A stretch of 64,000 nt of DNA from Paramacrobiotus metropolitanus (lineage: Eukaryota > Tardigrada > Eutardigrada > Parachela > Macrobiotidae), in assembly GCF_019649055.1 (NCBI RefSeq), contig NW_026570222.1, positions 2,356,001-2,420,000 on the forward strand. Direction: 5' to 3'. A model generated the notes under the pieces. It was given only the letters and a program-made list of their open reading frames with translations. It searched no databases and was not told the DNA's origin. The translations under genes and the position numbers were made by a program. Shown here piece after piece: positions 1 through 64,000 of this stretch. Position 1 is the first letter of the stretch, and the number at the start of each line of letters is the position of its first letter.

Positions 1-589
1 GTCCCCACAGGGTTTATACGAGTATATATGTAAACTCACGTTCCTGCATATTATTTAAAAAATTAAAGTAGGTGATGCTGGTGCAGTAAAAGATGCTGGG
101 CGTACACCGCGTTGACTCTTCTATGTGCCAACATGGTAGCGTTGGTCAGAAGTATATTGGCGCTTACTGTGCATGTTGTGGAAAAATTGACTATGCAGTA
201 TGTTTAGTGCACTGTTTAGTGGTTGTAAGACCTGAAAACAAGGGTAAAATTTTGCAAAAGCTGCGAAATCAAAATACTTGGAAATCAATGTAGAAGTACC
301 GAACCGAATTTAGGAGTTCCCTGGCCACAGTATTCCTTATGCTCAAAGTACAAAGCTTAAATAAAGCGTCAGTAATCCCATAATTCGAGACTGTATATAA
401 TATCAGATTACTATTAGCTACAGCCTACAGTAGAGTACAGAGCCTGTAGATGCGCTATTAATCGTATGTGCGTAATTGCCATTATAGGTAAATATTGCTA
501 CTTATTTTAAAAAATGTACTTGTATGATATGAACAAAGACCACTGAATAGGTAACCAGTTATAAACAATTGACGCCCGATTCTTTGCAG
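1..589. other. Upstream sequence, no gene recognised
   Basis: This AT-rich stretch precedes the first exon I can support. The gene at 590 starts inside its calponin-homology domain, so at least one earlier exon must exist. I could not find a convincing one here with a matching splice donor, so it probably lies left of the window. Confidence 0.4.
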
Positions 590-3500
590 GCCGTGACAAG
601 AAATAAATTTCGGTCTCCTGACTTCCTGGAATCCTTAGAGGATGGTGCTCTTCTGTGCGAGTAAGCATCTGTACTACAATACAAAGCATGGTTATGCAAA
701 GAGGCACAGCCGGACACGTAAAACCACGGCTCACTCGACATTATGTCGAGTAAATACTATATAGTATTTATTGTACATAAAGCGATAAAACAAAGATTCA
801 TATTGGCTTGCTTGTTCTTAAAGTAATGTGGTTATTAATATTAATTAAAGCGGACATTATGGTATATGCTCATCCTTAAAAGTTAACATGAAGTAATTTT
901 GCCTCCCCATGGGCGTCCGCAGGTTGTTGGAGACGATTTGGCCGTGTTATCTTCGGCTGGACGACGGAAGTGACGTCTTATACACCAGATTATATGGGCA
1001 GGTACGACGGTAGACAATTAATAAACAGACTTGGTCCTCGGAGTGTTTTTCTTGGCAGTACGATTAAATATCCGAGTCGGCTTATATCTCAATGTACATA
1101 ATGATTAGCGGCGTGGAATAGATTTTGGCGACTTAAATGCAGTTGGGTTTTAATCGTAGCGGTTTTAATAGTAATCAAGTGACAAGGCTAAGGCGTTCAT
1201 AACGCCGACATGAACAAATAGCCGACGAACTGATAAATACTTAGCACTTAGAAGTGCGAGCTTCCTTATATTTTTCCCAACTTTTTAAAACTATATCTGA
1301 TCACTTTTTTAAATTTCAGAACATTCTGTTTCGGGTGAGTTATCTTTTGAGCAGTTCCGCTGCAAACTGATGCATTGATTTCTTAATATTTCTCGCCTAA
1401 GTTCGATTCAAAAGGCATAATTCACTTTCTGTCTGCTTTTACGTCAGCCTCGCATGAGGGATTGTTGTTGAAAAGCAAAGTTGACCTTGGCTTTTTGAAG
1501 AATTTCTGGGGTGAATTCGCTTTTTAAGCGCATTCTATCAGATCGATAAAACTGCACAGGCGGTACTACCGTACCTGTTAAGCCAAAGCCGGTTAAGATA
1601 AGAATGTTTCCTTTTCTGTAATATTTGCCTTTATATGATATTTTGCTAGCTGTTTGTACACAATGCAAAGCAAAATGATCGTAAGGGGCGGACTCGGAAT
1701 GTGGTCAGTGGTGTGGGCTGGCATAAACCGTATTGCAGTGGATGTGAATCGCCGATTTCTGGCAAGGTGTCTGCAAGGTCTACTTCTCCACCTGATTTAC
1801 CTTTCGACTGAACTTCCTCTCTCTGCCATCCGTAAACTGGACGGACGACTTTCTCGTATAACGTCGATGATAAATAGCTTTCTGCAGCAGCGTTCCTTTA
1901 ACGTGAACAATGCAAGTCAGCCTGAGCTAGTTTGGTATTTACAATGAAAAATGCATGCCTATCCTTTATGCAGTCTAATAAGTAGTTGAAAGCGGTTCCA
2001 TATTTACCCTTGTACCAGCGTGGATTTTATTCCCTACCATCTTTAAAACGTAATCCAGTTTTGATGCCTGAGTTGTCGTTACTCTCGTCATCGGATTTAT
2101 ATCGCCATCCAGAATTTTGAGCGGTATGTTGTTGGATCTTTTTTGGGGACAATCAGTGCACGGCGTCGACATTTTGGTAGAACGCAGTGAATACCTGCAG
2201 TAGGATTTAGGAATATCTGTACCTTGGTACTTGGCAGCCATCGGCGATTGTTAGGTGCGAAGCCATGTTTGTCCAGTTCGACCTTGCGATATCTTGAGAA
2301 CCAGAGAAAAACTTAGGGCGCAAGTCTGGTGTCATAGCTAATTTGTTTCAGTTGATATCGTCATAAAAGTTGTAATCGCGAAATGTTGATTTCTCTTATT
2401 AGACGCTAGATTTCGCCGCGGGCAGTTTGTACTATGCGTTTTCATACGTTTCGTCTCAGAACTTAATTATAGGATGCCGTATTTTTTTATGGCTGCTTCT
2501 TCTCACCGTGTACATTATACATCTGTGTGGGTAGCACTTTTCGCACTTGTTAATAAATATGGCTTGTCTCAAGGGTGCTGCTACACTGATAATGTCTGTT
2601 GTAGCACTCAGGAGTGATAAGGTCGCAGTTTAATTACTATCAAGTACAGTCCAGAATGATGTAGTGGTATCCTTCAGTTATGACACAGTTTGTCTATCGG
2701 ATGCGTTGAGCGGTGTATGAGAATATAATTTGCTATTACGTTTTCGTAATATGTTGTGTGAGGATGCTTTAAATGTTTGCATAGGATCACCTCTACGGCT
2801 TTTCACTTTGAATAATGAGATTGAATATTTATTTTGTTTTCTTCAGTACAACCTCGAGGCCTTTCGAGCGGCTGCAGAAAAGATTGGAATTGATCGCGAC
2901 TCAATTTTTTTGCCTATACATATCCACGCACCGGAACGATACATCTGGTATGTGTTACTGATATTACACGGGAATAAATATTGCGAATAAATGTTATATA
3001 CATAAATTTCATTTTGTTTGCGTAAATTAGTCTGTATTCGTTCTGAAGAGATCGCTAACTATGTAGAGCCCTATCAAAATATAAACATGACCACTGATCA
3101 GTAAGCATTACTTTGGTTTCCGTATCCGAGGTGGAATAGCATTTCTAAAGACTTCATTTTTTACGACTGCAACATTTACTGTGCTTATGTGTAATTGTTA
3201 CAACATAGAAAAAGGACAATAACTCGCATCAGGCTGTGTTTGCTATGTGGAAAAGTTTGATTGCTTCTTATCTGCCATTATCGAATTATCGAGCAAATTG
3301 CTCGACTACATTCGTTTTCTATGTTTATCCCGGTATTGTGTTATTTTAAACAAACAGGGCATAAACCGTAAAATGGAGCAACGTCGCAGGGATTTAGGTT
3401 AACATTCTGAGAGTCATATTATTGACAGCAAGCAGGATAATTTGCAATCATTACGTTTTAATCAGTTGGGCGAATGTAAACGTACTGCGCAGTGCGCACA

Positions 3501-6500
3501 CTGTGACCACAAGTTTCCATGCATTCGCTATACTACACATTGCGCGGTTCGCGGGAAGGTTGTGGTCAGTTAAAATCAGACAGCGCGAACAACCGGAAGG
3601 CCAGGCAGCGTTAACGCTTATATTGTAGCCGGGCCACAGATATTAAGGCTTATATTATATTCACTTGCTCATCATAGTTGAAATCGGTTGCGGATCGTAT
3701 TTCGCGGCTGGAATTTTAATTCTGACTACTGACTCTTGATGGTCATTACAGCCCCATCGTCTCATTAGGCAGAGGCTATTAATATTGTTGGTCTCGGTTG
3801 CGATCGGAATAATAAACATTGGGTATTTTGATGGACAACGGACAAGAGGCCGGTTGAGTACATCTTCTCTTCAAAGCTATGCGTAAACCGGAAACGAACG
3901 TTGCATCAGCTGACGAAACTGAACCGGAAAAATAGGCTGATATCGTAGAGTAGTAGTGCGCTCATGTTTATGTTCGGACCAGCGTTTTTACGATTGTTTT
4001 ATTGTGGCTGAAAAGATATTTCGGGAATATTTATTTATTTTCCTTTACAAAACACTTTTGAGATTTTGCTTTATGATGCGGTTATCAATCACGGAAAGCA
4101 TATTTTTGGACGTAAATGCAGCGGATAGGGATTGATGGTTGTGGTTTATTTTCCGGCGGAACTGTCGTTAGTTAGCAAGAAATCTCTTTCCCATTTTGGA
4201 CTTTTACTTGAAAAAAATAGGCTTGCCGGAAGCAGAATGCATGTGCATAAACTCTCAGATGCTATTAGAAATGACTTCTTCCTCATTGTTTTAGCTCCGC
4301 TGATGCGCAAGATGCCATTCAAGAAGCACTAATCAGAGTAAGTTGCTGACACGTGTTACCTGGTGTTGCACGGCGGTAGGCTTGTGATATTACATGTAAA
4401 ATCACAGTGGCAGACGGCCACTACGTTCGCCTGTCCTGCCGAGTGTTGTGACAAGTGCGTTGAAGTTTTTTTTCCTAACTGGCATTTATATTCAATGGAT
4501 GCGTTTACTCGTGTGTTGATTTGGCCCAGGTAACCGTAACCATTTACCTTCTCGGCTGGCGTGCTAAAGAGACACCCACCTATACCGGACCACAACTTGA
4601 TCTCTCGGCCTTTACACAGCTCTATCAGCATTATTTATATCGACTGCACAACAACGCGGACACTTTATGCAATCAGGTTAATAAAACCTTTGAGGAAACC
4701 ACAGCGGCACATACGGATGAAAATAGAGCACCGGCACATGATGAGCGGTCGCTTGGTAGTCAAGGAGTAAGCGAGGATATGCCGGGACAGTCGACGCTTG
4801 ATCGTCGCAATGAGATGGATGATCCGCTGCATTTGGATTCAACGAAAAATATGCATGACACGGAATTATATCGGAGATATTACGCTGATAGTGTAGGATC
4901 GTGTGATAGTGCGTGTGGCTCATCCTCGCCGTCCATGGCCGAACCGATTCGAGGACTTCGGGATATGAACCAGAATTCTGATGAGGTGAGCCATTATAAA
5001 CGAATTGTGCTTGGCTTATCCGTATATGTGTTTGTCCACAGTGTTTCAGTTATGCAGTGTGCGCATTTACCGAATGTCCTTTGTGCATTGAGTGATTTGT
5101 ATCTCATGTCTTTGCTTTGTGCCGGTTAGTAAATTCTGGAGCGAAAATTGAGCCCGAAATTAATTTGTATTGATTCTACACGCATGAGCACTGACATTCA
5201 TACTGCAGAATTTTTAAAAATTTTGTAAAATTAATTGATCTGATCACCATATGTTCAAATGATTATTTTGTAATTTTACAAAAGTCTTTTATGTATTACG
5301 TCAGCAGCGCAAAATTTCCTTCGTTTTGGTTGAACGTTTTGAATCATTATACTTAATTGTGTTGGTTTGAGTTAATTGAAATTGGTATTGATCGTTAATA
5401 GCGTATAGTCAAATGTGTGCCAAACTGCCAACCTTTATTTGACCAGTTGCTCGTTGTAGCGTTTGAACTGGTTCTTTTGTGTGCTGCTGTTATTTTTACG
5501 GATACTTTGCACAACAAAGAAAAGTATTGTCCCGTAGCTAGCAAGACGAGTGTGAAAATACTGTGCTTGCGCGGTATATTATTGTATTGTCATGATATTA
5601 TACTTTGCGGGCTCCGGATGAATAGAACAGAAACACATTTCAATAACCTTCCGTCAATTGTTATGCAATGCTAATGTGGTGATCTGGTTAAGAGATCTGG
5701 TTTTTTGTGGTGTGCGTCCGATACGGCACTGCTCTGTGTGTATGCACTAACTCTGTATTGGGTAATTCGACATGCATTTCACGGTCGAAATGTTATTTGA
5801 CCAGCTCCTGACCGGTGGTGCTACACGCTTGCCCAAGCAGCATTCAGCGCCGTGTTGTATCAATGATCCATTACAGTTCGTCAAGATAAAGCATCCCAGT
5901 GGACACACAGCGGTCTCTGTCATTGACAGCTACATGGAAGTGGATAAAATGAAGCAACGATTAAAGGAAGACGAAGCCGAATGGCAGCTGGTAGGACGAC
6001 TGTTTATAGCTGCCTGTCTGTATGGAAAGGTCATTCGCACCGGTCCGTCTTTTCTGTTGGCAGAATCTGGACAGCTGGAAAAGTAAGCGGAAGAGCAATC
6101 TGCTTAGCCATGATAGTGATGACAATAGTGAACCAAAGGAGAACAACAAGCGCGATGTGAAGACGTTCCCCGAGATGATTGAGCGCCTGAAACGGCAGGG
6201 TGGGATCCTGGCTAGTTACTTGGATGATTCGATCAATGGTAAGTCAACGCACAAGTAGGACGATCCCGCTCCTTTCAAAGGGATTTTAATTCTGTAATCA
6301 GGAAAAAACATACCAGCTGATTTGGCGGCTGGGAATACGATAGCTAATGGGATTTTGTTCGCGCCATGTGAATTTGTTGTTCATTATCGGTTTTTGTCTG
6401 CACAGCTGGTTGGCAGGCAGTGAAGCGTTATGGTGCGGAAAAGAAATTGCATTCTTCTGACGAAATAGGCTTTGTACTTTCAATTTCTTGTGCAAGCGCC

Positions 6501-9500
6501 TATAGTGTGCTAATCGATACAAAAACCCGCCGCATCGGATCACAGATCTACCCTTAGGGCTGATTTTGCAGTTCACTGAGAATTGTAGTTGGTCAGATGT
6601 TCGTACGGTCTTTAAGCATGATTGCCGTATGAAAAAATCTCCAGTCGCTGCATTAATCAGTGAACGAACATTTCAGTTTGTCAAGGAAGAATTTGGCATG
6701 GCGAATGTTTTCTTATTAACGCCATCATAAGTAACTTTCGACGTTAAAATCAAGACATTTTGTGGTTATAGAAGATTTATCCGTTTCGCTTCACGACAAG
6801 CAAAATATGCCGCCATCCGATGAGCAGTTCACATCGCATATCAGCGATAACAGTGAAAAAGACTCCTCTTCCGGCATCAGTTCACCTCGGGTTCGTGAGT
6901 AACACTTTTCTTAATACACAGTGTCGAATTCAGGGTTGCTGATTCTGGATAATTTTCGTGGGTTTAATCATTTTATCTGAATATTCAGATAATCTTGTAT
7001 TTCGTTAGCGATAGTACGTTCTTGTTGTAAATTGTGTTTTTGATTTCCCGGTGTTTTTTAATGCAGTCTTCGCGATCGCTGACCAGCACGTCCCCTCCGC
7101 CATCGTTGGCCGTTAAACAACTGGTGTCCAGCTTAAACGCCGCCAGTGCATATCAATCTTCTAGCCCAGCCAAACTATCTGCTCAGCCGGAAACTGTTAC
7201 GGAATTAACCTCGAAACGGGTAGTTTATCTTAAACCTGTTGACGCCGCCAACAGTCAAGCGCCCGGAATAGGTTTGAAGAGCATAAATAATGTTATGGAT
7301 CAAGATAAATCGTCACAGCTGGATAATTCACCAAAAAACCCAAATATCGAAACGACATATAAACCATTTGGTGAGAAACTGGCCATGTTTCGCAGTGCGC
7401 AGGTTGAAGACACTCCACTGCAAATTGATCCCGAAAAATGCAGGTATTATGTCAATGCTTTAAAAACTTTAGACATGAATTACAAACAGCGAATTCTAGT
7501 GAACCGAAGACAACAACGAAATTTGCATCGGGCAGTGCTCTCCGGTCATCATTTTGGCATGTCTTGTTAAACTATACGAATCACGTAAACAATCTTTTTA
7601 ATTGGAGTAACCTTATATTTTTGATTGAGTTTTTAATTTTTAACTCGAGTTCTTAAGAATCAGTTTTTCTGCATGGCTGCTTTTACCGTTACGAACTCAA
7701 AAACATACCAAACATGTAAACATGTCTTGTAAATATTTATCGAATTATCATGACTGTTTATGAAATTTTTAGTGTAGCGGCAAATGATACGTCAAATACC
7801 GGATAACTGTGTCTTGTTTTAATACGTCGCGGAATGTTACATGTAATTTTCAGTGCTCGTAGACGAAGATGTCTGCGCAGCATGGGCCAGAGTTTTATTT
7901 AGTCGTCTCAACATGCCATCGGGTCGTATATTAATTTCTAATTTGTCGTATTCCTTTGTCACGCATAATTGTAAAACATCATCTTGCCGGTCCGGGTAAA
8001 GTGAATAAAAAATGTTCACCGTGGCTTTTTTCGCGCAGTTATAAAGAACTGGTCAAGCCGGAGCTATCGTTGAAAGACAAGTTGTCAGTGTTTGAACGAC
8101 CACTTGATGGTCAGGCTGCCAGTACAAGAATAGGTGCACAGCCACAAGCTGTCAAAGTGAAAACCATGCGCAATGTCTTCGAGACGGCATCCGCTGTGCC
8201 ACCGACCATTGTAACCACGAGCGTTCCATCACCACCGCCAAAACCCATACCGTCAAGTGGCGGCGGCAGTGGCGGTTTGAGCCGCTTACTGTCCAAAGAT
8301 CTTCAGAATATTCAGCACCCGTCAAGCGTATCTAGTGTACCGCCGCCGCCGGAATTCGATACCAGTTTACCGGAACAGTATCTGCAGGAGATCGATGGAA
8401 TTCTGGGGCGAAATGGAACTAGTGTTGTGAAGTCGCCGGAGAATATTGTGGATGATGGTGAATTTCCGCCACCTCCGCTGCCGGCCATCTCTCCGTCGTT
8501 GCCGGACCCGTCGAATCCCGCGAAAGAGCATGAGGGAGAATTGGAATTTCCTTCTCCACCACCACCTTTGGAACAGGAAACGGAACCTAAAACCATCGAC
8601 GGCAATTCGGTTTCTGAGGTCAGTTAATTATGTTGGACATTGGAAAACGCCTGTCGATATCATTGTGCAAAAAATGCTGCATGTTTGATATTAGAGAAGA
8701 AATTACGTTGCATATTTGTATGTTATTCCTAGTACAAAATACTCACAACACTAGAGTTATCGACCTGTTCAGCTAATTTTTTTGAAAGATTTATAATTTG
8801 CATCGTTGTGTAGGAAGTTCCACTGCGCCGTATGGATTCTACTAGACGGATCAAAAGCGAGATTTCGAAACGTCGGTCCGACTTTTTTGGAATCAAGAGC
8901 GACGCGAACGGCATCGATGTATTTGAAACTGAAAATGTCCGACCTAAGAGCGTACATGAAATGTTCCAATCAAAGCCAGCGCCACCAGATGAAAATATCT
9001 CTAAAACGGTCAAATTTGTTTCTTCAAATGTGACATCTGAACCGAGTAGTCCTGGCCGCTGCATTGATACTGAAAGTACGCCGGTTTCTATACCAAGCAA
9101 CGAAGCTTTGATTTCAAAATCGTTAGCGAGTACCACCAAGAAATCCAAAAAGAAGAATATGAAAGTCTGGTTAGAAAGGAACCAGTTGGTATTCTAAAGA
9201 CCAGCAAACCGGTATGCGCTTTTTTGCAATTGTTTTACAAAGTTATTTTCGGTGATTTCGTATTTCGGTGATTTCGTATTTTCGGTGATTTTTCGGTTCG
9301 TGCGGTTAAATTTGCTTGTACGTAGCACTAAAGGTTAGACGACAACTTCGAAGTGATGCGTTTCGAAATTTAAAGGGAATCTTGGTTTGTAGGTCATGCA
9401 AACAACATTATCCACGGAAAATAGTTTAAAAGAGCACAATATACCAATAGAGTTGATTCCTGAAACGCTTGTGCCCTCTGGAGCAAAACTCTCCGATAAG

Positions 9501-12500
9501 GTCATCATACTTGATAAAGTGGAAAAGGTGACGGAGGAAACGCGAATTACAGGAAGTTTCGAGGTAATGATCAAGGGTACATTGAAGGGAATATTTGCTA
9601 AAATGATTCTTGTTTGTAGACTACCTCACGAGAAGAAATGCGCTCTCTGGATTACATGACAGTTAGTGGTCGTGCACCGGTTCAGGCGGTTATCCCCACA
9701 CCGATTCATCATCCCGAACCAGTTTTGAACGGTATTATCCCACTTCATCATTATCGTGATTACAGCGATGGAGGTTATTCAAGTGGACGGAGCGATCCTG
9801 GTAATGCGGTCAAACTGTCGAAGCCGAACGCTCCTTTGCGCAGTTACGCAGAGGTTGAATCTATCAGCCCGAGAAGTTCGGAATTTCATCCACCTCGACC
9901 GCCCCTCCCATCCGAATTCAAACCACCGCCGTTCGCTGGATATTTCGAAGAAAATGTTCCGGCTGCGGGCTATACACCACAGTACATCCCGAAGGCTCCG
10001 TCCGTTTCACCGCCCGCCCGAATGCAGCCAAAAGCTGAGGCTGTTCAACGGAGACCGGCTGTCAATGGAAATGTGCAGCAACACTGGGTTGTGCAGGAAG
10101 CCGAAATGCGGAGGATATCAGAACAGGAGGCCAGGATGCGACAGGCCGTCAATCCGCAGCCGGTGCCGATGCAGATCCATAGACCGCCTCCCGCGGCTCC
10201 GGTTACCCACATCGATGCCGCGCATCCGAGAGTTCCCTTGCGAGAAGTGCCGACAAATTATCAGCGGCGCGTGGTGGAGTTAGGCGCTAAACACGATGGT
10301 AAATGGAAATTTAATTTGAACATGTATCTACGTATAAAGTAATTTGAGAAATCCACAGCAAAGTCATTGTTTTGTTGAAATCGATCGGAAGTGCGCTTTC
10401 ATGCTCTGGTTGTTGCAGGTTCACAACAACAGTACGTCCAGCAGCTCCCCACGAGGACGTCGACTATGATCCCTGTGGCAGTGGAGTCTAAACGAATGCC
10501 GCCCCGATCTCATCCTCAACCTAGTGTGGCGATAGGTATTAGCGCCACAGTGCCGCCGCGTTATCCCGAAGTGCATTATCCAAAAAATGGCAGCATATCG
10601 CCTCAGGCTGCCGGTTTGATGCACAAGCAGCCATCGCCAACTAAGCAGCAGTATATCAGTCATCCCTTCTACCCTCCTTCAGTGGCTGGTTCGCAGCTAT
10701 CTTTATCACAACCAAAAGATAACTATGTCCCCGGCAGCAGTCGGGATTATTCGGCAAATATCAACGCTGTCGGTGTTTCATCAAAACGGCGATGCGCACA
10801 TTGTGGCGAAGCATTGGGTAGGTGATTTGTCAATCGCATCATCGAGAACAGTTTTAATGAAAGTTTTGCATTTTACGGCTTAAAAGTTGTGTAGGAAATA
10901 CGATTATACAGTGCATTACGGTGCAGAGGCCAACAATTAACAAAAAATACACTCGTTCTCCTCTGTTATTTATTACTGCGCTTCATTTGGCCAATTATAG
11001 GAGATCGCTTAATTGCCTAGCTAAATTATATCACCATGATTTATTGATATTGATGGCTTGTAATGAGCCCAGTAATTTTATGGATGTTACTATACCACGA
11101 CTTGTCCCTAATTTTTTGTTCTCTGATGAGTTTGTTTTCATTTTGAAGGTCGTGGAGCCGCAATGATTGTGGAAAATTTGCAACTTTATTATCATGTAGC
11201 CTGCTTTAAATGCTACGTTTGTGGTCAAATGCTGGGCAGTGGTCGGGAAGGAACGGATGTGCGTGTGCGCAACACGAAATTGCACTGTGCACTGTGCTAC
11301 AGTGACGAAGAAGGTGAGTCGTTTCTATCCCAGTTTGGCGGTACAGTATTTGTGATTTATTGTTCTGTCTTCTTTTATCTGTTATAACTTTATAAGTAAT
11401 TTGTGGACTGTTATAGGTTTACAGTTGAGTCAGTTATGATGTGTTGATGGCGTCAATCTCCGATCCTGAATGCCGTTTCGTGCACGGTGCCTAGCTAAAT
11501 TTTATTTTTTGTATCATATATCCAGTTTAAAGTTTTATGCCAAAATGGTGAAGCATGTTGCTGTAGTGTGCATAAAATGGGGGCAGTATCGTGGCCACAG
11601 TGGATGGCTTCTTTTTAAAACTTCGTTCTGCCTAAAATTTGTTGTGATCTTTTTCTTGCTGTACTGCGAACATGCGCTTTTGTATGATAATTTCTTGACA
11701 TTTGCTTCTAAAATTGTACAACAATGCAAAGTGAAGGAACAAAAATCAGAATTGCCTTTTGCATGGCAGACCTTTAGGTAAGATAGGTACTTACTTACTA
11801 GCTGGTGCTAACTAGTTGCCAGCTTTAAAAAAAAACCGCATAGGAAACTGCAAACGGTACCCGACCAAGAGCAGATGATGTTGACTGGGTGAATCGTGAA
11901 TGTTTCGAAATAGTTCAACGAAATAAAACCTTTAAATATTTTTTTCTGGACAGTCGAGTAAGTACTAGTACATAAATTTTTGGACGGTGAATACAGTATT
12001 CAGAAACACCGAGGCTCCCGGCCTTTCAGTGATAAAAAATACCGGAGAAATTTAAAACATGAGCACGTACAAACATAAGTAAGTTCTGTAATCATGATAA
12101 AAGATGCTGATTAATATTATAATAATTATGGGAATTGCGTACGTAATATATATATCGACAAATTATTACTTATAAAATATATCTATATGCAGCATTTTTG
12201 TACTCGTATTACTTCAATTGCGCACCTCGGGCACACACACACGTTCAGCACCCAGGTACACTGAGTATTGTACATACGTATGCCTGGTGGCTGTGTGCTC
12301 GTGTGAATGGGCTGTGCCCAGTACGTACGTACGCCTTACAGGCAGGTTAACCCGGATTGGCAGAAGAGGAAGCCAGACTGCAGAACTTCTTGGTCATCGA
12401 ACCTGCTGCACCTCACAGATCTCGAAATCAAAATTACGGGGGCACGTCTGATTTTCGCTGACTTGGACACCCACCGTCTGGCCGTCAAAGACACCCCATT

Positions 12501-12603
12501 TTGGAATTTTTGCAGTTTTTGTTTTATATTTAAAGGTCGGAAAAATTTTGGGAGCTTCGAGAATAACGAAGAACCTCATTCAGTTCATGATCAGCCACAC
12601 TAA
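590..12603 (+). CDS. LIMCH1: LIM and calponin-homology domain protein (LMO7/LIMCH1/Smallish family), 5' partial
   Basis: This family links actin and myosin to cell junctions. Exons I read: 590-660, 923-1001, 2847-2947, 4295-4337, 4530-4985, 5805-5990, 6064-6238, 6772-6890, 7067-7443, 8039-8618, 8814-9188, 9393-9563, 9620-10298, 10419-10817, 11149-11313 and a tentative last exon 12536-12603. Phases agree at every join; the donor at 6890 (GTTCGT) is weak. The first four exons encode a CH domain (FLESLEDGALLCE, then NLEAFRAAAEKIGI). The 4530 exon opens with VTVTIYLLGWRA and YTGPQLDLSAF, as after the CH domain in this family. DPLQFVKIKHPSG and LDSWKSKRKS match its central conserved region. The middle is proline-rich and disordered. 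HWVVQEAEMRRI precedes the LIM domain, which spans 10419-11313 (CAHC...HVACFKCYVC...CALC). The true N-terminal exon is missing. Domain identity is secure; the last exon is inference. Confidence 0.88.
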
Positions 12604-12640
12604 CTTTTAGTAGCTCCTGTTTTGTAATCACAACCAGAAA

Positions 12641-13687
12641 ATGGCTTGGCATTGTGGATGTTGCACTCTCAAGTCAGGATGCCGTTTCGGCGCATTGTGG
12701 ACCATGGTGCGATTACATGGATAAGCTGACTTTTGATGTCTGGAATATCCTGTTGATGTTGTCCGTTTTTGCAGATCGAGACAATAGTCGGAATTGGTTT
12801 GTTGGTAGCATCCGATCTTATCGCGCATGGAAATAGTAGGTGACCTTGTATTGCTGCTGAATTATTATTGCTCTTGTAATTTAATGGTCTTCCTTGTACG
12901 TTTACCGAAAAAAACTTAATATTTGAAATTTAATCTGATGTTGCAAAACAAGGTGTTGTCTCTCCCTGAAGCGCTGCAAATATGATTCGCAAGTGGGTGG
13001 GTTTCATTCACTACAGGTGTTCTTTCAGTTCTGGCCATTGCCGCGACCTGTTACTTCGTGGTTGTGTTTTGCCTGGCCTGGGTGCTGTTGGCTGGAATAT
13101 TCCGGGAATCCGCCGCCGTTCTCTTCACATGGGTTCCTTTCTATATCATCTTCATTCTCATCCGCCTGATATTTCTTGGATTTATCGTAACTGCTTATGT
13201 TCAGCATGCTAACGACAAGGTGAGCAAAGTAATCTGCGGAAGGAAGCAGAATCCGGTGATTACTATATAATTTAACGAAGTAGAAGTACATTTATGATTT
13301 ACTCATGGTGTCATGATGCAGTTCCATCGTTTACGATAAGCTTAATCTGTGCACACGTAATAACCCTTTGTAATTTCCCAACAGTTTTGTACTACCTGTG
13401 ACCTGCTCAGAAGACGCTTAAATGCATGTTATTATAGATATTATATTATATTTATTATTATTGTTTCGTAGCCTGTGACCTTTGAGATTGTGTACCTGGC
13501 TGATGGCCGAGCTCTGTCCGCCCAGCGCTTTGATTCGAACGTATACTTGCATGTGGTTGTGAGCATCCTGGCCACCATGGGCATCTCCATCGTTATCAGT
13601 GCGTGGATCGTGATTAGTGTCATTCTCCTGGGCGTCAGTCTGCGCCGGACAATGTGGCGACGAATTCGCACGGTGGAATATCGTTGA
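12641..13687 (+). CDS. Small four-helix membrane protein with Cys-rich N-terminus (LAPTM/DUF4728-like)
   Basis: Four exons in consistent phase: 12641-12706, 12775-12835, 13017-13219 and 13472-13687. The ATG at 12641 opens a 22-codon exon reading MAWHCGCCTLKSGCRFGALW, a Cys-cluster N-terminus like that of LAPTM and insect DUF4728 proteins. Four hydrophobic segments follow: ETIVGIGLLVA, a long one around CYFVVVFCLAWVLLAG, FYIIFILIRLIFLGFIVTA, and a last one around SIVISAWIVISVILLGV. The C-terminus is short and basic (RRTMWRRIRTVEYR). The protein is about 180 residues and is probably an endomembrane or lysosomal protein. Exact family and function are not established. The ATG lies only 37 bp after the tentative stop of the LIM gene. 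Confidence 0.75.
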
Positions 13688-14761
13688 TGCGGGACCCGCG
13701 AACGGGATGGTCTTTTCGTATATTAGACCACTGGACTTGTGTGCACGTATGCAAACCGGTAATATTGCGGTCCGGATGGAATTTTATTCGATTTTGCTGT
13801 ACCGGGTGTTTTAGTGTTTAATGCGAGTTTTTGAGTTCTTCGGAATTTTATCGTTTTATACATGTAAATAAGTGTGAGTTCAAAACACTTACGTTTTTTA
13901 TATGATTTTAATCTGACTGTCTTCGTTTGTAACGGACAGTATAGCGTTCTGTAAATGTTGTACCACGATTTCTGAAGTAAAACAACATTCTGAAATCGCG
14001 CCACGGAATCGCACCGTAATGTAAATTACGGTGTTCCTTTTAGTCGGCTGATAGGCGTTACAATCACGGCGAACTTATACTGGCCTTCGAATAATTGCGG
14101 ATTGAAATTTTTTATTCGTGAAAAAAATAAATACGGTAACCAACATTTGTGTTTTATGACAAATCACGTGGTTCCGTCTCTGATTACAACATCCGGCACT
14201 GGCAGTATTTTATGATACTCACGGTACATACACCAGTGACTTACAAAACAGCGGTAATTTGCAATACAGGGAACCACTGTCACATACTGCAGCTTTTGTA
14301 CAAATTCCGCAAGGAAAGGAATGTAGTCTGAGCTTCTGAGGCGAGCTTCCTACTGAATCTGGATGAATGAACGCTAAAAATAGATCGCAATTGGGTCGAT
14401 TGGTAATATGGCGGTGATCCATAATTTCATCCTGTTGGCCGAATTGATTAGGCGAAGAGACAGTTAGACTCGTATATCGCTTCTGCCTGGCTATAGTGTT
14501 TTCGGACCAGGTAGAGCTACGCCAGCATCGATTTTCCTTCGTGGAATTTACAGGCATGTTTTACGCTACGCTTGATGATGGGCATAATTACGTTTCGGAA
14601 GTGAAGCGCGATCAGCCGCGTAGAGAAATTCAATACAATCCGGATAAAACCTTTGTTTTGGCTTTTTCTGCCACGCTTACACAAGACATACCATCCCGGC
14701 TAATCAAGTTATTACGCCGCTACGTATCCTCGACGTGTTTAGCCGTTGGTGACGGTGGAGC
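13688..14761 (+). other. Spacer before meckelin with an unassigned 91-codon open stretch
   Basis: No clear gene is seen. An open stretch at 14496-14771 ends as the meckelin TM exon begins and contains REIQYNPDKTFVLAFSATL followed by a basic amphipathic stretch. That is the kind of sequence expected just before the first membrane helix of meckelin. It is in another frame, however, and I found no acceptable intron joining the two. It may be a 5' piece of the gene or chance. Confidence 0.3.
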
Positions 14762-17259
14762 ATGGAACTGATCCCGGTGATATTTATGGGACTATTTGTG
14801 GGCGGTACAGGTCTAGTTGGACTGCTGAACAGTCTCAACTGGATCAAACGTGACTGCAGGAAGCAGTTCAACGGGCGTTTTCTGATTAATTCATTAGCGA
14901 CGGTCTCCGGCGCCGTAGCCGTGGGGATTTTTTGCACACTGCTGTTGATGGGCTTCCTGGAAAATATTGTACTTTTATCGGGGTTCGGCTTTGATTTGTC
15001 CGTGTACGGCGAGCGAGCCGATCGCGAATTCTCCGTGTGGTTCATTGTGGCGTTCAGTCTGAAAGCTGTCCACATGGTGTGGTTGACATATTTACAATGC
15101 GTAATGGATATCTTTATTGTTGACCAAGAAGAGGGCCGCAGTTTACATCCTAAGATAAATCGGCCAACAGATAATGCGGCCGGCTTTACGGGATGTATTT
15201 GGCGAACGTATTTCGTCGCGAATGAACTAGTAAAACTTCAGAGCGCACGGAAACTGCCGGCGATTGTTGTGTTTACGTGTGCATATTTGTTCTTGGCATT
15301 GCTGCCGGGATTGCCTTCCATAAACACTCCGAATGGGGTTACTGATCTGCCGTCCATTAATGTGTCTTCCGCCTCGACAGTGCTTCCGCACACGGGACCG
15401 TATTACTTTTTTACCGTATCAGCGCTAACGATTATGGTGACGGCGGGTCTTGTGTACTTTGTGGTCATTCTGCGCGAGAGATTCTTTGGCAGTCCCATTG
15501 GTGAGCTGGTGGATGTTTGCACTTGGCTGAATTGTAGTATCTTTATCCGCACACATAGGTACTTTGCCTACTACATCCATGGACGCTCTGTTCATCCTAC
15601 TGCCGAATTTGGCTTCCGGCAGTTGGTCGATATGGTGCATAATGAAGAGGTACGGGAAAAGGACGCGGCCAGCGTTATTTTCTGTCCCACTAGTGCTGGG
15701 GAAATGCGCTGTTCAGCTAATGCAATTGTCTGGCATTGATGAACGACGAACGACGAGCAGCATCCTTAGTTGTATTTCAAAGAGGAATAGTCAGGCGGTA
15801 TTGGCAGAAAAAAGGATACTAAAAGGATAAAAATTTGCTGACTCATGTTAAACGAACGCATTGGTTGTCCATTATCTGTAATACCGGCAATCCGGCATAT
15901 TAAATTAACAGAAAATTCTGTGTTAGTTTACTTAACGGACCGGTGGGTATTGCTGAACAAAATGATCAAATGAACATTTTCAGCATGTTTTCTAACAAAA
16001 CCCGAAAATGTCTAAAACGTTTTCTATGTTGAAGTCCATGAAGCAAATGGGAGCAACTTCATTGTATTCAGCCGGATAATACTCGTATTAGTCGTATAAC
16101 GAAATTGTCGGCAATAAGCTGGTTGTTAGGATGTGCTGTTTCGTAACTGTTGGCTACTTTGCATTAACTGTTACTCAAAAAGCGCATAATGATTTACAAA
16201 AACGTTTACGTCTCTGTAATTTACTATGGCTAAACTGTTGAAGCGTCCGAAGTAATGTAAATCGATAATATTTTAGTTGTTCTTATCCGTTTTCCTCGTC
16301 TTATTAATCGTTTATCGTGTTTACCGTTTGGTTTGTACATTTTTTCATGATAGTGTATGTCATGGTGCAAAGGGAAAAAATTACGGCTACAACTGAGCTA
16401 CGATTTAACTCGTCGTCATCATGACCTTATTATTACAATGGAAAAGTTTAACGCTGCATTGTACACACATATGTCCTTTAGGTACCGCCAGTGCACAAAT
16501 ACTAAGTATACCCATTATCTGCATCGCAGTATATATATTTACTTAATGTATACTTCATATTTTAATGCTGAAGAATTTTTGTTTCAGACAAATCTGGTCA
16601 GCCGTCGCGGATTTCAGGCTGACGGTGATCCCCAAACGTTTTCCCTGGCGCTGCCGGACATGTTCGCTACCCTGTATGACCAGATGTTGGAGGAGGCACA
16701 GTCCGATTCGCACACAGCTGCACGATCAGATACTGATGCTAAAAAGGAGCCGGAAGTCAACGGCGCAGCCGCCGTGATCACCGCATCAACCAACGTCCCA
16801 CTACGAATACCCACTGAGTCGGTATTACGTAACCGAAAGGACGGCGCGGCCTCGCCGTCGTTAGGCAAATTGAAACAAAGAGCCAATATTCACGACCGGG
16901 TCAATCGATTTTTGCGGGATTTTCTCGATCATAAATTCCACGAAGCTGATTATGTTTTCAAATGGCGAAATATTCTGGAGAGTTTTCTGGACATTGAACT
17001 GGGACCGGTGCGAAAAGTCGGAGTAATGTATTATGATCCGAAAGGGAATTACACTGACTATTTCTACATAGGGCGCACATTTGATCTGCTGATCTTCGAA
17101 GCGCTGCTTTTCTGCGTAGTAACGGTATATACCACCAATTATTCTCTTGGGCTCGTTTCCGTTCTGTTGGTTGGTTTTTTGTTAAATGGAATCCGGCACA
17201 TATTCGGCAAAGTTAATCTGGCTAGGAAAGCATTTATCTATGGACGGTTCTTAATGTAA
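14762..17259 (+). CDS. TMEM67: Meckelin, transmembrane and cytoplasmic half
   Basis: Meckelin is a ciliary transition-zone membrane protein of the MKS module. Two exons in phase 0 are clear: 14762-15649 and 16588-17259. The first carries several TM helices and the hallmarks DIFIVDQEEG, WRTYFVANE and YFAYYIHGRSVH. The second continues with NLVSRRG, the helical DRVNRFLRDFLDH region, LLIFEALLFCVV, and ends in GRFLM, as vertebrate meckelin ends in RFLI. The chosen start is an ATG in good context (AGCATGG) three codons after an in-frame TGA. This puts the first TM helix at the extreme N-terminus. The large Cys-rich ectodomain of the family is not found upstream, where only about 1.1 kb separates this gene from its neighbour. 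Either the protein is truncated in this lineage or 5' exons lie elsewhere. Confidence 0.85.
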
Positions 17260-19366
17260 ATATTGTGTTTATTGTGCGAAGTGCGCATCAACGTGTGCAT
17301 TAGTCCATGATGTAACGCTCAACGTAAAAATGTTTGACCAAATCAGATGAATTTTCCACTGTGACAACTTCCCATGCTTGGCAGATCGTAGTATTCTGAA
17401 ATTAAAAAATGTTTCACCTGCGGTTGTTGTATCTGTTCTGTGCCTTATGCCAGATTTAATTATTTCATACGTAGCAGTTTAGTGCGCTAAAATAGGGGTG
17501 CAATTAATTCTTAGTGCTGTTATGATAACGTTAAATTAAGGGTTGTTGTAAACATTCGTAGAATGTACCAGTATATAGATATAATCATTTGCAGACTTAA
17601 GAGTGATTTTATAACTACACTTTCATGTGAGGAACTTGTTGCAAGTAAACTGAAACTTTTTCTGCTTTTCTGTTATTAAGCTTTTCTGCTTTTCTGTTAT
17701 GTTAGCATAGCTAAAAGTTAGCAGTTTATAAAATTGTGTTGGTCACATCAACATGGCAAGCCAACGTTTTGATTCAACAATTTTTTCAAGTTTAACTGTA
17801 TGCGAGAATAATAACTGTAATGCAAAGATGCGGCAAGCCTAAAATGCGACTCAGTCATGCGAGCAAATCTGTATCAAATTGCCTGGCTAAAGAAAACCGT
17901 GAATTATGAATATGGCACAGGAAGATTGATAGTGTGACAATGACTATGTGACGTTAAGGGAGCAGAAATAAAACCCGTAAAAGCATCCTATTTAGGTAAT
18001 TCGATAAGATTGCTTGCTGCTGTTGTTCAAGCGCTTAAACCGGGAGAAAGTGCAGCTGAAAGAAAGTCATTTCCAGAGATCGTGTAACCAGATGCTTCAT
18101 GCAAATGAATTGCTTGATCACTAGTTTATAATTCAGCCTCAATTGAATTAAGTATAGCAATAAAAATGGTAAACCCCGAGTTCGAATATCAATAGTGACT
18201 TCCAAAAGGACTCCTCTCGTTCCCTACCGGCAGCGTGACACCAGAGAAAGAGCCGGGAAAATGACTTTTTGCCAGCCATATCATTTGTGCTTTAAGATCC
18301 CCAGTAGAGTGCTCCACACTCATATAACCGCCATAACCGGCACAATAAAACAAGCCCAAAAAATTGTTGTAGAGCGGATAAATTACAATTACACGGACCG
18401 GCGCCCCTCTCCTCCCGATTCCCGACACATTTCTCGAGTTTCCTCTTATCCTCGGGTGATTTGTTAAGTTATTGATCAGAACTGCATGTGTCGCGGCAGC
18501 TACAAATATACACATATACCGCATGCTGTGTACGTATATATATTGTATTGTATATAGATCTGCGTTCATCCTTTTTATGGTCGGGTGGATTTTTTCTGAC
18601 CGACGACGATTATTTTCATTCCTGGTTTGTGGGCGATTAAAAGGGCGGGATCACATGCCGTAAAACGGGAGAATACCGTTTTACTGGTTTTTTATATGAC
18701 GCATTTCCGTTTGTCCGAGTTGCAACCAGCCGGCATTCTTGGGAACGGAGTTGCCGTGGCGAGTGGGCTGCATGCCGCGCTGACGTCTTTTAGCTGCCGA
18801 CTGGGATATCAGTGGGTCTTTTATGTTGATCCCGAAATTCGGCATTACCAGCAGTGACTGATAATTAATTGTCAACGTTGTTGAAGTTTCGATATCCGTT
18901 TCGTATTTGCAGACATTTGATTTCCGTTTTCAACCATCCTTCCGGTGCATTGTACATTTATCGTTGTATTCGTTAAGGGGAATAATAATGTGCCTGTTTC
19001 CTTGCAACTGGAATGCAAGCAGATGGCAAAATATTCCTGCCAAACGTCCACAAAAGTTATAATGCTTTTCGGTCTTATACAGAAAATGCTGCATTATATT
19101 TCGATAATACATCGAACTGTGCCGAATTGCCGATTAAATGTTAACTGTTTTATAATAGCGCGGTGAACTGCCTTTTGCGGCTATACCTATCTATCTGTTT
19201 TGCAGTTGACCTTTCAAAATCTCCATGCCACCCGTAGAAGTGACTGTCCAACCGCCTTTATAATGCAAAATTGTACTTTTACGATTCCTTTTGTCAGATC
19301 AACGCTAGCACTACGATGTACATACGATTTTTATAAATAAACCTATTGTGGATTTTTATCTCAAAT
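17260..19366. other. Intergenic region, no gene seen
   Basis: About 2.1 kb of AT-rich DNA lies between the meckelin stop and the receptor's signal-peptide exon. Open stretches near 18190-18860 on both strands lack splice context and recognisable domains. Receptor promoter and 5' UTR exons are expected in the right part but cannot be marked. Confidence 0.5.
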
Positions 19367-28393
<9,027 letters not shown>

Positions 28394-29073
28394 CTTTTCA
28401 TAAAAGTGACCCGTCTGTCGCTTGCATGTGCAAATCAGAAATGTTCGTCATGTTTGCAGTTATGCCTTGGCCCATGTGATCCCCATATGGTTTCGGATGG
28501 ATTAAAAGAAGCTATTTTTCGCAAAAGTCATACACAAGTGTAATCGAATAACAGTTTGTTTTTTGTGCCATTCTGTGTTCAGTAGTCGGGTTTTAAACAA
28601 TGTGTTCAACCTACCGACCGTCACAAAGTATGTACATACCAGTCACAATTTGCTAATTGCAACTACGAATGCATTCCATGGCCACTATTACTTTGCATGG
28701 ATTTGCAACTTAACTTTTCCATGTCCGTAATAAAAATTTAGATGTTCCGAAACCTGTTGGTGTCTTGACGGCAGGTTCTCATAATTATCTACTTGCTCGT
28801 TGACGTAATGGTACAGCGACAACAGTGATACCGCACACAAAGGTTGCAGTGAACGCTAACAGAAATTTGATAAACTGTAACATGTTTGTGGGAATGCTAG
28901 TGCTCAGATTCAATACGCGCAGCGGTGCGCGCTTTTTCTTCCATCAACAAATCGGGCGCGATGACCTTTTTTCTCAATGTTATTTTGATTAAATTTTGCG
29001 TTTGGGACTTCGAATTCCGTGCAGTATGCAGAGGCAGAAATAGGTCATACAAAAAGAAATGAAGAAATTGTTT
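28394..29073. other. Receptor 3' flank up to the LTR element
   Basis: This holds the receptor 3' UTR (AATAAA near 28729) and an unannotated spacer. The last bases before the element are AATTGTTT. No gene is seen. Confidence 0.5.
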
Positions 29074-29505
29074 TGTAACAGGCAAGCGCGAGGAGATCAC
29101 GAGTGATGCTTTATTGACAAATAAAGGGAGCAATGCTGCGTAATAGCAGGAAAGCAAGAACAAAGCACTGATGGCTAAACAAGCAAGTGGATGCTAGAAG
29201 AGCTCTTGAGCGTTCGTCAAGGCGTGAAAGAAGCAACTGGCGGCAAGCACGTGCTGTGTGCCATCAGCTGTGTGATGATGCGCAGACTGGACTCAATCCA
29301 ACGCGAGCGTACGCTGAGTCATACAGCGAGAGAGGGACGAGAGAGCAAGTATGCTCAGTGTGTGCGCCGCATATATCCGCTTCAGCGGATATGAGTGCAG
29401 TGCAGCAGCACACGTACGTACAGCGAGAGAGGCGATATGGCAAGCATGAGTGCAGTACGTCCATGGTGGGCCGTATGCACCAGGCGCAGTCATGTGCCTC
29501 TGACA
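29074..29505 (-). repeat. 3' LTR of the giant element (432 bp)
   Basis: It matches 60618-61048 with about 7 substitutions and 3 single-base indels, most of them in the first 130 bp of + strand (the R/U5 end in sense). In sense it starts TGTCAGAGG and ends GTTACA. AATAAA (sense; + strand 29110-29115) is a plausible polyadenylation signal near the end. A 9-bp inverted repeat ATATCCGCT/AGCGGATAT lies at 29373-29392, next to a TATA-like ATATATG. The word TACAGCGAGAGAGG occurs twice, near 29325 and 29419, and could be an enhancer-type repeat. Confidence 0.95.
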
Positions 29506-31461
29506 TGCCTCTGGGCGGGAGTCCGAGCTCCTGCGAAGGATGCTCCGACTCGGTACCGCACCAGTACCGCACAACTCTCCAGTCGGACCCAATGTGGGGT
29601 CGCTGGTACGCGTCCTCTGGCAGTGGGAGTCCGGTGTCTGGTCGACCGTCCCTTCTTCACTTCCGAACCCATGAGTGGAAGCCACTCACGGCCGAAAAAT
29701 CCGGAAGCCGCTCGGGTGTTTCGTTGGACCGGTAGTGCTTCTGTTGGCAGGCTTCTTGCTTCTGTTGGCGACGGAGAACAATGTGAAAAAAGTGTAATGA
29801 AAGTTGTATACAGCGCGAAAGAAAGTATGAAATAAAGTTTAATCACAATTCCAGTGAGCAAAAAGGGGTTACAAAACAGATCTGTCAAAGAGATCGAACT
29901 AGAAAGGTGCAATTCCGTTTGTTAGGAAAAATGCTAAAAAAATGCAAAAATCTGTCCGGGGGTCCTATTCCGACTAGGATGACGTCCACGGGGTCTCCTG
30001 TCCACTTTCATCCGGTAAGTTGGGTCCGGGGCATCGGTTCCCGGGTTACCCGTCGTAACCGGTTAAATTCACCGAGGTCGGATAAGCACGGTTAAACACT
30101 TCCTTCCGACTCGTATCCGTCCGTTCGGGATAGAGAGGCACTGTTGCGGTTGCAAATGCCGAGGCATCCTCTCTGAATGGGGAATAGAACCGAGGTCGGT
30201 TTGACCAAGGTCGGCCTACCGGTAAGTCGACCGGCGGCTAAGGGAATTCGGCTATGTTCCGAATTGCTAAAGTCCAGGTCGGAGAAAGCTGTAAGTGAGT
30301 TATGCGGCCTGCGTGGTCGTCATGTACAGCAGTTCCGTTCAAAAGTGGTCGGTTACAACCGTTCAATCTGCTACCACGAGCCTGGTTTGTAGTAATCCGA
30401 GTCGAACTGGCTCGAAGGTCCGGTCGGAATTCGTGAGTTTCATCGATGGAAGTGTCCAGTCGACTTCCATCCAATCTGTTCCTTTGTTATCCGACCTTCT
30501 GTCGAGGTCGGTTATCCTATCCGTCAGTGGTCGACTAGGGTTAACCTGCAATAACATGCCCATGTGGGGCTAAACAAGTTCCTTCAAGTCGAATTCGTCC
30601 CCCGCAGGTATCTGTCGTTCCTCTTCCGTCATGTTGACTGAGTTGCCGACTTCCGACATGTGGTCGGTTATAATCGACTTCGGAAGGTCGGATGAACTAT
30701 GTTTCCATCCGTCCGAAGGTCGGATTTTTCCGTTAGGAGGTCGGTTCTCGACTTCTGAATGTCTTTGCCGACTTGTTGTCGTACCCTACCGACTTGTGTA
30801 CGGTCACTTCCGACTTCGGCTTAAGGTCGGATATCCATATCCAAGTTCGGAGGTCGGCTATTTTCCGACTTCCTCAAGTCGGAAAAACTTTGTGTTTTAT
30901 CCGACGAGAGGCTAAATTCTTCCACTAGGAGGTCGATTTCATACTTCTGGTTGATTTTCCGACTTGTTGTCGCTTACTTCCGACCTCCATCTGGTGGTTG
31001 TCAACTTCATTTTTGGGAGCTCTGTGCGTTCGGCTACAGTTGGCCGGGTCTTCGTTGTTTGGACATCCTTCGGTCAGTTTTAACTGGCAGAGGGATGTTC
31101 AGCAGCACAACTCCGTTCCTTCTGTAATCTCTGACGTGAACTCCAGGTCGAATCCGAGCTACTGTTGAGGTCGGTCAATCCGTATAACTTGCTACTGAGT
31201 CGCCGAGCCTTGCGAGGTAGGGGTTCCTTGGCATCCGTTGGCCGGTTGACTGGCGTTTCATCATGCACTGCGCTCGCTCTCAACACTAAGGGTCTTTGTG
31301 GCCCCGGTTGCCGAGCCGAGCTCTTTGGTTTAAACTTCATGCACATGCAAGTCCCTGGGGTCGTCAGATCCGATTCTTCCATTTTGTTTTGTCGCGAACC
31401 TGTGACGCCTAGCCGCTTCTGTTGGGGGTAGACGACTCATGTCCACGGGAAAATTTTTCTT

Positions 31462-31602
31462 TGCCGGTAACGCTGGCCAACTGGCCGTTACTGTTGCGGG
31501 CAGATGGTCATCGCTACCGGGGGAGTTCGGTATGCCGGTGACGAAGGCCGACTGACCGTTACTGTTGCGGGCAGGCGGTCGTCGTCATCGGGGTCCGTTG
31601 GG
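31462..31602. repeat. Tandem pair, 71-bp unit
   Basis: Two adjacent units share TGCCGGTRACG, GGCCRACTGRCCGTTACTG and TTGCGGGCAG, then diverge at scattered positions. They lie in the element's 3' non-coding region. Confidence 0.85.
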
Positions 31603-31668
31603 GGTGCAGGTCGGATGTTCTAATCCGGTCTGCCTAGGATGTTCCATTTGAGACATGGGGAAGCTGAG

Positions 31669-31708
31669 GTCCTCAATGGAGCTCTCGTCGGAGAGTTCCA
31701 TTGAGGAC
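31669..31708 (-). repeat. Strong hairpin, 18-bp stem and GTCG loop
   Basis: The arms GTCCTCAATGGAGCTCTC and GAGAGTTCCATTGAGGAC pair with a single wobble position around a 4-base loop. This is the strongest single hairpin I saw in the 3' non-coding region and could act in RNA export, packaging or 3' end stability. The role is inference. Confidence 0.85.
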
Positions 31709-32886
31709 AAAGGGAAGCAGGTCGCGGCGGAGTCGTTGGTACACCAGTATCCAAATCACCGTCGCTGTTCCTCTTCAGGGAATGGCAGCACGTTCAAAGA
31801 CGCGCGTAGTCGTGGTCACCGGTGAATCGGCTGGTTTACCCGATGTCGTCCGGGGGAGACTCGATTGGATGCCAGGTACAGAGCCTGTAGGTCTGGGTTC
31901 AACGGAGAATCCGGTTAGACTGCCACATAAATACTGCTGGCTTCCGTCCATTCTTCATGGGCGACTTCTGTTGGCCGTTATAGTCGACCTCTGTGGTCGG
32001 CTGCCATGTACCTAGTCGATCTATGTGATCGGCTAGGGTGGCTAAACGTGGTTCGACGATCTGCTTCGTTGCAGTTCCGACTTTGTGATCGGCTTGCACA
32101 ACCGACCTTTGTGGTCGGTTAGTGCGACAATATCTTTTACGTCTATGAATCAAGGGAAAGTACGAAGTCGACCTTTGTGGTCGGCTCGAATACTTATAGT
32201 CAGATCCGAGTCTTCCTGTGCTGTTGGCGGCTCGGCCGAGGGATTTCCGCTATTTACAATGGTGAAAGCTGCTCGGCTACCCGGTTCCGAGGTTGGCCAC
32301 GGGTGCTTGGCAAACATGGTGCTGAGCACGCAGCGACGTATTCAGCGCCACGTTAGCGTAATCCTCTCGGTCTATGCTCCGGAGTCGGTTGGCCGGAGTA
32401 ATCTTCATAGCCGGTCGCGGTTAATGGCGTGGTGTGTACCATGTAACTCTCGGTCGGCTCCATGTAACGCGGATTGGGGCTTCTGTTGGCTCCGATGGTC
32501 GCAGAACGTGGTTGACGATCTGCCAGTGCCATGCTGGGGAACTGAGGTCGGTTGCTCAGTTCTATCCAGGGGATTCCTCGGAAGACGTACCGGAACGGTG
32601 GAAAAGGCCGGCTTGTCAGGTCTAACCACTCGTGTCCGGGTCAAACCGAAGAATCCGGCCAACTTGTGTAGTCGGCACTCTGGCAAAAGTCACGTTGACG
32701 TCCGCCGTATACATGGTTAGTCGGTTTCTGTAAAAAGAACTAAAGAAAAATGTCCATTCCGAAGTCGTTTTTCGGCGATGCTGTTTCTCCGTCAGGTCGA
32801 TTCTCGACCGTGCCGGTTCTCGGCGTTGAGTCCCCTTAGTTGTTCGAAGTGGGGGGATGATCGAGTTCCGATGTGGGAACTCGATC

Positions 32887-34998
32887 TTAACTGAGTAGGA
32901 CTTCGACGGGTTTGTCGCCGCCGAAGTAATCTTCTTCGTCTTCGTCGTCCAAGCGGGGTCGGTGGTGTGGCCGAATGTTCGAGTCCTTGGGTTTACAAGT
33001 CGCCGGGCCACTCCGTTGAGACATCTCGTCGGTCTCATCCGTCTCCTGGCCGGGGCGATCCGCTCTGCCCTTCTTCGATTCCCTGGCCGCCTGTTTCCGG
33101 AGCCGCAGCGCATACGGTCGTGCGCAGGGTGCTAGGTCGTCCGACATCCAAGGTTCGTAGAGCGATGAGTTGAATCCGCTAGGCAAAGTCTTCTTTTGGC
33201 GGTACCAGCTGATGAATCGAGTTGCATCGTCGCTGGGATCTACGTGATCCTCACGAAAGGCATACTTTGTCGCATACCGTTCGTGGGTATACAGCAAGTC
33301 GCGCATCCAGACGGCGAGGATTACACTTCTCATTGGTGTGCCAAGTTGGGCTACGAGGGTTTCCAAGGCCGCTGGTATCATTTCGTTCTGGTACAGTCCG
33401 TACAGGGTGTAATGGCAAAAGTAATTGCCAAGCCGAGCTGCGAAAATGAATCGCAGGAATGCCGTGACTCCGTCTTGGGCCATGTCGACTTCCCCTTCGG
33501 GAAGATGCTGGGTTAAGTCCAGTGCTGCCCGGGCCGCGGTAATTATGAAGGCTGGGTGGGCGTCCGTGATGACGAACTGGGCAATACTTTCTAACTCGTC
33601 ATGGGAGTATTCCCGAGCTCCTAGTTGGCTCGCACGCGTTCCATCCGGGCTGTATAGCGGTACGTTCAGTAAGACCGGGTCAGTCATCGACGGTAACGCA
33701 TTCGATCTGGTATACGGGTGTTCGACATTCTGTGCTGTGTGCGCATTCATGTTGAACTCGGGTTGCCACTGATGTTGTTCCAGCAGCATCTGATATCCAG
33801 ATCGGACGAGGAATTGACGAAGGTTTTCTACCATCCGCCAGACTTGTGGTCGGTTCCGTTCCTCGTAGTTCATAACGTTCATGATGTGGTTTGTTCGTTC
33901 GGTCGGATGTGGCATTACGACTTCAGTTCCCTGTCGTCGGGCATGGTCGTACCGAGGATCTTCTCGGGCCGGCACTTCCACTTGTGGCAGTTGTGCCATC
34001 TGGTCGGCCACATCGACGTCCATTTGCTCTTGTTGAGCTGCTGGTTCGACTTGGACTGCCGCTGCCGGTTCTGCCTGATGGGCTTCCGGCTGCTGTTCAG
34101 ATGGGACGAAGTTACGTTTCGACTTATTTGTTAAGTCGGCCGTAAGTCCGATTCCTGTTTCTCCAGATCCAGTGCGTTTTCCTGGTGGAGGTCTGGTCGG
34201 CTCTTTTCCGACCTGGCGGATGACAGCTCGTTGCTCTTCGATTCTGTCTCGAAGATCAACTGGACCGATTCTATGTCGGAGGTCGTGTCCCGCTAGGTTT
34301 TTGCTAGGTCGGCGCTGCTGCTGTTGAGCCGCCGATTGGGTCCGAGTTCCATGTTGGGGGATCTGCTGAGAAACAGTTGGACGGGCCTGTGTGACCACTG
34401 GCATTGCCCTGCGTGGGATTGCCATCAACTGTTCCTGAGACGCCGGGACAAGGGTAACCGGCTGTTGGGTTCCGTCCGGCATGTTCATCATCATCGTCAC
34501 CGATGTACCCGTCAATGGTCGGTGTGGATCTCCGATGAAGACGTCGCGTACATCGTGAATCAGCTGTTCGCTATCCGAGCGACCCTGCGTGGGTGCCGGT
34601 AACCGAATTTTTATTTCTGGTGCATAGTCGGTCGGTGGGGGATGGGGTTTCATCGAGGCGATTCGTTCGTCGACCTCCTTGATCCTCTTTTGATCCTCCA
34701 ATTGGCGGTTAGCGTCTTGCAGCTGACGGTACTCCCACAGTCTATCTGTTAAGACTGGTGGTCGAGTTCCTTGCCATGTCGGGTCACGAGTACGTTGTCG
34801 CTGGATGGTGGCTAGATTGTCCTGTTCATGCGACTCTAATTGGTCGACTAGGTATTCCCTGCCGGCCAGGTACCGATATGCGCTCATGTTACCAGCGACA
34901 ACATTAATGTAAAGTGCCGCTGCCTGAGCTCGATGTTGCGGTCCAGTGCCGGTAACCCGTTCGTTTGTAAAGGAAACGATACATTGTGCGCAGGGCAA
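32887..34998 (-). CDS. Accessory ORF C (703 codons; open from 35067), unrecognised
   Basis: I do not recognise this protein. The frame is open from 35067, after a TGA, with no early ATG. The first codons after that point encode a CX2C-X12-CX2C pair (about 35040-34979) that could bind zinc. The annotated start at 34998 is a TTG that would cut this in half; the first ATG comes later, at NMSAYRY. The middle is Gln/Pro-rich and probably disordered. The C-terminal 300 residues look folded and mostly helical (FVITDAHPAFIITAARAALD, RFIFAARLGNYFCHYTLYG). The tail is acidic (LDDEDEEDYFGGD). A splice-acceptor-like TTTTGTTTTGACAG ends exactly at 35068, in phase 0. No envelope-type signal peptide or membrane helix is visible. 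Confidence 0.7.
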   Translation of the reverse strand: MPCAQCIVSFTNERVTGTGPQHRAQAAALYINVVAGNMSAYRYLAGREYLVDQLESHEQDNLATIQRQRTRDPTWQGTRPPVLTDRLWEYRQLQDANRQLEDQKRIKEVDERIASMKPHPPPTDYAPEIKIRLPAPTQGRSDSEQLIHDVRDVFIGDPHRPLTGTSVTMMMNMPDGTQQPVTLVPASQEQLMAIPRRAMPVVTQARPTVSQQIPQHGTRTQSAAQQQQRRPSKNLAGHDLRHRIGPVDLRDRIEEQRAVIRQVGKEPTRPPPGKRTGSGETGIGLTADLTNKSKRNFVPSEQQPEAHQAEPAAAVQVEPAAQQEQMDVDVADQMAQLPQVEVPAREDPRYDHARRQGTEVVMPHPTERTNHIMNVMNYEERNRPQVWRMVENLRQFLVRSGYQMLLEQHQWQPEFNMNAHTAQNVEHPYTRSNALPSMTDPVLLNVPLYSPDGTRASQLGAREYSHDELESIAQFVITDAHPAFIITAARAALDLTQHLPEGEVDMAQDGVTAFLRFIFAARLGNYFCHYTLYGLYQNEMIPAALETLVAQLGTPMRSVILAVWMRDLLYTHERYATKYAFREDHVDPSDDATRFISWYRQKKTLPSGFNSSLYEPWMSDDLAPCARPYALRLRKQAARESKKGRADRPGQETDETDEMSQRSGPATCKPKDSNIRPHHRPRLDDEDEEDYFGGDKPVEVLLS

Positions 34999-35066
34999 TC
35001 TGTTGTTGTCCCTCGTCGCGTTATTCCTGCACTGTTGGCAGTCCGCCGTATAAGCTTCCGTACGAG

Positions 35067-35090
35067 TCTGTCAAAACAAAAGTAAGCGAC
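35067..35090 (-). promoter_or_regulatory. Candidate 3' splice site before accessory ORF C
   Basis: In sense the site reads CTTACTTTTGTTTTGACAG, a pyrimidine-rich tract ending in CAG, with the exon starting at 35067. CTTAC could serve as a branch point but is close. The downstream frame is phase 0 relative to the AUG at the LTR/PBS junction. Confidence 0.5.
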
Positions 35091-35284
35091 CCGTTGCTCG
35101 GTTGCATCCTATACTTTTACACCCTGTGATCACTACGGTCGGGCCAGGTCGGTTCTCGATCTGGTCCAAGACGCCTTTGTGGTCGTCTAGTGAGGTAGGT
35201 CGACTTCTGTTGGTCGGTGACGCCTGTGTGGTGTCACTGGAGGAAGGTCGGTTATGCCACTCCTCCAACGCATTCTGCGTTACC

Positions 35285-38200
35285 TCATTCCCGAGTAGGT
35301 GCTTCTGTCGACTCCGGCCGACTTGCTGTGTGCGAGTCGGCCGACTCGGTCAGTTGTGCCGAGGTCGGTCGTGTAGTCGGTAAGTGTCCGTGCCGGTGAG
35401 TCGATGGGTTTAAGGCCAGAAACCGTTGACCGCCCTGGATTTTATCCGTATTCGAGGCGAACCGCTGTTGGTTAAGCGCCTTCGACAAGACGAATTCCAG
35501 ATCGTCCTCCAGGGAATACTTCGTTCGTCGTTCCGTCGGGTCCGGTTTCGGCTTATACTTTGGATCGGTTAGCTGGGGTTTCTCAGTTTTCCATTCGAAC
35601 TCGAACCGTGCCGTGAGTTGGTGGAGTATTTCTCCACGGGTCAATCCTTCCGGATGCCATGACATTCCCATACACGCTTCAATAGCGTGTATCCATCCTT
35701 CATATGTTGAAGGAGCCGGGTCTCTTTGGGCCGGTGGGAACTCATAGTACATCCGTTTTCCGCTGGTGTATGTTCGTATCAACTTCCGTGCATGGTATCC
35801 CAGGTCACAGTAATGTCGTACGTTATTCTGGCTCAGTTGTCGCCAGTCGCCCTTCTCGTCTACCTTCCAGTGTTGGAGGAGTTTGAAGGCGATCCTTGGT
35901 GTGGCGAACTTTGGTCCTTTTGTCGCAAGGGCCTTTAGAGCGGCGAACGTGTACATCCATCCTGCGTCATATTCCGAGACGCTCGGCTTCGGTTTTGAAG
36001 CTGATTTAATGCCGGTATACTTCACCCTAACATTGACCAATGGAGGAATGTCGTCTGGTAGGACTTCCATCGTATCTTCATTCCATTCCGAGAGAAGAGG
36101 CTGTTGGTCAGTGTCGGGAGTCAATGATATCCGTTGACCGTACTTGCGAGGGACGTATACTCCGCCATCTGCCCCTTCGCCCTTAGGATCATCGGCTTTG
36201 TCACCGTTATCCTTTTCTTCGGGTTGCCTATCCGGTATCTCCGGTTCGGCCTGCTGTTGAGGTGCCGAGTTCGACGGTGGTGGGGGTTTACCGTTCTCGT
36301 CGTCGTCCCCGTCATCATCCTTTGGCGACCCGTTCCCAGGTGTTTGGAAATCGTCGTCGTCATCGTCATCGGTTTCTTCCTCGGAAGACGAGATTAGTTC
36401 GGATGACTTCGGTTCTTTCTTCTTAGGCGGCTTAGTCGACTTCGTCTTAGTCGACTTTGACTTTCCCTTCTGTTGGGTCAAGTCTTCTGGTTCCGGCGAA
36501 ATTTCCATAGGCGAGGACGGTGGAAGTGACTGTACATCCTTCGGTATGAACCGTCCTTTAGCGCTCCGAGTCGGCTTCGCCGTGCTTGCTCGTCCCGCTG
36601 GAGCTGATGCCGTGCCGACATATGTTGTCGGTTCATGGGGTGCTCGAGGTCGGGATAAGACTTGGACTCGTCTTTGTGACGACTGTCCTGCCGTGCGAGC
36701 TATGTGCAGCAGGTTGGCTGCTTCGTCCGACGGTTGTTCGTTGGAGTCGCTATACTCTTCGGTAGGTTCCGTACCAGCCGGAGGCTTGTCCGTGTTGACG
36801 TAAGACATCCGGAGGTTAAATTCACGCCGATGTTGTTCCGGTATGAAGTTGGGCACGGTGTATCGTACCGGTACATCGCGTTCCGCATTTGTCGTCTGAA
36901 GGGTATGTTCCGCGACCAGGGCTTCGATTCGACCTTCTATATGGTCGATGATGTCATCGATGTTGCCCTTCTTGTCCATGTACATCACGTTATAAACACG
37001 GGCAATTTGGACCAAAGTCGATCCGCGGGGGTTCCGAATGTATCCGATGCACCGTGCAATTCTAGTCGGTGTATCGTCCGCGTTTCTTGCCGCTGCACTT
37101 TTAAGTGACTTTATAAGGTCCGGTTGGATCAGCTCAGCCATCCGTCCCCATTGTCGGTGAACGGCGACTGCTAATCCGTAATCCAAAGTCCAGGCGACAA
37201 TCTGCATCATGAGTTGATGCGTCAGCCATTTTCCGGTTTCGCCTTCGACCTGTACATTGTTTGACAAGTCCTGTACCAAGGACTGGTAGATGTCCTTGCC
37301 GTTTTCCTTGGCGCTCCGTATACTACGGGTAACTTCGACGTGTACTCGAACTTTGCGGATTAATGTGTCGACCGGATCGTCCGGCTGTTCATCCGGGAGG
37401 CGTTCGCGTACATCGTCCGGGGCTGGCCACTGTGATTCATCCGTGTCCGCTCCGTGATCAAACATTTCCTTTAGGTCGCCTTTGTACCCTTCGTAGGGAT
37501 CGCCGTCTCCATGGTCGGAGATCGAGTCCTTATCTTCAATGTCCGAGACCTGATCGGATTCCACATCGGACTGTTGCTTCGATGTGGAAGGCTGATGTTG
37601 TTCGGGCGGAGTCGGTGGTTTTGGTGGATTTCGTAGCCGACCTCCTGAAGTCTTAGCTGGCTTTGTGCCTGCTCGTTGCATGACTTCTTGGAACTTCCGT
37701 TCTACCGCTTCCTTGTCGTGCGGTTCCTGTGCCTTCTCCTTCTGCGCGGTCCTTTGTGGGCCGGCATCCGAAATATCCAGGTCATCGGACGACTTATGTC
37801 GTTTAGCCGGGTTAGGTTTAGGCGTTTTGACCGTTGAGTCCGACTTCGGTTTGGTCGGCTCCTTAGCCTCCGGCTTGACTGGTTTCTTCAGAACTTCTGT
37901 CGGTTGCGGTTTAGGAGGCTGTTTCGCTGCTTCCTTCTTGGCCTTCCGTTTATCCTTGTGGGATTTTGCGGAATTAGCCGAGTTGATGACCTTGGTGCCC
38001 TGATCGTCGTCGATCTGGACAGAAGGTTGTCTGGTCGGAGGGGGAACTTTCATCTTAACGACGGGTTGTTGTACCGTCTTTTTGGTCGACTTGGGTTCCG
38101 GAGCGGTGGTTTTGCGTGGAGTCGGTGTAGCCGCTTGTAAGGCTTTAGGTCGGCTCCTTTCCGCTCGGTAATGTTCTCCCATTCGTTTCATCACGTCGGC

Positions 38201-39205
38201 CATCTTCTCGGTAAGTCGGTCGTGATCACGCCGAGCTTCCGTGGTGTTTCCAACTATACTGGCACGTCGGATTCTCAGCGAATGCCAGAGTTCCTTATCC
38301 TCTGGGTACGCCATGTCGATGCAGACGTCCTGTTCCAGCCTCGTCAAGTCCTTTACATGTTGTAAGGCTAGGTCGTCATGGAATTCTCGCGACGAGTCTT
38401 GAGGTGGTTTCTCCGTGGCCGTACTCCGTTTGGTCGGTATGTTATCCGACTTGGTCGTCGACTCGTTCGTTCGAGACTCGTCTATTGTTAGACGTGGACC
38501 AGAGTGAACGGAGGTCGGTTCGTCCCTTTGTGGTGACGTTTCGACCGTGGTTCCGACTCGCGCTTCCGAAGGGGATGTTGTATCCATCGCTTCTTCGGTT
38601 TTCTTTGGTTTCGTTGGGGTGTTCCGAGGTGAGAACCTAGGTGGTTTCTCAGTCGTCGGTTGACTTGGCAGCTTAGTCGGCTGGGATGCTGATCGAGTCG
38701 GCGAAATCTGCTTCACCGGCGATCTACCTCGTTTCGGTATAGATCCCTTCGTTGGTGCCGCTGCCTTTTGGTGCATGGAGTCGTCGGAGTCGATGTTGTC
38801 CGCGTTCTCCTCTTCTTCGCTGCTATCCGACATTGTTATCGGAATCTTCTCGGTAACCTCTTCTCCAGGCCGAGGTTGAATCTCCAATGTGTAGGCGCCC
38901 GGGTTGATGCTCGGGTTGCGGAGCCGCTGAATCGTCTGGATCATGTTCGTATCCAGCGGGAGTTGTCGTAACTCCTGCTTTCCGCATCGCAGAGTAACCA
39001 ACCTTCTCAGGACTTTGTCTCTATCCTGGATGGTAGCATGGATCTTCTGGGCCATTTGAGTCTGTTGCTCTTCTGTCATGGTCCGATCTCGGATACCTCC
39101 TTGAAGTTGTGCTTCGTAGAGTATCCGTTGAAGGTCCAGCGTTTTGGCTTGGCCGACTAGCTTCTTATGGACGGCCGGAGTAAACAAGGCTTTTGCTCCC
39201 ATCAC
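35285..39205 (-). CDS. Accessory ORF B (1306 codons), unrecognised, charged and partly disordered
   Basis: I do not recognise this protein. The first ATG is at 39202; the frame stays open upstream into the end of accessory ORF A, which stops at 39262, so the two overlap in frames one base apart. Roughly the first 600 residues are Lys/Pro/Ser/Glu-rich and low complexity. A folded helical block follows (LIRKVRVHVEVTRSIRSA through AELIQPDLIKSLKSAA). Then comes a second disordered part with a run of seven Asp. The C-terminal 250 residues look folded (WMYTFAALKALATKG, NVRHYCDLGYHARKLIRTYT, MYYEF), vaguely like a winged-helix but unproven. There are no enzyme motifs. Its size and charge would suit a nucleic-acid-binding structural protein. 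Confidence 0.75.
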   Translation of the reverse strand: MMGAKALFTPAVHKKLVGQAKTLDLQRILYEAQLQGGIRDRTMTEEQQTQMAQKIHATIQDRDKVLRRLVTLRCGKQELRQLPLDTNMIQTIQRLRNPSINPGAYTLEIQPRPGEEVTEKIPITMSDSSEEEENADNIDSDDSMHQKAAAPTKGSIPKRGRSPVKQISPTRSASQPTKLPSQPTTEKPPRFSPRNTPTKPKKTEEAMDTTSPSEARVGTTVETSPQRDEPTSVHSGPRLTIDESRTNESTTKSDNIPTKRSTATEKPPQDSSREFHDDLALQHVKDLTRLEQDVCIDMAYPEDKELWHSLRIRRASIVGNTTEARRDHDRLTEKMADVMKRMGEHYRAERSRPKALQAATPTPRKTTAPEPKSTKKTVQQPVVKMKVPPPTRQPSVQIDDDQGTKVINSANSAKSHKDKRKAKKEAAKQPPKPQPTEVLKKPVKPEAKEPTKPKSDSTVKTPKPNPAKRHKSSDDLDISDAGPQRTAQKEKAQEPHDKEAVERKFQEVMQRAGTKPAKTSGGRLRNPPKPPTPPEQHQPSTSKQQSDVESDQVSDIEDKDSISDHGDGDPYEGYKGDLKEMFDHGADTDESQWPAPDDVRERLPDEQPDDPVDTLIRKVRVHVEVTRSIRSAKENGKDIYQSLVQDLSNNVQVEGETGKWLTHQLMMQIVAWTLDYGLAVAVHRQWGRMAELIQPDLIKSLKSAAARNADDTPTRIARCIGYIRNPRGSTLVQIARVYNVMYMDKKGNIDDIIDHIEGRIEALVAEHTLQTTNAERDVPVRYTVPNFIPEQHRREFNLRMSYVNTDKPPAGTEPTEEYSDSNEQPSDEAANLLHIARTAGQSSQRRVQVLSRPRAPHEPTTYVGTASAPAGRASTAKPTRSAKGRFIPKDVQSLPPSSPMEISPEPEDLTQQKGKSKSTKTKSTKPPKKKEPKSSELISSSEEETDDDDDDDFQTPGNGSPKDDDGDDDENGKPPPPSNSAPQQQAEPEIPDRQPEEKDNGDKADDPKGEGADGGVYVPRKYGQRISLTPDTDQQPLLSEWNEDTMEVLPDDIPPLVNVRVKYTGIKSASKPKPSVSEYDAGWMYTFAALKALATKGPKFATPRIAFKLLQHWKVDEKGDWRQLSQNNVRHYCDLGYHARKLIRTYTSGKRMYYEFPPAQRDPAPSTYEGWIHAIEACMGMSWHPEGLTRGEILHQLTARFEFEWKTEKPQLTDPKYKPKPDPTERRTKYSLEDDLEFVLSKALNQQRFASNTDKIQGGQRFLALNPSTHRHGHLPTTRPTSAQLTESADSHTASRPESTEAPTRE

Positions 39206-39261
39206 TTTCCGCGACGGGCTCGGCTTCTCTTCGGCCGGTGGTAGGGAAGACGGAGTCGCCT

Positions 39262-42200
39262 TCAGGATTTCAAGAGTTGTTCCTTGGTCCTGACTGGGAC
39301 TGGTGATGGCGACTTCGACGGGAAGAGCCGCCTGCGTGGTCCATGCTCTTCGACGTTATCCGTCGTTTTCGGCTTCCGTGCAAATTTTGGTGAGTTCGAT
39401 CCACCTGGTTGGAGGGTAAGTCGCCCATCGGGTGTTCGTTCACTCTGTGGTTCTCTTTGTGAGAGCCCAGGTAACGTTGTAGGTCGTTCCAGGGGCTTAG
39501 GTCGGATTACTTCTGTTGTTCCGACTTCCTCCGAAGTATCCATCGGTTCATCGTCGCCTTCAAGTGGTGGTACTGGTACTTCGTCCATCGGCTCGTCTTG
39601 GTGACTCACCGGTGGAACTACCTGTGTCGGTTTGACAGGTTGTACCTTTGGCTTTTTCGCGGATGGCGGTCTCCTCGATTTCTTCTGTTCTTCCGCTTCT
39701 TTCCGTTTGTAGAAGTCGTCTACGAAAGACTGGATCATGGCTACCAATGTTTGTAGCCGTTCCTGATTCTTAGCTGACCACACTGTTGTTGGTCGAAGGA
39801 TAAATCGGGCTTCCTTGGTGTTGTTCTCCAAGTGTCCGAGGTTGATGTCGATCTGACAATACTGTGGACTCCGTTGGTCGGTTTCGTCCATCATTTTTCG
39901 GAGTTCGAGTATAACAGCGTCCGCTCGCAGTAACTGTGTGTTAACTGCTTTTATCCATTCAAGGTCGGGTTTGGCTGGTGGGGCTGGAGGTGGAAGTCGG
40001 ACTGAGTCGAAACTCGGTTTCCGAGCCGTCTGGATCTTTGTGATCCGAGACGACCGACCTTCAGCCATGGCGTTTGTTGCCACGCTGGTCGACTTCTCTT
40101 CGTCGTCCCGTTGCTTTTCCTCCTCGTACTCGTTCACCCTAGTTTCCAACCATGATGTAGTACGAATCAGGTGTTGTCGAGTCCTGGTCGTTTGGGGGGC
40201 GTCCGGATGACAAAGTCGTCGTATGAACCGAGCGTTATTTCCCCAGGCCAGGATGTCTCGATCTAAGTCGTTTGCTTCCTGACTGTTATCGACACAGAAA
40301 TTTCGGCGGGCTCTCATCTCTGTGATGAGTTCCGCTACTCGGGTCAACAGTTTGACTATATGTGGCGCGACCGTACTCGGCAACTCGTCCGTGTCCGGTA
40401 TGGCTTCCATAATCCGAGCTTCTGTAGCCGGAGACATGGGCCGGTCGGCCATTTCCATCGGTTTCGATTGAGCCAAACTCGTTGTTGAGGTCGGCTGGAG
40501 CTGAATCCGAGCTGTTGTCGAAGTCGGTTTGCTCGAAGTAGTCGGCTGTTGCGGACCACGTTTTTCTCGGCGGGTTCTTTCTGCCATCGAATCGCGTCGT
40601 AGCATGTCGATCTCTGCTTCTATATCCTGGACGTGCATCTGGGAAATCCTGAGTTGATCTCCGATTGCCGTCCGTATGTTGCGGATGGTCGGATCTGTTC
40701 CGTCCATACTATCGACTTGTCTTTGTAAGTCGGCAGCAATCTTCTTAGCACGCGCCAACCTCCGATCAAGTTCTTCCCGCTGTTCGGCCATTGTGGGCTC
40801 GGGCGGTTGCTGTGAAGTGGTCGGCTGTGACTGAGTGGAAGGCGGCTGAACCCTTTGTGGGTTAGTTTCTAGGATTTTCCACAAATCTTCGACCCGCCTT
40901 GAGCAGATAGTATACTGCTGGTCCAAGGCGTCACGCATCTGTCTCTCCGTAGCGTTGTTAGGATCGAGCTCCCGGAGTTGTTTTCCGAGTTTTTCCATAA
41001 CTTCGACCGCTTCTCGATATTGTTCTTCGACTTCGCCGATGTTGACTTCTTTTTGTTCAACTACTTCGGTGAATGGGAGTTCGACGTCGAGTCCAACTGA
41101 TGGGACTGGAGAAGGTATTTTCTCCCGAGCTGGTACTGGCGCTCCCGCTTTGTTCGGGTTTGCCAAGTACTGTTTGACGTAATCGATCACCGACTGGAGT
41201 GCTTCGATTAGCCGGTCTCGGTTCAGACCTGGCGGTGGAATTTCCCATGAGCCTAGAGTATCGGCCCAATCCAACTCGAGTCGTAGTGCTCGGTCGATTC
41301 GGGTGAGGTCGGTTTCCTCTTGTTCCGTTAGGGTTCCGCTAAGTCGGTGGAAGAAAATATCGGCTAGGTCCTGTCCAGCTTGGGTGATTATATCCATGTT
41401 GGCGATTGGGTTTTCCATCGGTGTCGTGCCGACTAGAGTCATCACCGCTGTCGTAGTCGGTGCTGCTCGACGAGGTGGCGATGGGGTCGGAATCCGCTTA
41501 GAATATGCCGGTTCCGCGTCGAGGATCTCTGTGATCCGTTCGACTACCGACCTGAGTTGCCGTTCGTCGGCCTCGGTTGGTTCACTTTTACCCATGAGGA
41601 TGTCCGCCTTTTTCAGGTAGGCCATCAGATCGTTCATCTTCTGTCTCGCCACTTTAAGAGTTTCAGGATCGGACGGTGTCTCGTTGACAAAGGATCGCTG
41701 GAGGTGTTCCAGTAGATTCCACCCGTCAGTTATTATTCCAGCCATCTTTTCCCTGCGGCTTTTCCGCATTGCCGAGTGCATTTCCATGGCCGATGAGGTC
41801 GACGGTAATGCATCCGAAGTCTCCGTGTCGGAGTCGGCTGGTCGGCGTTGGCTTCGGCTATAGTCCCGCAGCTGGTTTATGCCGTTCTGGACAAGTTGGG
41901 AATGGACTCCCGGTTCAATCACGCCTGGTTGTATCAGGTTTCTCACAAGTTGTATGTGAGTGGTGAATTCGGAGATTGTCTTCTGAGCGTTCGGCTCGAA
42001 TCTCTTCTCAGCGCGCTGCTGAATCCGTTTCAGGACATCTTCTGCCTCTTGTATGGCCATTCTGCCCTGGGCGATGACTGTGTCACTTGCCAAGGTTGTC
42101 AACGTTACGGCCTGTGTGGTCGTTGTTGGCGTTAAAACTGAGGCAAGGTGAACTTGCTGTTCCTCTGACTGGATACGTCTGTCCAAGTCGGTGTGCCAAT

Positions 42201-45168
42201 TGTACAGTTGTTTGTACTGGTCGAGTAAGGCTTGGAATTCTTGAGGGTGGCTATCGTCCCCTGTTGGAAGAGTAGCCATCCGTTGCCTAGTTTCGTTCGA
42301 CTGGGCGATGACATCCTCCCGTTCCTTTTTTAATTCGGCCAATCTTCGGATGCGTTCCGAGTTAGACACTTGGGGATCCAGTGAGTGTGTCCCCCTGGCG
42401 ACCTGTGTGGTCGGCGGCGGTGGTGACGATATCGGTGAAGTTCTGATGTCTTCTGGAATCGTCGTAGATCCTTCCGTGTTGGAGGTCGGGAATTTCTCTG
42501 ACCAACCAGCCCTGTCTATACGGCCTATGGCTGCTCGAAGTCGGTTCTTATCCTCCTTTGTGGTAGGCGTACCAGACTTCATCAGATCCTCAACCGACTT
42601 TATGTCGGTTATGAGATCGTTAATCTTATTAAACTTGAAGTCGAGGCTTCCCGGCCAGGCGTGGTCGTAGATGTGTTGAATGGTCTGTTTGCCTATGAGA
42701 ATCGCCTTCCAAGCTTCTGTCGGCTGGCCATCCGCTGCGATTTGAGCTGTCATTACGTGATAGGACGGAACCTGTTGTTCGGCACCTTGTGGGTCGCTCT
42801 GGATCATCTGTTGTATCCGTCGAACGTGTTGGTTCAGCCGTACGGCCTGGTCGTCTGTGGCCGGGTATCCTGGTGCTGTGAGTCGTCCAGCTATCCGGAG
42901 ACTTGTGTGAAGGGCGCTGATTCTAGTGGCTGTCCCGTCCACAGTCGTCTGGGTCTGTGGTGTCATCCTCCAGTGGTCGAGGAGTCGTTCTCCCCTAACG
43001 AGGATTGGTTGGATCTGCTCCGGTGTAAGTACTCTCACTGCATCCGACCTCCGTTCGGCCGCTTCCAGATTCTGAATCAACTGGGGGTGTCGCTCGGCTC
43101 TGTTGCGAGCATTCCTCATCCTGTTACTAATTGCTGTCAGCAAGGCCAATTCCGTCAGCGCTGCGATAACTGCTCGGTCGCCGTTAAGGTTAATGGCTTC
43201 CGGAGTTCCTTTGGGAGTGTCTTCTAGTACCGCGTCAATTCGTCCGATGACTATGTTAGTCATCCGGAGAAGATCCCTTAGCTCCTGCAGTGTTGGGAGA
43301 GGTTCTACAGGTGGTCCTTGTTGGACTTGCTGTACCGGATTCAGCGATGGGAATGGGACCATGATAGGTGGCATATCCGAGCCTACATTCAACGCTACTA
43401 TTGGTTGGGGTTGACTCGTTGGGACGGCCGCTTGTTGGGTCGTCGTCGGCTGGAGAGCTCGGATTTCATTCTCCTGCTCCATGTATTTCTTTGTCCAGTG
43501 GTCAATCAGTTCGAGATTGCTCTGGAAAATTCGATGATGATGTTCCTTGGTCGGATCGAGTGTGGGCAGGCGTCGCTTCGCCTCGTCGATCCTGTGGAGG
43601 TATTCGTTGCGTTTTTGCGCTAAAGCGTCCAGCCGAGCTAACCGGATTTCCTCATCAATCACCGCCTGTGTGGTCGGTGCTGAGACTCCGGACGAGCGCA
43701 AGTTCTGTTCCTCGGCTCGTATCTTCCTTTCCAGGTGAGCGGCCTGATCGGTACATTGTTGTTCCTCTCGGCCTATCCTTCCCATCTCGGCCGAGTAGTT
43801 CTCCGATGTATGGGGGATTCTTGTGTAACTCATTCTGAGTTTCACTGCCTCCTTCATAGCCTCCTCCTTCTGGACGCGGAGTTTTCCGATCTCCAACGAC
43901 GGTGTTCGGCCAGGCACTTGTTGGCCTTCCGAAGTCGACGGAGTTGGCTGGGACGTCGGTACGACAACCTGTGTGGTTATCGAGAAAGGGTCTGGTTCTG
44001 GGTCTCCCAGTCTCTGGGCCACATTCCGGGCTACTGCCTGCTGGCAGATTCGGAGGGATTGCTGTTCCCTTTGATAGAGCGTCTTGGTAGCCTCGTTCAG
44101 CCGTGTCTCATTATAAGAGAGCTGATTTAATAGTGCCGCTCGATAGTCGGCGTGGCTTGGATCCATCTGCGAAGTCTGCGTCAACGCGTGGCTAATCGTG
44201 TCTATGTGAGCACGAGCCAATTTCGCTTGTTGGCGGAGTTCTTCGTCCGTCCTTCCGTTGGTGTTAATTTCTTGGACGACCACCAAAGGTGGAGGCATCG
44301 ACGTTACGACCTGTGTGGCCGTCGTCGAAACAGGCACTTGTTGGCTCTGTCCTCCGACCTGACCTCTGTGCTGATTTAGTCGGTTCATTAAGTGGGTCGT
44401 CGCATTCGGATCCATCCAGGAACTTTGTTGTCCAGGTGGTCGGAGATGAGTCGGCGAAGTCGGTGGCGTGAGCAATATCGGCCTTGGTGGCGAAAGTGTG
44501 CCATCCGGTTTGATCATACTGATCGTTGCGATTTGTGGGGGTGGCATTCCCGACGTTGGCGGAATTGATGCAAATCGCATCGCCGGTGGGGTGTATGGAA
44601 AACTACTCGGCGCCAATGTGGGCGTCGTGTAGATCGGACCGGGTATGTTGGCCATCCCTGGCGCCATTGTGGGCACCATGTAAATCGTTGCTGGCGTGTT
44701 CGCCATCCCTGACACCATTGTCGGTGACGGGTAAGCTGCTCCGGTGATCATTGTTGATGCCGAGCTGGTCGGTCCGACTATTGTTGTCGGTACCGACCAC
44801 TGGTATGGTGGCATTTGACCATGTGGGTCTGCTGCCGTTACCGGAGTCGTTTGACTCGTTCCAGTACCGAGGTTCCACAGACAGCCTGTGGTGTCGACTG
44901 CTGTGTTCGGCGGCAAAACCTGCGGCGGTATCGCTCCACGTTGGGGCCCGACCGTAAGACCTGCTAACACATTAGCTGTTAAGTTAGCACTTGGATTATC
45001 TACCTGCGGTAAAGGCGTCTGTGTGGCCGACCGCGAATTATCCGATCGCGATGTCGAGCGATGACTCGTGTAAGAAGTCGGGTAGGGCTGTGATCGGTTC
45101 GATCCGCTGCCACTACGTCCGCTATTTGATCCGCTGGAAGGTGGGTCGTGTCGGTGACGGCCTGACAT
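39262..45168 (-). CDS. Accessory ORF A (1968 codons), repeated helical modules, unrecognised
   Basis: The ATG at 45168 sits 9 bases after a strong splice-acceptor-like site. The first 300 residues are Pro/Thr/Gly-rich. Then come at least six related coiled-coil hairpin modules of about 70 residues: an Arg/Glu/Ala helix, a short turn such as LDPNNATERQ, LDPTKEHHHR, MDPSHADYRA or MDGTDPTIRN, and a second helix ending near EEQ. A second class of helical modules of about 80 residues alternates with them (for example DLMAYLKKADILMGKSEPTE). Modules are joined by Thr/Gln/Pro linkers such as PTTTQAV, encoded by the TNTGT-loop hairpins. The C-terminus is disordered. No known domain, catalytic motif or membrane segment was seen. 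A filament or capsid-associated scaffold is possible; this is inference. Confidence 0.8.
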   Translation of the reverse strand: MSGRHRHDPPSSGSNSGRSGSGSNRSQPYPTSYTSHRSTSRSDNSRSATQTPLPQVDNPSANLTANVLAGLTVGPQRGAIPPQVLPPNTAVDTTGCLWNLGTGTSQTTPVTAADPHGQMPPYQWSVPTTIVGPTSSASTMITGAAYPSPTMVSGMANTPATIYMVPTMAPGMANIPGPIYTTPTLAPSSFPYTPPAMRFASIPPTSGMPPPQIATISMIKPDGTLSPPRPILLTPPTSPTHLRPPGQQSSWMDPNATTHLMNRLNQHRGQVGGQSQQVPVSTTATQVVTSMPPPLVVVQEINTNGRTDEELRQQAKLARAHIDTISHALTQTSQMDPSHADYRAALLNQLSYNETRLNEATKTLYQREQQSLRICQQAVARNVAQRLGDPEPDPFSITTQVVVPTSQPTPSTSEGQQVPGRTPSLEIGKLRVQKEEAMKEAVKLRMSYTRIPHTSENYSAEMGRIGREEQQCTDQAAHLERKIRAEEQNLRSSGVSAPTTQAVIDEEIRLARLDALAQKRNEYLHRIDEAKRRLPTLDPTKEHHHRIFQSNLELIDHWTKKYMEQENEIRALQPTTTQQAAVPTSQPQPIVALNVGSDMPPIMVPFPSLNPVQQVQQGPPVEPLPTLQELRDLLRMTNIVIGRIDAVLEDTPKGTPEAINLNGDRAVIAALTELALLTAISNRMRNARNRAERHPQLIQNLEAAERRSDAVRVLTPEQIQPILVRGERLLDHWRMTPQTQTTVDGTATRISALHTSLRIAGRLTAPGYPATDDQAVRLNQHVRRIQQMIQSDPQGAEQQVPSYHVMTAQIAADGQPTEAWKAILIGKQTIQHIYDHAWPGSLDFKFNKINDLITDIKSVEDLMKSGTPTTKEDKNRLRAAIGRIDRAGWSEKFPTSNTEGSTTIPEDIRTSPISSPPPPTTQVARGTHSLDPQVSNSERIRRLAELKKEREDVIAQSNETRQRMATLPTGDDSHPQEFQALLDQYKQLYNWHTDLDRRIQSEEQQVHLASVLTPTTTTQAVTLTTLASDTVIAQGRMAIQEAEDVLKRIQQRAEKRFEPNAQKTISEFTTHIQLVRNLIQPGVIEPGVHSQLVQNGINQLRDYSRSQRRPADSDTETSDALPSTSSAMEMHSAMRKSRREKMAGIITDGWNLLEHLQRSFVNETPSDPETLKVARQKMNDLMAYLKKADILMGKSEPTEADERQLRSVVERITEILDAEPAYSKRIPTPSPPRRAAPTTTAVMTLVGTTPMENPIANMDIITQAGQDLADIFFHRLSGTLTEQEETDLTRIDRALRLELDWADTLGSWEIPPPGLNRDRLIEALQSVIDYVKQYLANPNKAGAPVPAREKIPSPVPSVGLDVELPFTEVVEQKEVNIGEVEEQYREAVEVMEKLGKQLRELDPNNATERQMRDALDQQYTICSRRVEDLWKILETNPQRVQPPSTQSQPTTSQQPPEPTMAEQREELDRRLARAKKIAADLQRQVDSMDGTDPTIRNIRTAIGDQLRISQMHVQDIEAEIDMLRRDSMAERTRREKRGPQQPTTSSKPTSTTARIQLQPTSTTSLAQSKPMEMADRPMSPATEARIMEAIPDTDELPSTVAPHIVKLLTRVAELITEMRARRNFCVDNSQEANDLDRDILAWGNNARFIRRLCHPDAPQTTRTRQHLIRTTSWLETRVNEYEEEKQRDDEEKSTSVATNAMAEGRSSRITKIQTARKPSFDSVRLPPPAPPAKPDLEWIKAVNTQLLRADAVILELRKMMDETDQRSPQYCQIDINLGHLENNTKEARFILRPTTVWSAKNQERLQTLVAMIQSFVDDFYKRKEAEEQKKSRRPPSAKKPKVQPVKPTQVVPPVSHQDEPMDEVPVPPLEGDDEPMDTSEEVGTTEVIRPKPLERPTTLPGLSQREPQSERTPDGRLTLQPGGSNSPKFARKPKTTDNVEEHGPRRRLFPSKSPSPVPVRTKEQLLKS

Positions 45169-45176
45169 TGTCGCTT

Positions 45177-45209
45177 GCTGTCAAGGAAAGGAAATACGGC
45201 GCGTTAGAA
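45177..45209 (-). promoter_or_regulatory. Candidate 3' splice site before accessory ORF A
   Basis: In sense the order is branch-point-like TTCTAAC (CTAAC at 45207-45203), pyrimidine tract TTTCCTTTCC, then TTGACAG, with the exon starting at 45177, nine bases before the ORF's ATG. The branch A is about 27 bases from the AG, a textbook arrangement. The exon is in phase 0 with the ATG. Confidence 0.6.
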
Positions 45210-45344
45210 TTCTACCAACTCCCGTACATTCAACTGAAGATGTTCCGGTCAACTGAAGAGGTTCCATTTCGACACCAAAGGTCCATCTATACCTAGCTAC
45301 TGTTGAGCTACTTAAAACTTATTCTAAGTTTTACGCCTATGGCC

Positions 45345-46133
45345 CTATGACTGAGTCTGTTCTGTTGTGACTGCTGTTTTGGGTGTCTTAGGTTTTGCTG
45401 TTTTGACTGGTTTCTCCGAGTCCGCCCGTCCTTCGGTAATTCGTTCGAGGATTTCCTTATGGGCTTCATCTTCAGCGACTTCTGTTTCCTCCAGCATCTG
45501 TTGTGCCGTTAGCTTCGGTTTCTTGACTGTACCGTACTTCCGCTTCGGCTTAGTCGGTTCGACTGCCTGGTCGGCTGCTACGACTTCCGTGGTCGGCGCC
45601 GATGTACTAGGTAAGTCGACCTTCCGCTTCGTGTACTTGCGCTTTGGCTTGGTCGGTTGGACTGCCGAGTCGGCTACAACGGCCTCTGTGGTCGGTGCCG
45701 ACGAGTCGGTTTGCTTTACCGTCCTCTTTTTCCGAGCTGGCTTTGTTGCCGACTTCGGTTCCTCTGTTAGTTGGTTGGCTGGCTGGACCGGCGTTTCCGA
45801 CTTATCATCCGACTTCTTCGGTTGCTCGGTGGTCGGCTGAGCTTTGTGCTCGTCGACTTCCTCCGAGGTCGGTGCTGGGTCGGCAGCTATCACATCTTGC
45901 TTCTGAAGTTCCTTCAGTGCCGGTGTCTCGAAGTCGGTCGGAGGTTTCTTCCGAGGTCGACCTCGCTTGTTCTTCACCTTCGGTTCGGTTTTATCCGCAT
46001 CGTTGGTCGGATTCGAAGGATTTTCGACGGTTTCTTCCGTTTTTCTTTCGGCTTCCGAGTAGCTTTCCCTTCTGTCGGGTCGGCTACCGGGCCAGTTGAC
46101 CGAGTTGCTGGTCGACTTGTCTCGACTCGGCAA
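45345..46133 (-). CDS. AT-hook, Lys/Pro/Thr-rich ORF overlapping the integrase end
   Basis: The 262-codon ORF starts at a TTG and overlaps the last 160 bases of the integrase ORF in the -1 frame; no ATG is available near its start. It contains NKRGRPRKKPP, a canonical AT-hook that binds the minor groove of AT-rich DNA. It also holds two near-identical basic repeats (PTKPKRKYTKRKV and PTKPKRKYGTVKK) separated by TSAPTTEVVAA. The rest is disordered and charged. By analogy with chromodomain or other tails on Gypsy integrases, it could be an integrase extension reached by -1 frameshifting, targeting insertion to AT-rich chromatin. I found no classic slippery heptamer in the overlap. Function is inference; the AT-hook is directly visible. 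Confidence 0.65.
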   Translation of the reverse strand: MPSRDKSTSNSVNWPGSRPDRRESYSEAERKTEETVENPSNPTNDADKTEPKVKNKRGRPRKKPPTDFETPALKELQKQDVIAADPAPTSEEVDEHKAQPTTEQPKKSDDKSETPVQPANQLTEEPKSATKPARKKRTVKQTDSSAPTTEAVVADSAVQPTKPKRKYTKRKVDLPSTSAPTTEVVAADQAVEPTKPKRKYGTVKKPKLTAQQMLEETEVAEDEAHKEILERITEGRADSEKPVKTAKPKTPKTAVTTEQTQS

Positions 46134-47491
46134 TGTTTAACTCGGTCGACGGCTACCGTATCTTCACGTCCGTCTTCGCATCGGAGGAGCAAGTTGTTTG
46201 GGCCAACATAGTTGATGACCGTCCAAACTCCATCATAGCGTTCCTTCCGAGCTGGGTCCTTGGTCGGGAATTCCACCGTTACCTTGTCCCTCGGTTTGAA
46301 GGTCGGATTCGACTTCTTCTTGTTGTAGTGCTCGGCGTTCCGTTCGAACGCTTCATCAATGTTGATGCGAGCAATCTCGTGCGAGCGTTGAAGTCGTTCT
46401 TTAATCCGTCGGATATATTGTTCCTTATCCGTAAAGGTTTCCGGTGTATTCGTTCCGGCCACTATGTCCTGTGGCATGGTCATTTGTCGACCATACAACA
46501 TGTAGAACGGTGAGAACTTAGTCGCGGCGTGGACGGCTCGGTTCATTCCGCAGACGACATAATCCAAGGCTCTGTGCCATCGGTGTCCGTCTTTTACGTC
46601 ACAGAACTTCCTGATTCCGTCCCAAATCGTTTGCATTTGCCGTTCGACTTGTCCTTGTCCTTCCGGATGATGGGCGGTTCCGAGCGTATGTTGGATGCCG
46701 AAGATCCGTGCGACCTTAGCGAACGTCTTCGCTGTGAAATGTGTCCCTCTGTCCGAGTGGATGAAGGTCGGCATTCCGTATTTCAAGAGGACGTCTTTGA
46801 CGAAGAACCGTTCGAATTCCCTCGCGGTATTCGTCTTTGTTGCCCGAGCTACGGTGAACTTCGTCAGCTGGTCGGTTACCACTGCGATATACTGGTATCC
46901 CTTCGTCTCCGTTCGAGGAAGAGGACCTTTGAAGTCCGCATAAATGCGATACCAGGCTTCACCGACTTCCATCTTCTGGAGTTTACCAGGTGGTGGGCGT
47001 CGTTGCTTATTAGTCATGATGCACTGTCGGCATTTCTCAATGTAGGCAATGGCATCGGTGTTCATCCGTGGCCAATAGTAACGCAGCTTCAGCGCTTCGA
47101 TCGTCTTCTCCCGTCCGAAATGGTTTCCGGTTTTTCCATCGTGGAGTGATCGGATGATTTGATTACGCATAAAGAGTGGTACGACGAAGCACCGTTCCAA
47201 CTTTGTGTTGATGGTCTTCAGTCTGTACAAGACTCCTTGCGCCATCTGGTAATGTTCCAGATGTTGCGACTTATGGTCAAGGTTCTCTGGGTGTTCCAGT
47301 TCATCAATGATTTTGCGTAGTTGTGGGTCTCGCAACTGCGCTTTCCGAAGTTCTACGTTCGGTTCGGGTGGAGGTGGGAGTGTCTTTTCGACTTCCAACT
47401 CGTCATCTTCCGCCGTGTTGACGGTCCGAATGGTCGGTTCAGGTGTCTCCGATGCTGGGATGTTAATGACTCGGACCTCTGTGGTACTCAA
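45974..47491 (-). CDS. Retroelement integrase (H2C2, DDE, GPY/F-like tail)
   Basis: It inserts the cDNA copy into chromosomes. The frame is open from 47604; the 505-codon ORF starts at a TTG, so it is probably a segment of a Pol polyprotein. The H2C2 zinc-binding region is HDGKTGNHFG...CRQC. Catalytic acidic residues lie in YADFKGPLP, HSDRGTHF and GQGQVERQ. The C-terminal YDGVWTVINYVGPNNLLL resembles the GPY/F module of Gypsy integrases. The end is basic and overlaps the AT-hook ORF. It shares its frame with the RT ORF, but the intervening 230 bases (about 47605-47833) read in another frame. Confidence 0.93.
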   Translation of the reverse strand: MSTTEVRVINIPASETPEPTIRTVNTAEDDELEVEKTLPPPPEPNVELRKAQLRDPQLRKIIDELEHPENLDHKSQHLEHYQMAQGVLYRLKTINTKLERCFVVPLFMRNQIIRSLHDGKTGNHFGREKTIEALKLRYYWPRMNTDAIAYIEKCRQCIMTNKQRRPPPGKLQKMEVGEAWYRIYADFKGPLPRTETKGYQYIAVVTDQLTKFTVARATKTNTAREFERFFVKDVLLKYGMPTFIHSDRGTHFTAKTFAKVARIFGIQHTLGTAHHPEGQGQVERQMQTIWDGIRKFCDVKDGHRWHRALDYVVCGMNRAVHAATKFSPFYMLYGRQMTMPQDIVAGTNTPETFTDKEQYIRRIKERLQRSHEIARINIDEAFERNAEHYNKKKSNPTFKPRDKVTVEFPTKDPARKERYDGVWTVINYVGPNNLLLRCEDGREDTVAVDRVKHCRVETSRPATRSTGPVADPTEGKATRKPKEKRKKPSKILRIRPTMRIKPNRR

Positions 47492-47752
47492 GTCGTCCCA
47501 GTCGGTTATGACATTGCATCCGGGTAGAACCGGTGGAAGGGGATTTTCGGTGGTTCCTTCAGATCCTTCTTCCTTTTCTTTGAGGCATTTGCCTTCAGAC
47601 GTCTAAGAGTCCGTATTGTGCAGACCTTGATTTCGTCCTTGAAGTCCTCGAAGTTGGGGACTTGGTCCAACTCTTCGTGTGGATCTTTGTCGTCACTACG
47701 TTCGAGTGGCCATCTCGACAGGGCGTCCGCATTGTCGCAGAAAACTCCTGGC

Positions 47753-50233
47753 TTATACTCGATGGTTATGTCCCGTCCTTGTAAAGCCAGTGCCCATCTC
47801 GTTAGTCGAGGGTTGATGCCAGGTCGGTTCTGACTCGCATCGGAGCAGGTTCTGCAGTGCTCGGTGATCCGTTCTTACGGTGAATGGTCCGTGGTCGATG
47901 AAGTGTTTAAATTTCTGCACCGCCCATACCACGGCCAAACATTCCCATTCGGTAACTCCATAGTTGAGTTCCGGTCCGCGTAGGACTCTACTGGCGTAGG
48001 CGATTGGGTGATCGTCTTGTGAGATCACCGCGCCAAGTCCGGCTCCGCTTGCGTCACATTCGATGACGGTCTTCTTAGTCGGGTCGAACTTTGCCAGCAC
48101 AGGTGCTTCCGTTAGCGCCTTCTTGATGTCGTTGAACTCGGCCGTGTGGGCTTCCGTCCAATCGAGCTTGATATTTTTGTCCTTCCGTAGGAGCTCGTAC
48201 ATTTTCGATGTCTTCTGAGCGTATCCTCGGATAAACTTGCGATAGTAGTTGGCCAGTCCGAGGAACGACCTAAGTTGCCGTTCAGTTCTCGGGCAGCTCT
48301 GTTCTGCGATACAGGCCACTTTCTCATCGTCGGTCTGGACTCCGTTTTTACTAAGAACATGTCCCAGGAACAGCAGTCTGTCCGTTCCGACCTCGCATTT
48401 GGAGGGTTTGACCGTAAATCCGGCATCACGGAGGCATTCGAGGGTTGCTCGGAAAGCCTCAAGGAAGTCTTCGAACGTTTTGCCGAAGAAGATGATATCG
48501 TCAATGTAGGCGAACACACCCTTCTTCCGAGCTGATGCCGTAATCTTGTCCATATGCATTTGGAAAGTTGCTGGTCCGTTGCAGACTCCAAACGGCATAC
48601 GGTTAAATCGCCACATGCCTTCGGGTGTTACGAAGGTCGTGTAGTCCTTGGACTGTTCATCCATGGGGATTTGCCAAAAGCCGGACTGACAGTCTACCTT
48701 GCCGTAATACTCCATTCCGGCGCATCGGTCCAGTAGCTCGTCCGGGTTCGGTAGTGGGTAGTTGTTCTTTTTCGTGACGGCATTCAACTTAATATAGTTG
48801 ATGCAGAAGCGTGTTCCTACCGTGCCGTCTCCGTTCCGTTTCGCGGCTAAGACGACGGGGAAGCTCCATGCAGCCGATGACGGTTCGATGACTCCTTGGT
48901 CGAGCATCTCTTGCACGTGTTTTTGGATGAATTCACGTCCCTTCCAGCTTGTCCTGGTGGGGTTCATCTTAATCGGCTGCGCCCCTTGGACATCAATGGT
49001 ATGTGTTACCCCTTTGACGTCTCCGTAAGGTTTCTTCGAGGTCGGAAATACGGTCCGGTAATCCCATGCAACTGCCTTCAGTTTGGCTAGTTGCTCGTCG
49101 GTTAAGTTTTTACCGAAGTTCATGGAGTCGATGATTCTTCGTCGCTCCTCTTGGGATTCCGCGTCTTCCTGCTCGACTTCAGCCGTGTTGACTCGTGCTT
49201 CTTCGACCTTCTGGTCGTCCGTCATCATTGTGAATGCTTCGGCTCGACCCATCGGGGCACCTTTGCGTAAGGTCACCTCGCGATGAGTGTGGTTTGCCAC
49301 CATGACGGTGAATCGTTTCCCGTCGTGCTTGGTTACGCCGTCCATGAATTCGACTCCTTCTCGTTTGGGGTCGGATTCACCGAGGTACATCAACTTTTGG
49401 TCCTTAGATACCGGTACGTCCAGGACGACTTCTACCATGGTTACGGCTCGAGGGATGAGTTTGACCTTCCGTTGGGCTCGAACTCCTGTTGCCTCGAAAA
49501 CTTCGAATTGGGGTTTTGGCTTCACTTCCCGAGTCGGGGGCCAAGTCTTCGCCACTCTGTGTGGGAGTTCCCATTCGACGAATGCATTGTTAATTTCCGG
49601 TTCATAGACATCGGCGTATTGCATATGTCCGAGTCGAACACCTTTCTTCAGCACCTTTGTTTGGTGAGTCGTGTTCTGAATGTTTATCCAGGCCGTATCG
49701 TTTGTCGGTCGGATGTCGATCTTGGCTTCGATTGGCCGAATAGGTCGGACTACCCGTTGTAGGGTAGAGAAGTAAATTGGTCTTCTCGGATCCATTGGTT
49801 TGGCCGTCCGTACCTTTATCGAACATGTTGACCATGCTGGGAGAGAGACTCGTTCGCTGTTGAAGACAACTTGTCGGTCTAGCGCTTTTGTCTCTATGTG
49901 GGGATCCAGCCTTAGGTGGTGGACTTCTGGGCATTTGTTGTCCAAGTCCAACTCCTCGATCGTCGTTACTTTGGCAACTCGTGCCTTCCATGTGTTGAAG
50001 TGCTCCGACTTCTGTTGGTCGGTTAAGTTGGCCAAGGTCGGTTGTTCGGTTGACAGCTGCTGGACGACTAAAGTTGGAGGTCGGTAATCGTCTTCCTCCG
50101 GTTTACCTCCTCCGAATTCCCACAAAGCCTTAAGTTGGTCAAGTTCCTCCTGTTGTTCGGAGTCGACTGGCTTCGGTTGTTCGGTTTGTTCCGGTTGCTC
50201 GACTATAAATTCTGTGTGAACTATAGTCCGCAA
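47753..50233 (-). CDS. Reverse transcriptase and RNase H
   Basis: It copies the element RNA to DNA and degrades the template. The ORF is 826 codons from a TTG; the frame is open back to about 50525. N-terminal parts hold two beta-rich repeats typical of the Gypsy PR-RT connector (KGVRLGHMQYADV and KGAPMGRAEA). The RT domain shows YGKVDCQSGFWQI, MPFGVCNGPATFQ and the catalytic AYIDDIIFFG near codon 575. The connection has LGLANYYRKFIRGYA. RNase H begins at VIECDASGAGLGAVI and includes TEWECLAVVW and TVRTDHRALQNLL. Just after that motif the expected sequence continues in another frame (break near 47833), so the ORF ends in 30 unrelated residues. This is a lesion, recoding site or assembly indel. 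Confidence 0.95.
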   Translation of the reverse strand: MRTIVHTEFIVEQPEQTEQPKPVDSEQQEELDQLKALWEFGGGKPEEDDYRPPTLVVQQLSTEQPTLANLTDQQKSEHFNTWKARVAKVTTIEELDLDNKCPEVHHLRLDPHIETKALDRQVVFNSERVSLPAWSTCSIKVRTAKPMDPRRPIYFSTLQRVVRPIRPIEAKIDIRPTNDTAWINIQNTTHQTKVLKKGVRLGHMQYADVYEPEINNAFVEWELPHRVAKTWPPTREVKPKPQFEVFEATGVRAQRKVKLIPRAVTMVEVVLDVPVSKDQKLMYLGESDPKREGVEFMDGVTKHDGKRFTVMVANHTHREVTLRKGAPMGRAEAFTMMTDDQKVEEARVNTAEVEQEDAESQEERRRIIDSMNFGKNLTDEQLAKLKAVAWDYRTVFPTSKKPYGDVKGVTHTIDVQGAQPIKMNPTRTSWKGREFIQKHVQEMLDQGVIEPSSAAWSFPVVLAAKRNGDGTVGTRFCINYIKLNAVTKKNNYPLPNPDELLDRCAGMEYYGKVDCQSGFWQIPMDEQSKDYTTFVTPEGMWRFNRMPFGVCNGPATFQMHMDKITASARKKGVFAYIDDIIFFGKTFEDFLEAFRATLECLRDAGFTVKPSKCEVGTDRLLFLGHVLSKNGVQTDDEKVACIAEQSCPRTERQLRSFLGLANYYRKFIRGYAQKTSKMYELLRKDKNIKLDWTEAHTAEFNDIKKALTEAPVLAKFDPTKKTVIECDASGAGLGAVISQDDHPIAYASRVLRGPELNYGVTEWECLAVVWAVQKFKHFIDHGPFTVRTDHRALQNLLRCESEPTWHQPSTNEMGTGFTRTGHNHRV

Positions 50234-50298
50234 TGCCGTAGTTAGTCGGACATCGTAGGTCGGTTCTTCATCCTCCGATGACGAATCATCCGAGTCGT

Positions 50299-50742
50299 TT
50301 ATGCTCGGTTTATCCGTCTTACAGTGTCGGACTGACAGATCGAATTCTTCGTCGTCTTCTTCCTCGGATTCTTCCGAAGGTCGGTTATCGGAGTCTGTGT
50401 CCGCCGAATCACTCGTACTCTGTATATCCGAGTCGTCCGACTGGTAATCTTCGAATTCGACTTCCGATCCGTTTTCAGGATTCGACTTCTGGCATATTGC
50501 CGACTTCGACCTGTGGTCGTTTCAGCTTGGTCGACTTGCTCCGTCGGTTGGGTAGGTCGATTTGCTTCATCCTGATTCTCAAGGTCGGTTGGCTGTGAGC
50601 CTATGTCGCTCAGCCATCGGATGCTCGTCTGTTGGGGCTTCCGAAAGCGGTCTACCTTCCGTTCCTGTTGCGGAGGCGACGGTGACGACGGTCTGTCGTC
50701 CGACCAAGTCAGGTCGTGATGAGCCTTTATGGCCCGTACCAC
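50299..50742 (-). CDS. Pol linker segment in shifted frame (147 codons)
   Basis: It starts with a GTG and lies between the 150-codon ORF and the RT frame, each in a different frame from it. The first half is Pro/Gln/Arg-rich (SPSPPQQERKVDRF). The frame swap into the acidic RT N-terminus falls near 50515, inside a GTCGAAGTCGG stretch. It is not recognised as a domain. It is probably part of one ancestral Pol reading frame broken by two compensating indels, or a disordered linker. Confidence 0.4.
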   Translation of the reverse strand: MVRAIKAHHDLTWSDDRPSSPSPPQQERKVDRFRKPQQTSIRWLSDIGSQPTDLENQDEANRPTQPTEQVDQAETTTGRSRQYARSRILKTDRKSNSKITSRTTRIYRVRVIRRTQTPITDLRKNPRKKTTKNSICQSDTVRRINRA

Positions 50743-50746
50743 TCCG

Positions 50747-51199
50747 TCAATGTTGTCCTTGACAGATGGTACACTGATAAGGTTTATCAGTTTCTTCCAG
50801 GATTACATTTTCCTGGGGTTTCGCCGGGCTACTCACAAACGTCACGTGGTTGGAGTGCGGCATAAGTGGTGGTAGCGGTGCGGGGATTTGTCGCGTTATA
50901 GCGGTGTCCTCGCCATACCGTTGCCAGAATGCGGTCGTTGACGATTCTCCGTGCAACTGAACTCGCTGCATGTAGGCAAAGAGTTGCGAGCCTAGTTCCT
51001 GGCAGGGCATTTCTAAAGGTCGTGGGACGGGGAGTCCGTATTCCATGTACTGTCGATGGATCGGAATTCGTTCATCTTCCCATTCCCATGCTTCGTCCTC
51101 TATGTCATTCATGAGGGCGATTACAGGTTCACACATTTGTTGTGCGTCCCGTATTTGCTCGGGGGTTACCGCTCCGTTCTGTCGCAGAGTGGTCACCAT
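50747..51199 (-). CDS. Short Pol-region ORF ending in a CxxC (150 codons)
   Basis: Helical segments (AQQMCEPVIALMNDIEDEAW) are followed by a Pro/Ser-rich stretch and a terminal CTICQGQH, half of a zinc-knuckle-like motif cut by a TGA. It sits between retropepsin and RT. I do not recognise it. It may be a segment of the polyprotein whose zinc finger continued in another frame. Confidence 0.45.
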   Translation of the reverse strand: MVTTLRQNGAVTPEQIRDAQQMCEPVIALMNDIEDEAWEWEDERIPIHRQYMEYGLPVPRPLEMPCQELGSQLFAYMQRVQLHGESSTTAFWQRYGEDTAITRQIPAPLPPLMPHSNHVTFVSSPAKPQENVILEETDKPYQCTICQGQH

Positions 51200-51319
51200 C
51201 TCTAACGTCCGTTGGTCGAGAAAGTGTCGAGCTCCCGAGAACCAAGTTCGGTACTTTGTCGTACTCTTCTAGGTTCTGGGCATCCGCTTCAGCGGATGCC
51301 TCTGGTATCGGGATAGACT

Positions 51320-52702
51320 TTAGTACTGTCTTGCCGGTCGTAGTGTACCGTCGCGTATCCGTTTCTGATAGTGCTCTATCACGTTGTGGAGTGCTAGTTC
51401 CTCCAGCAGAGTGCGGTTCGTATCCCGGCAATCGCGGCAGATGTTACGTGGAGTTCGCCGGGTGATCAAGCCGACTAATCCGAGCTTCGTTTCTACCGTG
51501 TCCGATGCCTCTGGTATCGGGATAGACTGCACTACCGTCGTTCCTTCCGATTGTTCCGGAATTGGAATCGGTGTTAAAACGAAGGTGAATTTTGAATGCA
51601 GGTAGTCGCATCCGAGCAGCACTGGGATGTCCGCTTCAGTCGGCTGGACATGGAATGTATGGTGGCTAGTAAAGCCCTGCATCGTCACAGGTGCAGTACA
51701 GCAATGAGACACCATAAAGGCGACTTGTCCGCCTACACCAAGTATTTTGGTGTAATGTCCGAGGGGTTCCATTGTTAAACCGTTCCTCTCGCAAAACCGT
51801 TGTTCGATGAGTGAAGTCTCCGCTCCGGTATCCAACATCGCCATTGTGGGCGTGGATCCGACTTGGATTTCGTGTGTCCAAGCTCGAACTGTTTTCGGTT
51901 TCTTATGCGTTCCCTTCTCAAAGGTTACTTCCCGTATCGTTGGTTTGATGGGAATTAGTGACACCGGTCCGTGGTCGGCTGGCTGTTGAGTTGAACTTTG
52001 TGTAAGTTCGACTCCGACTTCACCCGCTTCCTGTACCTCAGGTCGGTTAGCTACTCCGTCCTCCGGTAATTCGGCGGTTCGGAACCGTTGTGCCTGAGCC
52101 AGTATCCGTTCTTCTATTGAGGTGTCTGTTGGCCTCAATTTTGACCACATATAGTCGAGGTTCAGGAATGTTCGAGAACTGGCTATCGTTCTAACTGGTC
52201 GCTCTTTTGGCTGGAAGAGGTCCGCTTCTCCTGGCCGAGAGTAAACGGGTACCTGTGCTCCCAATGGGACCGTTTCCCATTCTTCGACTTCTCCTTCCGA
52301 TTCTTCGGTGAGGTCGATGGCTGCCATTGTCGCAGCGTATCTATCCGTTGCGCGTCCGGATGATACATTGGGGAAGTTTCTGTTGCCCCGGTGCGTGAAT
52401 CGGCGTCCCGGTCCTCCGCGTCTTGGGCATCGTCTGGCCTGCTCGGTTGAGTTTATCCTCACCGACAATCCGGTCCAACTTCCGTGGCCGGGCCGTTCTA
52501 CGTCACTTTGTATGACGGACGGCGCAGTCGCTTTGTTCGCGCTGCTTAGGTCGGGCAATTTCTGCGTTCCGACCTCCGACGTTCCAGCTTCGAGTCGAGG
52601 GGCTGGGTCGGTCGCCTCGAGTGCCTGTTGCATCCCGGGCCACGCTTCGACGGTGCCATTGTTGGCGTACACGCCGAGCTGAGCGGCTAACTTCCGAGCC
52701 AT
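51320..52702 (-). CDS. Retropepsin ORF, duplicate copy (460 codons), 5' end frameshifted
   Basis: This is the second (downstream in sense) copy of the aspartic protease ORF. It carries the active site AMLDTGAETSLIEQ and the flap-distal VLLGCDYLHSKF. The sequence is nearly identical to the copy at 52923-54668 over 1.3 kb. One T is missing at about 52733, where the other copy has four Ts. This breaks the frame, so the natural start at 52926 gives only an 80-codon ORF (52687-52926) and the protease part is left starting at an internal ATG. The C-terminus differs from the other copy, ending in a Cys/Arg-containing tail (NICRDCRDTNRTLLEELAL). A third copy of the SIPIPEAS linker occurs just downstream, near 51296, in another frame. 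Confidence 0.85.
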   Translation of the reverse strand: MARKLAAQLGVYANNGTVEAWPGMQQALEATDPAPRLEAGTSEVGTQKLPDLSSANKATAPSVIQSDVERPGHGSWTGLSVRINSTEQARRCPRRGGPGRRFTHRGNRNFPNVSSGRATDRYAATMAAIDLTEESEGEVEEWETVPLGAQVPVYSRPGEADLFQPKERPVRTIASSRTFLNLDYMWSKLRPTDTSIEERILAQAQRFRTAELPEDGVANRPEVQEAGEVGVELTQSSTQQPADHGPVSLIPIKPTIREVTFEKGTHKKPKTVRAWTHEIQVGSTPTMAMLDTGAETSLIEQRFCERNGLTMEPLGHYTKILGVGGQVAFMVSHCCTAPVTMQGFTSHHTFHVQPTEADIPVLLGCDYLHSKFTFVLTPIPIPEQSEGTTVVQSIPIPEASDTVETKLGLVGLITRRTPRNICRDCRDTNRTLLEELALHNVIEHYQKRIRDGTLRPARQY

Positions 52703-52926
52703 CTCCGCCTCCTTTGTGGAGGTCGATATTGCTTTGTGAATTCCTCCTCGGAGCTGTTTTCGTTCAGTCCGAGTAGTTGGAGGATGGTGGCTATCTGTTG
52801 GTAACCTTCCTCCATCGTCGTGGGAAAGTTCAGTTCGTTCCGGGAAGTAAGCGGCTGGTTAGTGGGGTTATCCTTGTCCGGTGGTTCGGTCGGATGTTGG
52901 AGGTCGAATGAGTCACCGGAGCTCAT
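52687..52926 (-). pseudogene. Frameshifted N-terminal part of the duplicate retropepsin ORF
   Basis: It begins MSSGDSFDLQHPTEPP exactly like the intact copy at 54668 and leaves frame after EEEFTK because of a single-T deletion in a T run near 52733. Its ATG overlaps the preceding stop as ATGA (52923-52926). Confidence 0.8.
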
Positions 52927-54668
52927 CGACCTTGGACGTTTCCCGGGGAGTTACTCCGAGCCGGCCCATTGTTGGGTGGCGTCGAGTTTAGCGACTGGCG
53001 GGGCGGCAACGGTTCTCTGTATGCCGGGGAACCTTGTTGGTTCCCACCGCCATTGTTGCGGTTTCCGCCATTCCCCTGGCCGGGCGACCGGTTTCTGTTA
53101 CCGGGGCTACCCGAGCCTCCTGCCTGTTGGCGTTGGCGCGGCGGTGGTACGACGTCCTTCCAGAAGGGATTCGCCGAGCCTACCGGGCCAGGGTCCGACG
53201 GGTGATCAATCCGACTTATCCTTGCTTCACTTGGTAACTCGCCCGATGCCTCTGGTATCGGGATAGACTGCACTACCGTCGTTCCTACCGGTTGTTCCGT
53301 TGTAGGGATCGGTGTTAAAACGAAGGTGAATTTTGAATGCAGGTAGTCGCATCCGAGCAGTACTGGGATGTCCGCTTCAGTCGGCTGGACGTGGAATGTA
53401 TGGTGGCTAGTAAAGCCCTGCATCGTCACAGGTGCAGTACAGCAATGAGACACCATAAAGGCGACTTGTCCGCCTACACCAAGTATTTTGGTGTAATGTC
53501 CGAGGGGTTCCATTGTTAAACCGTTCCTCTCGCAAAACCGTTGTTCGATGAGTGAAGTCTCCGCTCCGGTATCCAACATCGCCATTGTGGGCGTGGATCC
53601 GACTTGGATTTCGTGTGTCCAAGCTCGAACTGTTTTCGGTTTCTTATGCGTTCCCTTCTCAAAGGTTACTTCCCGTATCGTTGGTTTGATGGGAATTAGT
53701 GACACCGGTCCGTGGTCGGCTGGCTGTTGAGTTGAACTTTGTGTAAGTTCGACTCCGACTTCACCCGCTTCCTGTACCTCAGGTCGGTTAGCTACTCCGT
53801 CCTCCGGTAATTCGGCGGTTCGGAACCGTTGTGCCTGAGCCAGTATCCGTTCTTCTATTGAGGTGTCTGTTGGCCTCAATTTTGACCACATATAGTCGAG
53901 GTTCAGGAATGTTCGAGAACTGGCTATCGTTCTAACTGGTCGCTCTTTTGGCTGGAAGAGGTCCGCTTCTCCTGGCCGAGAGTAAACGGGTACCTGTGCT
54001 CCCAATGGGACCGTTTCCCATTCTTCGACTTCTCCTTCCGATTCTTCGGTGAGGTCGATGGCTGCCATTGTCGCAGCGTATCTATCCGTTGCGCGTCCGG
54101 ATGATACATTGGGGAAGTTTCTGTTGCCCCGGTGCGTGAATCGGCGTCCCGGTCCTCCGCGTCTTGGGCATCGTCTGGCCTGCTCGGTTGAGTTTATCCT
54201 CACCGACAATCCGGTCCAACTTCCGTGGCCGGGCCGTTCTACGTCACTTTGTATGACGGACGGCGCAGTCGCTTTGTTCGCGCTGCTTAGGTCGGGCAAT
54301 TTCTGCGTTCCGACCTCCGACGTTCCAGCTTCGAGTCGAGGGGCTGGGTCGGTCGCCTCGAGTGCCTGTTGCATCCCGGGCCACGCTTCGACGGTGCCAT
54401 TGTTGGCGTACACGCCGAGCTGAGCGGCTAACTTCCGAGCCATCTCCGCCTCCTTTGTGGAGGTCGATATTGCTTTTGTGAATTCCTCCTCGGAGCTGTT
54501 TTCGTTCAGTCCGAGTAGTTGGAGGATGGTGGCTATCTGTTGGTAACCTTCCTCCATCGTCGTGGGAAAGTTCAGTTCGTTCCGGGAAGTAAGCGGCTGG
54601 TTAGTGGGGTTATCCTTGTCCGGTGGTTCGGTCGGATGTTGGAGGTCGAATGAGTCACCGGAGCTCAT
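52923..54668 (-). CDS. Retropepsin ORF, intact copy (581 codons), with duplicated zinc-ORF tail
   Basis: The aspartic protease that matures Gag-Pol. The ATG at 54668 overlaps the stop of the preceding zinc-knuckle ORF as ATGA, an arrangement used for termination-reinitiation in other retroelements. An N-terminal helical and disordered region precedes the protease (THEIQVGS, AMLDTGAETSLIEQ, GVGGQVAFMV, PVLLGCDYL). After the protease, the ORF runs into a second copy of the zinc-ORF tail (GPVGSANPFWKDVVPPPR ... NVQGR) because of the tandem duplication, and again ends in ATGA. The fusion of protease with this Gag-tail repeat is a by-product of the 1.74-kb duplication. Confidence 0.9.
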   Translation of the reverse strand: MSSGDSFDLQHPTEPPDKDNPTNQPLTSRNELNFPTTMEEGYQQIATILQLLGLNENSSEEEFTKAISTSTKEAEMARKLAAQLGVYANNGTVEAWPGMQQALEATDPAPRLEAGTSEVGTQKLPDLSSANKATAPSVIQSDVERPGHGSWTGLSVRINSTEQARRCPRRGGPGRRFTHRGNRNFPNVSSGRATDRYAATMAAIDLTEESEGEVEEWETVPLGAQVPVYSRPGEADLFQPKERPVRTIASSRTFLNLDYMWSKLRPTDTSIEERILAQAQRFRTAELPEDGVANRPEVQEAGEVGVELTQSSTQQPADHGPVSLIPIKPTIREVTFEKGTHKKPKTVRAWTHEIQVGSTPTMAMLDTGAETSLIEQRFCERNGLTMEPLGHYTKILGVGGQVAFMVSHCCTAPVTMQGFTSHHTFHVQPTEADIPVLLGCDYLHSKFTFVLTPIPTTEQPVGTTVVQSIPIPEASGELPSEARISRIDHPSDPGPVGSANPFWKDVVPPPRQRQQAGGSGSPGNRNRSPGQGNGGNRNNGGGNQQGSPAYREPLPPRQSLNSTPPNNGPARSNSPGNVQGR

Positions 54669-55087
54669 CGACCTTGGACGTTTCCCGGGGAGTTACTCCG
54701 AGCCGGCCCATTGTTGGGTGGCGTCGAGTTTAGCGACTGGCGGGGCGGCAACGGTTCTCTGTATGCCGGGGAACCTTGTTGGTTCCCACCGCCATTGTTG
54801 CGGTTTCCGCCATTCCCCTGGCCGGGCGACCGGTTTCTGTTACCGGGGCTACCCGAGCCTCCTGCCTGTTGGCGTTGGCGCGGCGGTGGTACGACGTCCT
54901 TCCAGAAGGGATTCGCCGAGCCTACCGGGCCATTTGTCGAGTATCGGCGGTACCAGTCGTCGTACCACCGAAGGTTCGGATTGTTATCCGAGCCATAGAT
55001 GCAGCGCGACTCGTCATGGTTGTTGAACATGCAGTGCCTGCATCGGAAGGTCTTGTCCTTCGTCCACTGGAAGAAGGCTGCCTCCAT
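54665..55087 (-). CDS. Nucleocapsid-like ORF with one CCHC zinc knuckle
   Basis: It carries CRHCMFNNHDESRC, an exact CX2CX4HX4C zinc knuckle that binds RNA during packaging. The rest is Gly/Asn/Pro/Arg-rich. An ATG is at 55087, but the frame is open back into the last codons of Gag, in the -1 frame relative to it, so it may be made as a Gag extension by -1 frameshifting near 55171. I saw no classic slippery heptamer there. Its stop overlaps the protease ATG as ATGA. Confidence 0.8.
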   Translation of the reverse strand: MEAAFFQWTKDKTFRCRHCMFNNHDESRCIYGSDNNPNLRWYDDWYRRYSTNGPVGSANPFWKDVVPPPRQRQQAGGSGSPGNRNRSPGQGNGGNRNNGGGNQQGSPAYREPLPPRQSLNSTPPNNGPARSNSPGNVQGR

Positions 55088-55170
55088 CTTGTCGACGTAT
55101 GATGTTCCTTGCCGAGCACTTTGTTGTGCCTGGGGGTCGGTTGCCTTGTGGGCCGCCGCCTCCGCCGCGG

Positions 55171-58100
55171 TTAGGGGAAGTTCCCACGGCCGCGATTCCC
55201 GCCGCCGCGTCCTTTTCCGCGACCATAACCTCCGCCGCCGTATCCTTGTGGAGGATACTGTCCGTATGCGGAGTACCCCTGGTTCGAGTTCTGTCCGTAA
55301 CCAAAACCTGTGTTGTTTTGGTTACCGCCCGAGCTATAACCTGGGCCGCCGTAGTTGTTAACGGGGGCTCCTGTTCCAGGCGCTGGGGGGTTCAGATTCG
55401 CTGCTGCCACTCCTGCCCAAGTCGGCTGCTGGACTGGTGCTTGTTGCACCGGTGGCGTCGGAGCCGGATTTAGTTGTCCGTACTGTGCCGTTGGAGTCTG
55501 GTATCCCGGCATCATGTGGGGCTGATATCCGGTCTGTTGCGGTATCGCCGGAGGTGGAGTCGGGACAGGTGCGGGTGTTGCTGCCCGAACTCTGGCGTAG
55601 TCGCTGTCACGCGATTTCCGCACCTCATACATTTCCTTGCCGTTAACGAAGTCCCGCAGATAGTCACGGAACTCGATCGGCGTCGCCGGCATCCTGATTT
55701 CCAGGGCCTCCCGCAGTTTGGGTTCATGGATGTTCTCCCGAAGATGATATAGTATCATCTGGTCGGTGACGGTGGGGACTTGGGACTTCATGAACATCAT
55801 CGCGTCGTAGTATTGTTCCGGCGTTTCTTCGCCGAAACGGAATATCCGCTTGTTTATTCGGGATATCATGTTCACTTCCTTGTTCTTGTCCGCAAATCGC
55901 TGTTCAAATTTGGTCAGCCATAAGTTGACTGGCCAGCCGCCAATTGGTTCTCCAGCGGCTTCGAGGGTATGCCAATGCTCCGCTTGGCCATCTAGTTGGG
56001 CCACCAAGTCGGCCATGAAGGTCTGGTCGTCTTCGTACCATTGTTGGGCTTGACGATACAGGCTTCGAATCTGCTTAAGCCACCCATGAAGTTTGGTGTG
56101 GTCCCCGTCGAACGGCGGTAAAGGTTGTCGACGTCCGTGGGTCATTGCGCGGATCAAGGCAACGTGCGCCGGATCCTGTGCCAGAGGAATCGGATTTGCC
56201 GCCGGCGCAACTTGTTGTGCAGCCGGGGCGGGTGGTGGGTTAGCATTTGGCATGTGACCTTGTTGGTCTTCGTACGCCTCCTGTTGGTAGGCTTCATCGT
56301 AATGGCCGTTGTATCCGTCCTGTTGCGGATACCGAGCCTGAGCCTGGTCTGTGTGACGAGGCTGTTGGGGCTGTCCTCCGTACTGATTCTGCGGTGGAGG
56401 TGGCGCTCGATTTTGTCTCGGCGCCGACGGATAGAATCCACTTGGCTGATCGTAGACTCTTCCGTACCGGTCGGGCTGTGTCCCCTGAGCCGGCATCCGA
56501 CTTTGTGTAGGTCGGTATGGAGGTCTCCGACCTTGCTGGTCGGAGCTATCTTCTCCATTTCTTCCGTCCTGCTGCTGGTCAGCCGTGTTGAATGACCGAG
56601 CTCGCCCGCGCTCGGAGTCGAACTGCGGGTTTTGACGGAGCAGGTTCGGATTGGAATTCGTCCGTGGTGGGCGATATGCCTCCATGCCAGGTCGTGGTGG
56701 CTGGATTGGGAGACGTTCAGCATCCGTTGTCCGATCTCCTCTGGTATTGGGTACCGGCGCGTACGTTGTTGTGCGCGTCGCGTACGAGGTGCTAGTGTAT
56801 GCACCGGCCGACATTGTTGTCGCCACGTTCGTCGTTGGCACTCGTGGTGCCGCGGTCGACGTGTTGTGTTCCGGTTCCGGAGCACTCGGTATTGTTGGAG
56901 GCTGTGGGATTGTTCCCACGCTCGGGTCGGTTGTTACGACTCCGACGAAGTAGGAGGTGTTGTTCTCCTTCTTCGCCATTTCTTGGGTCGGGTTGATTCC
57001 CCACAGGATGTCACTGATTGTTCGTGACGGCTGTTGATCCTGTGCTATGGACGTCCGGTATGAAGGAGGTTCAGCCCGACTTTGCTCCTGGTATGGAGGA
57101 AGCTCAACCTGGCTTTGTTCCAGGTGTGAGGAAAGTTCGACCTGGCTTTGTTCCAGGTGTTTCTTTTCCTCCCTCAGACACCGTGTTTCCGTGTCCATCT
57201 CGTCCATTTGCCGCATCATGTCTGTGAGGTTGCGGGCGGCCTGTTCGCCGAATTCGTACAGCTCGGTTTCACGAGCCTCAAGGTAAAGGATGCGGCTGTG
57301 TTGCGCCTCGTTTACCTTGTGGGCCTCGTTCAGGTTGTGCTCCAGTTGTGCTCGGAGTTTCTGTTCCTCCTTGAGGACCTTGTTCAGTCCGTGGACCTGG
57401 TCGGCTAGCTGGGCGTTTGCTTCCACCAGGTCGACATCGGCTGTCCTTTGGTTAGGAAAGCCCATGTCCCGAGCATTCTCGTCAATGAACCGACGTCCCA
57501 TTCTGACGAAAAGGAGTTCTATCTCCGACTCGAGTTCGTCGACTCGTTGTGTCAGTCGGTCGATCTCGTTATCGGCCTTCTTTAGCTCCACCACGTATCT
57601 ATCGACTTCGTTTCGGTAGACCTCGGCTTCTTCATTGGCCGTGTTGAGTTGCTGGTGGAACGCTCCGGCTGCTTGTTCCGACTCGACCAGTGCGGTCTGA
57701 ACATCGGCCAGGTCTTTCTGTGCTTCTTCGAGCGCTTTGTTCGCTCCGGTGAGTTCTCGGTTTAACTCGTGGACCGCTTCCATAGATCGATCCAACATGC
57801 CCTTGAGTGTAGTGGTTTCATCGATGTCGTGCCGACACGGTTGGTCGGTACGCTTCAATATGGCGTTGAGCCGGTCGATTTCCCGTTGTTGGGTGGCGAT
57901 GCCCTTGTTGGCATCAGCCATATCTCGTTCCCATTTCCTCCGTTCGAGTTTATGGGTGTCCTCCGAGTTTCGGAGGGATCCTTCTGCCGAGTCGACGATT
58001 TTGTCCGCCAAAACGATCTGTGTGATCAGTTTATGGCATCTCGCTCGGAGTAGGTCGAGATCGTTGATCTTTTCGGGCGGTGTTGCCGCGATCCACTTCT

Positions 58101-59049
58101 TAGCCGTGTATTCGAGTGCGCTGGCCTGGTAGCCAAGGCTCTCCTTATCGGACTTAGGTGGTGTTGTGAAGAATCCGTCCGCACTACTCGGTCTTGATGC
58201 ATTTGTCGCCTCAAAGACTTCGTTCGTCGGTGACGGAGTACTGCCGAGTTCGCCCGTTTCGAACATCGGTGGTGACGATCTAAGTGTCTGGTCGACAGGT
58301 CGACTTTGTGTCGCCTTAGTCGACTTCACCGTTTGTTGAGCTTCGGTTGCTCGAGTCGAGTCGCTTCCGGTTGGCGAAGGTCGGCTCAACGGTGAAATTA
58401 TCCGTTCGTTGGGTGCCGGCATGTTAGTCGGCGATCCGGCTGGATGAGGACCGCTTCGTGGCGGTGCCTCGGAATCTTTGGTTCCTGCCGGTGATTTAGT
58501 TGGCTGGACGGCCGCATCCGACTTTGTGTCGGTTGGTTGCCGTTCCAGGCTAGTCGGTTGCTTGTTACCGACTTCCTTTTCTCCGACCTCTGTGGTCGGC
58601 GTCTGTTGACCGACCTTGGAGTTTGGCGAAATCCTTCCGACCTGTGTGATCGGTTGGATGTTGCCGACTTCTGTTGTCGGTTTCTCCATTCCGTTCGAGG
58701 TCGGTTGTCCGACCTCTTTCGTTAGTGGTAGGTCGACCTTCGGTTGGTCGACTTCGTTTACTGAGGGCTGGTCGACCATTTGTTGGTCGGCTTCCCTAGT
58801 CGGTGATTGTTTACCGACTTCTTTGATCGGAGATTTTCGCTCGACCTGTGTGGTCGGCGATTTCCGTCCGACTTGGTTAGTCGGTATGTCCATGTTGGAC
58901 GAGGTCGGCTTCGGCGCTTCTTCCGTCCTGTTGGGTGATTGCCGTCCGAGCTCGGTGGCTTTTGTAGCCGTTACCGAGTCTGGAGCTCCGTGTGAGCTCG
59001 ACTGTTGGTCGGCATGAGACAATGTGGTCTCTGCCTGCAGCTGTTCCAC
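55171..59049 (-). CDS. Giant Gag (1292 codons) with repeats, coiled coil and Ty3-type Gag domain
   Basis: This is the structural protein of the particle. The start given is a GTG; the frame is open from about 59085 and is entered from the leader ORF at a G6 run, so it may be one protein. Residues about 55-180 are degenerate 12-residue repeats around PTTQVGRKSP, encoded by GTCGG hairpins. Residues about 330-700 form a long coiled coil (WERDMADANKGIATQQREID, ADNEIDRLTQRVDELESEIE). Then a Pro/Gln/Tyr-rich region follows. The retrotransposon Gag domain lies at about 965-1140 (PPFDGDHTKLHGWLKQI, AQLDGQAEHWHTL, PEQYYDAMMFMKSQ, FRDYLRDFVNGKE). The C-terminus is Gly/Arg-rich (GRGKGRGGGNRGRGNFP). It is two to three times longer than ordinary Ty3/Gypsy Gag. 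Confidence 0.9.
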   Translation of the reverse strand: MEQLQAETTLSHADQQSSSHGAPDSVTATKATELGRQSPNRTEEAPKPTSSNMDIPTNQVGRKSPTTQVERKSPIKEVGKQSPTREADQQMVDQPSVNEVDQPKVDLPLTKEVGQPTSNGMEKPTTEVGNIQPITQVGRISPNSKVGQQTPTTEVGEKEVGNKQPTSLERQPTDTKSDAAVQPTKSPAGTKDSEAPPRSGPHPAGSPTNMPAPNERIISPLSRPSPTGSDSTRATEAQQTVKSTKATQSRPVDQTLRSSPPMFETGELGSTPSPTNEVFEATNASRPSSADGFFTTPPKSDKESLGYQASALEYTAKKWIAATPPEKINDLDLLRARCHKLITQIVLADKIVDSAEGSLRNSEDTHKLERRKWERDMADANKGIATQQREIDRLNAILKRTDQPCRHDIDETTTLKGMLDRSMEAVHELNRELTGANKALEEAQKDLADVQTALVESEQAAGAFHQQLNTANEEAEVYRNEVDRYVVELKKADNEIDRLTQRVDELESEIELLFVRMGRRFIDENARDMGFPNQRTADVDLVEANAQLADQVHGLNKVLKEEQKLRAQLEHNLNEAHKVNEAQHSRILYLEARETELYEFGEQAARNLTDMMRQMDEMDTETRCLREEKKHLEQSQVELSSHLEQSQVELPPYQEQSRAEPPSYRTSIAQDQQPSRTISDILWGINPTQEMAKKENNTSYFVGVVTTDPSVGTIPQPPTIPSAPEPEHNTSTAAPRVPTTNVATTMSAGAYTSTSYATRTTTYAPVPNTRGDRTTDAERLPIQPPRPGMEAYRPPRTNSNPNLLRQNPQFDSERGRARSFNTADQQQDGRNGEDSSDQQGRRPPYRPTQSRMPAQGTQPDRYGRVYDQPSGFYPSAPRQNRAPPPPQNQYGGQPQQPRHTDQAQARYPQQDGYNGHYDEAYQQEAYEDQQGHMPNANPPPAPAAQQVAPAANPIPLAQDPAHVALIRAMTHGRRQPLPPFDGDHTKLHGWLKQIRSLYRQAQQWYEDDQTFMADLVAQLDGQAEHWHTLEAAGEPIGGWPVNLWLTKFEQRFADKNKEVNMISRINKRIFRFGEETPEQYYDAMMFMKSQVPTVTDQMILYHLRENIHEPKLREALEIRMPATPIEFRDYLRDFVNGKEMYEVRKSRDSDYARVRAATPAPVPTPPPAIPQQTGYQPHMMPGYQTPTAQYGQLNPAPTPPVQQAPVQQPTWAGVAAANLNPPAPGTGAPVNNYGGPGYSSGGNQNNTGFGYGQNSNQGYSAYGQYPPQGYGGGGYGRGKGRGGGNRGRGNFP

Positions 59050-59336
59050 ATCCCCCCGGTCGGGTGGGACGGGGCTGCTACGTCAGCTGGGGCTTCCAGG
59101 AATGTTTTATCCCTGGCGTCCTCAAAACTGTCATCCGAAGTTGGATTCGAGTCGGCAAGGAGGATGCGTTCGTTGCGTCTCTCCTTTGCCTCGGCCGACT
59201 TAGTCGAGTCGGTTGAGGACGGTTGACTTTTGTCCTGACCGGCGTACCGGAGTGAGTACTTCCCGGTCATGTTCGCACGCCGAGAATAGTCGGTGTTGAA
59301 CTTTCTCGCGTACTGATCTTCTCGAGGATTCGACAT
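58971..59336 (-). CDS. Leader ORF / probable Gag N-terminus (122 codons)
   Basis: The ATG at 59336 follows TTGACAACA and opens MSNPREDQYARKFNTDY. It is basic and Ser/Asp-rich with no known domain. It overlaps the start of the Gag frame; the natural crossing point is a run of six Gs at 59052-59057, where a -1 shift enters Gag. A homopolymer indel, biological or technical, or a recoding site would explain this equally well. Confidence 0.6.
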   Translation of the reverse strand: MSNPREDQYARKFNTDYSRRANMTGKYSLRYAGQDKSQPSSTDSTKSAEAKERRNERILLADSNPTSDDSFEDARDKTFLEAPADVAAPSHPTGGMWNSCRQRPHCLMPTNSRAHTELQTR

Positions 59337-60599
59337 TGTTGTCAAGTCAGGTCGGCTCTGGTGGAGCCTTACGAATTTTATTGGTTAGAAAAGGAAAAGT
59401 CGAACAATCTTCTGTGTGAAGATGTTCGGTGAAGTCAGGATCGTCTTTTTGTTCAGGAACTTCCGAGGGTCAGGAACGTCCGGTGAGATGTTGTTGTTGT
59501 TGTTGATGTGTCTGTTGGTGACTCAGTACACAGGGTATTAGTATACAGTACAATGGTACAGTACAGTACGTTATAGTAGTACAGTATAGTGCGTCCTATA
59601 TTACTGTGCTGACCAGTGTGACGTAACAGGTTAAGTGGTCTTGCACTTCTGCCTACGTCACAGAATGCGAGCCGCGTGCAAAATTTGCAAAAAACGATGA
59701 ATCACGCCTATGTTAAGCTATGGGAACTTTCCCCTGCACGCTGATTGGCTGCCTCTTAAGTACTGATAAACGGTCGTTATGACGTCACAAGGAAGTTCGA
59801 GAATTTTCGCGCTATTTCCCGTTAGAAAAACAAATTATTTTAGGTCGGCTAGAAAGTTTATCTAGTCGGATTTTGAAGTTTTTAACCGTTAGGAATTAGT
59901 TTTATTAATTAAGAAAATTTTCTGGTGGTCAAAACACCGTTAGAAATTAAAATGAAGAGAATTTCCGACCTGTTGCCGGTTAGCCTTTGTCTAACTGTCT
60001 AGACAGGTTCGTTGACCTAGCAGGTCGGTTCTCGACCAAAAGCAAAATTCCGAGTCGGTTTCTCCGTCAGAAATTACTTTTTAACCGATGAAAATTTTAA
60101 ACTTACGGCTAGAAATAGTTTTCTACCGTTAGAAAGTAAAAAGCCGACCCAGTTGCGGCTAAAATCGACCTATAACCGTGACTTTACCAGTGTCGGTGTC
60201 GGTGTCGGTTCCGGTCGATTTCCTCCGTCCGAGGTCGGAAATCCGTCGTTTCCGAGTTGAAAATCGCCGTTAAAGTTGCGGGTCGCTGTTCAAAGCGAAG
60301 GTCCCCGTATTATAGGATTAATCCGTTCGCGCTGCAGACTCTCGTTCGAGTCTGGTCCGTCAGTTGGGAGTGTGCTCTTCGATGTGGAAGAGGCCGAGAA
60401 AACTGTGCTCACCAGCTGGGTGAGAATCACTTCAGTGATCCTCGTTGTTCCTCAGCTGTAAGACGATGCGACCGTTCTGATCGAAGTCAAGGCAGAGATT
60501 GCTTCAGCAATCTATCTGACAGTGACTTTCGGGTTCTTCACGAGTTCTCCGTAATTTGAGCCTTCACCGTCTCCTCAAAGATTCCGTGGGAAAGAAAAC
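59337..60599 (-). other. Element 5' leader (untranslated)
   Basis: About 1.26 kb between the PBS and the first long ORF, with no sustained ORF in sense. It contains a TACAGTAC-rich imperfect repeat (59545-59595), a GTCGGT triplication near 60188-60208 and many TAACCG/GTTAG words. A packaging signal is expected here but cannot be marked. Confidence 0.5.
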
Positions 60600-60617
60600 C
60601 AGACGATCTGCTTACCA
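60600..60617 (-). promoter_or_regulatory. Primer-binding site
   Basis: Directly next to the 5' LTR the sense strand reads TGGTAAGCAGATCGTCTG. TGG pairs with the CCA end of a tRNA, as in most LTR elements. I cannot name the tRNA. Confidence 0.75.
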
Positions 60618-60618
60618 T
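60610..60618 (-). promoter_or_regulatory. AUG and 5' splice donor formed at the LTR/PBS junction
   Basis: The last LTR base and the first two PBS bases make ATG (60618-60616), followed at once by GTAAGC, a good donor. No other ATG lies in about the last 200 bases of the LTR in sense, so this could be the first AUG of the mRNA. Joined to either candidate acceptor (45177 or 35067) it is in frame. In unspliced RNA it opens only a 25-codon ORF. Confidence 0.5.
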
Positions 60619-61048
60619 GTAACAGGCAAGCGCGAGGAGATCACGAGTGTGCTTTATTGACAAATAAAGGGAACAATGCTGCGTAATAGCAGGGAAAGCA
60701 AAACAAAGCACTGATGGCTAAGCAAGCAAGCGAATGCTAGAAAAGCTCTTGAGCGTTCGTCAAGGCGTGAAAGAAGCAACTGGCGGCAAGCACGTGCTGT
60801 GTGCCATCAGCTGTGTGATGATGCGCAGACTGGACTCAATCCAACGCGAGCGTACGCTGAGTCATACAGCGAGAGAGGGACGAGAGAGCAAGTATGCTCA
60901 GTGTGTGCGCCGCGTATATCCGCTTCAGCGGATATGAGTGCAGTGCAGCAACACACGTACGTACAGCGAGAGAGGCGATATGGCAAGCATGAGTGCAGTA
61001 CGTCCATGGTGGGCCGTATGCACCAGGCGCAGTCATGTGCCTCTGACA
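60618..61048 (-). repeat. 5' LTR of the giant element (431 bp)
   Basis: This is the partner of 29074-29505. In sense it starts TGTCAGAGG and ends GTTACA. The AATAAA signal is at 60653-60658. The ATATCCGCT/AGCGGATAT palindrome is conserved, but the adjacent TATA-like site reads GATATACGC instead of GATATATGC. It should drive element transcription toward lower coordinates. Confidence 0.95.
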
Positions 61049-61960
61049 TAGCCAGTTCTTCAGATTACTCAACTAACTAATCCAGATTAAGATCTACATT
61101 GCCACAGAAAGATTACACCATAACCACGAAACCAGAAAGATCGAGCAAAACCAAATATACTGTACTGCGTGCAATCCGAAAGCGATAATCGAAAACCCGG
61201 TCAAATAGTATCCATTTTGTTCAAGACCGCTAGCTCTTCGAACGCCAAAGCGAAAATTATTTTAACAACGTCAAAACTAACGTTGTCCAGTGAAGCACAG
61301 TCCGCTAGAGTAGGTGAGAGAATGCCCGAACTACCACTACTGTCCAGTTAACACAGCCCGCAAAGTCAGAGAATGCCCGAACTACCACTACTGTCCAGTG
61401 AGCAGTTCCTGTTAGGTTAATGAGTGGCCGAACTGCACTGATTCGTCCAATGTCGTGAGGTCAGTGGAAAACGAAGGGACAAGTGTCGTGAACGACGAGA
61501 GTCACAAGATGCGCATCGAGCTTTTGGTCCTGTACGGTGGCGAACTAAAGCTAGCCGGTCTGTGAAACTGCATGCAGAACCTGCATGAGAACTGTACTTA
61601 TGACCTTGTCGTAAGTATTCTTATAGGCGGAATGGACTGCCCATCTGTGCCAAGTTAAAAAATGGAACCCTTTTCTCCTTCGGTCACGGTAATCTACTGT
61701 AAGCAAATATCCTGTCATTTTCGTTGACGGTTGCCATTGGTAGATACAGGGTACCGGATAGTCACTAACGGGAACAGCACCTTCCAGAAGCCGAAATGCG
61801 GTATACATCGGGTGAAACCCTATTGAGTAGTGACTGTTGGTCGGTTTTCGTAAATTCGCTCTCCAAAACTGTACTTGCTAAGGCTGAGGCGTGGAGAAAC
61901 GGATAAGAACATGTTAACGCAACAAAATGTAAGCCAATAATTTGCGGTACGAGCATGTAA
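61049..61960. other. Right flank of the element, no gene; short tandem repeat
   Basis: A unit containing GAGAATGCCCGAACTACCAC occurs twice, near 61317 and 61370, with GTCCAGTGA-type words around it. No gene is seen. Open stretches on the - strand near 61551-62122 have no recognisable domain. Confidence 0.5.
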
Positions 61961-62014
61961 ACTTACCAGTAAGTTACCACGGCCACGTGTATCCTGACCC
62001 GTTACCAACAATGG

Positions 62015-62416
62015 TTGCTGTTTACCGTTATATTCCGCAAGAGAAGCAATAATAGTAACACTTCGTACACCGGAACAGGACATATTCAGATCTATTTTAC
62101 CAATGCTGACGCGCAACAGCATGTTCTTGCAGCCAAGCGTTTATATGTATTCGCCACCTGCGGTTGGACTGAAGCGGTTAGCATCGACTCAGCGGTTTTA
62201 CGATGTTATAAATGTAACAAGTATGGTCACAAAGCGAGCGCATGCCAATCACCTATTCCTGTGTGTGGAAGATGCAGTGAAGCGCATTTTACTCGTGAAT
62301 GCCACAAAGATTCCTCGAACTATAAATGTTCAAACTGTTCGGTGAATCACGCTGCTGGATCAACCAACTGTCGTTCGCAACAGCGGGCTGTAGAGAAGTA
62401 CCGTACTAAATTTTGA
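62015..62416 (+). pseudogene. LINE ORF1 (gag-like) fragment with three zinc knuckles
   Basis: The reading frame carries CYKCNKYGHKASAC, CGRCSEAHFTREC and CSNCSVNHAAGSTNC, the three-knuckle array typical of ORF1 of Jockey/I-type LINEs, which binds the element RNA. The N-terminal part is degraded and the expected endonuclease-RT ORF2 does not follow; the frame ends at 62416. An AACAACAAC run near 62634-62650 may be unrelated. It is on the opposite strand to the giant element and is probably an old dead insertion. Confidence 0.8.
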
Positions 62417-64000
62417 CCACTCTTCTCTCAGCCCTAAATATATGACAATTACTACGCTGAATATCTGAAACCACCTTGACCGGTCCAATATTCTACCCTG
62501 AAAACTGACATTTACATCTCATCCTGGCAACCATCATGAAGACTGCAATAACATTGCTGCCATGAAGAAATGACCTCAAACAAGATTTGTTGGAGCAATG
62601 GTCCATTCAAGGACTACGCTGTAAAATCCTATCAACAACAACAACAACCGTTGTATAGAGTGCTTTAATAATTATCCGCAGTTGTCGAGCTGATTGCTTA
62701 CGCACAAAACAGCATTTTACTAAAAACGCTTATGCTGTGCTTACCGTAGAATACATCATTCTGATAATATGATTGTCGGCAAATTTAAAAAAGTAAATAC
62801 TTACTTATCGTACTTAACTTTTTATAATAGAATTAATATCCATATTAATTTTGGTGTATATACATACGTGCATTGCAGATCCAAAGCGTATTTGCCCTAC
62901 TACCACTTCTAGGCGTAAGAGTACTTATTATTTTACTTTTACCTTGACCGGCAGTTCTCCTAGCAACACCGTAATTCTTTCTACTACCGAATTTTTACCT
63001 CCTGATATAGGATAAGTCATTAAGAATGTGCACAATGATCTGCACTTCGGCATTTCTCAACAACCGCTTACCACTTTATGCCAGCTATTGCGACCAGCAG
63101 TTCTCTTGTAATGTGCGGGCTCCCCATAGTGGCGCATTTTATGTGAATAGCGCACGGTGCTTGGCGGACATTTTCGAAATAACTATCCGAACCGTTAAGT
63201 GCGCATGCTGTGTACTTTGGTACCGGTATGCTTGAAAGAGCGGTTGTTAAGATATGTTGAAGTGTGGGATTGATGTAATCGCTAGGGATATCGGTCGATC
63301 CGGGGTAATCCAATGTTGACACACACCCGTATGTCAAGGAATGCTGCCATTGCGATCGACCGGTCGGGTGACCCCGGGAGGCGCATCTGTCTTCGTTGAC
63401 GAGTGATTCTGCCGTCTCGGCGGATGACCTTTCGAATCGGCAAATGACCAACTGACCAGTTGAATCTGTCGGCAGCTTGGTCGAGATGTCGATTCAACCT
63501 TTCTGTTGATCTTTGGAATCACCTAGTCAATCGTGATTTACATCCGGTGGACCATCCGAATGGTTCCCGTCGATTTGTCGCGATGAGTGGCAATATTGCT
63601 TTTGCCGTTCGAGGTCATCCATCGGCGCAGCGAGTCGTTTTGCAGCCGTTCTTCCATGCCGCCAAAGGTCACTCCGCCATTCGTATGCATCGCCCGATGC
63701 GTCGGTACAATTATTGTGCGGGTCACACCGTATGCAACAGCTGCGAATCTGTCGATGCGACTCTCAACTGGACGGGGACCGGGGAGGTACGTAATTTCGG
63801 TCAGTGTTCCTGAGATCCTCTTCCGCCGTTCTTCTTGTGCTATTGTATCGAGCGGGTGAAATTTCCGTCTTCGTGCGGGTCGATCCTCCGTCCTAGGGAT
63901 GCCAGATCGTCCCATTTAACATTTTCCCACACTCCCGCTCGGCAGCGTGGATAAGTTCTTGCCCGCTGAGTAGTGTTCCTAAGGTACCGCTAAATCTTTT
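62417..64000. other. AT-rich spacer then GC-richer block, nothing recognised
   Basis: 62417-63250 is AT-rich and unremarkable. From about 63280 to 63960 the composition turns GC-rich and several frames stay open on both strands (for example 63538-63915 on -, 63460-63813 on +). None has a recognisable motif. It could be a remnant of another mobile element or an exon region of a gene beyond the window. Confidence 0.35.

Follow-up and report, generated by a model that had tools for sequence, protein, structure and literature searches.

The 64-kb window of Paramacrobiotus metropolitanus (the whole stretch of DNA analysed, 64,000 nucleotides) contains a giant Ty3/gypsy-type LTR retrotransposon of about 32 kb, and we found that this element carries dispersed hairpins with an apical ACANA loop far beyond chance. 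The class is real and stronger than was noted in an earlier, sequence-only reading of this DNA, and its loop edge differs in one subfamily of the element. Tentatively, at a probability of roughly 0.45, we interpret the hairpins as redundant sites, scattered along the element, at which one RNA-binding protein, likeliest Gag, would dock to package or condense the genomic RNA.

The element occupies positions 29074..61048 on the minus strand, as do all features described below. Its 5′ LTR (60618..61048) and 3′ LTR (29074..29505), 0.43 kb each and 97.7% identical, have TG..CA ends and flank an internal region of about 31 kb, in which the domains follow in the order protease, reverse transcriptase (RT)-RNase H, integrase. 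The RT is of the Ty3 type, with 4ol8 and 7q5b (named Ty3-G Gag-Pol) as best matches, and the element is multicopy, with at least 58 matches in the genome (55 of 1890 candidates scored). From its position, the stretch beginning TGG directly after the 5′ LTR may be the primer-binding site. No matching 5-bp target-site duplication was found at the ends of the window copy (TGTTT versus TAGCC); a missing duplication in one copy does not exclude Ty3/gypsy membership, recombination or decay being possible. The subfamilies compared here are A, to which the window element belongs, and the diverged B, C and D, each represented by one copy; all come from one genome.

The Gag ORF (55171..59049, 1292 aa), which has a relative in the same species (LOC129600878, 54% identity over 33%), encodes a coiled coil, a capsid-like region and an RGG-rich tail. 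In the window copy a zinc knuckle CX2CX4HX4C (55001..55042) lies in a frame that differs from that of the Gag ORF, and the copies read of B, C and D each have a matching knuckle after the RGG tail. A tandem duplication of 1.74 kb (51453..54932, 98.6%) doubles the aspartyl protease region, and domain matches place the RT and RNase H ORF at 47753..50233 and the integrase ORF at 45974..47491. Past the integrase lie about 4,000 aa of coding sequence, comprising extra ORFs of 1968 and 1306 aa (35285..45168) that match parts of one 2979-aa protein, LOC129594469, and a last ORF of 703 aa (32887..34998) with a single relative found, LOC129596996. For the two ORFs searched, relatives come from the same species only. 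Pfam gave no match above cut-off for the extra ORFs after the integrase or for the last ORF, and the structure model of the latter is uninformative (mean pLDDT 36).

Listing all stems of at least 4 pairs (G-U allowed) on an ACANA loop read on the minus strand of the whole window gave 53 hairpins, 45 within the element and 8 in the other half; 3 of the 45 are second copies through the tandem duplication. The sequence-only reading had claimed at least 15 such hairpins with differing stems in 31985..58856, and 42 of the 45 fall in that interval, but its extent is too narrow, with hairpin sites spanning at least about 30.9 to 59.4 kb. Both tandem copies were kept for the listing, the perfect-stem count, the energy scan, stem extension and density, and the frame counts, while one was left out for the trinucleotide scan, the synonymous and k-mer shuffles, the loop counts, the rates of stem-flanked motifs, and the subfamily and odd-pair counts; sites near piece ends were skipped.

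With one tandem copy dropped, 48 of the 241 ACANA sites lie in an apical loop of 5 or 7 nt on a stem of at least 4 bp, versus 1.4-1.9 expected and at most 7 in shuffles keeping 2- to 5-mers. The 48 hairpins have 34 distinct arms, and CGAC or GACC adjoins the loop in only 9 of them, which together with these shuffles rules out composition or the reuse of few words as the cause. When only 5-nt loops closed by fully Watson-Crick stems of 4 bp or more are counted, 35 of 253 ACANA sites (both tandem copies) qualify, against 1.14 expected and a maximum of 4 in 100 dinucleotide shuffles. Such hairpins occur at 1 of 237 ACANA sites in the host flanks, which are not known to be transcripts, and at 0 of 34 sites of the reverse-complement motif in the element. 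When synonymous codons were shuffled, 28 ACA in 5-nt loops compared with 2.78 expected (maximum 8), which rules out coding constraint alone; hairpin ACANA also occupies all three frames (22, 6 and 11 in frames 0, 1 and 2, versus 67, 52 and 57 for all ORF ACANA), with some lean to frame 0. The dinucleotide and codon shuffles that had been named as the check on the hairpins both give far fewer of them.

Individual sites include CGACC-ACACA-GGTCG (58842..58856), CCGACC-ACAGA-GGTCGG (58583..58599), TCGTC-ACAAA-GACGA (36668..36682), CGACTTA-ACAAA-TAAGTCG (34120..34138) and, in the 3′ non-coding region, CGACC-ACAGA-GGTCG (31985..31999); the CGACC/GGTCG stem also occurs at 32169 and 42399. One G-U pair is found in each of CCGATC-ACACA-GGTCGG (58637..58653), CGATAACC-ACACA-GGTTGTCG (43962..43982) and TAACCGACC-ACAAA-GGTCGGTTG (32099..32121, 3′ non-coding region), and the 11-bp hairpin CCTAGCCGATC-ACATA-GATCGACTAGG (32011..32037) has one sense C-A mismatch. 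The stems originally singled out (CGACC/GGTCG, GGATC/GATCC, CTCATC/GATGAG, TCGTC/GACGA and the 11-bp example) are all present, and the loop class TTCTGTT, thought to be related, is the 7-nt form of the ACANA motif. The sense G-U wobbles described at 43962 and 58637 are correct; the 11-bp example has the C-A mismatch instead. Coding linkers and the 3′ non-coding region carry sites as described, but RT and integrase coding sequences also carry them, at lower density. Density is highest in gag (7.2 per kb) and lower in RT, integrase and ORF4; the hairpins are spaced almost at random (CV 0.94).

The loops (n=36) are ACAAA in 16 cases, ACACA in 8, ACAGA in 6, ACATA in 3 and others in 3. METTL16-type m6A hairpins have the motif UACAGAGAA, with G as the fourth loop base; the loop counts rule them out, G not being fixed at that position. 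Rfam gave 0 matches above the gathering score in the window.

The excess is specific to the motif. In a scan of all 64 trinucleotides, ACA has the highest z of any loop triplet at every loop size from 5 to 9 (offsets 0, 1, 1, 2 and 2), and an energy scan gave 280 of 828 ACA versus 64.5 expected, an excess of about 200 (both tandem copies). ACA.A is stem-flanked at 133 of 871 sites, followed by rate by AGA.C at 31 of 599, for an overall rate of 0.011; the AACNA control loop shows some excess too (stems of 4 bp or more at 23 of 1107 sites). Three other RT-bearing elements, picked by an RVT_1 genome search and defined by an RVT_1 match and long open frames, have 2 of 52, 0 of 61 and 2 of 54 ACANA sites in such hairpins (4 of 167 in total).

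Genome-scale ordered RNA structure is known from RNA viruses, and the element is similar in that its RNA folds better than shuffles on average, the more so in the sense orientation. Even where no ACA hairpin with 4 bp or more is present, windows fold more strongly than shuffles (mean z -0.80 to -0.98 for subfamilies A, C and D, B being taken unsplit), compared with a host mean z of -0.11. Such folding would suit a general order throughout the length of the RNA, serving for instance as protection from RNA interference or decay, in which ACA would be no more than a convenient loop. As the origin of the hairpins we consider this very improbable: the excess over other loops is motif-specific, and a drive towards structure in general would leave the loop edge free. 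Unlike the ordered genomes of RNA viruses, one loop motif dominates the local hairpins here.

Next, we compared the subfamilies. The ACANA class is present in the copies read of all four, often at other places, so that the set is kept among relatives (one copy per subfamily) while many single sites turn over; many stem-loops, a shared loop motif and variable stems are also features of dispersed packaging signals. The chance of stem extension is raised to pair 6 in A, C and D or pair 5 in B and then falls towards chance, with few exceptions. Fourfold-degenerate sites in hairpins are unchanged in 658 of 904 comparisons versus 549.6 expected. Selection on RNA structure, as had been proposed, is supported by the excess beyond composition and coding controls and by this synonymous constraint.

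Covariation between copies, also claimed, does exist. ATCTTC-ACACA-GAAGAT (59407..59423) reads ATCCC-CACATAA-GGGAT in the B copy, with two compensated pairs and the closing pair opened; CCTCC-ACAAA-GGAGG (54449..54463) reads CTTCA-ACAGA-TGAAG, again with two compensated pairs; and the 11-bp hairpin GTAACCAAAAC-AACACAG-GTTTTGGTTAC (55297..55325), with a 7-nt loop, has one compensated pair and a loop without ACA. Counted as separate events, however, covariation is modest, with 18 compensatory versus 15 two-sided non-pairing changes, and turnover of sites, not covariation where sites are conserved, accounts for much of the diversity among stems. Hairpins that could not be aligned in full were left out, 21 of 68 groups in this count and 267 of 675 hairpins in the substitution counts. 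At GGATC-ACAGA-GATCC (41523..41537), for example, the B copy has no ACA.

The loop edge, in contrast to this scattered turnover, differs in common in subfamily B. ACANA hairpins of A, C and D together have C-G at the loop edge in 59 cases and C-A in 2, whereas those of B have C-G in 0 and C-A in 10 (p 1.4e-10). At homologous B positions where the ACANA core is kept, A stands at the loop edge in 6 of 8, a test that rests on 8 positions because 31 of the 59 closed A, C and D hairpins are unalignable with B and 18 lack the core there. The B copy has A for the closing G at both CTCATC-ACAGA-GATGAG (40313..40329) and GGATC-ACAAA-GATCC (40032..40046). Of the B copies, two were read at length and are 96% alike; a third, B-like copy has one closed and one open loop edge, and the difference is therefore not uniform. 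The common difference fits the idea, already voiced from the sequence alone, of a repeated binding site, presumably for a protein.

Repair that takes one arm of an imperfect palindrome as template is a known general process and would also yield two-sided changes, as would be the case if the RT switched strand at ACA loops and copied one arm onto the other without selection. This mutational origin is already disfavoured, and we regard it as highly improbable: stems rarely lengthen past about 5-6 bp, synonymous sites are conserved more, not less, inside hairpins, three other RT-bearing elements nearly lack the class, and the common loop-edge difference is not predicted. If a protein reads the loops, it could belong to the host, acting in decay, silencing, localisation or translation, with the element having gained sites to exploit it. 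Although the tests used do not tell host proteins from element proteins, we consider this improbable, given that the loop edge differs in one subfamily inside one host genome, which a subfamily-specific partner explains more easily, and given the single hairpin in the host flanks, with the caveat on their transcription given above.

We then asked which strand folds. The sequence-only reading took G-U wobbles as a sign of sense RNA, but single odd pairs in 7-bp ACANA stems are sense A-C in 19 cases and sense G-U in 4 (p 0.018 against background). Strand inference from wobble pairs is rejected: G-U is not favoured over A-C in sense stems, and the lean goes against that argument. Sense A-C being a wobble on the other strand, the lean would suit folding of the opposite molecule, an antisense transcript or minus-strand cDNA with UNUGU or TNTGT loops to which nucleocapsid, RT or a host protein would bind, as would the somewhat greater tolerance of A-C than of G-U changes at ACANA stems between subfamilies (observed/expected 0.83 versus 0.64). 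We find this distinctly improbable. Non-ACA hairpins lean alike (63 sense A-C versus 20 G-U; the two sets alike, p 0.58), so that the lean may be mutational; 6-bp stems have 19 versus 13; and over all ACA hairpins both ratios are 0.70. Moreover, the sense strand folds better than the antisense strand in all four subfamilies, by 0.15-0.24 z units (standard error 0.06-0.08). Only this whole-strand test favours the sense strand as the folded molecule. Collectively, the earlier interpretation is partly supported: the excess of the class, its presence in four subfamilies, the synonymous constraint and the fit of a repeated binding site to the loop edge of B speak for it, and sense-strand folding and packaging are suppositions.

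If the hairpins are docking sites, the genomic RNA would present dozens of them, each with an apical ACANA on a stem about 5-6 bp long whose sequence is free to vary, at sites that would be individually dispensable, and a trans-acting protein would read the loop and its edge but not the stem sequence. The likeliest candidate is the element's own Gag, with its C-terminal RGG-rich tail and CX2CX4HX4C knuckle; many Gag molecules along the 32-kb RNA might select it, condense it and nucleate packaging of a genome about 3 times the traditional 10-kb limit. The knuckle of subfamily B has residues of its own, such as P where the other subfamilies have D, any significance of which would be conjectural.

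The hairpins could instead form a distributed response element for another protein of the element, for example one encoded past the integrase, serving nuclear export, stability or RNP assembly rather than Gag packaging. The large extra coding sequence, with its lack of Pfam matches and its same-species relatives for the two ORFs searched, leaves room for such a protein, and C. elegans Cer1 is reported to encode a protein, CERV, that its genomic RNA requires for nuclear export (PMC10309623). We think this unlikely, as Pfam recognised no RNA-binding domain in the extra ORFs and gag has the highest hairpin density. Cer1 nonetheless offers a parallel for an element-encoded protein acting on the genomic RNA of its own LTR element, as proposed here, although in the excerpts of that source no repeated RNA hairpin is described and CERV comes from a spliced mRNA sharing exons with gag (PMC10309623).

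The Gag docking-site reading has its closest likeness in small RNA viruses (MS2, satellite tobacco necrosis virus and others), where dispersed stem-loops are reported to carry a coat-protein motif in the apical loop (PMC6281560, PMC4751978, PMC6475782). Here too there are multiple dispersed stem-loops with a common apical loop motif, but the carrier is a 32-kb LTR retrotransposon with a conjectural protein contact, whereas the viral genomes are small and their capsid contacts have been proposed. The short, degenerate motifs of dispersed packaging signals make them a matter of debate in RNA viruses. Gag-directed packaging of LTR element RNA, proposed for the window element, is also that of Ty3 and Ty1, for which the excerpted sources describe no repeated loop motif (PMC8396678, PMC11381356, PMC4974528). 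Burro of planarians is likewise gypsy-like, with more than 30 kb in total and large extra coding regions; its internal region is up to 25 kb, against about 31 kb here, its 4,873-aa polyprotein includes CCHC knuckles as well as further added domains, and the excerpted account mentions no such hairpins (PMC6431247). Among the papers listed by our literature searches, no title or beginning of an abstract described such hairpins in an LTR retrotransposon, or this Paramacrobiotus element, which is no proof of absence.

Taken together, the signal is statistically large and recurs in the copies of all four subfamilies sampled from this genome, and subfamily B, with its different loop edge, provides a natural experiment through which short synthetic RNAs could test the code directly. 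It is possible, if doubtful, that the hairpins form a distributed address code on the RNA, in which one element protein reads redundant sites and a shift of its loop specificity in one subfamily has moved the loop edges of scattered sites. If true, this would be a case of RNA-protein co-evolution over a whole genome and a means to package an RNA about 3 times the traditional limit.

We found that the element, the ~32-kb LTR retrotransposon of Ty3/gypsy type on the minus strand of the window, carries ACANA hairpins (stems of at least 4 bp around a loop with the sense-RNA motif ACANA) in large excess. Perfect stems of at least 4 bp around a 5-nt loop flank 35 of 253 ACANA sites, compared with 1.14 expected (maximum 4 in 100 shuffles), 1/237 in host sequence and 0/34 for the reverse-complement motif; when G-U pairs are allowed, 45 hairpins are found in the element vs 8 in a similar length of host sequence. 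The sequence-only reading had claimed dispersed hairpins of this kind from 31985 to 58856, to be compared with shuffled controls, and the excess holds: with one tandem copy left out, 48 hairpins with 5- or 7-nt loops were observed vs 1.49, 1.41, 1.58 and 1.94 in shuffles keeping 2-, 3-, 4- and 5-mers (200 each, maxima 7, 6, 6 and 7). Synonymous-codon shuffles within the ORFs likewise gave 2.78 (maximum 8 of 200) for the 28 ACA hairpins observed with 5-nt loops and 4.11 (maximum 12) for the 36 with 7-nt loops, two sets that overlap. Furthermore, a free-energy scan for local hairpins of -6 kcal/mol or better placed 280 of 828 ACA triplets in apical loops vs 64.5 expected (maximum 79 in 40 local shuffles); the two host strands gave 14/563 and 22/726. 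The genome has 414 matches to the exact pattern of one common hairpin type and a single match to its reversed control.

A genome search with the reverse transcriptase (RT) returned at least 58 matches (55 of 1890 candidates scored); among the matches listed, 31 are near-full-length with 92-100% identity and the rest are mostly near 84-85%. From identity and blast we drew four groups under our own labels, each named by the copy studied: A (the window copy), B (contig C25), C (C68) and D (C60), with RT-integrase DNA identity of 81-87% and an unrooted tree ((C,D),(A,B)). The relatives come from a single genome; one long copy was read for each of the groups B, C and D, along with 8-kb parts of two further B-type copies.

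When all triplets at all loop offsets were ranked in A, ACA came top at loop sizes 5 to 9; when only maximal stems were counted, it led at 5 to 8 and was runner-up at 9. For maximal stems in the other groups, ACA is top at loop sizes 4 to 8 in C and at 4 and 6 to 9 in D (AGA being top at 5), and in B it is clearly top at 7 (23/510 vs 1.78), weakly so at 5 and 6 and not at 8 or 9. Across the four groups, ACA.A is stem-flanked at 133 of 871 sites, the runner-up by rate being AGA.C (31/599) and the mean rate 0.011. The pentaloop stems of A, C and D extend with a probability of 0.54-0.79 at pairs 2-6 and 0.31 at pair 7; the corresponding values for the B heptaloop stems are 0.57-0.86 (pairs 2-5), 0.41 (pair 6) and 0.14 (pair 7). 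Among the control loops, GAANA held at 0.20-0.30 through pair 5, AACNA was not clean (stems of at least 4 bp at 23/1107 sites) and CCANA had two long stems. Because pairing is raised to 5-6 bp and then drops, selection seems to want a minimal stem of that length and nothing longer.

In each of the four groups, the copy read contains the hairpin class. Hairpins with 5-nt plus 7-nt loops number 36+22 of 784 ACA sites in A, 8+32 of 660 in B, 24+24 of 789 in C and 19+20 of 839 in D, compared with 2/201, 0/216, 2/176 and 1/198 in the reverse-complement orientation; in three other RT-bearing elements of the same genome, 2/52, 0/61 and 2/54 ACANA sites lie in hairpins. Individual sites are replaced: ACANA hairpins with stems of at least 5 bp form 68 homologous groups, of which 53 occur in one subfamily, 11 in two and 4 in three, where the 21 groups not fully alignable to another subfamily count as single unless linked. 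The ACANA core is retained in 82 of 144 aligned comparisons. The B copy (L031, 2794-3328) contains a repeated stretch with several near-identical CCGAC-AACACAA-GTCGG hairpins, which is a local amplification of hairpin sites.

The base pair closing the loop, the loop edge, sets one group apart. ACANA loops in A, C and D are mostly closed by C-G (59 C-G, 2 C-A), whereas those of B never are, their 7-nt loops having C-A 10 times and A-A 9 times (Fisher p 1.4e-10). A second B copy, 96% alike, has 0 C-G, 4 C-A and 5 A-A in 8 kb, and a third B-like copy has one closed and one open edge in its 8 kb. A, C and D together have 59 closed hairpins that were compared with B, of which 31 were unaligned and 18 had lost the core; the remaining comparisons concern 8 B positions, with 6 A, 1 G and 1 T against a matched G-to-A background of 0.206 (p 0.0015). 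As this comparison was chosen after looking, both p values are weakened. Conversion of a single unit does not explain the B edge, since the stems differ among its sites; given the unrooted tree, a single change on the branch to B is enough.

The sense RNA seems the likelier folded molecule. Sense 80-nt windows had mean z of -1.04 to -1.19 against their own shuffles in the four groups, and the antisense strand was weaker in all four (-0.86 to -0.99); host sequence gave -0.11 and -0.15 on its two strands. Mild folding is seen in two of three control elements (-0.69, -0.41) but not in the other (-0.20), and none of the three showed a marked strand bias. The odd pairs speak against the sense strand: among non-redundant 7-bp ACANA stems they are, in the sense RNA, A-C 19 times vs G-U 4, with 23 vs 12, 19 vs 13 and 13 vs 3 for stems of 5, 6 and 8 bp (background 0.204 vs 0.152); non-ACA hairpins have the same A-C lean (63 vs 20).

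Within hairpins, fourfold-degenerate sites stayed the same in 658 of 904 comparisons, where the rate for the same codons elsewhere predicts 549.6, a difference with a 95% interval of 0.083-0.156 (153 hairpins) that is optimistic because comparisons run in both directions. The covariation of stems, also claimed from sequence alone, stands in part. Counted per cell, two-sided changes restoring pairing number 51 vs 15.5 expected under independent substitution, and one-sided mismatches other than G-U or A-C 45 vs 127.8; as separate events, however, 18 compensatory changes in 17 of 47 alignable groups face 15 two-sided non-pairing ones in 12 groups. Hairpins without a loop ACA also have 228 restored pairs vs 175 two-sided non-Watson-Crick, so covariation is not specific to ACA loops. 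For eight hairpins of the RT region (30 A copies and one B copy; one of the eight lacks a loop ACA in most copies), two-sided states were 12 paired and 4 unpaired, compared with 2-6 paired and 5-13 unpaired when partners were slid by 1-3 columns. Given the modest event counts and the non-ACA covariation, the main support lies in recurrence, controls and synonymous constraint, and covariation is secondary.

The element (29074-61048) ends in two ~432-bp repeats, 97.7% identical, with TG..CA termini; the 5-mers beside both LTRs of the window copy are unlike (TGTTT vs TAGCC), with no target-site duplication. A domain search on the minus strand gave, in order, a Gag-like ORF, a doubled aspartyl protease, RT-RNase H and integrase, followed by ~12 kb of extra ORFs and a ~3.4-kb 3′ non-coding region. 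The protease is doubled between gag and RT by a 1.74-kb tandem duplication (51453-54932, 98.6% identical), and among solved structures the RT is closest in sequence to 4ol8 (RT/RNase H chain) and 7q5b (Ty3-G Gag-Pol). The sole relative found for a 1968-aa ORF is LOC129594469 of Paramacrobiotus metropolitanus; since two ORFs at 35285-45168 match parts of this one 2979-aa protein, from another subfamily, the reading frame is split in the window copy. Several + strand open frames of 150-210 aa antisense to the ORFs (e.g. 42661-43227) are probably a chance product of stop-poor sequence. Outside the element, host sequence holds an array of ~25 copies of the 8-bp unit CTGACGTT (26339-26541), the adjoining 27870-28400 looks by eye like exons of an ionotropic glutamate receptor gene, and several CCHC-like knuckles read by eye on the + strand at 62190-62390 probably come from another retroelement. 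According to a 2019 review, the capacity of the particle is one of the constraints on how large an element can be, and the Burro elements of planarians exceed 30 kb, their internal regions reaching 25 kb (PMC6431247); a term search of a curated-repeat study of two other tardigrades gave no mention of Paramacrobiotus (PMC11071193).

A trans-acting loop reader would be expected to leave such a pattern: many copies of a motif at one loop position along the RNA while the stems are free to vary, site replacement without loss of the class, and an edge shifted jointly in one lineage. Following the capsid-like part of Gag, the copies read in all four groups carry an RGG-rich tail plus a CX2CX4HX4C knuckle of the type found in retroviral nucleocapsids. 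The knuckle of the window copy (55001-55042) is out of frame with the Gag ORF, and the fetched B, C and D copies have a matching one 3′ of the RGG tail. The main rival is that the hairpins may be read by a protein of the extra ORFs acting in export or RNP assembly, and CERV of Cer1 is a precedent for an element-encoded export protein (PMC10309623). With its RGG-rich tail and knuckle in all four groups, Gag would be the first candidate reader of the hairpin loops.
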